The position numbers and the translations under genes were made by a program. DNA of 64,000 bases from Paraphysoderma sedebokerense (lineage: Eukaryota; Blastocladiomycota; Physodermatomycetes; Physodermatales; Physodermataceae): NCBI GenBank assembly GCA_025602915.1, contig JAHLJZ010000068.1, forward strand, positions 1 through 64,000, in the 5' to 3' direction. Shown here piece after piece: positions 1 through 64,000 of the stretch. The notes beneath the pieces are model-generated. The model was not told where the DNA came from, ran no database searches, and saw only the letters and a program-made list of their open reading frames with translations. Each line of letters opens with the position of its first letter. The stretch's first letter is position 1.

Positions 1-2792
1 TTCTCGTATAATCTAGATATATACTTCGTCCCTTCGGGCCTCGTATAATCCATATTTTCAATTAGCCCAACCATACTTGTTTTTCGTTCCCAATAATTAA
101 CCTGCTCATTCAGTTCTATCGTCATCATCCCGATATCAGAACTTGATTGTACATAAAGAATGAGTGTTATTAGTGCAATCATACATGTAAGCATTTGTAA
201 AACTTATAACTTTGGGATATTTTGAATCAATCGGATGACCTTCATAGAAATATAGGCCAATGTTGGGTATGTATAAATGCACTCTGATCCGACAGACAGA
301 TACATGTAGAATAGATATTCGAGAAGATGGTGGTTTCAGTGGCTGCTCTTTGATGTTGAAGTTGATAAGGGCATTTGTTTCACACATTGGTGTTTGCAAA
401 AAATGAAACTATGAAAAGTTAATGACAATTTTCGTTAAGATGCAAGAAGCGAGGCAAACGTTAGTTTCAAAGCAAGCACTAAAGCCTGAATTTGGTCTTG
501 GGGACTCAGTGGTTTACCTAAAACCGAGGTCGCCAGGACCTCGTTAAGGGTATGATGCAGCATGGCAGGCGATAGCGTCGTTAGATCATACCGAGGTAGT
601 GTATTTCGTACTCGTTTATTTCGATCTGAATAAGCTCTGACTGTACAAGATATCGTCGAACGTCTCATGAAGGATACGACCATCGTGATGTCCCGGGAAC
701 ATATTTTGCCATATTATTCCCCAATATCTTTCGCTCAGACATTCCGGCCAATCGTCTGGAGATGAATGTAAATACTGGAATTATGCCTAACCGCATCGGT
801 TGTTTTTCTTCAATATATATATTATAAATAAACAATTAATATAGAACCTAAAAGTTAATTTAAAGAAAGTTAATTTGAATACGAAATTGATAACACGTAT
901 TGAAGACATCCTCCTTCAGAATATTTAAAGATGACTATCATTCATCCATTAACAGCATGTGTATAAAAAGCGAAAGAGAATCAAGGAAAGGTAGTAAGCG
1001 TCACGAGTAGTGTACAAATATATAAAATTATATAGTCAGAAGTAATCTCAATTCGAAGGGTTATGAATTTGTGACGTTTTTCGGCGACAGATAATTAAAG
1101 CATTTTCTACTGCCATATGAGATATATTGAAAATTGATATAACTCTTTCAAGTGCTGAGATTTAGAGCAAGATCAGAATGTTCATTTAGGAAGTAGAGGG
1201 TTTCCTTTTATAGACAAGTAATGATCTAAATATAGACTTAAGTAATTATACTTCATTGTTTCGCTCAAAGAACGTTTATACCTTCCTGGGCGTCTCGTGA
1301 CCAGGAATTTGCAAAGACAAAATTGAAACAATCTCTCTGATCTTTTAATGAGTTTTCTATCTTGCGCAGTCTCGTGTACCATTCTTGTAGAGAACCAGAA
1401 GGTAGATGCTTGATAGATCGATTGGAGTCCAGAGGGATGCCTGAATGTATGATTCACACACATCTCGTATAATCGAGATATATACTTCGCCAATACGTGG
1501 CTCCTATAATCAACATTCTGCGGAATAAACACTTAAACTACGCGTTGAGGCGTTTTATCATGTACGCTGCATGATCGGCCACTTTTTTAAAACTAATATA
1601 ACAAATATTAACTGCTAAGTTAACTACATTATCGTACAATGAGTGATTTAATGTAACATAACTAAGACAAATATTGACAACATTGAGCAACAATGTTCAG
1701 AAGCTCTAGTTGAAACTAAGGAATACCATATTTCCTGGGGCAACTATCAAGATCCCTGTATAAGGATGACGATTTTGCGGAGTCTCGTTCCTTCATTACT
1801 TTGAATGAATTCAAACTTTATTATCAGAGATTGCAATTTACTGGCAGCCTGCTTACAAGTAAAGTAATTACATACACACCCAGTATCTGGCAGGATATCC
1901 TGGGGACATCCTAGGGCAAAATATGTCCCCGGGACATCGCGTGCGAGAGGTCTCCAGAAGGTCCTCGTCAAAGGATATCCCGGTGACATCGCGATGGCAA
2001 CATCCCCGACATATGTGGGTATCAGGATGTCCCCAGGATATCTTGGAATAAGATGTCTCTATGACAAGTCAGAAAAATCATCCATCGCCGTGACATCTCA
2101 ACGTCAGAATGTCTTGGTGATAGCGTTCATGAGGCGACTCCATGGAGGTTATCATTTACAGTGGGAGGTATTAAGAACGATTTTTAAATATTAAAAAAGA
2201 TACATAATGGTGATTATACGAGCCAGTGAATTATATAATTATCACGAAATGCACCTCCTCGGCATGATCACAACAAGTTTATCGCCTGCCATTGTCGTGA
2301 AGAATCACTGAGAGTAGTAGGGAAGAATCACGACTCTAGAATCTATAGAGATGTTTGACAAGGTTGAGCAATAGCTTTCCAGAATTAACAATTATGTCAA
2401 CGTTGTCTCTGCCTTCTGCATTCAATCCCGTTTCGGCCAACATCTGTTGATCAAACAGCAATGTCAACTTTCAATAAAAAGGTCATCAGATTATTGTAAT
2501 AATAAATTAACCTCTGCAGCTGGGATCACCTGAGATATGGGCGTTCGAACTGTTTAGGGGAAGATGGAATATTTTCAGAAGGATTACAGGAGTAATTAAT
2601 GAGTTTAGTAGCCATACCTAATAAGGGGAAGTTTTGTCGTAATTAAATTGGTACACATTAACGAAATGAAAGATAGTATAAGTATTCCAAGGAAGGACGT
2701 TTTCAGTACCGACTTATTATATCTGTATTGAAGGTCACTTTCTTTTCATTATGTGATGAGCAAGAGATTTTTATATGATAGATTCATATTCT

Positions 2793-3134
2793 TAAACGAC
2801 AAATACGACGTCGAGCTCAGTACAGTTTTACTCTACATGATACGACTATCAGCGGCTGTTGACCCGGACTCCACCAAAATAATGTCACGAAGACTTATTT
2901 AGATACAGGGATATGAATTTAGTATAGGATTTATTTAGGCTGAACTGGTTGTTCGGTAGGCTTCGATACAAATATAATTAGTTCGTCGTTAAAATATAAA
3001 CAATTAAGAATATGAATCTGTCAAGGTCCCCAACACTCAGGGCGGCATGAGCTCACTCAAGCTGACCACAGCCGCTGATAGTCGTATCATGTAGAGTAAA
3101 ACTGTACTGAGCTCGACGTCGTATTTGTCGTTTA
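2793..3134. repeat. Perfect 67-bp inverted repeat with 208-bp spacer
   Basis: Bases 2793-2859 are the exact reverse complement of 3068-3134. The right arm lies inside the 3' part of an unknown minus-strand ORF (3037-3378). The left arm therefore encodes the same peptide stretch on the plus strand (beginning LNDKYDVELSTVLL). It reads as a partial inverted duplication of that ORF's end. A transcript across both arms would fold into a long hairpin. Confidence 0.85.
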
Positions 3135-3556
3135 GAAACACCTTATTTCGACGATTTTTGGGCAAGGATGCCATCCACTTTGCATCCAATTGAGGTACCT
3201 GCTGTTCACCCAGTATCTTGAAACGCGGAATCTGATCCACTATCGCCTTCTTTTCATGTTTTGAAAGGCAAAAAAATCGAAAACTGAAGCTTTCCCTGAG
3301 ACAGTAACTTTCGACTGCTTTTGACAGAGGCTTTGCATCCATTTCTTTCTTCAATACGGGAACGGTCAGCGGCTGCACCTCGTACTCCGTGAAACTTTGG
3401 TTTTCTTCTGCTTCAGGATCCTGAATGCGATAGTCAACTAGCTAAATCTTCATCGGTAATTTTCAATTCTGGAACAGGTGACAGCTCCCTACGCCGCTTG
3501 TTACTGCCCATGTCGATCTCATCGCCTCTCGGGCTTTTTTGATTGTCTGTAGACAT
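3037..3556 (-). pseudogene. Unknown ORF, apparently broken
   Basis: An open frame at 3037-3378 (113 codons, minus strand) encodes a Lys/Leu-rich stretch. Just upstream, an ATG at 3554-3556 opens a charged segment (starting MSTDNQKSPRGDEID) of similar character. Together they look like one former coding sequence that is no longer continuous. No family is recognised, and a mobile-element origin is possible given the repeat-rich setting and the adjacent inverted copy of the 3' end. Its age cannot be judged, although the 67-bp inverted copy is still identical. It may instead be a chance ORF. Confidence 0.3.
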
Positions 3557-3889
3557 ATTGTAGATAAGTTTCAAATTCTAGTATAAAAATAACTGTGAGC
3601 TGTGCGCTGCTACATGTGTGGGTCTCTACCCCAAACTGGGCTTCCCAAAAAATACATGAAGGGTGTGGGTGGGTGGGATGAGCATATTAATTATAGTCAC
3701 TCGCTTCTCGTATAATGTGCAGCAGAACATTTTTTCTTTTACAAAAACTCCTTCCTTTTATAAACAGCCCACAGTCATACAACTGATTCTCAGCTCCAAA
3801 ATCCAAGACACAATGTTAGAGCTTCTTAGAACAAATATCGAATCCCTAAATTATGCAAAGGCAAAAAACTACTATGCTTGCTTTTTTCC

Positions 3890-6800
3890 TTACAAAGAAT
3901 ACCAAGACATTAAATCTTTCGCTTTGCCACCACTATGAACCAAGACCGATCTCTCAATGTCAGATGTTAAGAATTCCAACAGCTCCATGTCTTTCCGAGT
4001 TATTATGGACCAAGAAAGGACGTGAAGACGTCGAGAGAACGATACCAACCCCAGTTTTGAATGTAAGATTTTAAAGAAGCCCGTGTGAGAAACAATGGTA
4101 TATGCAACAACTAATAAACGAAAGGAATCATGACATACACACGCCAACTCTTCGAACCCCTGCCAGTCCAAATATATTGACGTCTAGGTCAGGACTAGGC
4201 AAGTTTAAGATCACCAAATCTGAGTTGCGACTATGATGGTTCATCTCTGTTCTTAATTGAATTGCCGTTTTCGCTTTAAAAAAAGGGGGAATGTAACCAA
4301 TATGTTGGCTGTTCCCAGTCGAATCTTCGGCCACATCTGCTAGCTCTGTTAGTTTTTGCTTCGCATTCGCATTTCTAAATCGCGGAGAATGGAAATGAGA
4401 AGTGATTGGGCGCTTCTTATGATGCGGAAACATATAATGATGATGTCGATGCGCTTGAGAGTTTGAAGTCTCTGTGTCTTCAATCTCCACCTCAGAGAAA
4501 GCCCCATGCGCATTTACAAATTCTGGATTTGATGGATGTAGGACTGAAGACACCGGTGTATGTCCTTGGACAGTTAAACCGGGCAAACCAGCAGTATCGA
4601 GTTCCGAAGGCAACGATGACCCTGCTGTATCGTCATTCATACCGCCATAATTCTGCGAAGGTAAATCAGTTTTTTCCAAGTGATGTTGGTGCTGATGATG
4701 TTTCTGTAAATCCTTCTCAACAGACTCAATCCATGAATTTTGGCGTTTCAATGTTTCGTTCTTTCTTACACTGCCACCTGCTATGTTATCCGCGGTACTT
4801 GCCCGTGTGCGTTTTCTTCCTCTCTCTTCGGCTGGCCCTATCCCTTCCTCTTCATCAGAATCTCCTGACGTGGTAGTTATTTCTTCGTCTGTGGTGTCAT
4901 TATCTATGCCAGCTTCTTCATGATGCATCTCCCTTGCCAACCTATCAGCCATTAACCCAAATTTAAAAGCCTGCCCGCGCGAAAGCGAGGCGGAACGAGA
5001 CGAGCAAGATTTTGGCGATGATGAACGACCTTCCGGGGAGGGTTTTGATTGTAGAGGCACAACATCGAGAATATCCGACATATCCAATGTTATTATGATG
5101 ATTTCGTCGACCTTTTACTAATAATGTCAGATCAACATTTGCAGACGACAATAGCATAGACCCATACCTCGATTCGTAACAATGCAAGATATTTTCTCAG
5201 TTCTAACTCCATTTCAACTACGTTGTCCGTTACATGGGCGGAGGCAAACAATCGAACAGAGCAATTTTTCCAAACTAGATAGAAGAATTGTTTACAATTT
5301 AGTGACCAGTTATTCACATTTTAGTTTAGGTCCGCATTTGATGGGTGGTCAATAACAATGAGACGCTGTAGACGCTGAAAATTTATACCTTGATGCTGCC
5401 GCAAAATAAACGCTAGTAAAAGTATGAGTGGGCCGTCATTGATTATCCACCAAATGTCGATCCTACATTTCGAATGAGTCAGGAGAAGAGAACATTGAGC
5501 AGTTATGCCAACCGGCAAAGTCAACTCACGTTCCACTCAATTCATCCTCATTGGTCGGAAAATTCTGTAAACCTTTACAAATGAATGTTGATAGTCCACC
5601 ACGTTTTGCCTGTGAATCGATTTTTCAGCTTTTGTCATTTGGAGTTTCTTATTCTTTGCTTACACCGACTTACCATTTTCCATAAGTCCCTTAATTCCCT
5701 CACTGATTTGACATTTTCCTCCCACGATGATTTGTCAGGCCATCCACAAACAACTGAATTCGGACTAAGTTCACCGAGCCCTGCCGTTTGCAGTAGTATT
5801 TGCTGTCCTATTCTGACACTAGGACTACTAAAGACTTTGACAAAGCCATCCACATTTTCTTCCTTCATTGCCAATTGCAATCGCACACTTCGACGCATTA
5901 CAACATCGGCGACTACGTTACGCGAGTCCAGTGATAAAGATACGTCTGGAAGTTCCGAAAGGGCTTTGCGGACGTTGGAAGCAGTTCGAGATTCTTCACT
6001 TGTTGTAACGATATGCGCTGTAATTCCCCCGGGCAGGGTAATCATTCATTACCATTGTCCGAAATGGAAAGGCTCCAAAGAGATGCATACAAAGAATACA
6101 CAAACCCCCTCTAACACTTAATTGGCTGATGAAAGACAATAATCGTCTATAACGCAGCTGCCCATCTGGTCGTAAGCTTACAAATGCCAAAATATGAGGT
6201 CTCCAAACGATTTCAGCTCCTTTCTCCGGCGTAGACACGGTTGAGTTAGTGCTATCTTGACGATAACCATAGACTATGTCGAGAGTTTCCGTTCGTGGTA
6301 AATCAATCTGAAATTTGCGCATGGCGAGCTGAAGTTCCGCGTCTTGAACCGCTAGAAGGTGATGCATTGCGAGGGAGTACAGAAGGCCATGAACCGCTGT
6401 AAAAGAAGAGAAAAATTTCGATATAGTTATTTTCTATTGGAAATATTATTGTTATGTGCTGCAAATACTCACCATGGCCCCAGCTATTACGATGTCCATA
6501 TAATTGTATCAATAATGTCACCACCGCCGTAATTACTAGAATTAACAGTCCAGCCCCCCAATTAATGACAAACATTATCACTAAGCAGCCAATTAGCCCC
6601 ATTAAGCTCAGAAGCCAATGATAGTACTTATACGTCGGCCTCCAACTAGGATTTGGGAATATTCCCAAAAGAAACGTCGCAAAATTGGTAAATCCGTAGC
6701 AAAGAATGAATGTCATGGAAACAATGGATGCTAGCGCCTCTAGTTCGGTTATAAAAATAAACGGAACAGTAAAGAGAATGGTAACGATAACTGCAAATCT

Positions 6801-8445
6801 AGGTTCACCGTTTTTGAGATGATGAATGGGAATATAGGGAACGTGAGGAAGGATTCGTGTGACTGATAATGTGTTCAAAACTTTTGAAGCTAATGCGCAG
6901 CAATGTAACGCCGACCCTATTATGTCCAAGTTAAATTGAGGCGATTCCGATAGTATATTATGGTAATTCATACCTTGTCCCACTAGAAACAATCCAATGA
7001 TTGCAATCCACGGACTCGGAAAGGCAATTTCAGGAATTATCATCACGTTGCTAAGAAGTAATTCCCTTTTCACCACACTTCCAATTAAGAGAAACAATGT
7101 CACGTAAAGAGTCGTACTGGTAGCGACTGCACCAAATGCCCCAGTCGGAATACTTTTAAATGGATGTTTCAAGTTCATAGCGTTATTTGTGCCGGAGAAG
7201 ATGCCGACGAAGCATGGAAGAAGGAGGGATATGGCATCCTTAAATGAGAATGAAGAATGGGGGTAGAGATTGGAACGGAGAGTTTCAATTGATAAACCGG
7301 TAACCTGGTGATTAAAATTGTGATGATTAAAGCGAGGGGCCGTAAAGAGACCGAGGAAAACCGCGAGAAACGCGAGTATTAAAGCAAGAAGGAAAAACAT
7401 GGCAAGGCTATCGACCAGGAGAATAAGCCTTAGGAAAACCATCGCTTCATAATGAAAGAACATGAATAATTCTACTAACCGATGGACGATGCTTTTACCG
7501 ATAAAAGCAGAGGCTCCAATGAACAGCAAGCAACCAGACGAGATGATGACTTGGTCCCACAGTGTGTCATCGGTAATCGACAAGTCGGTCGCCTCTATCA
7601 GGCCCTGCACAGAACCCACGACTTAAAAGGACAGAATTAATGAAAGTGACATGATAGAACAGTGCACGGCCTGATAATCGAGTAAGATTGTGATGCCAAA
7701 CCTTCGACGCTAATGAAAATCGCGACGCCAATACAATAAATCAAAGATATAGCCCCTCCAATACCAGTTCCCAACGACTTTGTCAGTATATGTAATACGC
7801 CACCAGTCGGAACACCATTTGTAGCAATTGCTGAAATAGAAGCGACTGTTATAGCCACCGTAAGCGCTGAAATGAATGTGATCGCTGTGGGGTGACCATA
7901 GCGGACCAGGAATAGAAGGAATAAGTTGAAAAATATGTTCACGAAGCCAAGTGCAAATTAAAAATCTACCAACCTATAGAGCAAAGTACACCAGCCTCCC
8001 CCACGATATATCCAAATCGGATAAAAATCAACACACTCCATGCGAACTCACATGTCGGTACCAGCACTCCTTTGAAGGTACCCAACTTCATATTACCATG
8101 GTCCGCTTTATCTACTCGTATACTTGAAACACGCTCATCCAGCGGCAAACCAAATCCATTTGCGATATGCAACTGATCATCGTCGTCAAAGCTAATAAGA
8201 TGTCCATTTCCGGTTGAGGTTGCAGCATAGTTATGCAGCTTCTCACTGGGGTCACAATTGACAGAGGTTTGAAATTGCAAATGCCGATTCGAAGTGGCAG
8301 AGGTCAGAAGAGGTGTTGTAGCAGATGGCTCTGATTCTTCAGTCAATGGATAGGGGGAGGGTAAAGAATCTGGCGAAGACGGTGCTTCTGAAGTCACAGA
8401 GGCGGGATCGGTTATGGTGACTTTTATTTCGGGTATTTTCGTCAT
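3890..8445 (-). CDS. VHC1: Cation-chloride cotransporter (Vhc1/KCC type), complete copy
   Basis: Predicted K-Cl type cotransporter of the SLC12 family; the fungal member Vhc1 sits in the vacuole membrane. Ten exons were rebuilt: 8445-7974, 7884-7702, 7621-6473, 6396-6091, 6017-5674, 5609-5530, 5462-5389, 5274-5168, 5111-4139 and 3990-3890. They total 3789 nt (1262 codons) with consistent phases. Motifs in order: LGTFKGVLVPT at the first membrane segment, SISAIATNG in TM2, LKHPFKSIPTG mid-core, and a hydrophobic core to about residue 600. The C-terminal domain has LSPNSVVCGWP, IDIWWIINDGP, RLFASAHVTDN, SDLVILNLPSP and the terminal MELLEFLT block. An unusual His/Ser-rich stretch of about 270 residues lies in exon 9. 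The first ATG is at 8443-8445; the GTG just upstream is not used. The left edge of the tandem duplication (6172) cuts exon 4, so only this copy is whole. Exon borders are by eye. Confidence 0.88.
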
Positions 8446-8790
8446 CACCGATTTCTAAATTTAAACAGCTTGACAGAGGAATATGAGAGCATATAGATAC
8501 AAAAGGCCTTATATCAGACAAGTAGTAAAAGGTCTAAAGACAGGATAAAAATTCCTGACATTAAGCGGATCGTGATAGCGATTGATGACATCACTGCAAT
8601 TTCGCGTCAACCGGACTTCAATAGATTGTACTTCCCAATTTCAATCTATTTGAGTGATACCGCATTACCTGAGAAACGAAAACTGCCATTAACAATTGCA
8701 CTATGAATTCAGCTATGGGGTGGTGATTTATTCGTAATATCATCTGACCTGTACAACATTTACACTATGAATGCCAGTATACCAACAATG
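8446..8790. other. Intergenic: cotransporter 5' flank and CTK3 3' flank
   Basis: 345 bp between two minus-strand genes. It should contain the cotransporter promoter and the CTK3 3' end. No clear regulatory motif was recognised. It is duplicated at 20705-21049. Confidence 0.5.
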
Positions 8791-10017
8791 TTACCTTCCT
8801 TCAGATACCGACAGTTTTTCCCTTCTCCATTTTTCCATTTCCTCTTTTGCATTATTAGTATCCTCTTCGTCCCATGGAGCAGTTACATCCCACAACAAAT
8901 CAAATTGTACGTCGAGTTGTTCTGATGCGGGACGGATCCAAATTTCCTCTCGGGTCCTTTTGTGCTATCATCACGAGCAAAAGTGTGGCAATGACAACAG
9001 AAAATTTTGAAGTAACAAAACGATGCATTAGAATTCCCGCATTAGCATGAAGATGCTGAGGACTTTAAATGGATGACTCACCCTTTCCCTGTCTTCCTCC
9101 ATCCTCCTAATTATGGTTTCTTTGGAATACGAAGATGGTTCCTTTCGATCTTTCTTTTTCGATGATTTATTACTGTACAAGGCTCAATAAATCAGAATTA
9201 TTCAACGATAGGAGAACAGAGAGTGCAAAAACATGATGAAAACCTTGAATCACGAGCGGTTAGCGGCGTTTCCACCTTCGAGATCAGTTGCTCCGTGAAT
9301 ATTTTATGGGATTTGAGAGAGTGGAGAATCTGCAAAAAAAAGAACAGACATATTTAATATTCAGTAGATGAAACAATGGCAATCCGGCAAAAAGATGCAA
9401 AGCTTCAATAATAAACCCCACAAATCACAAAGTTGACATAACATTCAAATGAAAAGGCATCACAACACTATTACCTACCGATCGGACATACGGAACATTA
9501 GTATTCCCCATCTGATCATGGGGGCAAACTAATTCTATTATTTTCTGCAAATCTTTCTCTGTCAACTTTCTGTAGCCATCAAATCTGTCTCTGACCGACT
9601 GTTGAACGAGTTCGGAGATTGAGTTGAAAATGTTAAGGCGATGTGAGGCCGACGACTAACATCATTTATTATCGTTTATAGAGATTAAGTACAGATGGAA
9701 GGGCCACAATAGGTTGAATTCGTTAGTGTTTATTGTCATAATATTGAATACTTTCTCTGTGAGGTTTTAAACAGGCCATACTTTCAGGCCTGACAAAAAA
9801 TACTGAATAAAGAAGTCCAATCAATACAAATGCAAAAAGATACCTTTTCTAAATCTTCTATCAATAGACCGTACAAGTCATCGTAACATTGTTTATATTT
9901 CAGTCCGAACCGAACAACTTTAGATCGTGATGCCTCGGTAGCGGATAACTTTTTTAACAGATTGAAGAATTCCATTCGAATATCAAACAGATCGAGTTCT
10001 TCATCATGATCTGCCAT
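8791..10017 (-). CDS. CTK3: CTD kinase subunit gamma (copy 1)
   Basis: Regulatory subunit of the CTDK-I complex, which phosphorylates the RNA polymerase II C-terminal repeat in the nucleus. Exon 1 (10017-9844) encodes the CID-like N-terminus with DLFDIRMEFFNLLKKL and VVRFGLKYKQCYDDLY, the family signature. Exon 2 (about 9657-9481) encodes SSASHRLNIFNSISELVQQ and continues the helical fold. Exon 3 (about 9335-9246) and exon 4 carry a basic linker ending RRMEEDRER. The last exon continues HKRTREEIWIRP and ends with an acidic tail, stopping at 8791-8793. Phases agree at all four introns. About 230 residues, slightly shorter than yeast Ctk3. The whole gene is repeated at 21050-22276. Confidence 0.85.
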
Positions 10018-10669
10018 GTTAAAGAAAGATGATTATGAATTCTGTCAGGAAATCAATAAGATGTTATGAACGTGATGATTTTCGAATTGTTATGGGATAA
10101 ATCTCCAAGGAACATCCAGAAGACTCGAATTGGCAGATCGGCATCGTCCTCAAAATCACTCTGACTACATGATACATCAGTCCCCAGATTGTTTGAAATC
10201 ATTCACATATATTCAAATCATTACATAGTGATGTGCCTTAGTCAATAACCCCACAAGACATTGCATTCACAGTTCAGGTTCCAAGGTTTTTATGATCGAA
10301 CGAGGCGATGACAGAAACATAAGATATTGAAAGAATAAGACATTCTATCAAAGAACACAAAGCTATATTCCAAGAGAAAAGTCACTCCTGAAGGTGTTCC
10401 GTAGAGGACATGGACCGTTTTCATTTCCGATACTTCAACATATCTTCTTTGGGTCCACGGATGGTTTGACGCATTCCTCGATTTCATCAGGCGGGGTCGA
10501 ATAGGGTCATGAGCTTGAAAAGATTAATACAAATATGAATGCATTTGGACAACATAATGATCTCGGTGGCAATTAATAGGATCATCCAAACAGATAGACG
10601 TCAATACAACAATTGAGCAACTAATTGCTAATCATCTGTATTATGCTTTCGCAGAACCTATGCTAGAGG
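10018..10669. other. Intergenic, CTK3 upstream
   Basis: 652 bp upstream of CTK3 and downstream of the next minus-strand gene. It contains a 65-codon minus-strand frame (10290-10487) with mixed composition that could not be joined in phase to either neighbour. No RNA gene or regulatory motif was recognised. Repeated at 22277-22928. Confidence 0.45.
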
Positions 10670-11295
10670 CTATTCTTCCCTTACAACCTCATTCGCTTCC
10701 TTTTCTCCTCTTTCTTCCTTCCGAATATCGTCACTAGCATCGTCATCACCCTCTTCCTTGTCATAGTTGTGAACATTCCCTTCATCGTCGATTTCGTCGT
10801 ACATCTTTTCCGCCAATACATCTTCTTCTGTAATGTTAAGGGCGCGGCCTGTACGTTTCTTGTGCAGATCAGATGCCTTTCTTGCCGACTCCATCCGCGC
10901 CTCGAGATCTCGATCGCTAATTTCAAGAGTAAGGGAATCATCATCAGTCAGACGATATGCTCCTGCTAAAGCAATTAAAATTACGGAAAATCATAAAACG
11001 TAAACTAAGGTGCGAGTGGCGCACAAGCCATCTCTAAAATCCTCAAATTCGCAGCACAAGGGTATTGAATCCGTGCACATACCCTCTATGTGAGGCTGCA
11101 ATCAATGAACGTTCCTGATTTTCCTCATGTGTTCTTGGTTCACCATGGTGGCTAGGTTATTAGTAAAAGTATCATTAGTTTCAAATGTATTAACATATAT
11201 CCGTTTGAAAGAACGTACTGTGGAGTAGTCGAATATTTCTCCATGATGTGACTTGAGGTGTGTGGTTTTTGGGCGCCTTGACTGAGTTGCGACAT
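10670..11295 (-). CDS. Small acidic protein with HKKRTGRAL motif (copy 1)
   Basis: Function unknown. The main exon (about 10972-10670) encodes RMESARKASDLHKKRTGRAL followed by NITEEDV and a strongly acidic Asp/Glu tail. As I recall, a similar (H/K)KRTG(R/K)AL-(I/V)TE block followed by an acidic MYEEEDD-like run occurs in uncharacterised proteins across fungi; I know no assigned function. A likely first exon at 11295-11219 starts MSQLSQGAQKPHTSSH and ends at a GTACGT donor. A middle exon near 11157-11086 looks coding but does not fit the phase of the last exon, so the N-terminal structure is tentative. Repeated at 22929-23554. Confidence 0.5.
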
Positions 11296-11739
11296 TGTGA
11301 TTTTTGAAAATTATGTGAAATGCAGAGGTGGGGGTTATGGGTACATTTCTATAGTGGAATCGACAGAGTTTAATCTGTTCGTTACGTCAGTTCGCGATCT
11401 GTACTGACGTCGAAGATAAAGTCATGATGTCATTATGCTGATATATCCGGCGATAAAATTTAATGAAACATTAAGCAAGTATAATTATATCGACTTCATT
11501 TCGATGAAAAAGGTCTGATCTTGATGGCAACCAACGAAAACTGGAATAATAGTTTGAGGCTACACGCGCCGGTGCAAAATACAATTGTTTATACGCAATA
11601 TGGTACAGTGAATACTAGGTTGAAGTTGGCCTAAATTTCGGACGCAAAGGGAAATCAAATATGTCTCAGCTATTACTACATCCATCTCATCATCCAATAT
11701 CATAAAAAGCGGTCAGCTATTGCCGTGTCAAATTTTAAC
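11296..11739. other. Intergenic with inverted TGACGT pair
   Basis: 444 bp between the acidic-protein start and the 3' end of the farnesyltransferase gene. ACGTCAGT (11384-11391) and ACTGACGT (11403-11410) form an 8-bp inverted repeat with an 11-bp spacer. This gives two opposed TGACGT cores about 90-115 bp upstream of the acidic-protein ATG. TGACGT is the core of CRE/bZIP sites, but use here is conjecture. Repeated at 23555-23998. Confidence 0.4.
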
Positions 11740-13743
11740 TTAACACAAAGATCTGATTGTCTCTCCTTTTGTTATACATAAACCCTTAACCCAATCTACA
11801 GACTCCAACGAAACGTTATAAACGGGATGTATCGGCTTTAATGTGTTTTTCTTTCTTTTTCCGATAATTAGTTCTTTCGATTCAGTCACTTTGTAGTGGC
11901 CATCGTATCCGACAGTTTTAGTGTTCGGCTGTAATGTCGGCGAACGCCCTATAGAAGGTGACTGAATAAATTCAAGCTGATGCTGAGCGACCGAAAGGCC
12001 AGAAAGACAATAGCAAGTGTGGTAATAATCAGGGGACCTGCAAGGTTGGAGAAAATAGTGTAAGCATGTTGTAGTGTTTTGGAGACTAACACTAAGTCAA
12101 GGCAATACACACTTTCCGGGTTTATCTCGCAGTCCTTTTTTCGCTTGACAACATATCAGAATATACTCCTGCAGCGCTTCTATAAAGACGAGATAACTCT
12201 GTGTGAATTACCGAATACACGATTCATATTAAACCGCAAAGTGTGGAAATAATCACCTCGATCGAACAGGTATCCGCCGCCCCATTTCTCGCCTCGTCTG
12301 GTCAATTCTGCTTCCACTATTCCAAAGCAACCGCCTACCCAGAAACTATAACATCCATCGACCAGCTTATTAGTTCGCCCGGAAAACCCACCCTCAAGTG
12401 TGAGTTGGCGGGACGCGAGCCATTGCTTTTTAAGTTGATCATTCAACGGAAATGTATCAGCGAAAATCCATAACTTTCTTGAAATTACGACATTGACGTA
12501 CCATTAAGCTTTCAAAATTCAGATCGCCAACTCGCCCTAAAATTTCCAACGCAGCGAGACCGCAGAAGGTGTATCCACCATGAGCTTCAGTATAAGGATA
12601 CCCCGCTATACCACCTTCGTATGTCTGACATCTGTTCATTGCGGGCGTCAAATTACGTCCGATGTGCGGGTTCCGGTTTCTTATAAGCAAGTACAAACCT
12701 TAAGGCAAATTCAGCTGCACCTCTTGAAAGTTCTTCATCTAAGATGTTCAGCAGCGATGCAGTGACAAGAGCGCAATATGTTCCCCTATATTGAATTGAG
12801 ACTTCAGCATTCTTGAGAACGAATAGGGCGATTAGTCACCCATTCACATACCTCACATCAATTTCACCGTCGTGGCACATCCTAAAACTGCCGTCTTCCG
12901 TCTTGACACTGAGCAAGAATTCTCTAAACTTTTCACGGTCAATCATTTCGAATCCTGATGGTTCCTTTAATATTGCGAGGGTAGATACACCGGCGAATGT
13001 TGGTGCAAGATGAGGTAGTTGAGCTGATCCACCTCGGAATCCTCCGCATGGATGAATGTGATTTTGCAGCGTTGATATGATGCTGGAGGTACACGCGAAT
13101 TAATGAAAAAGAATTAGAACTTTCGAACTCACAAATGGAGAATTACCGTTGCTTCATGTCAGAAGTAAATCCGTATCCCATCATATCTAACGAATGAACC
13201 ATCCAATATATCATAAATGGTTTGGAAGCATCGAGAATTTGAAAACCCCAAGGCAATCCTGACAATGCTGACAGAAGGTACTGTCTGTGTGATGAGGTAG
13301 ATAAAGATATTCTATCCACATCGGTAAGGAATGGTTAGATCACAATGTCGACTAAACGATCTCTTTTGCAACTAACTTTGACCTATCTCTTTTGGTTGAT
13401 TCGACATTTGCTTCCAATAAATCATTATTTGCGCCCTTGTCAGAGAGGTTGCCCAACGAGCTTGTCGCTGATTCAGTATCTTCACCTTCTGGAGCAACGC
13501 TATAAGAAACTTCATCTTTGTATTCGCTATATAAATCTAATATCAGATTCTCGGTATCCGACTGGTAAATAATTGTAAATCGAATTGTCAACAGACAGAT
13601 TAATTGAATCAGACGAGACCTCCTTCTGTGGAGCTTCTTTGAATAAACAAGATAGCAACCTGGATTTCGGAAGTCTTTGTGGGCACACCATCGTCATTCT
13701 GACATCGCAGTATAAGTGGAATCGGGGATGTTAATATTGGCAT
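11740..13743 (-). CDS. RAM1: Protein farnesyltransferase subunit beta (copy 1)
   Basis: Catalytic, zinc-binding subunit that attaches farnesyl to CaaX proteins such as Ras and fungal pheromones in the cytosol. The N-terminal exon (ATG at 13741-13743) ends DDGVPTKTSEIQ, a family hallmark. Later exons encode LDASKPFMIYWMVHSL, then HIHPCGGFRGGSAQLPHLAP, then EGGIAGYPYTEAHGGYTFCG. The exon at 12446-12250 has EGGFSGRTNKLVDGCYSFW, with the zinc-ligand Asp and Cys in VDGC. The next exon has EALQEYILICCQ and DKPGK. The last exon begins SPDYYHTCYCLSGLS, with the third zinc ligand His, and stops at 11740. All three ligands are present. The last exon has an extra tail of about 70 residues. Around eight exons; some borders are approximate. 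Repeated at 23999-26002. Confidence 0.88.
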
Positions 13744-14624
13744 TACTTGATATCGTTGCTATGGAATGAAATGTAGAATGGTAATTTGAAACGAAGCAAT
13801 GGCGCTGGCCTCAGTGCCTTTCGTTTACCCGCGCCATTCATTAGAGCTTTCTTACATCTTGTCGCATTTAAAAGCAACTTCTGTAGGTATGAATATTCGT
13901 TCAAGAATTGTAGCTAATATTTACATTGGGATTTATCTGTGCTGAAAGTTCGAGCAATGAATTTGCACAATCCTCTCTGACTTAAACTACGTGCGCAAGC
14001 ACTTACAAAACGGCCAGATGTGTACTGGACTCTAATTTAATGCAGGAAGATGAAAAAAATGCAGGAAGATGCAGAAGTATCTTCTGATCAGCTGATATCT
14101 CAACTGTATTTTATGAATGCCGACAGGGATTGATAGTCTGCTCATGACGAAGACAATCCCGATTGACTTAAAATTGCCGAGTGCAGACGTTCAAGAATTC
14201 TCCAGGAAAGCCCGAAGGCCTATTCATAATCTTATTCTTTGTCGAGGACCTCGATCCTCTTCACAACAAAAACAATAAAGGCAGCGCGACAGAGTTTAAC
14301 CTTTTCGTTTTCGACCTCGTGTGCGTGACAATGCGTAATGCAAATTTGATCGATATTCATACTACAACCGGAACCTTTACGAGAAATACTCCGTAATTTA
14401 GTTGATTATAATGTCAGAGCAATTTGAACATACTACATGTGAGATGTGAATTGATTTTTAATGAACCATCCGGGGAAGCGCGCATCTTCTCCAACAGATG
14501 CTCTGCTTCAACATCAGCCACAAATCAGAGCACAGTAACGCTCGTCTTCAGTGGGTATTAATGAAAATTGAAGATTGGATATTATTATCAATATTAACAA
14601 TATTAGTAGAGTGAAATCCTACAA
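13744..14624. other. Intergenic, no feature seen
   Basis: 881 bp upstream of the farnesyltransferase gene and downstream of the secreted-protein gene. Only short frames (for example 14181-14396, plus) without family features. A 14-bp sequence around AATGCAGGAAGATG occurs twice near 14040-14072, too little to call a repeat. Duplicated at 26003-26883. Confidence 0.5.
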
Positions 14625-15545
14625 CTACACTAGAAATTGTTCACGACTCGCTTTCACATTGCCACGGCCAGCTTTCAAGTCATCTTGAGATAAAGGCGTC
14701 TTCCTTTCCACAAATGGGTGACTCTTAACACCTCTAGCTCCTTGTGTATGTTCCGACAATTGTGTATCGACTGGAACAACTTTGACTTCCTTATTCCAAA
14801 ATGTTTTGCCGCATACTTCTTCAATGTCATTCCTATAACTTCTTCCTTCACCCATACTCCAATAGTAGATCAAGGGTTGAACACCAATAGGTTGAATGTA
14901 CTGCGGGTTCCAGTATAGGCGATTCCATTCTGTGCATAGAACATTGGTGTATTTCTTTTTATCGAAATGTTTATCCGTAGTACGATTTGGGTCAAAGAAG
15001 TAATTGTTGTACGAAAAATAGGCCAGTTCTACAGCGTACTGATTCGTCTCAAACCCATCAATGGTGACGTTGAATGGCTTGCATGCTGCTTTTGTCGCTT
15101 TTTCGTTTGCCCAAGTGCGATAAACAGAGTACTGATTGTGGGGGGCATAGTCGACGATTGGTTGAGCACACGAAGAATTGATTGCTTTCGAGACAGTAAT
15201 CAACGAGTCGACGCAAGTAGAGTTACATAAAAACTCGGGAGTCGAAAAGAAAGGCGAAGAATGATGACATTGGCTGATGGATTTGTTGGTTGCTGGGTCA
15301 GCAATTAGAGAGCGCACTGTGGATTGACATTTCTCGGAGTTGATTCTAAGGTGCATAAAAAACGGGGGAAGGTTCGGGATTGCGAATTTGTCATCTGCAG
15401 TAGCATGGCCTTGAATGGATGATGCTGTCGGCGGGGACGATAATGACGACTTCAGCAGTGGTTTTTGAATGCCAAGGCTGGAAGAGAATGTCACAGTGAC
15501 AGATAAAAGTACGACGACCAAGGTCAATTTTGATATCGACATCAT
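14625..15545 (-). CDS. Secreted Cys-containing protein, family unknown (copy 1)
   Basis: Single-exon frame of 306 residues, not recognised. Residues 1-24 form a classic signal peptide (SKLTLVVVLLSVTVTFSS). The mature part contains about eight Cys spaced through residues 70-245 and several N-glycosylation sequons (NKS, NST, NSS, NVT, NRT). It has Tyr-rich stretches such as YNNYFFDPN, and the C-terminus is basic and polar. There is no GPI-type hydrophobic tail and no second membrane segment, so secretion or wall attachment is likely. The size and Cys pattern recall fungal secreted proteins of unknown function. An effector role is possible but unsupported. The ATG pair at 15540-15545 fixes the start. 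Repeated at 26884-27804. Confidence 0.75.
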   Translation of the reverse strand: MMSISKLTLVVVLLSVTVTFSSSLGIQKPLLKSSLSSPPTASSIQGHATADDKFAIPNLPPFFMHLRINSEKCQSTVRSLIADPATNKSISQCHHSSPFFSTPEFLCNSTCVDSLITVSKAINSSCAQPIVDYAPHNQYSVYRTWANEKATKAACKPFNVTIDGFETNQYAVELAYFSYNNYFFDPNRTTDKHFDKKKYTNVLCTEWNRLYWNPQYIQPIGVQPLIYYWSMGEGRSYRNDIEEVCGKTFWNKEVKVVPVDTQLSEHTQGARGVKSHPFVERKTPLSQDDLKAGRGNVKASREQFLV

Positions 15546-16827
15546 CTGTCCTTGCTGGTTGTACTAATATACGAATTCGCTGATATGAATAGAGCAGGTA
15601 TGCTTCGCTCTTCCGAGAATGAGAAACAAGGTGTGGACTTTATATTAGGTAGGATTTGCGGGTAATATCTACGCAGACAGGGAAGACAGGCGTTAACAGC
15701 GTTTTGCAGCTAAATATACTCGACAGCAGAAACCAGAAACAACGGTGAACTATATATCGAAAATCTTGCAAGAAAGCCCTCGAGTCGAATGTGCCGCGGT
15801 TGGCGTGGGACTAGTTCCCATATTATCGGACATAAAACCGTCGGGGAAAGAATGTCCTGAGCCTAATCGCAATGATGGAGCTTGCGTGTCTGTTCGTGAT
15901 GTCACTCGCTCCGTTGGCTCTCGTCGCCTGACAATGATGCACCACGTCGCGCAATACCGATTGTCAACTGATACCGATATGGGCCAGTCTGAATGTGGGA
16001 ATCTGCTATGTCCAGATTGCTTGATTGTTACTTGTTTGAGTCTAATAATGTGGGTTCGGCAGTCCTTCTGTAGAACAGGTACTGAGGAACATCTGCAAAC
16101 GGTCTTTATCAGCTGATAATTTCTCCTGCACTTTCAACAGAACCTCGCTGTATTACTGATTGTTTGAACCGGGTACTCAGATATATTCCACTGATGAACG
16201 GCCAAGGAATGTTGTCAGGGATGTATCTTAGAATTTCGACCCACCGCCACAGAAATAAATTAAACTCTTTATGTCCCTCTCGCAGCGTAAAATTTATCAA
16301 CTATTGTCAATGAAAAGAGGCAAGGCCAAGAAAACACATCCAGGATGAATTGCAAAGCATAATACACATCTATACCGATAATCGAAAGACCATCAATGCA
16401 TACATATCAACGGGCAAATCAGTAAAAAATTTTAATAATGTCAGGGAAAGCCTGAACTCTATTTACAAAAGGAATGTCTGATTATTGTCATAGCCAAATC
16501 CGTCCATTATGCTTCCACGAAAACAGTAACGACTTCCTACAGATTTGAACACGTTACAACGGACTGACACAAAAGTTCTTTCTATAAATTGTAAGAAATC
16601 GATCCACAAAAAGAAATTCAACAAGATGACCACTTCAAAGACAATTGATACTTCAGGTATGCTATAGAAAGGTCCAAAATCCATGAGAACACAATTATGA
16701 ACAAGTGGGGGTCGGAGGAGGAGGGTAAAATTGCGAATGAGATTTATACAGTTGACAACAATGGGTGAATGGTCTAAATACGAGATTACTGGGTTATTCG
16801 AGGGTATAGATGTCAGTTTTTGGCCAG
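15546..16827. other. Intergenic, no gene supported
   Basis: 1282 bp. The longest frame (15745-16116, plus) starts at GTG, has no in-frame ATG near its start and no recognisable family. It is somewhat richer in G+C than the flanks. The sequence next to 16827 is 3' flank of the next minus-strand gene. The promoter of the secreted-protein gene should lie near 15546-15750. Repeated at 27805-29086. Confidence 0.5.
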
Positions 16828-18130
16828 TTAACAAATTGATCCGCAGCTGAAGCTTTTCCCTCCGATGAATCCACGGAATCCTGTATGAGCAAGTAACAAG
16901 AATTTCGCAAAAGATTTGAGTTATACTGATGCAAAGCACATGATCGCATGTGGGGAAAGCAAGAAGAACTTACCGACAAATTCGCAGTCGATGTTATCGC
17001 CCCTAACCGGTCTTAACATTTTAACCAAGATGTATCTCCCACTTCTTGGCACTTCCAGCTTTACGATCGCCTTTCCGAGTTTATAGTCTAATTTAAAATA
17101 CGCTGCCGGTTCAATTGGAGCGATAGGAATAGATGCGGATTCCGATTTGGCTAAATAAGCGAGGTACTTATTCTGATCAAAATGGTCAAAATGTGATGTT
17201 GCTGTGATGTGTAATAGGGATCGGAAGCATATCATGAATTAATACGAACGCCACAACAACACAGAGAATCGGTTGCAAACAAACATTAGACATATGTATG
17301 AGGTAATAGATCATGGGAAATTCGAAACACAAACCTTCAACCGGAATGGGTTCGTGACTGATGAAAACGAGTCCATCCTTTATCGGTGCGGTGAAACCTG
17401 CAATAAAAAATCAATCATTAGTGGTGGTTGCATCATACACGTGATAATTGTAAAGATCCCATCTGCGTACCAGTAAGAGGGGCTTTTACTACAATTTCTT
17501 GCACCGTAAACACGGCATTTGGTGGTACCGATGAGCTCGGCAAGAGTTGCAACGACAGATGAACGTTACGTTTTTTGAGGGAACAGTAGACTGAGCTATC
17601 ATTTTGGAGGAGGTTTTTGGCCGAATACGCATCACTGGACAAAAAGAATTCGAAAAGAGACAGATATTTATGAATTTCATAACTCACTTGATGCGATCCC
17701 GAATGTTTGAACTCCGCTCAATCGCTAACAAGCCATCGCAATCGATGCATTCGAATCTCAAAAATCCTTCCTTCTCCAAACTACTGCAGTCTTTATTGGC
17801 AGTCACACATCCATTTTCATCTTCAATCGGCCGATTCCCACGCCTGTTTCCGACGGCATTGGCAGGGTCTGCCCGTCGAATGGTCCCCCGGTACGACGAA
17901 CCAGATCTGGAACGTGCAAAACCTAAATTCGATACAGTATATGAATTCGTCTCTGAAGATGAAGAATTCGAGCTAGCGGGACGTAGCGAGGAAGACGAAG
18001 CCGAGGGAGAATTCGACGAAGACGACGAGTTGGTGTTGTTGGAGGTCTCTAAATCCCGCAATGCGATAATTCTTCGTATATAGGAACTCTGCTGGCTATA
18101 TGCCGTCGGTAGCGCAGACTCTGGCCTCAT
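16828..18130 (-). CDS. Ser-rich protein with conserved beta-sandwich-like C-terminus (copy 1)
   Basis: Function unknown. Exon 1 (18130 to about 17698) encodes SSYIRRIIALRDLE, a long Ser/Asn-rich disordered run, and FECIDCDGLL. Exon 2 adds a predicted beta-rich segment (HLSLQLLPSSSVPPNAVFT). Exon 3 is short (GFTAPIKDGLVFISHEPIPVE). Exon 4 ends RSGRYILVKMLRPVRGDNID, and the final exon continues EFVGFRGFIGG and stops at 16828-16830. Phases are consistent at all four introns. The pattern RYILVK-LLR followed by NIDxxFVGFxG resembles the end of a galactose-binding or DOC/discoidin-like sandwich, where it often marks ubiquitin-ligase-linked or adhesion domains. That assignment is tentative. Repeated at 29087-30389. 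Confidence 0.7.
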
Positions 18131-18392
18131 CTTTTTCTATTTTCCGATATAATGAAATTGAGACAGTCGTCGACTCGTCGGAGAGGGAACGGAGCACAAT
18201 CATTAAATTCCTGAAATCGCTGGTGAACCATTAGTGAACACGCTGTGAACGGGCAATGCAAGGGAATTTCCAATTTTCACTGCGACGAACCAAGTACAGA
18301 GTGCAACCAATACTTTCAATTGTAATCATTAAAAGTTATCATCAAAATGGATATTTAAACTAAGGCCTGCTAGAGTATTAAGTTTATAAGCG

Positions 18393-20704
18393 TCATCTTG
18401 AAGCCAAATAGCTATAGCTAATGGCGTTAAGTAAGCTTACAAATGCCAAAATATGAGGTCTCCAAACGATTTCAGCTCCTTTCTCCGGCGTAGACACGGT
18501 TGAGTTAGTGCTATCTTGACGATAACCATAGACTATGTCGAGAGTTTCCGTTCGTGGTAAATCAATCTGAAATTTGCGCATGGCGAGCTGAAGTTCCGCG
18601 TCTTGAACCGCTAGAAGGTGATGCATTGCGAGGGAGTACAGAAGGCCATGAACCGCTGTAAAAGAAGAGAAAAATTTCGATATAGTTATTTTCTATTGGA
18701 AATATTATTGTTATGTGCTGCAAATACTCACCATGGCCCCAGCTATTACGATGTCCATATAATTGTATCAATAATGTCACCACCGCCGTAATTACTAGAA
18801 TTAACAGTCCAGCCCCCCAATTAATGACAAACATTATCACTAAGCAGCCAATTAGCCCCATTAAGCTCAGAAGCCAATGATAGTACTTATACGTCGGCCT
18901 CCAACTAGGATTTGGGAATATTCCCAAAAGAAACGTCGCAAAATTGGTAAATCCGTAGCAAAGAATGAATGTCATGGAAACAATGGATGCTAGCGCCTCT
19001 AGTTCGGTTATAAAAATAAACGGAACAGTAAAGAGAATGGTAACGATAACTGCAAATCTAGGTTCACCGTTTTTGAGATGATGAATGGGAATATAGGGAA
19101 CGTGAGGAAGGATTCGTGTGACTGATAATGTGTTCAAAACTTTTGAAGCTAATGCGCAGCAATGTAACGCCGACCCTATTATGTCCAAGTTAAATTGAGG
19201 CGATTCCGATAGTATATTATGGTAATTCATACCTTGTCCCACTAGAAACAATCCAATGATTGCAATCCACGGACTCGGAAAGGCAATTTCAGGAATTATC
19301 ATCACGTTGCTAAGAAGTAATTCCCTTTTCACCACACTTCCAATTAAGAGAAACAATGTCACGTAAAGAGTCGTACTGGTAGCGACTGCACCAAATGCCC
19401 CAGTCGGAATACTTTTAAATGGATGTTTCAAGTTCATAGCGTTATTTGTGCCGGAGAAGATGCCGACGAAGCATGGAAGAAGGAGGGATATGGCATCCTT
19501 AAATGAGAATGAAGAATGGGGGTAGAGATTGGAACGGAGAGTTTCAATTGATAAACCGGTAACCTGGTGATTAAAATTGTGATGATTAAAGCGAGGGGCC
19601 GTAAAGAGACCGAGGAAAACCGCGAGAAACGCGAGTATTAAAGCAAGAAGGAAAAACATGGCAAGGCTATCGACCAGGAGAATAAGCCTTAGGAAAACCA
19701 TCGCTTCATAATGAAAGAACATGAATAATTCTACTAACCGATGGACGATGCTTTTACCGATAAAAGCAGAGGCTCCAATGAACAGCAAGCAACCAGACGA
19801 GATGATGACTTGGTCCCACAGTGTGTCATCGGTAATCGACAAGTCGGTCGCCTCTATCAGGCCCTGCACAGAACCCACGACTTAAAAGGACAGAATTAAT
19901 GAAAGTGACATGATAGAACAGTGCACGGCCTGATAATCGAGTAAGATTGTGATGCCAAACCTTCGACGCTAATGAAAATCGCGACGCCAATACAATAAAT
20001 CAAAGATATAGCCCCTCCAATACCAGTTCCCAACGACTTTGTCAGTATATGTAATACGCCACCAGTCGGAACACCATTTGTAGCAATTGCTGAAATAGAA
20101 GCGACTGTTATAGCCACCGTAAGCGCTGAAATGAATGTGATCGCTGTGGGGTGACCATAGCGGACCAGGAATAGAAGGAATAAGTTGAAAAATATGTTCA
20201 CGAAGCCAAGTGCAAATTAAAAATCTACCAACCTATAGAGCAAAGTACACCAGCCTCCCCCACGATATATCCAAATCGGATAAAAATCAACACACTCCAT
20301 GCGAACTCACATGTCGGTACCAGCACTCCTTTGAAGGTACCCAACTTCATATTACCATGGTCCGCTTTATCTACTCGTATACTTGAAACACGCTCATCCA
20401 GCGGCAAACCAAATCCATTTGCGATATGCAACTGATCATCGTCGTCAAAGCTAATAAGATGTCCATTTCCGGTTGAGGTTGCAGCATAGTTATGCAGCTT
20501 CTCACTGGGGTCACAATTGACAGAGGTTTGAAATTGCAAATGCCGATTCGAAGTGGCAGAGGTCAGAAGAGGTGTTGTAGCAGATGGCTCTGATTCTTCA
20601 GTCAATGGATAGGGGGAGGGTAAAGAATCTGGCGAAGACGGTGCTTCTGAAGTCACAGAGGCGGGATCGGTTATGGTGACTTTTATTTCGGGTATTTTCG
20701 TCAT
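18393..20704 (-). CDS. Cotransporter copy 2, C-terminally truncated
   Basis: Duplicate of the first four exons of the cotransporter (20704-20233, 20143-19961, 19880-18732, then 18655 onward). Exon 4 runs into the duplication junction at 18431, and the frame continues 38 bp into the right end of unit 1. This adds LNAISYSYLASR before the stop at 18393. The joined coding length is 2067 nt (688 residues) against 1262 residues for copy 1. All membrane segments remain. The whole conserved cytoplasmic domain (GWP, DIWWI, FASAHVTDN, LNLPSP and MELLEFLT blocks) is missing. It may be a non-functional partial copy or a dominant-negative subunit, since SLC12 carriers are dimers. The promoter region is intact and identical to copy 1. 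Confidence 0.85.
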
Positions 20705-21049
20705 CACCGATTTCTAAATTTAAACAGCTTGACAGAGGAATATGAGAGCATATAGATACAAAAGGCCTTATATCAGACAAGTAGTAAAAGGTCTAAAGAC
20801 AGGATAAAAATTCCTGACATTAAGCGGATCGTGATAGCGATTGATGACATCACTGCAATTTCGCGTCAACCGGACTTCAATAGATTGTACTTCCCAATTT
20901 CAATCTATTTGAGTGATACCGCATTACCTGAGAAACGAAAACTGCCATTAACAATTGCACTATGAATTCAGCTATGGGGTGGTGATTTATTCGTAATATC
21001 ATCTGACCTGTACAACATTTACACTATGAATGCCAGTATACCAACAATG

Positions 21050-22276
21050 TTACCTTCCTTCAGATACCGACAGTTTTTCCCTTCTCCATTTTTCCATTTC
21101 CTCTTTTGCATTATTAGTATCCTCTTCGTCCCATGGAGCAGTTACATCCCACAACAAATCAAATTGTACGTCGAGTTGTTCTGATGCGGGACGGATCCAA
21201 ATTTCCTCTCGGGTCCTTTTGTGCTATCATCACGAGCAAAAGTGTGGCAATGACAACAGAAAATTTTGAAGTAACAAAACGATGCATTAGAATTCCCGCA
21301 TTAGCATGAAGATGCTGAGGACTTTAAATGGATGACTCACCCTTTCCCTGTCTTCCTCCATCCTCCTAATTATGGTTTCTTTGGAATACGAAGATGGTTC
21401 CTTTCGATCTTTCTTTTTCGATGATTTATTACTGTACAAGGCTCAATAAATCAGAATTATTCAACGATAGGAGAACAGAGAGTGCAAAAACATGATGAAA
21501 ACCTTGAATCACGAGCGGTTAGCGGCGTTTCCACCTTCGAGATCAGTTGCTCCGTGAATATTTTATGGGATTTGAGAGAGTGGAGAATCTGCAAAAAAAA
21601 GAACAGACATATTTAATATTCAGTAGATGAAACAATGGCAATCCGGCAAAAAGATGCAAAGCTTCAATAATAAACCCCACAAATCACAAAGTTGACATAA
21701 CATTCAAATGAAAAGGCATCACAACACTATTACCTACCGATCGGACATACGGAACATTAGTATTCCCCATCTGATCATGGGGGCAAACTAATTCTATTAT
21801 TTTCTGCAAATCTTTCTCTGTCAACTTTCTGTAGCCATCAAATCTGTCTCTGACCGACTGTTGAACGAGTTCGGAGATTGAGTTGAAAATGTTAAGGCGA
21901 TGTGAGGCCGACGACTAACATCATTTATTATCGTTTATAGAGATTAAGTACAGATGGAAGGGCCACAATAGGTTGAATTCGTTAGTGTTTATTGTCATAA
22001 TATTGAATACTTTCTCTGTGAGGTTTTAAACAGGCCATACTTTCAGGCCTGACAAAAAATACTGAATAAAGAAGTCCAATCAATACAAATGCAAAAAGAT
22101 ACCTTTTCTAAATCTTCTATCAATAGACCGTACAAGTCATCGTAACATTGTTTATATTTCAGTCCGAACCGAACAACTTTAGATCGTGATGCCTCGGTAG
22201 CGGATAACTTTTTTAACAGATTGAAGAATTCCATTCGAATATCAAACAGATCGAGTTCTTCATCATGATCTGCCAT
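21050..22276 (-). CDS. CTK3: CTD kinase subunit gamma (copy 2)
   Basis: Identical copy of the gene at 8791-10017. All five exons and splice sites are retained and the start ATG is at 22274-22276, so it should be functional. CTK3 acts in stoichiometric complex with CTK1 and CTK2, so an extra copy would unbalance the complex unless dosage is buffered. Both flanks up to the neighbouring genes are also duplicated, so promoter and terminator should match copy 1. Confidence 0.85.
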
Positions 22277-22928
22277 GTTAAAGAAAGATGATTATGAATT
22301 CTGTCAGGAAATCAATAAGATGTTATGAACGTGATGATTTTCGAATTGTTATGGGATAAATCTCCAAGGAACATCCAGAAGACTCGAATTGGCAGATCGG
22401 CATCGTCCTCAAAATCACTCTGACTACATGATACATCAGTCCCCAGATTGTTTGAAATCATTCACATATATTCAAATCATTACATAGTGATGTGCCTTAG
22501 TCAATAACCCCACAAGACATTGCATTCACAGTTCAGGTTCCAAGGTTTTTATGATCGAACGAGGCGATGACAGAAACATAAGATATTGAAAGAATAAGAC
22601 ATTCTATCAAAGAACACAAAGCTATATTCCAAGAGAAAAGTCACTCCTGAAGGTGTTCCGTAGAGGACATGGACCGTTTTCATTTCCGATACTTCAACAT
22701 ATCTTCTTTGGGTCCACGGATGGTTTGACGCATTCCTCGATTTCATCAGGCGGGGTCGAATAGGGTCATGAGCTTGAAAAGATTAATACAAATATGAATG
22801 CATTTGGACAACATAATGATCTCGGTGGCAATTAATAGGATCATCCAAACAGATAGACGTCAATACAACAATTGAGCAACTAATTGCTAATCATCTGTAT
22901 TATGCTTTCGCAGAACCTATGCTAGAGG

Positions 22929-23554
22929 CTATTCTTCCCTTACAACCTCATTCGCTTCCTTTTCTCCTCTTTCTTCCTTCCGAATATCGTCACTAGCATC
23001 GTCATCACCCTCTTCCTTGTCATAGTTGTGAACATTCCCTTCATCGTCGATTTCGTCGTACATCTTTTCCGCCAATACATCTTCTTCTGTAATGTTAAGG
23101 GCGCGGCCTGTACGTTTCTTGTGCAGATCAGATGCCTTTCTTGCCGACTCCATCCGCGCCTCGAGATCTCGATCGCTAATTTCAAGAGTAAGGGAATCAT
23201 CATCAGTCAGACGATATGCTCCTGCTAAAGCAATTAAAATTACGGAAAATCATAAAACGTAAACTAAGGTGCGAGTGGCGCACAAGCCATCTCTAAAATC
23301 CTCAAATTCGCAGCACAAGGGTATTGAATCCGTGCACATACCCTCTATGTGAGGCTGCAATCAATGAACGTTCCTGATTTTCCTCATGTGTTCTTGGTTC
23401 ACCATGGTGGCTAGGTTATTAGTAAAAGTATCATTAGTTTCAAATGTATTAACATATATCCGTTTGAAAGAACGTACTGTGGAGTAGTCGAATATTTCTC
23501 CATGATGTGACTTGAGGTGTGTGGTTTTTGGGCGCCTTGACTGAGTTGCGACAT
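22929..23554 (-). CDS. Small acidic protein with HKKRTGRAL motif (copy 2)
   Basis: Identical copy of 10670-11295, including the upstream inverted TGACGT pair (23643-23669). The same uncertainty over the N-terminal exons applies. Function unknown. Confidence 0.5.
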
Positions 23555-23998
23555 TGTGATTTTTGAAAATTATGTGAAATGCAGAGGTGGGGGTTATGGG
23601 TACATTTCTATAGTGGAATCGACAGAGTTTAATCTGTTCGTTACGTCAGTTCGCGATCTGTACTGACGTCGAAGATAAAGTCATGATGTCATTATGCTGA
23701 TATATCCGGCGATAAAATTTAATGAAACATTAAGCAAGTATAATTATATCGACTTCATTTCGATGAAAAAGGTCTGATCTTGATGGCAACCAACGAAAAC
23801 TGGAATAATAGTTTGAGGCTACACGCGCCGGTGCAAAATACAATTGTTTATACGCAATATGGTACAGTGAATACTAGGTTGAAGTTGGCCTAAATTTCGG
23901 ACGCAAAGGGAAATCAAATATGTCTCAGCTATTACTACATCCATCTCATCATCCAATATCATAAAAAGCGGTCAGCTATTGCCGTGTCAAATTTTAAC

Positions 23999-26002
23999 TT
24001 AACACAAAGATCTGATTGTCTCTCCTTTTGTTATACATAAACCCTTAACCCAATCTACAGACTCCAACGAAACGTTATAAACGGGATGTATCGGCTTTAA
24101 TGTGTTTTTCTTTCTTTTTCCGATAATTAGTTCTTTCGATTCAGTCACTTTGTAGTGGCCATCGTATCCGACAGTTTTAGTGTTCGGCTGTAATGTCGGC
24201 GAACGCCCTATAGAAGGTGACTGAATAAATTCAAGCTGATGCTGAGCGACCGAAAGGCCAGAAAGACAATAGCAAGTGTGGTAATAATCAGGGGACCTGC
24301 AAGGTTGGAGAAAATAGTGTAAGCATGTTGTAGTGTTTTGGAGACTAACACTAAGTCAAGGCAATACACACTTTCCGGGTTTATCTCGCAGTCCTTTTTT
24401 CGCTTGACAACATATCAGAATATACTCCTGCAGCGCTTCTATAAAGACGAGATAACTCTGTGTGAATTACCGAATACACGATTCATATTAAACCGCAAAG
24501 TGTGGAAATAATCACCTCGATCGAACAGGTATCCGCCGCCCCATTTCTCGCCTCGTCTGGTCAATTCTGCTTCCACTATTCCAAAGCAACCGCCTACCCA
24601 GAAACTATAACATCCATCGACCAGCTTATTAGTTCGCCCGGAAAACCCACCCTCAAGTGTGAGTTGGCGGGACGCGAGCCATTGCTTTTTAAGTTGATCA
24701 TTCAACGGAAATGTATCAGCGAAAATCCATAACTTTCTTGAAATTACGACATTGACGTACCATTAAGCTTTCAAAATTCAGATCGCCAACTCGCCCTAAA
24801 ATTTCCAACGCAGCGAGACCGCAGAAGGTGTATCCACCATGAGCTTCAGTATAAGGATACCCCGCTATACCACCTTCGTATGTCTGACATCTGTTCATTG
24901 CGGGCGTCAAATTACGTCCGATGTGCGGGTTCCGGTTTCTTATAAGCAAGTACAAACCTTAAGGCAAATTCAGCTGCACCTCTTGAAAGTTCTTCATCTA
25001 AGATGTTCAGCAGCGATGCAGTGACAAGAGCGCAATATGTTCCCCTATATTGAATTGAGACTTCAGCATTCTTGAGAACGAATAGGGCGATTAGTCACCC
25101 ATTCACATACCTCACATCAATTTCACCGTCGTGGCACATCCTAAAACTGCCGTCTTCCGTCTTGACACTGAGCAAGAATTCTCTAAACTTTTCACGGTCA
25201 ATCATTTCGAATCCTGATGGTTCCTTTAATATTGCGAGGGTAGATACACCGGCGAATGTTGGTGCAAGATGAGGTAGTTGAGCTGATCCACCTCGGAATC
25301 CTCCGCATGGATGAATGTGATTTTGCAGCGTTGATATGATGCTGGAGGTACACGCGAATTAATGAAAAAGAATTAGAACTTTCGAACTCACAAATGGAGA
25401 ATTACCGTTGCTTCATGTCAGAAGTAAATCCGTATCCCATCATATCTAACGAATGAACCATCCAATATATCATAAATGGTTTGGAAGCATCGAGAATTTG
25501 AAAACCCCAAGGCAATCCTGACAATGCTGACAGAAGGTACTGTCTGTGTGATGAGGTAGATAAAGATATTCTATCCACATCGGTAAGGAATGGTTAGATC
25601 ACAATGTCGACTAAACGATCTCTTTTGCAACTAACTTTGACCTATCTCTTTTGGTTGATTCGACATTTGCTTCCAATAAATCATTATTTGCGCCCTTGTC
25701 AGAGAGGTTGCCCAACGAGCTTGTCGCTGATTCAGTATCTTCACCTTCTGGAGCAACGCTATAAGAAACTTCATCTTTGTATTCGCTATATAAATCTAAT
25801 ATCAGATTCTCGGTATCCGACTGGTAAATAATTGTAAATCGAATTGTCAACAGACAGATTAATTGAATCAGACGAGACCTCCTTCTGTGGAGCTTCTTTG
25901 AATAAACAAGATAGCAACCTGGATTTCGGAAGTCTTTGTGGGCACACCATCGTCATTCTGACATCGCAGTATAAGTGGAATCGGGGATGTTAATATTGGC
26001 AT
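23999..26002 (-). CDS. RAM1: Protein farnesyltransferase subunit beta (copy 2)
   Basis: Identical copy of 11740-13743. The zinc-ligand motifs VDGC and YYHTCYC and the whole exon set are present, so it looks functional. The enzyme is an alpha/beta heterodimer. No alpha-subunit gene is in the window, so extra beta subunit would not by itself raise activity. Confidence 0.88.
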
Positions 26003-26883
26003 TACTTGATATCGTTGCTATGGAATGAAATGTAGAATGGTAATTTGAAACGAAGCAATGGCGCTGGCCTCAGTGCCTTTCGTTTACCCGCGCCATTCAT
26101 TAGAGCTTTCTTACATCTTGTCGCATTTAAAAGCAACTTCTGTAGGTATGAATATTCGTTCAAGAATTGTAGCTAATATTTACATTGGGATTTATCTGTG
26201 CTGAAAGTTCGAGCAATGAATTTGCACAATCCTCTCTGACTTAAACTACGTGCGCAAGCACTTACAAAACGGCCAGATGTGTACTGGACTCTAATTTAAT
26301 GCAGGAAGATGAAAAAAATGCAGGAAGATGCAGAAGTATCTTCTGATCAGCTGATATCTCAACTGTATTTTATGAATGCCGACAGGGATTGATAGTCTGC
26401 TCATGACGAAGACAATCCCGATTGACTTAAAATTGCCGAGTGCAGACGTTCAAGAATTCTCCAGGAAAGCCCGAAGGCCTATTCATAATCTTATTCTTTG
26501 TCGAGGACCTCGATCCTCTTCACAACAAAAACAATAAAGGCAGCGCGACAGAGTTTAACCTTTTCGTTTTCGACCTCGTGTGCGTGACAATGCGTAATGC
26601 AAATTTGATCGATATTCATACTACAACCGGAACCTTTACGAGAAATACTCCGTAATTTAGTTGATTATAATGTCAGAGCAATTTGAACATACTACATGTG
26701 AGATGTGAATTGATTTTTAATGAACCATCCGGGGAAGCGCGCATCTTCTCCAACAGATGCTCTGCTTCAACATCAGCCACAAATCAGAGCACAGTAACGC
26801 TCGTCTTCAGTGGGTATTAATGAAAATTGAAGATTGGATATTATTATCAATATTAACAATATTAGTAGAGTGAAATCCTACAA

Positions 26884-27804
26884 CTACACTAGAAATTGTT
26901 CACGACTCGCTTTCACATTGCCACGGCCAGCTTTCAAGTCATCTTGAGATAAAGGCGTCTTCCTTTCCACAAATGGGTGACTCTTAACACCTCTAGCTCC
27001 TTGTGTATGTTCCGACAATTGTGTATCGACTGGAACAACTTTGACTTCCTTATTCCAAAATGTTTTGCCGCATACTTCTTCAATGTCATTCCTATAACTT
27101 CTTCCTTCACCCATACTCCAATAGTAGATCAAGGGTTGAACACCAATAGGTTGAATGTACTGCGGGTTCCAGTATAGGCGATTCCATTCTGTGCATAGAA
27201 CATTGGTGTATTTCTTTTTATCGAAATGTTTATCCGTAGTACGATTTGGGTCAAAGAAGTAATTGTTGTACGAAAAATAGGCCAGTTCTACAGCGTACTG
27301 ATTCGTCTCAAACCCATCAATGGTGACGTTGAATGGCTTGCATGCTGCTTTTGTCGCTTTTTCGTTTGCCCAAGTGCGATAAACAGAGTACTGATTGTGG
27401 GGGGCATAGTCGACGATTGGTTGAGCACACGAAGAATTGATTGCTTTCGAGACAGTAATCAACGAGTCGACGCAAGTAGAGTTACATAAAAACTCGGGAG
27501 TCGAAAAGAAAGGCGAAGAATGATGACATTGGCTGATGGATTTGTTGGTTGCTGGGTCAGCAATTAGAGAGCGCACTGTGGATTGACATTTCTCGGAGTT
27601 GATTCTAAGGTGCATAAAAAACGGGGGAAGGTTCGGGATTGCGAATTTGTCATCTGCAGTAGCATGGCCTTGAATGGATGATGCTGTCGGCGGGGACGAT
27701 AATGACGACTTCAGCAGTGGTTTTTGAATGCCAAGGCTGGAAGAGAATGTCACAGTGACAGATAAAAGTACGACGACCAAGGTCAATTTTGATATCGACA
27801 TCAT
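26884..27804 (-). CDS. Secreted Cys-containing protein, family unknown (copy 2)
   Basis: Identical copy of 14625-15545: 306 residues with the same signal peptide, Cys pattern and sequons. It is intronless, so the copy is complete as read. Secreted-protein genes are common beneficiaries of copy gain, but no selection signal can be read from two identical copies. Confidence 0.75.
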   Translation of the reverse strand: MMSISKLTLVVVLLSVTVTFSSSLGIQKPLLKSSLSSPPTASSIQGHATADDKFAIPNLPPFFMHLRINSEKCQSTVRSLIADPATNKSISQCHHSSPFFSTPEFLCNSTCVDSLITVSKAINSSCAQPIVDYAPHNQYSVYRTWANEKATKAACKPFNVTIDGFETNQYAVELAYFSYNNYFFDPNRTTDKHFDKKKYTNVLCTEWNRLYWNPQYIQPIGVQPLIYYWSMGEGRSYRNDIEEVCGKTFWNKEVKVVPVDTQLSEHTQGARGVKSHPFVERKTPLSQDDLKAGRGNVKASREQFLV

Positions 27805-29086
27805 CTGTCCTTGCTGGTTGTACTAATATACGAATTCGCTGATATGAATAGAGCAGGTATGCTTCGCTCTTCCGAGAATGAGAAACAAGGTGTGGACTTT
27901 ATATTAGGTAGGATTTGCGGGTAATATCTACGCAGACAGGGAAGACAGGCGTTAACAGCGTTTTGCAGCTAAATATACTCGACAGCAGAAACCAGAAACA
28001 ACGGTGAACTATATATCGAAAATCTTGCAAGAAAGCCCTCGAGTCGAATGTGCCGCGGTTGGCGTGGGACTAGTTCCCATATTATCGGACATAAAACCGT
28101 CGGGGAAAGAATGTCCTGAGCCTAATCGCAATGATGGAGCTTGCGTGTCTGTTCGTGATGTCACTCGCTCCGTTGGCTCTCGTCGCCTGACAATGATGCA
28201 CCACGTCGCGCAATACCGATTGTCAACTGATACCGATATGGGCCAGTCTGAATGTGGGAATCTGCTATGTCCAGATTGCTTGATTGTTACTTGTTTGAGT
28301 CTAATAATGTGGGTTCGGCAGTCCTTCTGTAGAACAGGTACTGAGGAACATCTGCAAACGGTCTTTATCAGCTGATAATTTCTCCTGCACTTTCAACAGA
28401 ACCTCGCTGTATTACTGATTGTTTGAACCGGGTACTCAGATATATTCCACTGATGAACGGCCAAGGAATGTTGTCAGGGATGTATCTTAGAATTTCGACC
28501 CACCGCCACAGAAATAAATTAAACTCTTTATGTCCCTCTCGCAGCGTAAAATTTATCAACTATTGTCAATGAAAAGAGGCAAGGCCAAGAAAACACATCC
28601 AGGATGAATTGCAAAGCATAATACACATCTATACCGATAATCGAAAGACCATCAATGCATACATATCAACGGGCAAATCAGTAAAAAATTTTAATAATGT
28701 CAGGGAAAGCCTGAACTCTATTTACAAAAGGAATGTCTGATTATTGTCATAGCCAAATCCGTCCATTATGCTTCCACGAAAACAGTAACGACTTCCTACA
28801 GATTTGAACACGTTACAACGGACTGACACAAAAGTTCTTTCTATAAATTGTAAGAAATCGATCCACAAAAAGAAATTCAACAAGATGACCACTTCAAAGA
28901 CAATTGATACTTCAGGTATGCTATAGAAAGGTCCAAAATCCATGAGAACACAATTATGAACAAGTGGGGGTCGGAGGAGGAGGGTAAAATTGCGAATGAG
29001 ATTTATACAGTTGACAACAATGGGTGAATGGTCTAAATACGAGATTACTGGGTTATTCGAGGGTATAGATGTCAGTTTTTGGCCAG

Positions 29087-30389
29087 TTAACAAATTGATC
29101 CGCAGCTGAAGCTTTTCCCTCCGATGAATCCACGGAATCCTGTATGAGCAAGTAACAAGAATTTCGCAAAAGATTTGAGTTATACTGATGCAAAGCACAT
29201 GATCGCATGTGGGGAAAGCAAGAAGAACTTACCGACAAATTCGCAGTCGATGTTATCGCCCCTAACCGGTCTTAACATTTTAACCAAGATGTATCTCCCA
29301 CTTCTTGGCACTTCCAGCTTTACGATCGCCTTTCCGAGTTTATAGTCTAATTTAAAATACGCTGCCGGTTCAATTGGAGCGATAGGAATAGATGCGGATT
29401 CCGATTTGGCTAAATAAGCGAGGTACTTATTCTGATCAAAATGGTCAAAATGTGATGTTGCTGTGATGTGTAATAGGGATCGGAAGCATATCATGAATTA
29501 ATACGAACGCCACAACAACACAGAGAATCGGTTGCAAACAAACATTAGACATATGTATGAGGTAATAGATCATGGGAAATTCGAAACACAAACCTTCAAC
29601 CGGAATGGGTTCGTGACTGATGAAAACGAGTCCATCCTTTATCGGTGCGGTGAAACCTGCAATAAAAAATCAATCATTAGTGGTGGTTGCATCATACACG
29701 TGATAATTGTAAAGATCCCATCTGCGTACCAGTAAGAGGGGCTTTTACTACAATTTCTTGCACCGTAAACACGGCATTTGGTGGTACCGATGAGCTCGGC
29801 AAGAGTTGCAACGACAGATGAACGTTACGTTTTTTGAGGGAACAGTAGACTGAGCTATCATTTTGGAGGAGGTTTTTGGCCGAATACGCATCACTGGACA
29901 AAAAGAATTCGAAAAGAGACAGATATTTATGAATTTCATAACTCACTTGATGCGATCCCGAATGTTTGAACTCCGCTCAATCGCTAACAAGCCATCGCAA
30001 TCGATGCATTCGAATCTCAAAAATCCTTCCTTCTCCAAACTACTGCAGTCTTTATTGGCAGTCACACATCCATTTTCATCTTCAATCGGCCGATTCCCAC
30101 GCCTGTTTCCGACGGCATTGGCAGGGTCTGCCCGTCGAATGGTCCCCCGGTACGACGAACCAGATCTGGAACGTGCAAAACCTAAATTCGATACAGTATA
30201 TGAATTCGTCTCTGAAGATGAAGAATTCGAGCTAGCGGGACGTAGCGAGGAAGACGAAGCCGAGGGAGAATTCGACGAAGACGACGAGTTGGTGTTGTTG
30301 GAGGTCTCTAAATCCCGCAATGCGATAATTCTTCGTATATAGGAACTCTGCTGGCTATATGCCGTCGGTAGCGCAGACTCTGGCCTCAT
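29087..30389 (-). CDS. Ser-rich protein with beta-sandwich-like C-terminus (copy 2)
   Basis: Identical copy of 16828-18130. Its 5' flank is identical to copy 1 for 300 bp (to 30689). Beyond that it continues into unique DNA shared with the FTR1 promoter, whereas copy 1 faces the truncated cotransporter end. This copy therefore probably keeps the ancestral upstream region, and the two may differ in expression. Confidence 0.7.
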
Positions 30390-30689
30390 CTTTTTCTATT
30401 TTCCGATATAATGAAATTGAGACAGTCGTCGACTCGTCGGAGAGGGAACGGAGCACAATCATTAAATTCCTGAAATCGCTGGTGAACCATTAGTGAACAC
30501 GCTGTGAACGGGCAATGCAAGGGAATTTCCAATTTTCACTGCGACGAACCAAGTACAGAGTGCAACCAATACTTTCAATTGTAATCATTAAAAGTTATCA
30601 TCAAAATGGATATTTAAACTAAGGCCTGCTAGAGTATTAAGTTTATAAGCGTCATCTTGAAGCCAAATAGCTATAGCTAATGGCGTTAA

Positions 30690-31174
30690 ATAATCAGCGA
30701 TATTAGCTGGAATAATCTTTATCTTATTAATATAAAACAAAGAATGAAGCCAATTAAACTCTTTAAGAGTATAAGTAGAAGCTTAATTCCATTTACCTGA
30801 TGATTCCATTTTTGGCTCATCAGTTTAAACAGCATTGATACGGCCGCATAGATCAAATAAGACGTGCCATCGTAAGCGAATAGGAAGTTCTGGATATCCT
30901 GTCAGTATCCGGTCTCGGTAATATATATTGCAGATTGTGATTTCAGGAGATGCAATGTCTCGGGTTCCTCCGGGGTTCCCCCCTGTTCCCTCTGGCTGTC
31001 TGAATTCCCCAATTCCGTGGATATTGGTCCCACGCGACACCGCATCTGATAAGTGGAGTCATCCACGTGGTCATTCCCTGTTTGTTTTGCAGTGTGTTTT
31101 CTCTATCTGATCCATGCCCAATATCAGATCCTCTCCACACCAGATAAACCATACTGTTAAATATATAGCGCAAG
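30690..31174. other. Intergenic, divergent promoter region of FTR1
   Basis: 485 bp between the right duplication edge and the FTR1 start. The left 150 bp is very AT-rich. The right part is richer in G+C and holds the GATA-like and E-box motifs listed separately. Open frames here lack family features. Confidence 0.6.
31044..31129 (+). promoter_or_regulatory. Iron-GATA-like motif cluster with E-box, upstream of FTR1
   Basis: ATCTGATAA at 31044-31052 fits the fungal iron-regulatory GATA consensus ATCWGATAA bound by SreA/Sre1/Urbs1 repressors. Two near matches follow: ATCTGATCC at 31105-31113 and, on the other strand, ATCTGATAT at 31121-31129. A palindromic CCACGTGG (31063-31070) lies between them. 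All sit 45-131 bp before the FTR1 ATG. Iron repression through them is inferred from the consensus and from the gene it precedes. Confidence 0.5.
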
Positions 31175-32891
31175 ATGACAGTGTCAGACTCAGCAACAAC
31201 TGCAACAAACACCGTATTCTCTGTCCCCGCCTTCTTCATCTTCCGTATGTTCACCTTTTATCTTTTTTTGGTTCAATCCTAAGCCTTCCGTCTCGTTTTC
31301 TGGTGTCCTCTGCAGACAAGCGGTCAATACCTGACAGTTGCTTATATTCAATTCCGACCCATAGTTCGTGAAACCGTTGAAGCTGCCGTCATTCTCGGTG
31401 TTCTCCTTGCATTCCTTAACAAGTTGGTCGTCAACAATGATACCCTCCTGAGACAATTGAAGAGGCAGGTATGGATTGGAACGTTGGCTGGAGTTTTGGT
31501 CAGTGTCATATTGGGAATTGTGTTTGTCGTTGTTTGGTATGTACCCACTTTTGATCAATGATACTATTCTCTATTTTATTCTCCACTTTTGTGTTTGGGC
31601 AGTTTCATTTTTGTGGCCCTGTTGTCGGTACAGGCGTAGTGAACGACTCAACTGAGCACACGTGACACGAGCCCTAACTAGAAAAAATTTTTTACCGATT
31701 TTTTGGACACAGGCACGTCGCAAAAGTCGACATTTGGCGCTCCAATAATGGATCTTTCGGTCCCATATTTGAAGCTGTATTCATGTATATTGCAGTCTTG
31801 ATCATATCAATCATGGCCTTCACAATGTTACGAATTCAAAATTGGCAACACAAATGGGCGAAAAAATTGGAAAAAGCGGCATCGGAGAGCGTGAACGATG
31901 TACAAAAGAAAAAATTTGCATTGATATTTTTGCCTTTTACGATCGTCCTCAGAGAAGGATTGGAAAGTGTATTGCTTTTGGGTGGGGTATGTCTTTGCTT
32001 TCTTGGTTCAATTGATCAGAGCGGATGAGACTGTATTCATAGTAAATGCTAACCTGTGGCGTTTCTCTCCTTCATTACTCCCGATCCTATTGACCTTGCA
32101 CTCTCCTCGCTCCTCCGTCTTGCTCTGATATATGTTTCATGTTCCTGTCTACGCATTGTTTCATCACTCTTCTAGACCTCATCGCAATATGCCCCAACGA
32201 GTGTCATCCTTCCAGCATTGGTTGGCCTCATCGTTGGTGCCCTCATTGGTTACGTTTTCTATCGAGCTGGTTCATTGGTCGCCATTAGATACTTTTTTAT
32301 TATATCCACTGTTTTTCTTTTGTTTGTGGGTGCTGGTTTGTTTTCTCAAGCAGCTCATGAGATTGAAGAAGTCACTGGCGAAACTGCAAAACTTTGGGAG
32401 ATCGAAGATGTTCGTACCGACATTTTTATATTAACCTTGGTAGCCAGATTTTTAACTGACACTTTTGGTCGATGTAGCCTGCTTTTAATCCTTCTAAGAA
32501 TGGATTTTTTGGCGTAATGAAAGCCATCTTTGGCTATACTCACGTTAGTATCATGTCGCATATTTACTCCACTTTTACCTATTGTTGCGTTCTACATGAA
32601 ACTTTGTACTCTTTATTAATTGTCATTCTTCGAATTTCTTAATTCGTACATTTGACATAACAGGAAGCAACCGTTGCCACAACAGTCTGTTACTTTGGTT
32701 ACTGGCTCATCATGGGAGTGGGTTTATTATATGTCCATCGGCAAGAAACGAAAAAATCCGAAGCGTACAAGAAACGCCAAGCTGAGGATGCGTTGATTCA
32801 TGGAAGCAACAGTACGGATGACGATGAGATAGCAGTCAAAGACAAAGAAAAGGAGGTCTTGGACGGGAAAACCGTGGTTGAAGTTGTATAG
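31175..32891 (+). CDS. FTR1: High-affinity iron permease
   Basis: Plasma-membrane Fe3+ permease of the oxidase-permease system. Exon 1 (31175-31244) encodes the N-terminus to FSVPAFFIF. Exon 2 (31365-31536) opens with the first iron-binding motif RETVE in LRETVEAAVILGVLLAFLN. Exon 3 (about 31713-31987) holds the second motif REGLE in FTIVLREGLESVLLLGG. The next exon (about 32177 on) has further membrane segments (SVILPALVGLIVGALIGYVF and YFFIISTVFLLFVGAGLFS) followed by KLWEIEDVRTDIF. A short exon encodes NPSKNGFFGVMKAIFGYTH, and the last encodes TVCYFGYWLIMGVGLLYV and an acidic/basic tail to the stop at 32889-32891. Both REXXE motifs are intact. The usual FET3 multicopper-oxidase partner is not adjacent. 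Confidence 0.9.
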
Positions 32892-33762
32892 ATGCCTGCA
32901 TGTGTACAAATGACGAGGAAGAACAAATATTTCAATTTGCAATTAATTGGTAATATGCACTCATAGTATTTTTCATTAATAAAACGCGATAGTGAATTGC
33001 ACCGGTGAACTGCGGTCGCGCAAAGCGTCAGAGTGCGCATTGATGCACGAAAGGAGGTCAGACCAGAATCACCAGATCCGGTATTCCACTTGGCAGATTT
33101 AATTTCCCATCAGCAATAAATATTCCTTCCGCTCATTTGTTTGCACTCAATGTCTCTGTAGCCAACCGAAAGTATTCACTCTAACCCTTATCGCCTGAGG
33201 ATAATTCACGCCGGATATCGATTCTCAAAGTCTCAAGTGATCGAGCATTAGTCCGTGCCACGTCATTTCGAAATCATTTTATACAGTCCGTTCGACTAAT
33301 ATTCAATATCGAACCATCGTATCAAATCTTGAATCAAGGAAAAAACTCTACCGCTTGATTTTTTTCTTTGTCTTGCCATCCTAACAGTGATTCGGCCACG
33401 ACGTAGCTTTGATTCCAGTATATCTTTCTGCGAACACAAATAAATTATTGAATGGAAGTCAAAGGTCAATTTAAAAGGCCTTCATCTATATGGAGACAAT
33501 CTATCTGCTCTAACTACTCTGGAACTTCGTAAGTTATAATTTCTTCTTGTCAATTTTACCTCAAATCACATGGATTCGCATCTGTGAACGAGTGGTGGCC
33601 GAAACTAAGTTCGCCATCGTTAGAGCGGAGTCAGAGTGTTTGAAACCTTCTGCGTTAAAGTTAATCTTTTTTTCTGTTTCTAACTGATGTCTATCGATAT
33701 CTCTTTTGTAATAATAACTTTTTAACCCTCGCCTTCCGAACTTCCAACGTCACGTTAAAATT
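32892..33762. other. Intergenic between FTR1 and WD40 gene
   Basis: About 870 bp, AT-rich, with no family-bearing ORF. The end of this stretch must hold the promoter and probably a first exon of the WD40 gene. One candidate is the ATG near 33571 with a weak GTGAAC donor after five codons and the acceptor at about 33770. It could not be confirmed. Confidence 0.4.
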
Positions 33763-36700
33763 GTGAACAGACAAGTATCGCAAAGTGAAGTCACCCGATC
33801 CGATACACTGAGTATACATGATCCGAACGAATTCGGAAATGACAACCCACAATCCGAGACTGGGAAAAGGCTGTATGGACACGGGTACATGAGATCCCAT
33901 AAACATGTTTTGCCGGATGAAATGAAGTGGATTACGGATATGGCCGTTTCTAATGTATGCTTTTTCTGCTTCCATCTGACTCTCCGCCCGTCTTTCGTCA
34001 GGAAGATAGTATTCCTGATGAATATTGATAAACTGACATGATACTGTTACTCGATGCTTTTCTTTCAAACAGTTGGCGCCCTTGATTTGTATCAGCTCAG
34101 CGTCGCTCTCCAGAAATGTCTACATTTTACGACATCATTTACCATCCGCACCCTCCTCGGCCTTCTCGTCCCCTCACTCGTCCTTCTATAACAATTCTCA
34201 TACATCTGCTCAACCGCAACACCACAGCTCGATTCAAATTACTTCGGCGTCTGCCTTACCACATCCCGCCTATTCGTTAGACTGGGCTGGAGATAAAATG
34301 GTGGTAGGGTCACTGGGGAAGATTTATTTACTCGACACAGACTTGGAAAAGTTACTGGACAAGGAAGAGAGAATGAGAGTCGAAGGAGTAAAAGTAGTGA
34401 AGGAGTTTTATTGTATCGATGAACAGGTATATAAAAGCTTCAAAACTTCAAAAAGCGAACAGCTAAGTTAAAATTGTTGCTTTACCCTCCATTCATAGGG
34501 TCAGACCAGGTCATCAAACTCCCGAATACATCGCGTTTCTTTCCGCCCTCCTTCATCACCCGGTTCAAATTCTTGCGCTTCATCGTTTACGTCGCCTACC
34601 CACTTTGCAAGTCTTGCCTCTTCTACATCCACTATCTCCATATTCGATATTTCGAAGTCCCAACATCCGATTCACTCCTTCCCATATCTTTCTAGTGATC
34701 CGACCAAGCCGATAACAACCGCAAAATGGGCCAACACCAACGCTTGCGGGGGATGGGCAGTAGCAGTAGGCAGTGACTGCGGAGTCGGACTAGGCGGAGG
34801 AAACGGTTACGGTAATGAAGGGAGCCTTAGTCATGTTCAAGGTGCTGCAGGACCTGGGGCGATGTTGGGTGTTGTGGATGCCAGAATGGCCGAAAAGAGA
34901 GGATTGGTGCATATAACTTCGTTCTTCACATCAATTCTACGATGGTTTAAATTTAACGATGCTTTTTCATTCGTTCGCTAGGCATGGGTCAAATTTTCGG
35001 CGCATTCGCAAGGAATTACAGATATACAATGGTCCCCATTTATTCCTTATTGGCTTGCTAGCTGTGGTAAGATTAGTCTTGATATCGTATTGCCATCATA
35101 TGAATGACACTGACTGACGCAATACCCACCTTTCAGGCAACGATGCCGTCGTAAACCTTTGGGATGTGAGATTTAATTCTGGACCAGTTGCTACGCTCGA
35201 CGGAGGACATTGCAACGGCATCACGTCGGTATGTATTCAAAAATTCATTTTACCGTTCGATATCTTGACATGACTTATTCTTTGCAATCAAACTCTTTCC
35301 CCTAATAACAGCTTGCGTGGTCTAATTCGCATCTCACAACTCTCATGACCGGCTCCAAAGACTCCAGTTGCAATTTATGGAGAATTGATTTGTCGTCGCC
35401 GTCGCCCCTGAAGTCTTATTCACCAGAATCTGAATCGTCTATCACCCTAGACTCAAAGATATCGAATTCCTCCATCACATTAAACCCTGCATCATCTTCT
35501 GCGTCGTTTGATCATCAGTATTACCTGGGAAGAGCCGATAGCGATGTCAAAGTCATGCAAGAATTCAATGAGCTTAAAAAACCGGTTAACAAGTTGTTGG
35601 CGGAAAGTAAACTCTCTCAAAGGGGCAGCATAGTCAAACTGATGAGCTCCGGACAAGAGTATTTTTGTTGGTACGGTGTTAGTAGTTTAGGGGAGTTAAG
35701 TGTGATTGAATCGCGAGGATTCGAGGTTGGAGATGAAAAGGTGGCTCCGGCTGCTGTCGATATATCGCAGGCAAGAAATGGTGTTGACATCGAAAGGCAA
35801 AGCAAGCAGTTGATTCAGAAACGGGAAATCAAGAGGGCAAAAGAGTTGATCGAAGAAGGGTCGAAAATGGGGCAAATCAGGTGAAATACCAGTTTCCTCT
35901 TATAATCTGTAATATCTCACAATCACAGCCATGTATCATTAATTTCTTTGTGGTTTTTCTTGAACGTAGGCATTCCCACTTAAATTCTTTGCTTACCCCA
36001 CCTATCCCCCCGCCGCCTCCAGCCTTTCCTTCAACCCGTTATGAATCATTCAACGATCTCGCGTTTACATTTGATCAGCCTTTAAAGCCTTCGTCTCTGA
36101 GAAACGAGTTTGATGAAGATTGGGTAGAAGCGAGGAAAGCTTTTGTTGCTGACTTGGAGAAGTTTGGGGATCATGGAGACGGACGGTTACCACCTGGATT
36201 TGCTGAGTTGGAGGTTAAAGTATTCGAAAAGGTAAGTTTCTTGTTTCCTACACAAATGATTTTGGTTGATAAAACTATTTGCATATCCAAAAATATTGAC
36301 GTGAATGCGTTTTAGTACAATCCACAATCGAGTCTTCCAATCTCTAAACTCAAGCAAAGCATATTATCGAAGACGAAGGCAGGCAAATTTGAAAAGAAAG
36401 GAGACCAAAGTTTGTTTGACGACATTCATGTGCTGAGGAATCAATTGGAGATTGTCCTAGAAAATAAGAATTGGAAAGCTGGTCTGACCTTAGCTGAGTA
36501 AGTAATCTGAAGGCCTCTTTGCTGTTTCTGAATTGCCTAATATTAACATGTCCTTTGCAATATTATTAAGAAATGTTTACACTGCCCTTCGCCGTTCTTT
36601 GGATTCGATATCTATCGACACTCTTAAACAACTCACCCTGTTGTTTTTGAAACATTCTTATCCGGAAGGTCTCCATTTTGGGCTTTCTATCACTCAAATA

Positions 36701-38119
36701 TTTGCATCTTCATCAAGGAATTCTACATCACCACATGACACGGCTGCATCGTCGAATTCTGGAAAGCACGTTAATTTCAAGAACGAGCACAAATTCAACA
36801 AACTCAAAGAGATCATTCATTGGTTACTGTTTCCGACTGTGTACGATCTAGACGATAAAGTAGACGCAGAACGTAGACGACTGTTCTCGAAATCAGCAAC
36901 GACAAAATCTGCTGTTTCATCCAGTGAAACCGGTGAAGGAGCAAGGTACCAGCGGAAATATGATTCAGCCGTCGACGTGAATGACAAAAATGATGAACTG
37001 CTGAATCATGAAAGTCGAGGTGGTTGGATGGATTTATTGCAAGGTTTGAAATCTGGGTACGATTTAGACGCGGAAGAGTGGAGCGACGTTGCTGTAGCGA
37101 AAAAGAGATATGATGAATTACGAAGACGAATCAAAGGTGCTTTATCTGGATTTTTGGCAGATGATAGTTTGGTCGGCGGGATGCTAGAGTTGGAAATGTG
37201 TGTTCACTTTTTCCTCATGCTCGCTATTGTGATTCTCCGATTAATGCGAGGGTACTAAACTCTTTGCAAATTAGGAAAATTCAATCTCTCATTTTCTCTT
37301 CTGGGTCCACCTCCGCGAATCTATCAGAAACGATCATCACCATTCTTCGCCCGACAAGAACGATCACAACAGCAACCACCCGTCTGTATCTTTACTCTCT
37401 ATTAAATTTGCATTATTATGATGAATACCTTTTCTCCGCATTATCACTCATCCGAACATACTCGGCATTTGACATCTCAATTGCATTGAAGTACGAAGTA
37501 CGCAATAAAATGATACCATCACTGTTAAAATTCACCCAAAAGAGTACGCAAGAGTTTGAAATTGCGTTTGGATTTGATGGAAAGCTAAAAGATAGGCGGA
37601 AGGGGAAAGAAAAAGAAAGATCGAAGGAGGAAGTGCCGGAGGATGTCAAACTGGTAATGCGATGGTTATACCGGATTGGGAAGTACTGTTTCAATGAAAT
37701 GGACGTAGTAGGCTTAAATGATGTTAAATCTATGATGGAAGAGCTAAATCGGTTTGTTACCATCTCTCTTCATTATTACCTCAACTACTCAATGCTCACA
37801 CATCGTCGAATATAGTCGATATTCGGAAGTATTGTACCAGCTATTCCATACATTGTCTAAAACGTCTCCTTCGATTGCACAACGGTAGAGTATATTTTGC
37901 CCGCTCTCTTTGATTTTCCGCATACGTATACTAATTAGTAAACATACATTTTTCTATAACAACGAAAACAGTGAATACGATTCCCTTGTTACATTCATTA
38001 TGACACCACCGGAGTACATTCCAAAATCAATACTCGAGTCCAAACATAATTATCATCTTGGATGCAATGAAGTTGAAGACGTGATTGAAGGTCTTAAACA
38101 GATTGTGATTTGTGGATGA
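33763..38119 (+). CDS. Large WD40-repeat protein with helical C-terminus (start unresolved)
   Basis: A multi-exon gene of roughly 1100 residues. N-terminal exons carry beta-propeller blades: AYSLDWAGDKMVVGSLGKIY, HSQGITDIQWSPFIPYWLAS, NDAVVNLWDVRF, and HLTTLMTGSKDSSCNLWRID at 35345 onward. After the propeller come a charged linker (KQLIQKREIKRAKELIEEG), a Pro run (PPIPPPPPAF) and a long helical region. The C-terminal exons include TTRLYLYSLLNLHYYDEYLF and SAFDISIALKYEVRNKMIPS. The stop is at 38117-38119. No RING or zinc ribbon is seen at the C-terminus, which argues against the SEA-complex subunits Rtc1/WDR24 and Mio. The propeller-plus-solenoid layout suggests a scaffold in membrane traffic or a signalling complex, but I do not recognise the orthologue. 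Coding starts before 33763 or at an internal Met. Confidence 0.7.
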
Positions 38120-38702
38120 GTTTTAAGGTTGGAGAAGCAGTTTATGCGACATTAAACGAATCGAGGAAAAAAAATGTAATTATTTTTATTAGGCTGCACA
38201 TAGGGGAAGCCATTAATTTATTGGATACTTGTAAATAATTAAATAGATATCAGTATTGTGAAGCGCGGTTTCCATTCATTTTTTGATCTCCGCTGCGGTT
38301 TCTTAATATTTCTCCACCTTTTGGCAGCCGACAATATCAATCTAAATCATCAAAAAGTCGCTGGATGTCTTTGTTGCCTTACTTTATTGTATTATTCTTG
38401 CTTTAATGTCTTCTTAAATTATTTGCTTATTCATTTTTCTGAGAGTTCTTCTTCGCGTTCTCGGCTGCCGATCCACGCAAATCGCGAAAGAAGTTTGATT
38501 CGTGACGAAATTGAAATTTAAACGACCAAAGCTGCTTCTCATCTGAGACATACCCCTCATCTAGTCTCCTCTATTCCGCACAGACCAAGATCCAAGATAA
38601 ACAATTTTAAGCAACCTCTAATATACTTTACTCAACTCATTCTCGACCGTCTTTCGCGAAGATTATATACCAACTTAAAATTTATCGATTTTCAGTGCCA
38701 TC
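38120..38702. other. Intergenic, no feature seen
   Basis: 583 bp between two plus-strand genes. AT-rich, with only an 87-codon frame of low-complexity hydrophobic composition. It should contain the promoter of the Ulp1-like gene; no motif was recognised. Confidence 0.45.
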
Positions 38703-39901
38703 ATGGATGCGAGATTGATTCCCCAAAATCATCAGTTTTCGTTCAGTATGATGAATAAGCTCAATCTGCGTGAAATATTGAAAATGAATTTTCCGCCAAC
38801 CTCATCGATATCATCTTTTGAATATAAGAATGAATTCGCAGCTGTGGAAATTGAAAATCCCTTGGATATGCGATATTTTCCTACAAAATCTTCCATCGAG
38901 AAAATCGCCCGTGGTTCATTTAAAGCAGAGAGGAACGGCGCACGTTCGGTTCAAATTCCACAATTAGGTCGATTATCATTCACTTCGTCAATGCTAATAC
39001 GTCATGCGCATTACATCAGAGAAGCAAAGCTGATGTACGCGACTTTAAAATCCACCATTTCCAAAATCACGCCAGAAGTGCAGACTATATTCAAGACTTT
39101 GGAAGACTTGGAATACGGACAATTTATTTTGAAAAAAGACAGCGAAGCTGGTGAAGATTTAAAGGTTCCGGAATTACTATCCTTAGCCCCCAAAAACTGG
39201 GTATACGATGCCGTCATAGACAGTTATTTCTCCCAAGGTCGATTCAAATCGGCCCCAAACATCATCATTGGAAAATCGAATGATTTTATGATGTTGGAAT
39301 TCGAGTTGGCAGATTCAGAAAGCTTAAGTCGACTATCTTCTGCCGTTTGGCAGACTCTTTCCTGCCGGGACGATGTTAAATTAATTTTACCCATCAATAC
39401 CGATTGTCATTGGACTGCAATTGAAATACGGTTCCAAGATAAACATGTTCTTCACTTCGATTCCCTTCCAGATCCCTCTCGCACCCAATACGTTTTCGAT
39501 AAAATTAGGTTCCTTCTTCGTTTCCTTAACCTTCCATTGGATAGATGGATCTGGAGTCGGGGGAGATGTCCGTCTCAAAAAGATGGGTATTCCTGCGGAG
39601 TCGTTGCTATCAATATGATTGAACGAACTCTGCTGCCTCAAGTGCCATTATGGACGGCGAAAACCACAGATCTGCATAGAATCAGAATATTCCTGCATAT
39701 TTTGGTACGTTTTATCAAAACTTTTTTCCAGGCATTTTCAATTCCGTTGACATCACCTGACGATTTCAGAAATTCTGTGGATTGTGGTCCGAAGAAATTG
39801 AAAGCTGTTTGAATGTTGTCAATCTCAAATTGCAAGAATGCGAAAAGGTGAAGAGAACACTGAATGCTTTTTATGATGGGCTCCAACGAATGTTGAATTG
39901 A
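38703..39901 (+). CDS. Ulp1/SENP-type cysteine protease (C48)
   Basis: Predicted deSUMOylase or related C48 protease. The catalytic domain spans roughly residues 155-320. It opens NWVYDAVIDSYF (compare WLNDEVIN in the family) and has the His in INTDCHWTAIEI, the Asp in VLHFDSLPDPS, and the Gln and nucleophile Cys in CPSQKDGYSCGVVAI. All four catalytic positions are present. The unspliced frame ends at 39812. A GT-AG intron (about 39704-39769) gives instead a charged helical end (KLQECEKVKRTLNAFYDGLQ) stopping at 39901, which I prefer. The N-terminal 150 residues have no recognised domain. Stand-alone Ulp1 proteases occur both as host SUMO proteases and as cargo of DNA transposons. No transposase or terminal repeat is visible here. 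Confidence 0.8.
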
Positions 39902-39988
39902 CAATATCCTTTGCTACAGAATTCATTCCTCGCCAAATCTCCTTTTGGAAGGTTAAAGAAGCCAAAGGACCTCGAAGTAGTCTTAAAC

Positions 39989-41151
39989 ATGGATGACGGA
40001 ATGAGAATACCAACACCTCAATCCCAGATTGTTATGGTACATTTCAGTATTCGATGGATCCATGACAATAAAAAGTACTGATGCTCTTTTGCTACTAGGT
40101 CGATGAAAGGGATGCTGAACAGAGTTCCATATCCAGTTCAAACAGTGATACTTGCAGGCGCAACACCACCCCACCCCCTCAAATATTGACATGTGAGACG
40201 TCTCCTGCTTCCACTGTTGTGTCTGATCGTATCTCTAGCATTAGCATTAGCGAGTTGATGCTTGCACCAATCATGAGGACAATGTCCTCTGCCGTTCCAA
40301 TATCCCATGGCTTAGATATCGCCCAGGTAAATTTTCTAAATTTTCAGTTACATTGATGTGAAAGAACAGAACCAACTTTTGCGTTCTCGAATGTGACGGT
40401 GGATATTATCACCCGTTGTATTTTGCAGGAAAATGTCGACAGAAATTCAATGTCCGAAGAAGCAATTTCTCCGGGACTTCCGCCGGGTGGTTTGACTCCT
40501 CAAAAGAATGTGGAGCTATCTGATGCTATGAAATGTGAGCAAGAAGCGCTAACAATCAACTGTGTAAATTGCACAGGCGTGCCAAAACACTCTCAGAGGG
40601 TAGGCTTTATAATATTTTAGCTGCTGAAATGACAGTCACACTGAAATATATCTTTCTCCTCGCCGTAGCTTGACACAATAGATCCATCTTCGATCATTGA
40701 CTCACAAAACGATGTTCTAAATATCATCGGCGAAGTACCTTCAAACTCGCGGAAGCACGTCAATTGGTCCTTGACAGATACAGAAGTGAATTTGTCGCTT
40801 GCCTCTTTATCACCCATATTCGATCCAATCAATGCTTCTGCTGGAAACCCAAGGGAACGTGGAACATGTGTCGATTTCAATCAAAGTAGTCGATTAAGGC
40901 TACTTAGGATACAGAGACCAAAATCAAATAGTAAGGCAGTCCACAAGGCTAGCCAAATCGACAACATTCATGAATTACCAGAAGTCGAAGGCAAGTTAAC
41001 CGGTGCAAATAAGGTCGGCGATGAGTCATTCGGAAATACTGGAGAAGTCGTGAACAAAAAATTGCGTTTACAAAGTGCGATTCGTGCGCTAAAGAGTTGT
41101 GGTAAAATGTTCGCCAGGATTATAAAACGAGGAAGTAAATGTTCGTCGTAA
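39989..41151 (+). CDS. Ser/Thr-rich protein, function unknown
   Basis: Four exons joined at phase-0 introns: 39989-40036, about 40100-40327, about 40429-40598, and about 40670-41151. It encodes about 309 residues. The product begins MDDGMRIPTPQSQIVM and is polar and Ser/Thr/Pro-rich with no membrane segment or signal peptide. Two Cys pairs lie in the middle (TINCVNCTG). The basic C-terminus (GKMFARIIKRGSKCSS) could bind membrane or nucleic acid. Not recognised. It follows the Ulp1-like gene by 87 bp on the same strand, too close for a long separate promoter. Confidence 0.6.
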
Positions 41152-42498
41152 ACAATTGGGCAACTGCAGTGAAGTTTTTCTTTCAAGACACTTGTTGAGC
41201 TCGACGTTTCCTGTTGTCATTGATGGTTTATTAGTGCGTAGTGTTGCGAAATGCAGTTGGGTTTTCGATTTATTACACGTTCGGTTGATGTCATTTTACA
41301 AATCGCACCCGTTCTTCCCCATTAAGTTGTCATATCTCTTCTCTCTTCTTCCCTCAACTGTTTGCGTATACTTCGCCGTATTAGTTCGTCCCTTCACCCA
41401 CATTTTATTAGAGGACGAGCAGTTTATACTTCTTACAAGGTCACCTCGTTCTCAAACTGTATAAAATTTATCGTTACATTACTCCAGCTTCTAGAATTTA
41501 TCGCTGCTACAATTTTCACTCCCTTTACAAGTCGATCCTTAAATATGTCCGCGTCTTCGTGTCGCATAGTCAAATAAGCTCTGAACTTGCTCATTTTGAA
41601 CGAATAACTCATCCTTAATTCAACGAACCTTCATTAAATTACACTCTTGTTATATGTTTTAAAATTTTAAACGGAATTGAACGGATAATGAACTTGTCAA
41701 TTTTAGAATCGATATCCTTAAAGTGATACGATGTGAGTTTGAATATGTATATCCTTATTGAGTATATCTGTACGCCGCTCTTTTAAGCGTAGTCGACTAT
41801 TTGATTCGCGCGGCACCTTCAACTTTAGTGAGTCCCTTCCAAAAAGTCATTGGAACACGGCGGTAGTAACGACGCCAGTGACGCTGTAGATTAAGTATTA
41901 TTGTAGATTTAATATGGAGGACAAAATAAAGCGGATTCTCAATCTATCGTTAAATCTGAACTTATTATGCAATATCGCATCTTCCAAGTATATAAATCTC
42001 TACATTACTCCTGTACCTCCATTTTACAATGCCTTTCAGTATTCCTTGATTTGTAGCAGGTTACAATTTCCCCATCTCTCTCATTACGACGTCGCTTGAG
42101 TACTCTCCCAACCAAAGTGCAGGATGTAGTGGAAATTTCAATTGACGTAGTCTGTATTCCCAAATTTTGTGAATAGTGACCGGAAAACAATCAAAGCGGT
42201 TTTATGTTGTGGCTAAAAATTCGAAAGAATTCAAAACATAAAGGACTTCTTCGTTCTCGATAGGCAGGGGGGCTCTGCCCGCAAGTGATTCGTGAGTTAG
42301 CCGCAGTGTCAGCTTGAATAAGCAGATAACAGGAGAAATAATTTATAAAAGCTTCATCTATCAATACGTAAGTATATACAATATATTTATATTTCTTCTT
42401 ATAATTCTGCCTCTTTAATAATCTTTGCTAAGATGATATCTCAAAGAATATGATAGTATTAATAACATCTTCATTCATAAAGTAGCCTGTCGACTCTG
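41152..42498. other. Convergent intergenic region
   Basis: 1347 bp between convergent genes (Ser-rich, plus; P2X-like, minus). AT-rich with many short frames and none with family features. A short G/C-rich patch near 42265-42310 stands out from the AT-rich flanks but does not fold into a tRNA shape that I can see. Nothing else noted. Confidence 0.45.
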
Positions 42499-44748
42499 TC
42501 ATTCTGGCACAAACAGACTATGATGCGGCTTTTCCAGTTTTGTCAATGGTCGCTTCAGTCCGGGGTTTTGGGCTTGTTGGTTCTGGATGGACGTTGTTTT
42601 GTCTGATGTCACTGAAATCGGCTGTATTTTCGTACTAAATGCGTTTAGAAGATAGTCGACATTTCGTGAGTATAAATAATCGAAAAATTCGAGGATGTGG
42701 AAGAAAATAACAATCCAGCGAAAAAATATAAAAAATGGAATAACAGGATTTACCTTGGCATCAGTGTACAAGGTCTTCTGAGGCAAAGCGTACAACATTA
42801 ACAAATCGACTAAAGTCGAAGCGACCTTCAGAAGAGCGAGAGCACCAGCCAAGTTGGATACTAGCGATCATTTGATTAATGAAACGAAATAGTATTCGGA
42901 TAATGAAGAATGTCGTTAGCAACCATACTATGGGGCTCAAAATTTTGAAAAGAGGGTATGAACGACAACTTACATAAGCTCATGATACTGAATTCTCCAA
43001 TTGTTCCAGTTTGAACGAATCTAATTTGTAATCCGTGCTTCTTGAAAAATAATGCACCTGCATTACCGGTTGCCGCACTACCGGCAATAGTGGAATTATA
43101 CATGAATTCCTCACGTTTCGCCTCTGATCCCAAAATTTTGTTGATTCTATACTTGTACTTTAACGATGATGGATCTGAAAGGCGGTTGTCATATTCAATG
43201 AAAACCACGATGACCATTCCTTATATTCAGAGGGTAAATGAAAATCAGTCCAAATGTGAAGACTCCAAACTTTCCAGTAAGCGCTCCATAAACAAATTCA
43301 AGACAATCATTTACCTGAATATCTGATTGCTTCCTTATTAGTAGCCTCTGGGTCAATAAATTCATCTAAATTTGCTAATCCGGCTGCTTCGATTAACTGT
43401 TGGACAGTAATTACATCACCGGGAGTTTGGCGAATATATTTGGCTTCGGCGTCTTTGTCCGTAGCAGGATGCCATTCCATAAGCGTTGTGCCGTTAGATG
43501 CTAAAAGTGTACCCTTCAGAACGAGCCGGTTAATAGGAGCGCAAGAACAAACACCTTAGATAAACGCCAGTACCTTCATTTGCTTGTTACTTCTTGCAAC
43601 CCTGCATAGCGAGTTGAAGTGCAGGATAGTTGACGGTTAAAGTTATTTTAGGTACGATTTCGTGTTGATATTTGAATCATACTCCAAATGCTTACCCTGT
43701 AGTCATTCCCTTCACAGAATGTTCAATCATAATAGTCATGTTCTCTACGTCTGCAGTGTAGTACCGTCTCGTATTATTGGTCGTAAGTCTTGGTAAACAG
43801 TCGCGAGATTCAGGAAGCTGGGTGCTACATGAGGCATTCGTAGAGGCAGTATTCCTATAGGACATTGGAGTCACTGAAACACGCTGTTGATAGGTGATAG
43901 ATGACCGACGATAGCAGGTTGCGTAAAGTGGGATAGATGTCAGCCAGGCAATCGGAAAGCTAGCAACACAAAAGCACTGACCGTAGTGAGGAATCCGCCT
44001 TTAAGATATTGACAGGTTAGCAAAATGAGAGTGGATTAATGAATGCGTTAGCCATGCATTGGTAAATTGATACGTCCTGGTTTTCTCCAATATATCGGTT
44101 TACAAAGCGCAAGGTGAATACACTCACCAGCCAAATCTGGAGAAAAAGCTTGTGTACCATCCCAGAATAAACAGCCATCGACAGCAGATGCCGTACAATA
44201 AGTCGGCAAAGGTGTGGTTAAATCGGTTGGCCCCAATCTGAGAGTTGTAATCACCGATCCTAGCGAAGCAAGCAAATATCAGATATCTTCTCTTCGCCGC
44301 AGAAGTATTTATGTTGAGCAATAAAGAAGCGAACTCATACCTCCGTTTGGGGGTTCTTTCTTCAAGTACAACTGTTCAGAGACAATCTGGTAGATGATGA
44401 AAATCAAAATCGCCAATTGAAAACCATAATGCAAAAAACCAAGACGTCTGTCCTATTATTTGTTTAGTGATAGATGTAATCTGTTAGTTTAAATACTGCT
44501 GCTGAGTGCTGAATAGACTTAATCATGGCTGCTGAAACGCGAGCATGATGAATGCGTCTCTTATTGGCAAAAATTGTACGGGATTAGCGAACTACCTTAA
44601 TTCGAACAAGTTTGATCGTAAGATATCTATTTGGATAAGAAAATAGGTTAATCAGTCAGCGAGATTTGGAAAGTATCGCAGGCAGATTGATTTTTGAGTA
44701 CACTTACGAGAATGTCTCATCCAAATCCCAGTTTGGTAGGGCTGGCAT
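42499..44748 (-). CDS. P2X-like ATP-gated channel
   Basis: Trimeric cation-channel family gated by extracellular ATP in animals and acting on the contractile vacuole in Dictyostelium. It is known from early-diverging fungi but not from Dikarya. Exon 1 starts MPALPNWDLDETFS (ATG 44746-44748) and joins in phase to YLTIKLVRIK. TM1 follows in RRLGFLHYGFQLAILIFIIY. The ectodomain includes GSVITTLRLGPTD, CTASAVDGCLFWDG, ADVENMTIMIEHSVKG and VIVVFIEYDNRL. The end of the ectodomain has GLQIRFVQTGTIGEF, matching the family GIRFD...GTAGKF signature. TM2 lies in LALLKVASTLVDLLMLYALP and is followed by the YXXXK trafficking motif as YTDAK. The two Lys that bind ATP after TM1 (TTKVKG in animals) appear as TTLRLG, so ligand use may differ. 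A third membrane-like stretch (VIPFFIFFRWIVIFFHILEF) follows TM2. At least eight exons; borders are approximate. Confidence 0.82.
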
Positions 44749-45494
44749 TTCTGCGTTTTCGACTTATCTATCGTATATCAGAGATGGCAAGCCTAGCGGA
44801 ATTTCTTTGCTCTTAGTATATAAAAGATCAAAGATGGTGGCCTTCCTTAGTATGAAAGGATTGAGACAAATCTTATATAAAGTCGAAGGAATACGGATTG
44901 ACGGAATCTCTGTCTTGAGACTCGAGACTGGGTCCCGCACCGTCGCACGGGCCGCAATACTCACAGCAATGAAAATTTCAAGACTGCGAATGCAAGAGGA
45001 ACAAGGAAACTTGGGCAGCTATTCTGCAATGTCCTGAAGATAAATATAAAGAGCAAGATAACTGGAGATGCGCGGGAATGAGAAAAATGTTGATTCATAT
45101 CCGATGCTGCAGGCTATAGGTGTCATTGTAAACTGCATCACTACAGTCAGAATAATCCGAATGTTACAAACAAATGGTGGTGAATATATATAGGCTGATT
45201 GCCAACACAAGTTATTGTGAACTCACTATTAATTAACAATTGCGCAATATACATTACTGATACAATGAATATCCTCTTTGAACCGGACAAAGGACATCAG
45301 TTCAGGACGGACATATCCACCATCGGCTACCATCAACCTTCATTTGCAACCATTTTGATACCAAGTAAATGATTACACAAAGGTAATTGAGAAGTTCTTC
45401 AGCCAACGTACGATCTTTATCGTTGTTTCTATGCCGGTCCTACCGTCGTAATCCTCTGTTGGGCCGGCGCATACAGAGTCTGTTAGTGTTAATC
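44749..45494. other. Intergenic, P2X upstream
   Basis: 746 bp between the P2X-like start and the SSNA1 3' end, both minus strand. A plus-strand frame (44666-45037) overlaps P2X exon 1 antisense and has no family features. No regulatory motif was recognised. Confidence 0.45.
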
Positions 45495-46097
45495 TTATCG
45501 CTTGTGCGTGTTCTGAGACAAATGGGTGTTACTAGGCACGTATGATCCGAAATCAGGAATAATAACTTTCGTCGATGTGGGTTGAGGCTTAGGGAATGGA
45601 GATATCGAAGAGATAGATTGGGATAGAGTGGTGGTTTCTCTTTTGAGGACTTGAAGTAGGGTTTGCGATGATTCTATTATCTTTTGACACAGCAAGAGAT
45701 AAAATTCAAATGAAAAGAAAACATATTAATATGAAAGGCATGACTTGGATAAAACTAATGTGTAGTTATCCTACCTTGGCATACGCATCCTCTGTTTCTT
45801 TTAGACACTTCTCCAGATCTTCCTTCACCTGATACTTTTTACTCAAACTGTCTTCAACCTTATTCAAATTGTTCGTCCATGTAGCTAACTCAGACTGTAT
45901 AATAGACTTGTACGATTCTTCTTGGTTGATTTGTTGAGAAAGCGATGAAAGATGGGACCTAAGCGAGTCGATGCCTGAAACAAGAGTTTACCTGGTCAGT
46001 CGAGATAGCTTTGGAATGTGCAGCGGTGTGATTATTTAATATTACATTTTACCAATTCATTATTATAGGACTGCAATTGCGCGGCGTGAGAAGACAT
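45495..46097 (-). CDS. SSNA1: SSNA1/DIP13 centriolar coiled-coil protein
   Basis: Small self-assembling coiled-coil protein that binds and branches microtubules at centrioles and basal bodies (human SSNA1, Chlamydomonas DIP13). Three exons (46097-46046, about 45975-45777, 45677-45495) join in phase to give 145 residues. The N-terminus QLQSYNNELVKCIDSLRSHL matches the family QNYNNELVKCIEEL. The middle is a continuous amphipathic helix ending LKETEDAYAK. The next exon begins IIESSQTLLQVLKRE, matching the family ILESSQTLLSVLKRE. The last 40 residues are a Ser/Pro-rich tail longer than in the 119-residue human protein. The start is fixed by the ATG at 46095-46097. Its presence argues for a lineage that builds centrioles or flagella. 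Confidence 0.9.
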
Positions 46098-46466
46098 TTG
46101 CCAATAATATAATCGTGGATGGAAGTGGAAGAAATAAATCTGTCTGCTTCTCTCCCTTGGCGGCTCGCGGAGGAAGACACCGCGATCAAAATTGAATGAT
46201 CAATAACAAAAGCAAACGGTTCAAAATGCAGCCATTTATCGGCATCACATTTTACACCCATGCACATAATTATGTCGTAGATATATTCGAGTTGTCTGCC
46301 AAAATGCGAGGACATCGGGTACAAGCATTTCAGCCACGGCGAGTTAATTGCAATTATTATGATTAATATAGTCTATTCTTTAAATCTAGATATATTTGAG
46401 TACTATGATAAGATAAATTATTAACATATTACGGGAAATTTTAAATAAGCGGTGTTCTAAAACAGT
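46098..46466. other. Intergenic between SSNA1 and PP2C gene
   Basis: 369 bp. A minus-strand frame (46049-46324) overlaps SSNA1 exon 1 in another frame and has no family features. The stretch should contain the SSNA1 promoter and the PP2C 3' flank. Confidence 0.45.
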
Positions 46467-48537
46467 TTATTTCTTCACCACACGATAGGCCATGATAGTA
46501 ACCTAGAATAAGTTTTTTGTTAGGAGTCATAAGACGGAAAGATAGCATTTCAAGGAGCGAATAATAATTACATCATCTTTCTTGCCGCCTGAGTGCACAA
46601 AGTACCACGTTATGGAGTAAAGGTGAATTAGGAAATAAAGAGAGATAGTAATCAGTTTGCGAAATTGTCATTGTAATGAGCAGATATGAGATATTTTCTG
46701 TAGCACTCACCCATATATTCTCTTTGATGGAATGTTTGAAATCCCTTCGCAAATGGAGATAGTCGATCGTTTTGGGACATAAAACTTTTAGCTTGTGTAC
46801 CGAGAGCCTCGGCCATTCTGGTCATGGTGACATCGTCAACACCATTGCTTCCGTGTTGCTGTAAAACTGCCTTGACCGTTTCCATAATATCACTGTCATA
46901 TGAATTGTCAAAGAGACCTGTATAAATGGAAGTAAGTGGTTAATGAAAAGGAAAAAGCATTTGATCACTAGGGAAGCTTGTCTTGTTCACAGACCATCTG
47001 AAGCAGCGATGACGACTAATCAAAAGTTTGAGTTAGAATCAATTACGGCAGAGAACTTTTTTACAACGAGTAAAGTAATAAAAGAAGACGTACTGTCTCC
47101 ATCTTCCAATTCGTGTTCGCCTGCTGTCGCTGATTCAACGTCACCTCGGGACATAAAGTCAGCTGAGAGTTGAAACGGCCTAGTCATAAAGCGATGCATC
47201 AGTGCGGGATTAACAAATAGAAGAAACGATAATCAACATGGAAGGACTGCCTACATGTTCCACATCATCATTTGCTCCTTTGATTTATGATAAATCTCAC
47301 CATCGCGAATGATCATGTAAAGTGAGTCGCCCATCCATGTAGTGCTCAATTTGGCCTACAAGAGTTTTGTACGTTTAATGACATGATTCCGTTGACTTGT
47401 AAAAAGCTCGGAAGCTTACATTTGATTTGTCAAATTTCAAAAGTGCGACGGTGGACGAACCCTTATTGACTAAATTTGAACGCAACAGGTCGTTGTAGCC
47501 TTTCTTCAATATATCTATAGGAGCCTTCGCTGATTGTGTTGCTTTCTGGCAGCTATAATATAATTTCAGTTCGTTAATAATGCAGAGAACATGACTATTT
47601 GTATCGAAAGATGACCCACAAGTTCATTAAACCCCAACTGAAAAATCTGGGATCGACGCCCTAAGGAATGATTAAAACAACTGATATTAGCTTTTTACCG
47701 TGGTTTGATCCTAGTGAGATTGAGAATATACCCTATTACTCCAGCCACCGACGCCATCCGCTAAACCCAAAAAGATTGCGTCTCTCTTTCTAGAGATATA
47801 AAATCCATCTTCTCCGCAGTCCCGTTCGATTCGAATAGGACCATCCCTAGGCGGGGTACTCGGTTCCTTAGCGGCACACCAGACCCCACCGACGAAATCT
47901 AAGGCAAAGAAAATATACCAAATAAACGTGAGTTGTCTGAAATTGGCGTTCAGTACTTCACAGTTTCATTCTTACCGAAGGCATTTGGATTATCTGCACC
48001 GATAGAAATCGAATTAGACCGTTCAGTTTCAAGTTCTGTGGGCGATTCCACTTGGGAAGTGTCGCCAGCGTTCGGTTCTTCAGCTGGCGGTGGAGAAGAA
48101 GGGTTTCCGAAAGCGCTTGGCAATCCAAATGGGCTTTCAAATGGGCTTTCAAATGGGCTTTCAAATGGAGATTGCGGTGATGCATTGGCAGGTTCGCCGA
48201 TCGAAGGAACTGTCTGAATAGATGCGTCGGTAGCAGGTCCGCCGACCGAAGGACTCGTTGCGATCGTTGCTTCTTCAAAAGGTGATCTAGGAACTCCTGC
48301 ATTGTTGGCGCGGGCTCTCGGACGAGGAACATCAAAAGGAATCGACGGTCCCGCTGCGAAAGGAGAAATTCGTGGTCCTGAACTAGGTCGACCAGGTAGA
48401 GGCTGTTGAGGGATTTCAGCAACACCAGAATCATGTCGATCTTCCTCCATGGGTGCTCGTTTGATCAACCCTGCCTCAGTGTAACTCAATAACGCCAACA
48501 TAGCTATCGTCTTGAACAATGTTGATTTAGCAACCAT
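46467..48537 (-). CDS. PP2C-type phosphatase (PTC7/PPTC7-like) with signal peptide
   Basis: Mn/Mg-dependent Ser/Thr phosphatase. Exon 1 (48537 to about 47965) starts with a hydrophobic leader (LFKTIAMLALLSYTEAGL, residues 6-23) and a disordered region of about 170 residues that includes a SPFE repeat. The catalytic domain spans the later exons. It has IERDCGEDGFYISRKRDAIF, then LGLADGVGGWS with the metal-binding Asp, KGSSTVALLKFD, TTWMGDSLYMIIRDGEIYHK, WNMPFQLS, a GLFDN-type block, RLSPFAKGFQTF, and the final GGKKDD joined in phase to VTIMAYRVVKK (stop 46467-46469). The core pattern matches PTC7/PPTC7, normally a mitochondrial matrix enzyme. A secretory leader instead of a mitochondrial presequence would be odd. 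About eight exons. Confidence 0.82.
48126..48170. repeat. 12-bp tandem repeat in PP2C exon 1
   Basis: About 3.5 copies of a 12-bp unit (GGGCTTTCAAAT on the plus strand) encode consecutive SPFE units in the disordered N-terminal region of the phosphatase. The unit is a multiple of three, so copy-number change would alter length without breaking the frame. Confidence 0.85.
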
Positions 48538-49522
48538 TTTTTGTAATTGAATTAGTCAATCGTAAACGGAAGACTTGCAGTAAAGGATCTGGCGCCAAAA
48601 GATTCACCCTATATATAAGTACTTTGTGACAACTTCGCTATTTTCAAGCATGAGAAGATGCCCCCGTTTTACTCAGGGTCTTGTAAAACTAATCCCAGTT
48701 CGATTAAACAAGACAATATTCCAAATCATAATCGCGGAACGAACCAAACCCTAGCATCGCTGCGCTGGTATTCTTCCACTCTCCGATACGCTGCGCCGCT
48801 GCTGAACGCGAAGCTTGAAACATCGTTTCAGGCGCACAAAGAGGAAATACGACACCTTCTGAATGCATCAAATCAACAGAAATTTCAACAATCAAGACAG
48901 GAACATTTGTTTGGTGCTCCTGCTTACAGCATGGATTATCTAACTCGGATTGGTGCCTGGTCTAGTTTTTCCGATGATACTCCTCATTACCTGATGATAC
49001 CTGCTGTTGTCTAATCCCCAACTGATGATACAAGGGGGGGTAACGTTGAAAATAAACTTGCGTAAGGAGAAATCCGAGAAGGTTTCTGTCTCTGGATTAC
49101 TCAAAGCTCCTGACTTGACGTCAATATCAGGACCATGGTCATTATTTCCCAGGAAATTTAGGACGAATCTATTAAAGTTGTTGGCAAAAAATATATATTG
49201 GCAGGCGGCAGCATGTGCATTATTAGGCCATGTATTACGCTGATGCAGACTTAGCTCATTATCAATGTTAGAGCATTAGTGAATCTCATTCTTCGTCGCG
49301 GGAACAGAAAATTGTATTTCAGTTAGCCTTCATTATCGTCCAAGTATTATAGTGACTATCTCCATTATTCATTAAAGCACAATAACTTCTATTCTATGTA
49401 AACCTATTTCTCAATTATATATTTTCAATTGAAACAAAAGTAATCTCACTAACGAAAGAAGAGCTCTGATTCGGTTTTTGTAAAAGGAATGTTATCACCA
49501 AATTTAAATTTGCTCATTATAT
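48538..49522. other. Intergenic with a doubtful small ORF
   Basis: 985 bp between two minus-strand genes. A plus-strand frame at 48658-49014 (118 codons) has a mitochondrial-leader-like stretch (LASLRWYSSTLRYAAPLL) but no family match. It would be transcribed divergently from the PP2C gene. It may be a small gene or chance. The rest is AT-rich without recognised motifs. Confidence 0.35.
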
Positions 49523-52170
49523 CTACTTATGTTCCTGCCCCACCTGCCCTTTCCACTCTTTACAATCCTTATGCCTGAAGGTAAACCCAACAAAGGCTGC
49601 TCTACCTCCACCAATTTGGTCATCCTCGTCGTCCTCTTCCTCGCCGTTACCACCAGAAATTAATTTGTCATATTCGGATTGTTTTTCTCGAACCTCCTTG
49701 TATAATTCCATATCCTCAGGATTCTCAAAGTCGTCAAAATAAGATACATCAGTTTCACTGGTGAGTTCCGGAATGAAAGGCGGTGAAATTGAACGTAAAT
49801 TGACAATCCAGTCAATATTTGAAGGGTTAGAACGCGGAGAAGGTGGTGCAGAAGTTGAAGTTGGAGGAAGAGAGGAAAGCGCTGTATTTAGAGGTTTAAA
49901 GAATGGGTGAGATTTGATTTGACGGAAGGAATTGATACGTGTTGTGCGGTGACTGATCAATCTGTTCGTACAAATGGCGGAGCAAGAGAATTATTATTAG
50001 GAGAAAAAGTTAGATTTATATAATATACGTTTTTCTGGTTAGAATCTGGGCGACAAACCTCGTAATCAAATCCCAAGCCTCGTCACTGATGTTAAACTCG
50101 GCATCTTCTCCTTGCTCGTCATACACTGGTCTCTCCAATACTGTTTCCCAATGGTATACATTCACCCATACTTCTTCTAAAGTTCCAGCAGCAAAAGGTG
50201 GATACCCAGCCAAAAACTCAAAGAGAATGCATCCGAGACTCCAGTAATCGACGAGAAAGTCATAGCCCTTTGCGGACGAAGATCCGGAAGACGAAGAGGA
50301 TGATTGAGCGTGAAGGATCTCTGGTGCCATGTAATCCGGGGATCCAACGAGAGAGTAAGCCCAGGAAAGGTAGTCTCGACGAACTGTATTATGTATTGTG
50401 CGCCGTTGTAAGGTAGACAGAGGAATTGGAGTGCGAGCTTTTACTGCATCGAGCTGTCATAAATCACAATATCGATTGTCAAGGTAAAATAATGGTAAAT
50501 AAAATTAGATAATTCTGAATTCATGTCAACAAAACGATGCTACCTTGATTCGAATAGATTCAATTCTGTCGGGACTCAGACACCCCTTCGACAACCCGAA
50601 ATCGGTTAACTTGATATGGCCCTGTGCATCGATCAAGAAGTTTTCGGGTTTCAAATCACTGTTAAATTTAGAAAAATCCGTTATATGATGTCAATTTAGG
50701 ATTTGGAGAGTAAGAAAGAAACAAGAGACCAACCGATGGATATAACCCAGCTTATGTAGCTCGGTTACAGCAACAAACATTTCGGCAATATAAAATCTGG
50801 TATGCTGTTCTTGTAAGATACCACTGTTGTTCAGTAAAGTTCTCACATCACCGCCGGGTACGTATTCCTTCAAGAAATTGTTTTGTTATTCATTCAGACA
50901 CCTCCTACCATGTTATATGTCCAGAAAACTCACCATAGCCAAATAGACATTGACTTTGTCTTGGAAGGCATACAACAGTTTGACGAGCCATGGTGATTTT
51001 GTTGCTGTGAGAATATCTCGTTCGGTAAGGATATGTTGAATCTCGTTTAATCGATGGAGCAACTTTTTGTTCATTCGTTTCAATGCACAGATTTCGGAGG
51101 TATCTTTCTTACGGGCCAGAAACACCTACAAATAGTATAAATTATATGATTAAGGTTACTATAATATTCTGAATATGGATAGAGGAGTGATGATAACAAA
51201 TCAAAAGACCACATCACATACTTGACCATATCCGCCTTGCCCAACTTGGGTGAGGATTTGGAATTGTTTAGCGTTCGTTCTAGTTCTTCGCTTTCGTAGA
51301 TAGGCTCTTTCTTTCCCGGTATAATATTTCCATTCTTTTTGGGCCTGGTCTGGAGTGAGCTATGTCGGTGAACAGAAGTCAATCGAAAGTTCGGTTAAGG
51401 CGCTGAAAGATGTTCAGGATTGGATAAGAAAACACAACAAGTACATTTCGAGACTTGACATCTTCCTTAAACTTTTCAGTTCGAACTTTTCGTTGATGCA
51501 GGTAGGTGAGGAGGTCATAGTAATAATCAAGAAAGTCTGTAATGAAGGACCGATTTTATCCATCGTCAGATTAGCAAGGAATCACTCACATCGAGGTTCT
51601 TGTAAGTTCAACAGCAGAGAAGCAGTACATACACATTTGCGCCATTGCGCATTTTCTCTGAGTTTCTGGATTCAAAATTACTTGTCTTTTAAATTCCATC
51701 TGTTGTTGCTGTGGCTGTTGCTGCGGTTGTGAACGTGCCTTACCCGCACTTGAAGCATCAGTAGAAGAGATATTTGTATTTGTATTCTTCGACATTCTCG
51801 AACCGGAAGAAGTTTGTTTTGTTGAGCTTGAGCTGGTCGATTTTACAGTAGAAGAAGACTGGGCGGATGATTTGGAACTGGACTTTTCGTATGATGAAGA
51901 GGAGGGGGAGGAATTGTTGGTTGAGGAGTTGTGACTTATTTTTGCATTTTCCAGCGACTTTGTCAGTGAGTTTACATCTGAGGAAGACGATATTTTTTTG
52001 CTAACTATCGGTGAAAGTGCATCGTCGAGGAACCCTGAATCTGAGGCGACAGATGAGATGGAGGAACGAGTGGAGCGGGAGGACATGATTTTGTTGTCGT
52101 TCTTGTTGTTGGTGGAGGAGGAAGAGGACGATGATGAGCTGGAAAAATAGTTCTTCACTAGTCTCGACAT
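49523..52170 (-). CDS. DBF2: NDR/LATS-family kinase of the Dbf2/Sid2 type
   Basis: AGC kinase acting at the end of the mitotic-exit or septation-initiation network with a Mob1 partner. Exon 1 (52170 to about 51665) is a long poly-Ser/Thr/Gln disordered region. Next comes the Mob-binding helix ([20 protein letters not shown]). Kinase motifs run in order: P-loop [11 protein letters not shown], Lys in [49 protein letters not shown], catalytic [12 protein letters not shown], metal-binding LTDFGLSKG, activation segment [14 protein letters not shown], and [19 protein letters not shown]. The C-terminal extension ends [12 protein letters not shown], with the Thr of the hydrophobic motif that upstream STE20-like kinases phosphorylate. 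Every key residue is present. A short Ser-rich insert follows APEILHAQ. About eight exons; stop at 49523. Confidence 0.9.
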
Positions 52171-52587
52171 TATTCTCTATTAAACTAATATGGAAATACA
52201 AGTCAATGAAATGGATATATCTTTAGGGAGAGGGAACGGAAAGATGAGGAGCATAAGAACAACAGAAAGACGCGCGACGCGTTTTGTCTCCCCATTATTT
52301 ATATTTTGCAACACTATAAATCAAACAGCTGTCGGAATAGTTACTCATTGGAAAGATTAATTATCAAAATGAGGATGCAAAAGCTGATTTGTTATGTGTT
52401 GCGAGGGCATATGATCAGCAGATGGATGTACGTTGATTTAGATCCATTGATTCCAATCGCGTTGAATCATTAAAATGTATGATGAATGACATCGATTCCC
52501 AAATGAAATTTCTTGCCCTCCAGATTTTCAATTTAGATCATGAATTATCGTAGTATATAGAATCTTTGTGAGATTGAATTATAGGGA
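52171..52587. other. Divergent promoter region
   Basis: 417 bp between the kinase start (minus) and the next gene (plus), so it must serve both promoters. It is AT-rich. ACGCGCGACGCGTTTTG near 52269-52285 contains an ACGCGT core, the MluI cell-cycle box type bound by MBF in fungi, which would suit a cell-cycle kinase. A single site is weak evidence. Confidence 0.4.
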
Positions 52588-55338
52588 ATGTTGTTGCACA
52601 ATTCCGCCTTCTCTAATCAACCTCCGTCAGATTTACAGCCGCTACTGCCTCGTCCTCCACCTGCACCAACAGTCGACGACAAGACTAAGTTCTTTGCCCG
52701 AGAAACGTTGCGGAGGAAACGGTAATACAAATGCATTCATTTTCAGTTAGAAACGTTATTATTCGCTCACCTTTTATTCTCTTACCATTTCCGCCGTTCA
52801 TTTCGCAAATCCTTGTTTCATTTCTGGATCACACCAACTCCCGATATTCCATTAACCAGAAATATTGTACGAGCGCAACAAAAACTTAAGAAAGAGGAGG
52901 AACAGAAACGACAAGAGATATTATTAGCACGGAAAGAATGGATAAAAAAGCAATCCGATTTGTTGCATTCTCGTTACCAATCAACCACTTCAAACCTTAG
53001 CAATCAGAAAGAAGCAAATCAATCTTTACACTCGCCCGTCAACGATACCATCAATACTGCCAAATATATTGTGGAAGACGTAAAACTATTTAATAATACA
53101 GTTGCCCCAAATGTGGATCATCCAGCGCTGGAACATAATCCTGATTTCGAACACGATGATATTGAAAATGATGAAGTACTAAATCAAATAGACTACTTCC
53201 GGAATAGCAAAAATAGACCCTTGACTGGTACCATAGTCAACCGTAAGTGTTAATATTTCTTCTTATCTTTTATATCTCAGTATTAATGAAAATCCTCAAT
53301 TGATTTGTAATGCTAGATTATGCGAGGACTGTCCAACAAGGCACCAGGACTCTAAGAGTAATGCATGCATCACAAGTCGAAGTTTTCGACACAAATGATC
53401 AGAATGCGGATGAACATAGTTTTAGTCGGTAATTAAACCTCGTAAATTTATCCCGTCAATAACTTAATTAAACCCGCTTCTCGATTTTTTCAATCAGACC
53501 ATTATCTAGTTACTCCACCCGACCCAACACTGCTAATTCATCTCATAATGTCGTCATCCATAGTTATGCTACCGCCTTTTCTGAAGCCCAGCAACATTCC
53601 CGTTCTCGATCATGTTTTTCATCAATGGACGAGAGAGATCCTATGCTAAGTCAAACTACATCGCATTCACCTTTAATATCAGGTTCACAAACAGACCTGG
53701 ACATGACCGAACCTTACACACCTGCGTCAAATACCATCGGAAGCAATCATGCAATTTCAAATAGCAAATCCAAACTATCATCACTCATGAAGGATCTCGA
53801 GTCCTGGACTGTACATTCGAACAGAACTGATACACCATCTCATTCTGAAGTAAATCCTACCCGCATTGACAGTTCCGCAAGTTTAACCGAGCCCAATGGC
53901 AAGGGAGATACCCCCCCTAGGTGGAGATCGGAAGAACGATTAGTACCGCTGTCTCCTTTAAGATCGTCTTCACGAATGACAGACAATCAGCCGCATGCTT
54001 CAATCACTTCTGCTTCCAAAATTCCCTCTAGTTCAAATGAGTCCGCACCGGCTACAATAGGAAGAAATGACCAAAGATGTGAGATTGAAAACAAACTAAA
54101 AGTTGACTTGAAGCTGAAGGGTACGTATCTTATTTAAAATATGCTGTGCAAGAATGGAAGACGATAGAGAGGGTTGTCACTTATTCACCTTCGACTCCTG
54201 ACGTCGTTCCGTCATTATCATGGATCTAAATATGCCCCTTTGCATCTGTATCATAGACAATCTCAAAGAATTTCTCGAAATAGAAAAGTATTGTCATTTA
54301 TCAAGCAATTCCGTGCCGCCACTCAGTCTTAAACCTTCTCCAAAATCGTCCGACACTTCAAATCGACATGTCCTGCAACCGCCGCAGACAAATACTCAAT
54401 TTTTTGAATCGGATAATCTTCATATATCTCGCAGCCAGGGAAATAGTGAATTCAAATACAATGAATTTCGTCCACAGCCTGCATCATCTCTACCTGTGCC
54501 TAGACCTCCCCTATACGCTCCTCGAGACCGACCAAAGTCCGTATCACACAATACCGGTTCCGCGGTAAATAACCGACAAGAGGGAACACAGGTGTTGCCT
54601 ACCAAGATATTATTACCAACTTCAAAGAAGTCGAACCAGACAACACAGCCATTAAGCGATGTTTCAACGCCTGTCCATCTACCGTCATTTCCTCCGTTGC
54701 CTTCGACGTCCACTCATTCTGACACATCTCAAGGTGTTATTTCCTTTCCAAGACCACCTTCTTCAAAGCCTAATCCGACAGCACGAAACTCGAATAAGTT
54801 CAGGTCAAAATTTATTGCTCCATCACCTTTACCTGAGACCCGGGACCCAAGTAATAACGTCACTTCTACAAACTCAGACAAAAATTTTGGCCGTGCAAAA
54901 TCTAGATCAACTGAACATAAGCAGAAAGGAATACCCAGCTCAATACATGATACTGGTACTTTGAGAGGGGCACTATCGCCCGTAGTATCAGATCCTCCCA
55001 TTCTACCACTGAATTCACGACTAATTCAGTCATCCGATGCCGCAACTTGCATACAAAATTCCTCGGTTTTTCCTCAACTGCCGTTGCTATCATTCAATTC
55101 GCCGATGCCACCGCCACAGTCTTCTCTCTTTTCAATATTACATTCATTCTCTTCAGCCCGGTTTGAGTCATCTCAAATTGAGGTTGATGAATCACAGATA
55201 CTTAAGAATATAGAGCAACTTGATCGATTGATTTTCGCGAAGGTAGAGACGTTAAAGAAATTATTTTCGCGTTGGAATGGTGGCGGCGGTATAACTGCTA
55301 ATCTAAGGGTTAACAGCGGGAAGTGTGGGAAAAGATAA
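52588..55338 (+). CDS. Disordered Ser/Pro-rich protein, function unknown
   Basis: Four or five exons, roughly 800 residues. Exon 1 (52588 to about 52720) starts MLLHNSAFSNQPPSDLQPL and ends KFFARETLRRKR. It joins in phase to a charged helix (IVRAQQKLKKEEEQKRQEIL), then HYARTVQQGTRTLRV. The remainder is almost entirely Ser/Pro/Thr/Asn-rich, with Pro-rich SH3-ligand-like stretches (SLPVPRPPLYAPRDRPKS). The last exon (about 54251-55338) ends with a short helix (ILKNIEQLDRLIFAKVETL). There is no membrane segment, signal peptide or enzyme motif. The layout suggests a scaffold or cytoskeletal adaptor; I do not recognise the family. Confidence 0.6.
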
Positions 55339-55775
55339 AAAGCAATTCATGATACGGACTTGTTGTTCCGGAAGATGAGTGGCAATACAAAGTGCTGTGA
55401 AGTAGATGGAAAATTTTTCGATTTGACCTAGAGTACTTAATTTTCTTAGTTAATATGTATATTAGTTTGCTATCAAGACCAGTGTAGAGATCAATACAGT
55501 TCAGATTCAGCATATATGCAGTCTCGGAATTATTTCGTTCTTAGTTCTTAGAAAAGTGTTTCTTCGGCGCCTTTATAATCACTACAGACACTATTTATTT
55601 GCTTTGTTAAAGTATATGATTGCGTGATTTATATAATAAATAACGAATTGTATGAACAGAAATCTACAAATTTAAGCGAATCCGTCCAATCGATCGATGT
55701 ACATTCTTATCTCATTTATCTTTCCTTTCGGTGTTTTAAATATTATTCCGTCAATGTCCCATCAACACCTCCTGT
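55339..55775. other. Convergent 3' flanks
   Basis: 437 bp between the ends of two convergent genes. AT-rich, with several AATAAA-like stretches (for example near 55637) that could serve as polyadenylation signals. Nothing else seen. Confidence 0.45.
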
Positions 55776-57559
55776 TCAATCTCTTGGTACAACAGGACCA
55801 GTCGGTACCGGTGGAACCACGAATCTTCCGCCCTGACCCTGCCCTGCACCACCTCCGTTGGAAGCATCCCCATTGTTGTCATCGGGAGTAGGACTAGTCA
55901 AATCTCTGTAGACACGAACATAATCGATTATGAATTCGGGCTGGGTCCATGATTTAATGTCTTCCGCTGGATTCATGGGTGGATATTGTCCCCAGAAATA
56001 TTTGCCGTTGATGGCAAGATTCATGATGAGGTAAAATGGTTGATCAAACCTAAATTTAAATCGGTAAGGAATGCATTGTTGCCTTTAAGTCAAAAACTGT
56101 CTGAGCATAACATAACAAAAGCAAGAAGGTTAATTTACGGTTGTCGTATATCAGTATAAACTTCACCTCCACCTCTGCCACTTCTCCACCACCTGCGCAA
56201 ATCAACCACCCAAGTGACTTTTCCATCCACGAAAAAAGTCATATTGTCTCGTTTCCAGTCCACACCGTACACATGAAAATCGTTACTCCATAAATCATTG
56301 CCAGTGCCATCCGTTGGAGAGTTGGGATTGGAGTAAACATCTCTCTCGATGAATGTATTGTTTGGAAATGAAGCACCGAAATGGAGAGCGTGACCCATTC
56401 GATGTGTTTGTTGTCCACGAGCTTCCATGATGTCGATTTCGCCAGACTGCATATGGACAATAGATCGTGAAGATTCAGCAACCAAGGGATGACTTAGAAT
56501 AAAGCAATGATAGATGGGTATAAAAATATCACATACCGCAGCCCAAGTTCCATATTTATCTTCAACAGGTAGTAGCCATATCGCAGCTGTGAGGATAAAA
56601 ACATATCCAAGATGTTAGCAGCATATTCATAGCGGATTTCACTCTTTAGACTAGGGACCAAGATCCTTCGCCACCCTGCGCACTTTTTTAACGATTTTTG
56701 CGGATCTAATCATCAAAAAGGGACAAAACAAATAACTTACGCCATAAATAGTTTCCCACAGGTATCTTGGCTCTCACCTCAAACCGACCGTACCTCCATC
56801 GTCCTTCCAATTTATTCAATGTTCTAATTCTAGCGCTAGTAAAAGGTTTTTGTCTGTTGCAATCGTCTCTTCTTGGTCTTGTACATTGACCGTCGGAAGA
56901 TTGCAAACGGTATCCCTCTGGATGATACTTCGGGACAATGTGGAGGTATCCGTCTCTGACGTATAAATTTTCAGGCGACTTTCGATATCTAATGAATCAA
57001 AGATTCAAAAAATCAACATTTCAATAAAACTTGCATGCAACGGAATGAGAAGGGTATAAAGATCAAGATGTTTACGTTTGATTTTCGTAATTTCCTCCAC
57101 CCCAACTGTCGACTTCGTAGTCCCATTTTTCCAAATCCAAAGTGTCGCCGTTAAATTCATCGGCCCAATAAATATCACATTCTAAATGTAGGAAGCTTAT
57201 CAGTAAAAATCTCACATTCAATAAGGTAAATCAAAGGTGAGCTTACTGCCACAGTACGAATTCGGGTTGTACAAACTGACAAAGGTTGACGCCAGATAGG
57301 TACATAATATTAAGAGGGAACAAAGAACTAGAAACCCAAATTTACGATTTCGTGACAAAGAACAAAACCAAATCACTGGTCTCCAACAAATACGTCTTTG
57401 CCGTCGTTGTTTCGATTCTGTGTTCGAAGTGGAGACGTCGGAATTAGAATTGGAGATTGCGCCTGCTGAAGCTGAAGATTGAGACGATGATGACGGGGTA
57501 GATGACTTAGTGCGCAAATGCGGACGGGGAGGAACAGGGGGCCTGTACTCTGAAGACAT
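55776..57559 (-). CDS. GH16 beta-glucanase, type II membrane form
   Basis: Glycoside hydrolase family 16, acting on cell-wall beta-glucan. The N-terminus is cytoplasmic, Pro/Ser-rich (PPVPPRPHLRTKS), followed by one membrane anchor at about residues 75-97 (FGFLVLCSLLILCTYLASTF) and a lumenal or external catalytic domain. Domain motifs in order: CDIYWADEFNGDTLDLEKWD, ARIRTLNKLEGRWRYGRFEV, AAIWLLP, the catalytic core SGEIDIMEARGQ (nucleophile and acid/base Glu in ExDxxE), FHVYGVDWKRDNMTFFVDGK, and FYLIMNLAINGKYFWGQYPP. It ends with a Gly/Asn-rich tail. Both catalytic Glu and the Asp are present. The single-anchor layout recalls Kre6/Skn1, which act in beta-1,6-glucan assembly, though the catalytic block is closer to secreted GH16 glucanases. 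About seven exons; stop at 55776. Confidence 0.87.
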
Positions 57560-58089
57560 CGTTTCTAATGTTTTATCTCTATATCGTTTGAAAAGACGGC
57601 GGCATCGTTTGATTCAGAACTTAAATTGCAAAATCAGAGACGTCGGACGTGATCAGACCGAGAGCCCAAGCGATGGTGTGATTTGGCGTTTTTGACGAGC
57701 TCAAGAATTGCCATTAGTTAGATAATATCATAATACAACAGTCGTTTTAGAAAAAAATACATGATTATCTTTTGTCAAGTAGTATGCCGTTATCAAGGAA
57801 AAGAAAGCGAGGTTGATTTGCATCATAATTGGTGCCGATTCCTCATGACACGGTAGAAAAAAATGATGTATGGCTAAAGTATTAATTCAATAATGGGAAC
57901 TTTAGAACTTTGCACGGTGATATATTTGTAATTTTGTACCGATTCAGATAGTTTGAAATTTTCGACAAATTGACACAGAGATACCCGCGACAGGCGAAAT
58001 TCGTTGCCGACCAACGTAATAAACCCAGCCTTCAAATAACCTGTATCGGCAATTACCATTTGTGCGAGGAGATTTGAAAAGCTTAGAAT
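57560..58089. other. Divergent promoter region
   Basis: 530 bp between the GH16 start (minus) and the orphan gene (plus). AT-rich with no recognised motif. An overlapping minus-strand frame (57874-58221) shadows the orphan gene's start. Confidence 0.45.
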
Positions 58090-59169
58090 ATGGAGATAGT
58101 GAATGCCTTTCCGGTCGCTGATATAATAGCTGAAATAAGACATTTCGATTCGCCACAGCATGTAATTCAAAACCTCATAGATACCGTAACCAACTTTGCC
58201 GCCCAAATGAACGACAGTCACTTCTTGGAGGCCGAAACAGAAATCATTAAAAGGCGATTGAAAACAAATAATATGGTGGATGCGATAACTTTGTGCTCAC
58301 AAATGACTTCCAATTTAACGGCATCCTCTGTTCAACGTATAAACACCGACAGATTTGTCGATATTTTGGAAGCTACACCTGCCAACGAAGTCATTAAAGC
58401 GGAAATGATGGCTATTTTGCGGTCGTCAGATGCCTTTCAGCGCCGGCATATTTCAGTCCCTATGTTGGTGGATTTCCGGTTACAGATACATCAACACCAA
58501 GGCCCAGCCGCTTCAGGATATTTCGCCAGAGCTTTTCAATCGGTTCTCGGCAGATCGGCGGCCAAGACGGAAAGAAACAGCATTGACCGACAGCTCGAAA
58601 TAATGAATAGTCAAGAGAACAGCCGATTAATGGAAGAATGTTCCGAATTTGAGAATGCTGTTGTATCTTATTGTACCAATCCTCAAACCGTGACAGTCCA
58701 ACACTTACGAACGCTGGAAATTCGACTGAACGAAAGGATATTTCAAATTGAAGCTAGGCTTGATGGGATTCCGTCTTCTGGAGGCATCTCACGGGAACAG
58801 CGCAGAATGTATATTATATTAACGCAAACCAAATTTCAGTCCTTGTGTCGTTGGTATAAACTGATTGAGCGCTTCCGAGAAACGCTGACACCAACAGCGA
58901 CCGACTTGCAAAACCTTTTAAGGGAATTCCTTAATGATCCGCCTGCAGATAGAATACTCACGTACCGCGATTTTGAACGCAGATGCTCTGAGTGGGCAGA
59001 AAGTTGCGCTCTAGTTCGTGCAAAGTTGGATGATTTACTCCGAGGCCCTTTGATGTATCGTCAACTTGAGATTGGGGTCAATCTGAGCGACATAAGATTG
59101 AAATGTTTAGAGATCAACGATATAATATATCAGATCGATAATATGTGTTTTCCAGCTGTAGAAAACTGA
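58090..59169 (+). CDS. Intronless orphan, 359 residues, helical
   Basis: Not recognised. One uninterrupted frame, unusual among these intron-rich genes. It is predicted mostly helical, with amphipathic segments throughout (VIQNLIDTVTNFAAQMNDSH, LRTLEIRLNERIFQIEARLD). There are no membrane segments, signal peptide, zinc-binding Cys cluster or enzyme motif. Cys residues are few and scattered. The lack of introns could mean a young, horizontally acquired or retrocopied gene; no poly-A tract or target-site duplication was noticed. No neighbour suggests a role. Confidence 0.6.
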   Translation: MEIVNAFPVADIIAEIRHFDSPQHVIQNLIDTVTNFAAQMNDSHFLEAETEIIKRRLKTNNMVDAITLCSQMTSNLTASSVQRINTDRFVDILEATPANEVIKAEMMAILRSSDAFQRRHISVPMLVDFRLQIHQHQGPAASGYFARAFQSVLGRSAAKTERNSIDRQLEIMNSQENSRLMEECSEFENAVVSYCTNPQTVTVQHLRTLEIRLNERIFQIEARLDGIPSSGGISREQRRMYIILTQTKFQSLCRWYKLIERFRETLTPTATDLQNLLREFLNDPPADRILTYRDFERRCSEWAESCALVRAKLDDLLRGPLMYRQLEIGVNLSDIRLKCLEINDIIYQIDNMCFPAVEN

Positions 59170-59440
59170 AGCTCGAATAGCGCAACAGTATAAGAATTAC
59201 ACAAATATTAATTCATCCCTGCGTTCGTGTCCTTTAGGCTATGATACCCAGTTAGATGCAAAGTCCTAGATTATCCATAAATATATACTGTACAAAAAGC
59301 AGAGATAATAATACAAGAGTATCGGGGAAGTAGCGAATCTAATGTGATTGGGTTTTGCGAGTAACAAATAATAACTGATCGAGACTGGATAATACATAAA
59401 GAGCTTTGCAGTTGGCAAGTCACTCCCCTATATATCAACA

Positions 59441-62400
59441 TCACTCCTCTGCTCTTTGCAATTCCTCTCCAACTACATCCGTATCCAGCTTACCAATCCC
59501 TTTGAATAGGTTTTCTATCGAATGATTTGTGTCCCTCATCATCTTGTCCGCGGCGCTGAGTTGATTAACACAGGTTTCATGAATGGGCAATAATGTTGAC
59601 AGAAGCCTCGAGTATTCTGATCTAACATTATACGAAACTTCACGTTCGGATTGAATTGTGCTATCATTTGACAATAAAGAACACAAATAAATCAGTAAAC
59701 AGTATTGACAGTTTACTTCAAATGGAGAAACATAATACCTTTTCATTTCATTAATTCTCTTCTCCATATCTACTTTTACCTCTCGCATCTTTGCAATCTC
59801 ATTGTACAGCCTTTCTTTATCTTTCTGTAAATCTTGCTCTTTCGATGCAAACTCTTCCTTTTGTTCTTTCATAGAGGTTCTCATTTCGTTTATTTGCTTT
59901 TCGTGGTGAGTTTTCTCGGTTTCCAACCTCTCAGTTAAACTTTCAATCCGGACTTCCATCTCATCAATACGAGTTTGGAACGATTTATTTTCATTCCTAA
60001 AATTCGAAATCCGGTTTTCCAGAGTTTCAACGGATAATTTGAGTTCTTTGTTGGATACTTCTAGGGACGCATTGGAAGAAACAAGAGCGGAATTTACTGA
60101 TTCGAGGGAAGAATGACTTGATTTGAGTTCGTTGAGTTCGGTTTCGGTGGAGGAAAGCCTGGATTTCAGTAGCACCAGATTAGCCGAGTGAGATTCATGA
60201 ATCAATTTCAATTCTGAATAGGATTTCTTCGATTCACATAATTCAGACTCGAGAGAAGATACAGTATCTTGAAGTATAGAAGATTTAAATTTTTCGTCTT
60301 CAAGTTGCCTTTTAATAACCTCTATCTCGCTTGAACGTTGATCTTTGTCGTCATTAAATTTCTGAAGGCGAGATACCGTATTTTGATGTGCTTTCTGCAA
60401 AGACTTCAATTGGTCTTGCACTTCTTCGTGTTCTGTCGACAAAGTCTGAAATTCTGTCCGCATTTTACTCATCAACTCTTCGACATGCTTGCGGGATGCT
60501 TCGGAATCGTCATACAGTTGTTGAATTTCGAGCGAGGTCTTCTCTGACTCCGACAACCTTTCTTGTAATACCCCAAATTCTGTGTGCAACCCATCATAAT
60601 CCAATTGAGCGGATTCTAACTTCTTCTCTAACTCCAAAATTCGACTATCCTTCTCTTGCACTATCAAATCAAAGTTGCGGCGCACGTCGGCCATTTCGGT
60701 CTTTAAACTCTCAACTTCAACATTTCTCGTCCCTCGTTGAAATTTCAGCTCTGCTGCTTCAGAAGCAGCAGTATCTCGCTGTTCAGTTACTAATAATAAC
60801 TCCCGGCGCAATAGAGCAATATTGTTTTCCTTTTCCAAAAGAAGAGACTCGTTATCGGAAATACGGCTTCGAATTTCAGTTAGTGAAAGTTCTAATTCTT
60901 TAACAGTGGAATCTTTGAGTCTAATATTTTCGCTTAGGCTATCGCGTTCGTGGGTTAGAGTCGTGATAGTGCGGCTGTATTCGTCAAGCATGGCTTCCTT
61001 TTGAGATATAATTGAAAGCAATTCAGTCTGTATGGTAGAATGATTCTCTTCAAGCGCTGAAATTGTGAATTTTGAATCTTCAAGTTCTTTATGCTTAGCG
61101 ACAAGATCATTCTGTAATCTTTCAATTTCAGTTTTCGAAGATTGAACTGCTTGATTCAAATCAGCGATTTTCTTTTCATTGTCGGACTGTGTTGATGTGA
61201 TTTGGGAATCTTTTTCGGCGATAACTTTACCGAGTGAATCAATTGTTGCAAGACGCGACTCGATTTTGGTTTGTTGAGACTCTTGCATTGTCCTGAGCTT
61301 GTCGACGTCCTTTTGAAATGCATCCCGTTCGGTAGAGAGAGACTTCATAGTATCTTCCAACATTTTCTTTTCATCAATGATTGAATCCACCTGCAGTTTG
61401 AGCTCTTTATACTTTTCTTTCTCTGACGAAAGTTCAGTGTTCCGTTGATGAAGCTGAGATTCTAATTTTGAGTATTCAACTTTCATATTATCCATCGATA
61501 ACCTCAAGGCGCCACATTCCGCATGTAAAGTTGCAACCCTCTCCTGCGAATCATGTACTTGAAGTTCAAAAGTTTTTAACTGTTCTTGAGCTCTCGATAG
61601 CGCCATGTCGCTTGAAGCCGATTTCCTTCTTAAGTTTTCTACTTCCTGCATGATGTCTTCCTTGTTCTCCAACCTTATTCGTAATTTATCCCACTCATTC
61701 ATTAAGACTTGGATTTGCCCATCCTTTAAGGCGCCATCACGGCTTAATTCTTCTTTTTCATTTTCTAAATGATTCATATGCCCGCGAACATGGCTTAGCT
61801 CAACTTCCGCCCTTTTGTTTTCAGCTTCTAACGTCCTGTTTTCCTGTTCGACTTCTTTTAAACGCTGCGTCGCTTTTGCTAGTTCATATTCAGCTTCCTC
61901 ATAAGACGACTTAACACGGTTGTTCGCATTCTGCAATTCCGCTAGTCGAGATTTAGCCTTACCCAGTTCAGAATTAACAATGATATAACGTGATTGAATT
62001 GACTCTAACTGACTTTTGAGCCTTTGTTTCTCTTGTTTAACTTTTTCAAGCGCAGTTTTGGTTTCTTCCAATTCACTTTCATGCGAATTAGGAGATGCTA
62101 TGGAACTAGAAGGTTCGTTTTGTTGATATTGTCGGACATTAGCTTCTAAAGTTTCGATGTGACTAGATTTTTCTTTTAAGCTGCCTTCGAGTCCCTTAAT
62201 TCTCAACTGAAGCAGATTCATTTCCTCGGGGACGTTGATGTATTCTTCATCGACTGATACTTCGATAATCTTGCGATGTGATATATCAACGGACGGTCCC
62301 GAAATGGGGGAGGAAGATGATCTTTGGCGGAAAGAAGCGTTGTCGTCCTGATCGCTAAGAGCTTCATCAACATTATCATCTTGGGATTTTGATATTTGAA

Positions 62401-63361
62401 TACGTTGAGGAGATTCAGGGTGAGCAGGCGCCTCATAATCCTCATCCAATTGTGCCTCTACATTTTGCATTCCATCATTCCTACTTTCGCTTTCCCTCCT
62501 GAGTTCCGCTATCTCCAAATCTTTCTTTTCCAGCTGGCGCCTCAGATCTTCAATTAAACTTTTATTTTCATCGTTTCTATCATCATGCTCCAAGCTTTCA
62601 TCGAGTCGACCTCGTTTCGTTTCCTCAATTTGTTCATCTTTCTCTGCAAGGAGCTCCTGAAGCTCTGCAATCCGGGTTTTTGCCGGGTTTAACTGAGCCG
62701 TTAACGATCGAACACTTTGATGGGTCGGTGACGGTGTTTCCAGGGAAAATCTGGCAGGAATGGTTCTCCGACGCTTTGGTCGGGGTTCCGTAGGACTCTT
62801 CGGCGTTTGCCGTTTCAGCGGTGATCCTTTGCGAGACGATGAACTTGATCGCCTTGCGGCAGTTGGACTTCTAAATGGTGTCTCTTCAGGACTTACGGTA
62901 CCGTCGGCATTTTTACCGACAGGCGAGAAATTTGGACTCACAGGAGTGGCGCCAATTGAGCGGGCAGAGTTAGGACGTGGTTCTTCATTTAATATGTCCC
63001 GATATGGTGTTGTCGAATGTCTGGATGCGGCGGCACGAAGTAGTTCTTGAGCTTTTTCAGTGAACTTGTATCTACCTTGTCCATCTGTAGTCAACTTTCC
63101 TTTATCAACTAGGTGATCGAGCGCCCTGTACATTGAGGTTTAGCATGCGCCCGGTTAAGAGAAATTAAGTGGAATGATAAAATCAGTTTACCTTTGTATA
63201 AATCTTTGCCAACCGTTTCTTAACGACAACCCTTTGGCATCATACTGATTTTTGACATAATTGTAAATCGATAAATAATGAATCGAAGTCTGATTAGACT
63301 TTTTCTTATGATGAATTGCCTCTAAAGCGAGGACTTCAAATTTCTCAAGAACTAGCGCCAT
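59441..63361 (-). CDS. Long coiled-coil protein with N-terminal H1-like winged helix
   Basis: About 1260 residues. Exon 1 (63361 to about 63192) and the start of exon 2 together encode a histone-H1/H15-like globular fold: FEVLALEAIHHKKKSNQ, YLSIYNYVKNQYDAKGLSLR, GWQRFIQR then ALDHLVDKGKL and GRYKFTEKAQELL. A basic Ser/Pro linker follows with PKSPTEPRPKRRRTIPARFS, a likely nuclear signal. From about residue 190 to the end the protein is almost unbroken heptad-rich coiled coil. A small intron near 59690-59760, left in frame in the raw ORF, should be removed between NEMK and STIQSEREVSYN. It is likely a nuclear or chromosome-associated fibrous protein, perhaps at kinetochore, lamina or spindle pole. 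I know no named protein with this pairing. Confidence 0.8.
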
Positions 63362-63923
63362 TACAGCGACTTAATTGGATGACTAGACAAAAATTTACCC
63401 CACAAATTATATTTCGAAAATGAATCGATTTCGACGTAATGTCGTGGTTTGAAAAATGCCGAGTTACGAAATTTTCGGTTCGGCCGAAATTAATGGGGTC
63501 GTCGAGGTGGCCTAGGAGTAACCGAAACGAGTCAAGCTGAAAGTGATCTTGTCGATCAATTGATGTAATCCGCACAATTCCTTGTCATTATTCTCACTCG
63601 GAATTAAGTATATAATCTATATGGTATGTATCAATGAATAGCATAATGACGAATAACATGATCAGCCCTTGGTTGAGGATCAAAATTTTCAGCAATTTGT
63701 CTCTTGGAAGGCATCGCATGAAGAACTCGAGACAGCCGAAAACACCGGGTTCTGTGATCAACAGCAACATCAATACATGTCGGGGCAATCCGCAATCTAA
63801 GCTTCCGAGTTGATTCAGATGACCGTTTAGGAGGCAATTGGATATACAACAATCCACCACATTTATTTACTATATTCTGACAACTTGACATAGTATCAAC
63901 ACAGAACGCAATGTACATTCCGA
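63362..63923. other. Intergenic, no gene supported
   Basis: 562 bp upstream of the coiled-coil gene and downstream of the proteasome gene entering from the right. Minus-strand frames (63345-63575, 63594-63918) lack family features and are probably 3' flank of the proteasome gene. No motif was recognised. Confidence 0.5.
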
Positions 63924-64000
63924 TTAATCCTTCTTTAATGGATACCCGACTTTCTCGACACCATCCTTCTTAACTATCCAAATCTCGAGGTAATCTCCTG
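63924..64000 (-). CDS. PRE7: Proteasome subunit beta-6, C-terminal fragment (runs off window)
   Basis: The last 25 codons read GDYLEIWIVKKDGVEKV, then a short strand ending PLKKD before the TAA at 63924-63926. This closely fits the end of the 20S proteasome beta-6 subunit (human PSMB1 GDALRICIVTKEGIREE ending LRKD; yeast Pre7 likewise ending LKRD). The rest of the gene lies beyond 64000. Assignment rests on this short but characteristic tail. Confidence 0.65.
   Translation of the reverse strand, partial: GDYLEIWIVKKDGVEKVGYPLKKD

What the first reader, a model, noticed from the sequence alone, without database searches (positions are those of the whole stretch)
6172..30689. Identical 12,259-bp head-to-tail duplication of a multigene block
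Two adjacent units carry five complete genes and one partial gene. All open frames are offset by exactly 12,259 bp with identical translations, and compared intergenic DNA shows no difference. It is either a very recent segmental duplication (doubling CTK3, RAM1 and a secreted protein) or an assembly artefact.
Basis: seen in the sequence. Interest (0 to 1): 0.75.

Follow-up and report, generated by a model that had tools for sequence, protein, structure and literature searches.

The report
Likely false duplication from genome assembly
A 12,259-base block that stands twice in a row, letter for letter, in a draft fungus-like genome is most likely an error of the genome assembly, because the same draft holds at least eight other exact back-to-back copies and one of those is contradicted by an overlapping contig that has the block only once.

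Summary
The block has no further copy in the 27.29 Mb assembly. But eight other same-contig, same-strand duplications turned up, offsets 3,088 to 64,172 bp, exact wherever compared inside. Most telling is contig C87: it ends exactly on the last base of a second 7,584-bp copy, while overlapping contig C105 starts with 55 bp of the same left flank and runs through one copy into new sequence. Contigs C34 and C98 share an unmerged 7,478-bp end overlap. In 326,412 bp read in full, no repeat over 1 kb lies between 85% and 99.9% identity. Best reading: overlapping contig ends joined without trimming. The second CTK3, prenyltransferase and secreted-protein genes, and the truncated K-Cl cotransporter, should not be counted until reads are mapped. 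No reads were available; a real duplication at this locus is not excluded.

The parts
6172..18430 (.). copy 1 of the exact unit (U), 12,259 bp
   Evidence: identical to 18431-30689, 0 differences
18431..30689 (.). copy 2 of the exact unit (U), 12,259 bp
18430..18431 (.). head-to-tail join, no N, no inserted bases, 0 shared bases on either side
5638..8445 (-). SLC12 / K-Cl cotransporter gene of copy 1, continuous across the left edge of U into the flank (limits approximate; exons not fully modelled)
   Evidence: PF00324 on 6306-7622 and, below the Pfam cut-off, on 7640-7957; PF03522 on 5638-6045; K-Cl cotransporters in PDB; first ATG ORF 7966-8445
18396..20704 (-). truncated SLC12 copy in copy 2: keeps the membrane part, loses the C-terminal domain, reads 12 new residues across the join and then a stop
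   Evidence: for the frame across the join; for the domain left behind at 5638-6045
9428..10032 (-). CTK3-like gene, copy 1 (two ORFs)
   Evidence: PF12243
21687..22291 (-). CTK3-like gene, copy 2
   Evidence: identical at +12,259
10293..11386 (-). ORFs of a possible gene of unknown family, copy 1
   Evidence: ORFs; 10673-10990 has no Pfam match
22552..23645 (-). same ORFs, copy 2
   Evidence: identical at +12,259
   Evidence: PF00432 on three ORFs
24442..25358 (-). prenyltransferase beta-type gene, copy 2
   Evidence: identical at +12,259
14625..15545 (-).
   Evidence: no Pfam match, no relative but itself
26884..27804 (-). 306-aa ORF, copy 2
16924..18130 (-). ORFs of a possible gene of unknown family, copy 1; only about 300 bp lie between its first ORF and the join
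   Evidence: no Pfam match on 16924-17238, 17436-17717, 17687-18136
29183..30389 (-). same ORFs, copy 2, with the native upstream DNA
   Evidence: identical at +12,259
1..61 (.). first 61 bases of contig C68, a dispersed repeat that also forms bases 1-61 of contigs C61 and C53 (100%)

Best explanation
The second copy is a false duplication made during assembly. In the genome the order is most likely left flank - U - right flank, once. One assembled piece ended at the end of U (now 18430), another began at the start of U (now 18431), and the two were joined end to end without trimming their 12,259-bp exact overlap. Shown: exact identity, gapless join without shared bases, eight other such duplications in the assembly, an unmerged exact contig-end overlap, and one locus where an overlapping contig carries a single copy. 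Inferred: that the C68 block arose in the same way, and which step of the assembly did it.
For: (1) Eight other same-contig, same-strand duplications, found in a 200-kb read of C1 and in four family searches: C1 3,088 bp, C87 7,584, C31 15,785, C17 18,860, C28 19,159, C27 33,212, C71 40,562, C15 64,172. The C1 unit is exact in full; C27 is fixed to the base at both edges; C87 too; C15 is exact at 7 of 7 pairs inside the block (6; 1). (2) If a block is an abutting tandem of length D, exactly one of two probe pairs placed half an offset either side of a known match must agree: this held for 4 of 4 testable blocks (C17, C28, C31, C87), and at C71 the one testable pair agreed 60/60. (3) C87 ends on the very last base of its second copy (82334 + 2 x 7584 - 1 = 97501 = contig length), while C105 starts with 55 bp of the left flank, has one copy, and continues with bases that are not the start of U; the RRM search finds one match in C105 where a second copy would give two. 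(4) C34's last 7,478 bases correspond to C98:1-7478; both ends of the overlap agree (80/80 and 60/60). (5) In 326,412 bp, repeats over 1 kb are either exact (two) or at most 84.6% identical. (6) Shared bases at the joins: 0/0 (C68), 0/1 (C1), 0/0 (C87), and none on either side at C27, as expected of arbitrary ends. (7) An exact 33- or 64-kb tandem is hard to assemble through with reads shorter than the unit (established knowledge; the read type here is unknown).
Against: At C68 itself nothing contradicts a real duplication: no third contig carries the block once, the join has no N, and no contig-end trace is left there. Exact identity alone does not prove an artefact: C1 also holds a 737-bp exact copy with differing flanks, which looks like a genuine recent copy or gene conversion. 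Not all redundancy is simple end overlap: the C41/C97 shared block failed both end probes (8/60, 13/60), and C7's start lies inside C9 in inverted orientation, 45,840 bases from C9's end. The eight comparison blocks were picked because their scores were equal, so older, diverged blocks would have been missed by the family searches. A sample with two kinds of nuclei could yield both C87 and C105.
Confidence: 0.84

Rival explanations
1. A real, very recent tandem duplication of 12,259 bp, made by end joining or replication slippage between unrelated ends. It would double CTK3, a prenyltransferase beta subunit, an orphan protein and two unknown genes, and leave a truncated K-Cl cotransporter.
For: Exact head-to-tail units in one gapless contig; blunt joins are compatible with end joining; copy 1 keeps the cotransporter intact, as a tandem duplication would. 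With 0 differences in 12,259 bp the 95% upper bound on divergence is 2.4e-4, so it need not be younger than many generations.
Against: The same signature recurs at eight other loci of very different length, all exact where compared; no intermediate divergence in 326,412 bp; the C87/C105 pair shows a single copy.
Confidence: 0.11
2. The join exists in DNA but not in the standard chromosome: extrachromosomal circles, a minor fraction of nuclei, or circularised library fragments supplied reads with U-end joined to U-start, and the assembler unrolled the loop.
For: Gapless joins with 0-1 shared bases are what circularised fragments would give; it explains why C87 and C105 disagree.
Against: Unit lengths run from 3 to 64 kb, longer than usual circularised library fragments (established knowledge); C87 stopping exactly at the end of copy 2 is not expected of an unrolled loop.
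Confidence: 0.05

Closest known systems
Homotype false duplication in genome assemblies (passages seen in PMC8081667, and PMC9516828)
   Same: Copies without haplotype differences, tied to contig boundaries and overlapping contig ends, on one scaffold; read as false gene gains.
   Different: Those passages describe units of about read length, often with an assembly gap between the copies or with sequence errors; here the joins I could read are gapless and the units reach 64 kb.
Heterotype (haplotypic) false duplication (same passages)
   Same: Two copies of one locus placed side by side in a haploid assembly.
   Different: It brings allelic differences; here there are 0 in 12,259 bp.
Recent tandem segmental duplication
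   Same: Head-to-tail order, intact gene at one edge, truncated copy at the join.
   Different: An age spectrum would be expected; none was seen in 326,412 bp, and one comparison locus is contradicted by a single-copy contig.

Membership tests
Homotype false duplication | no haplotype differences between the copies | tested here: met
   0 differences in 12,259 bp
Homotype false duplication | read depth per copy below the flanks | not testable with these tools
   no reads available
Homotype false duplication | lies at a contig boundary | tested here: inconclusive
   No trace left at 18430 in C68; met at C87, whose second copy ends on the contig's last base
Homotype false duplication | gap, or sequence unsupported by reads, between the copies | tested here: inconclusive
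   No N at the join. The passage in PMC9516828 says copies are most often separated by a gap and sometimes connected by stretches without read support; the second form cannot be tested here
Homotype false duplication | a single-copy arrangement exists in the same data | tested here: inconclusive
   None found for C68; met for C87/C105
Heterotype false duplication | allelic differences between the copies | tested here: not met
   0 differences
Real tandem segmental duplication | head-to-tail units on one contig | tested here: met
Real tandem segmental duplication | reads span the join and depth doubles | not testable with these tools
   no reads available

The most novel reading that the evidence does not exclude
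The exact blocks are real: this organism has undergone a recent burst of head-to-tail duplications from 3 to 64 kb with almost no shared bases at the joins, a genome-wide tandem-duplicator state, with nuclei of both single-copy and duplicated type in the sample (which would explain C87 against C105).
Probability: 0.06. Interest if true: 0.8.

Novelty: not a real feature. Interest (0 to 1): 0.14.

Why it matters
Taken at face value the block adds five genes and a truncated transporter to the gene set. The nine offsets found so far add up to 214,681 bp of extra sequence (0.8% of the assembly; sum of the offsets), a lower bound. Gene-family, dosage or recent-duplication studies that use this assembly would count false gains. 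A check for exact head-to-tail blocks and exact contig-end overlaps would find them without reads.

Tried and rejected
Heterotype (allelic) duplication: rejected, 0 differences. A transposon, tRNA or known RNA at the edges: no tRNA (ARAGORN with the bacterial code), no Rfam match in the window, no repeat pairing the edges. The only tandem array TRF lists is a 12-bp unit at 48126-48168, outside the block. A circularised library fragment of about 3 or 12 kb as sole source: made unlikely by 33- and 64-kb units. Naming the organism from assembly size: two paper searches found 0 papers each (27.3 Mb with 195 contigs and fung; 27.3 Mb with 195 scaffolds). A search for a paper on this kind of error in fungal assemblies gave a listing of 4 that I did not open. 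An MFS family search (12 matches) showed no equal-score pair. The equal-score pairs were picked by eye from the rows; the PF00069 list was cut short of its 171 matches. I left out equal scores between neighbouring WD40 units inside one frame (C186, C11). Organism and phylum were not established; 'fungus-like' rests on the CTK3 family match and on recall.

Full report
Observation. The window is the first 64,000 bases of contig C68 (126,412 bp) of an unnamed 27,287,198-bp assembly in 195 contigs. At offset 12,259 the sequence is identical from 6172 to 18430 against 18431 to 30689, with no difference, and identity stops at once on both sides. The join has no N and no shared bases. Both halves of the unit were searched in the whole assembly; there are only these two copies, apart from a 72-base match at 79% on C35.

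Anatomy. The genes recognised in the unit lie on the minus strand. The left edge cuts an SLC12-type K-Cl cotransporter (PF00324 on 6306-7622; best PDB matches are K-Cl cotransporters). Its C-terminal domain (PF03522) lies at 5638-6045, in the left flank. So copy 1 of the gene is whole across the edge, while copy 2 loses that domain, reads 12 new residues through the join and stops. Next come CTK3 (two ORFs), ORFs of unknown family, a prenyltransferase beta-type gene (three ORFs), a 306-aa orphan and a second set of unknown ORFs. This arrangement is what either a tandem duplication or an untrimmed overlap would give; it does not choose between them.

Is this locus alone? No. In C1:1-200000, read in full, there is a second exact head-to-tail duplication: 3,088-bp unit, 133116-136203 and 136204-139291, identical run 3,089 bp, one shared base at the join. 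It lies inside one member of an older paralog array (68-75% identity) whose other members do not have the internal duplication. I then used Pfam searches of the assembly as a survey and looked, by eye, for matches of equal score on one contig. PF00069 (171 matches, list cut), PF00400 (150), PF00076 (112) and PF07690 (12) gave seven such places, all with both copies on the same strand: C15 (offset 64,172), C27 (33,212), C71 (40,562), C17 (18,860), C31 (15,785), C28 (19,159) and C87 (7,584).

Are they abutting tandems? C27: the left edge is at 94213 and the search by place gives 94213 onwards, 127224-127624 and up to 160636 at 100%, so the copies are 94213-127424 and 127425-160636. For C17, C28, C31 and C87 exactly one of the two half-offset probe pairs agrees, as a tandem requires; for C71 the one testable pair agrees.

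The telling case. In C87 the unit starts at 82334 and the second copy ends at 97501, which is the contig's last base. Contig C105 starts with C87:82279-82333, the left flank, then has the unit once (56-7639), and then goes on with bases that are not the start of the unit. A contig that reads flank, one unit, other flank contradicts a flank, unit, unit order, unless the sample held two kinds of nuclei. Likewise C34 from 227563 to its last base, 235040, corresponds to C98:1-7478, checked at both ends: a long exact end overlap that was never merged. Join two such contigs without trimming and the result is what C68 shows.

Other pointers. In the 326,412 bp read in full, self-comparison gives two exact blocks and otherwise repeats of at most 84.6% identity over 1 kb. 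A living process of segmental duplication should leave some of 90-99%. C68 begins with 61 bases that are also bases 1-61 of C61 and C53, and C15's last 52 bases match them in reverse at 98%; several contigs thus break at one short dispersed repeat, as graph assemblers do (inference). The end of the C27 unit also lies in a short dispersed repeat. No such repeat showed at the C68 join.

Against this reading. Nothing at C68 itself contradicts a real duplication. The join is gapless. The comparison blocks were chosen by equal score, which hides diverged ones. Two inter-contig cases are not simple end overlaps: C41/C97 failed at both ends, and C7's first bases lie inside C9, inverted. A 737-bp exact copy in C1 with different flanks shows that exact copies can also be genuine.

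Literature. From passages only: PMC8081667 calls homotype duplications those that occur near contig boundaries or from under-collapsed sequence, and in one case traces them to an assembler bug. PMC9516828 lists low depth and gaps between the copies as their marks and shows that they are taken for gene gains. The gapless joins here differ from the usual gap.

Verdict. Observation confirmed; most likely an assembly artefact (0.84), real tandem duplication 0.11, non-chromosomal or minor junction 0.05. Interest is low for biology, useful as a warning for this assembly.

Noticed in passing
G000 C1:86483-89975 (L019): Two neighbouring copies of a small gene with a signal-like start, 84.6% over 1.4 kb but with a 737-bp stretch that is exactly identical through the introns while the flanks differ; looks like recent gene conversion or copying. 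The resemblance to Gas1/egh16-like secreted proteins is recalled, from no call.
   Followed up: partly
G000 C7:1-40301 and C9:466092-506392: Agree at both ends probed, in opposite orientation, and have equal-score kinase matches; C7's first base lies inside C9, 45,840 bases from its end.
   Followed up: partly
G000 C41:87420-87671 and C97:76709-76960: Two WD40 matches of equal score at the same spacing on two contigs; not an end overlap by the two probes made.
   Followed up: partly
window 1-61: Contigs C68, C61 and C53 begin with the same 61 bases, and a similar stretch ends C15 in reverse; a dispersed short repeat with 38 matches listed for bases 1-400.
   Followed up: no
G000 C1:120706-148095: Array of long paralogous units at 68-75% identity, one of which carries the 3,088-bp exact internal duplication. 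Gene family not identified.
   Followed up: no
L006-equivalent place C68:76586-81385: A 1.6-kb direct repeat at 66% identity, an older tandem pair on the same contig.
   Followed up: no
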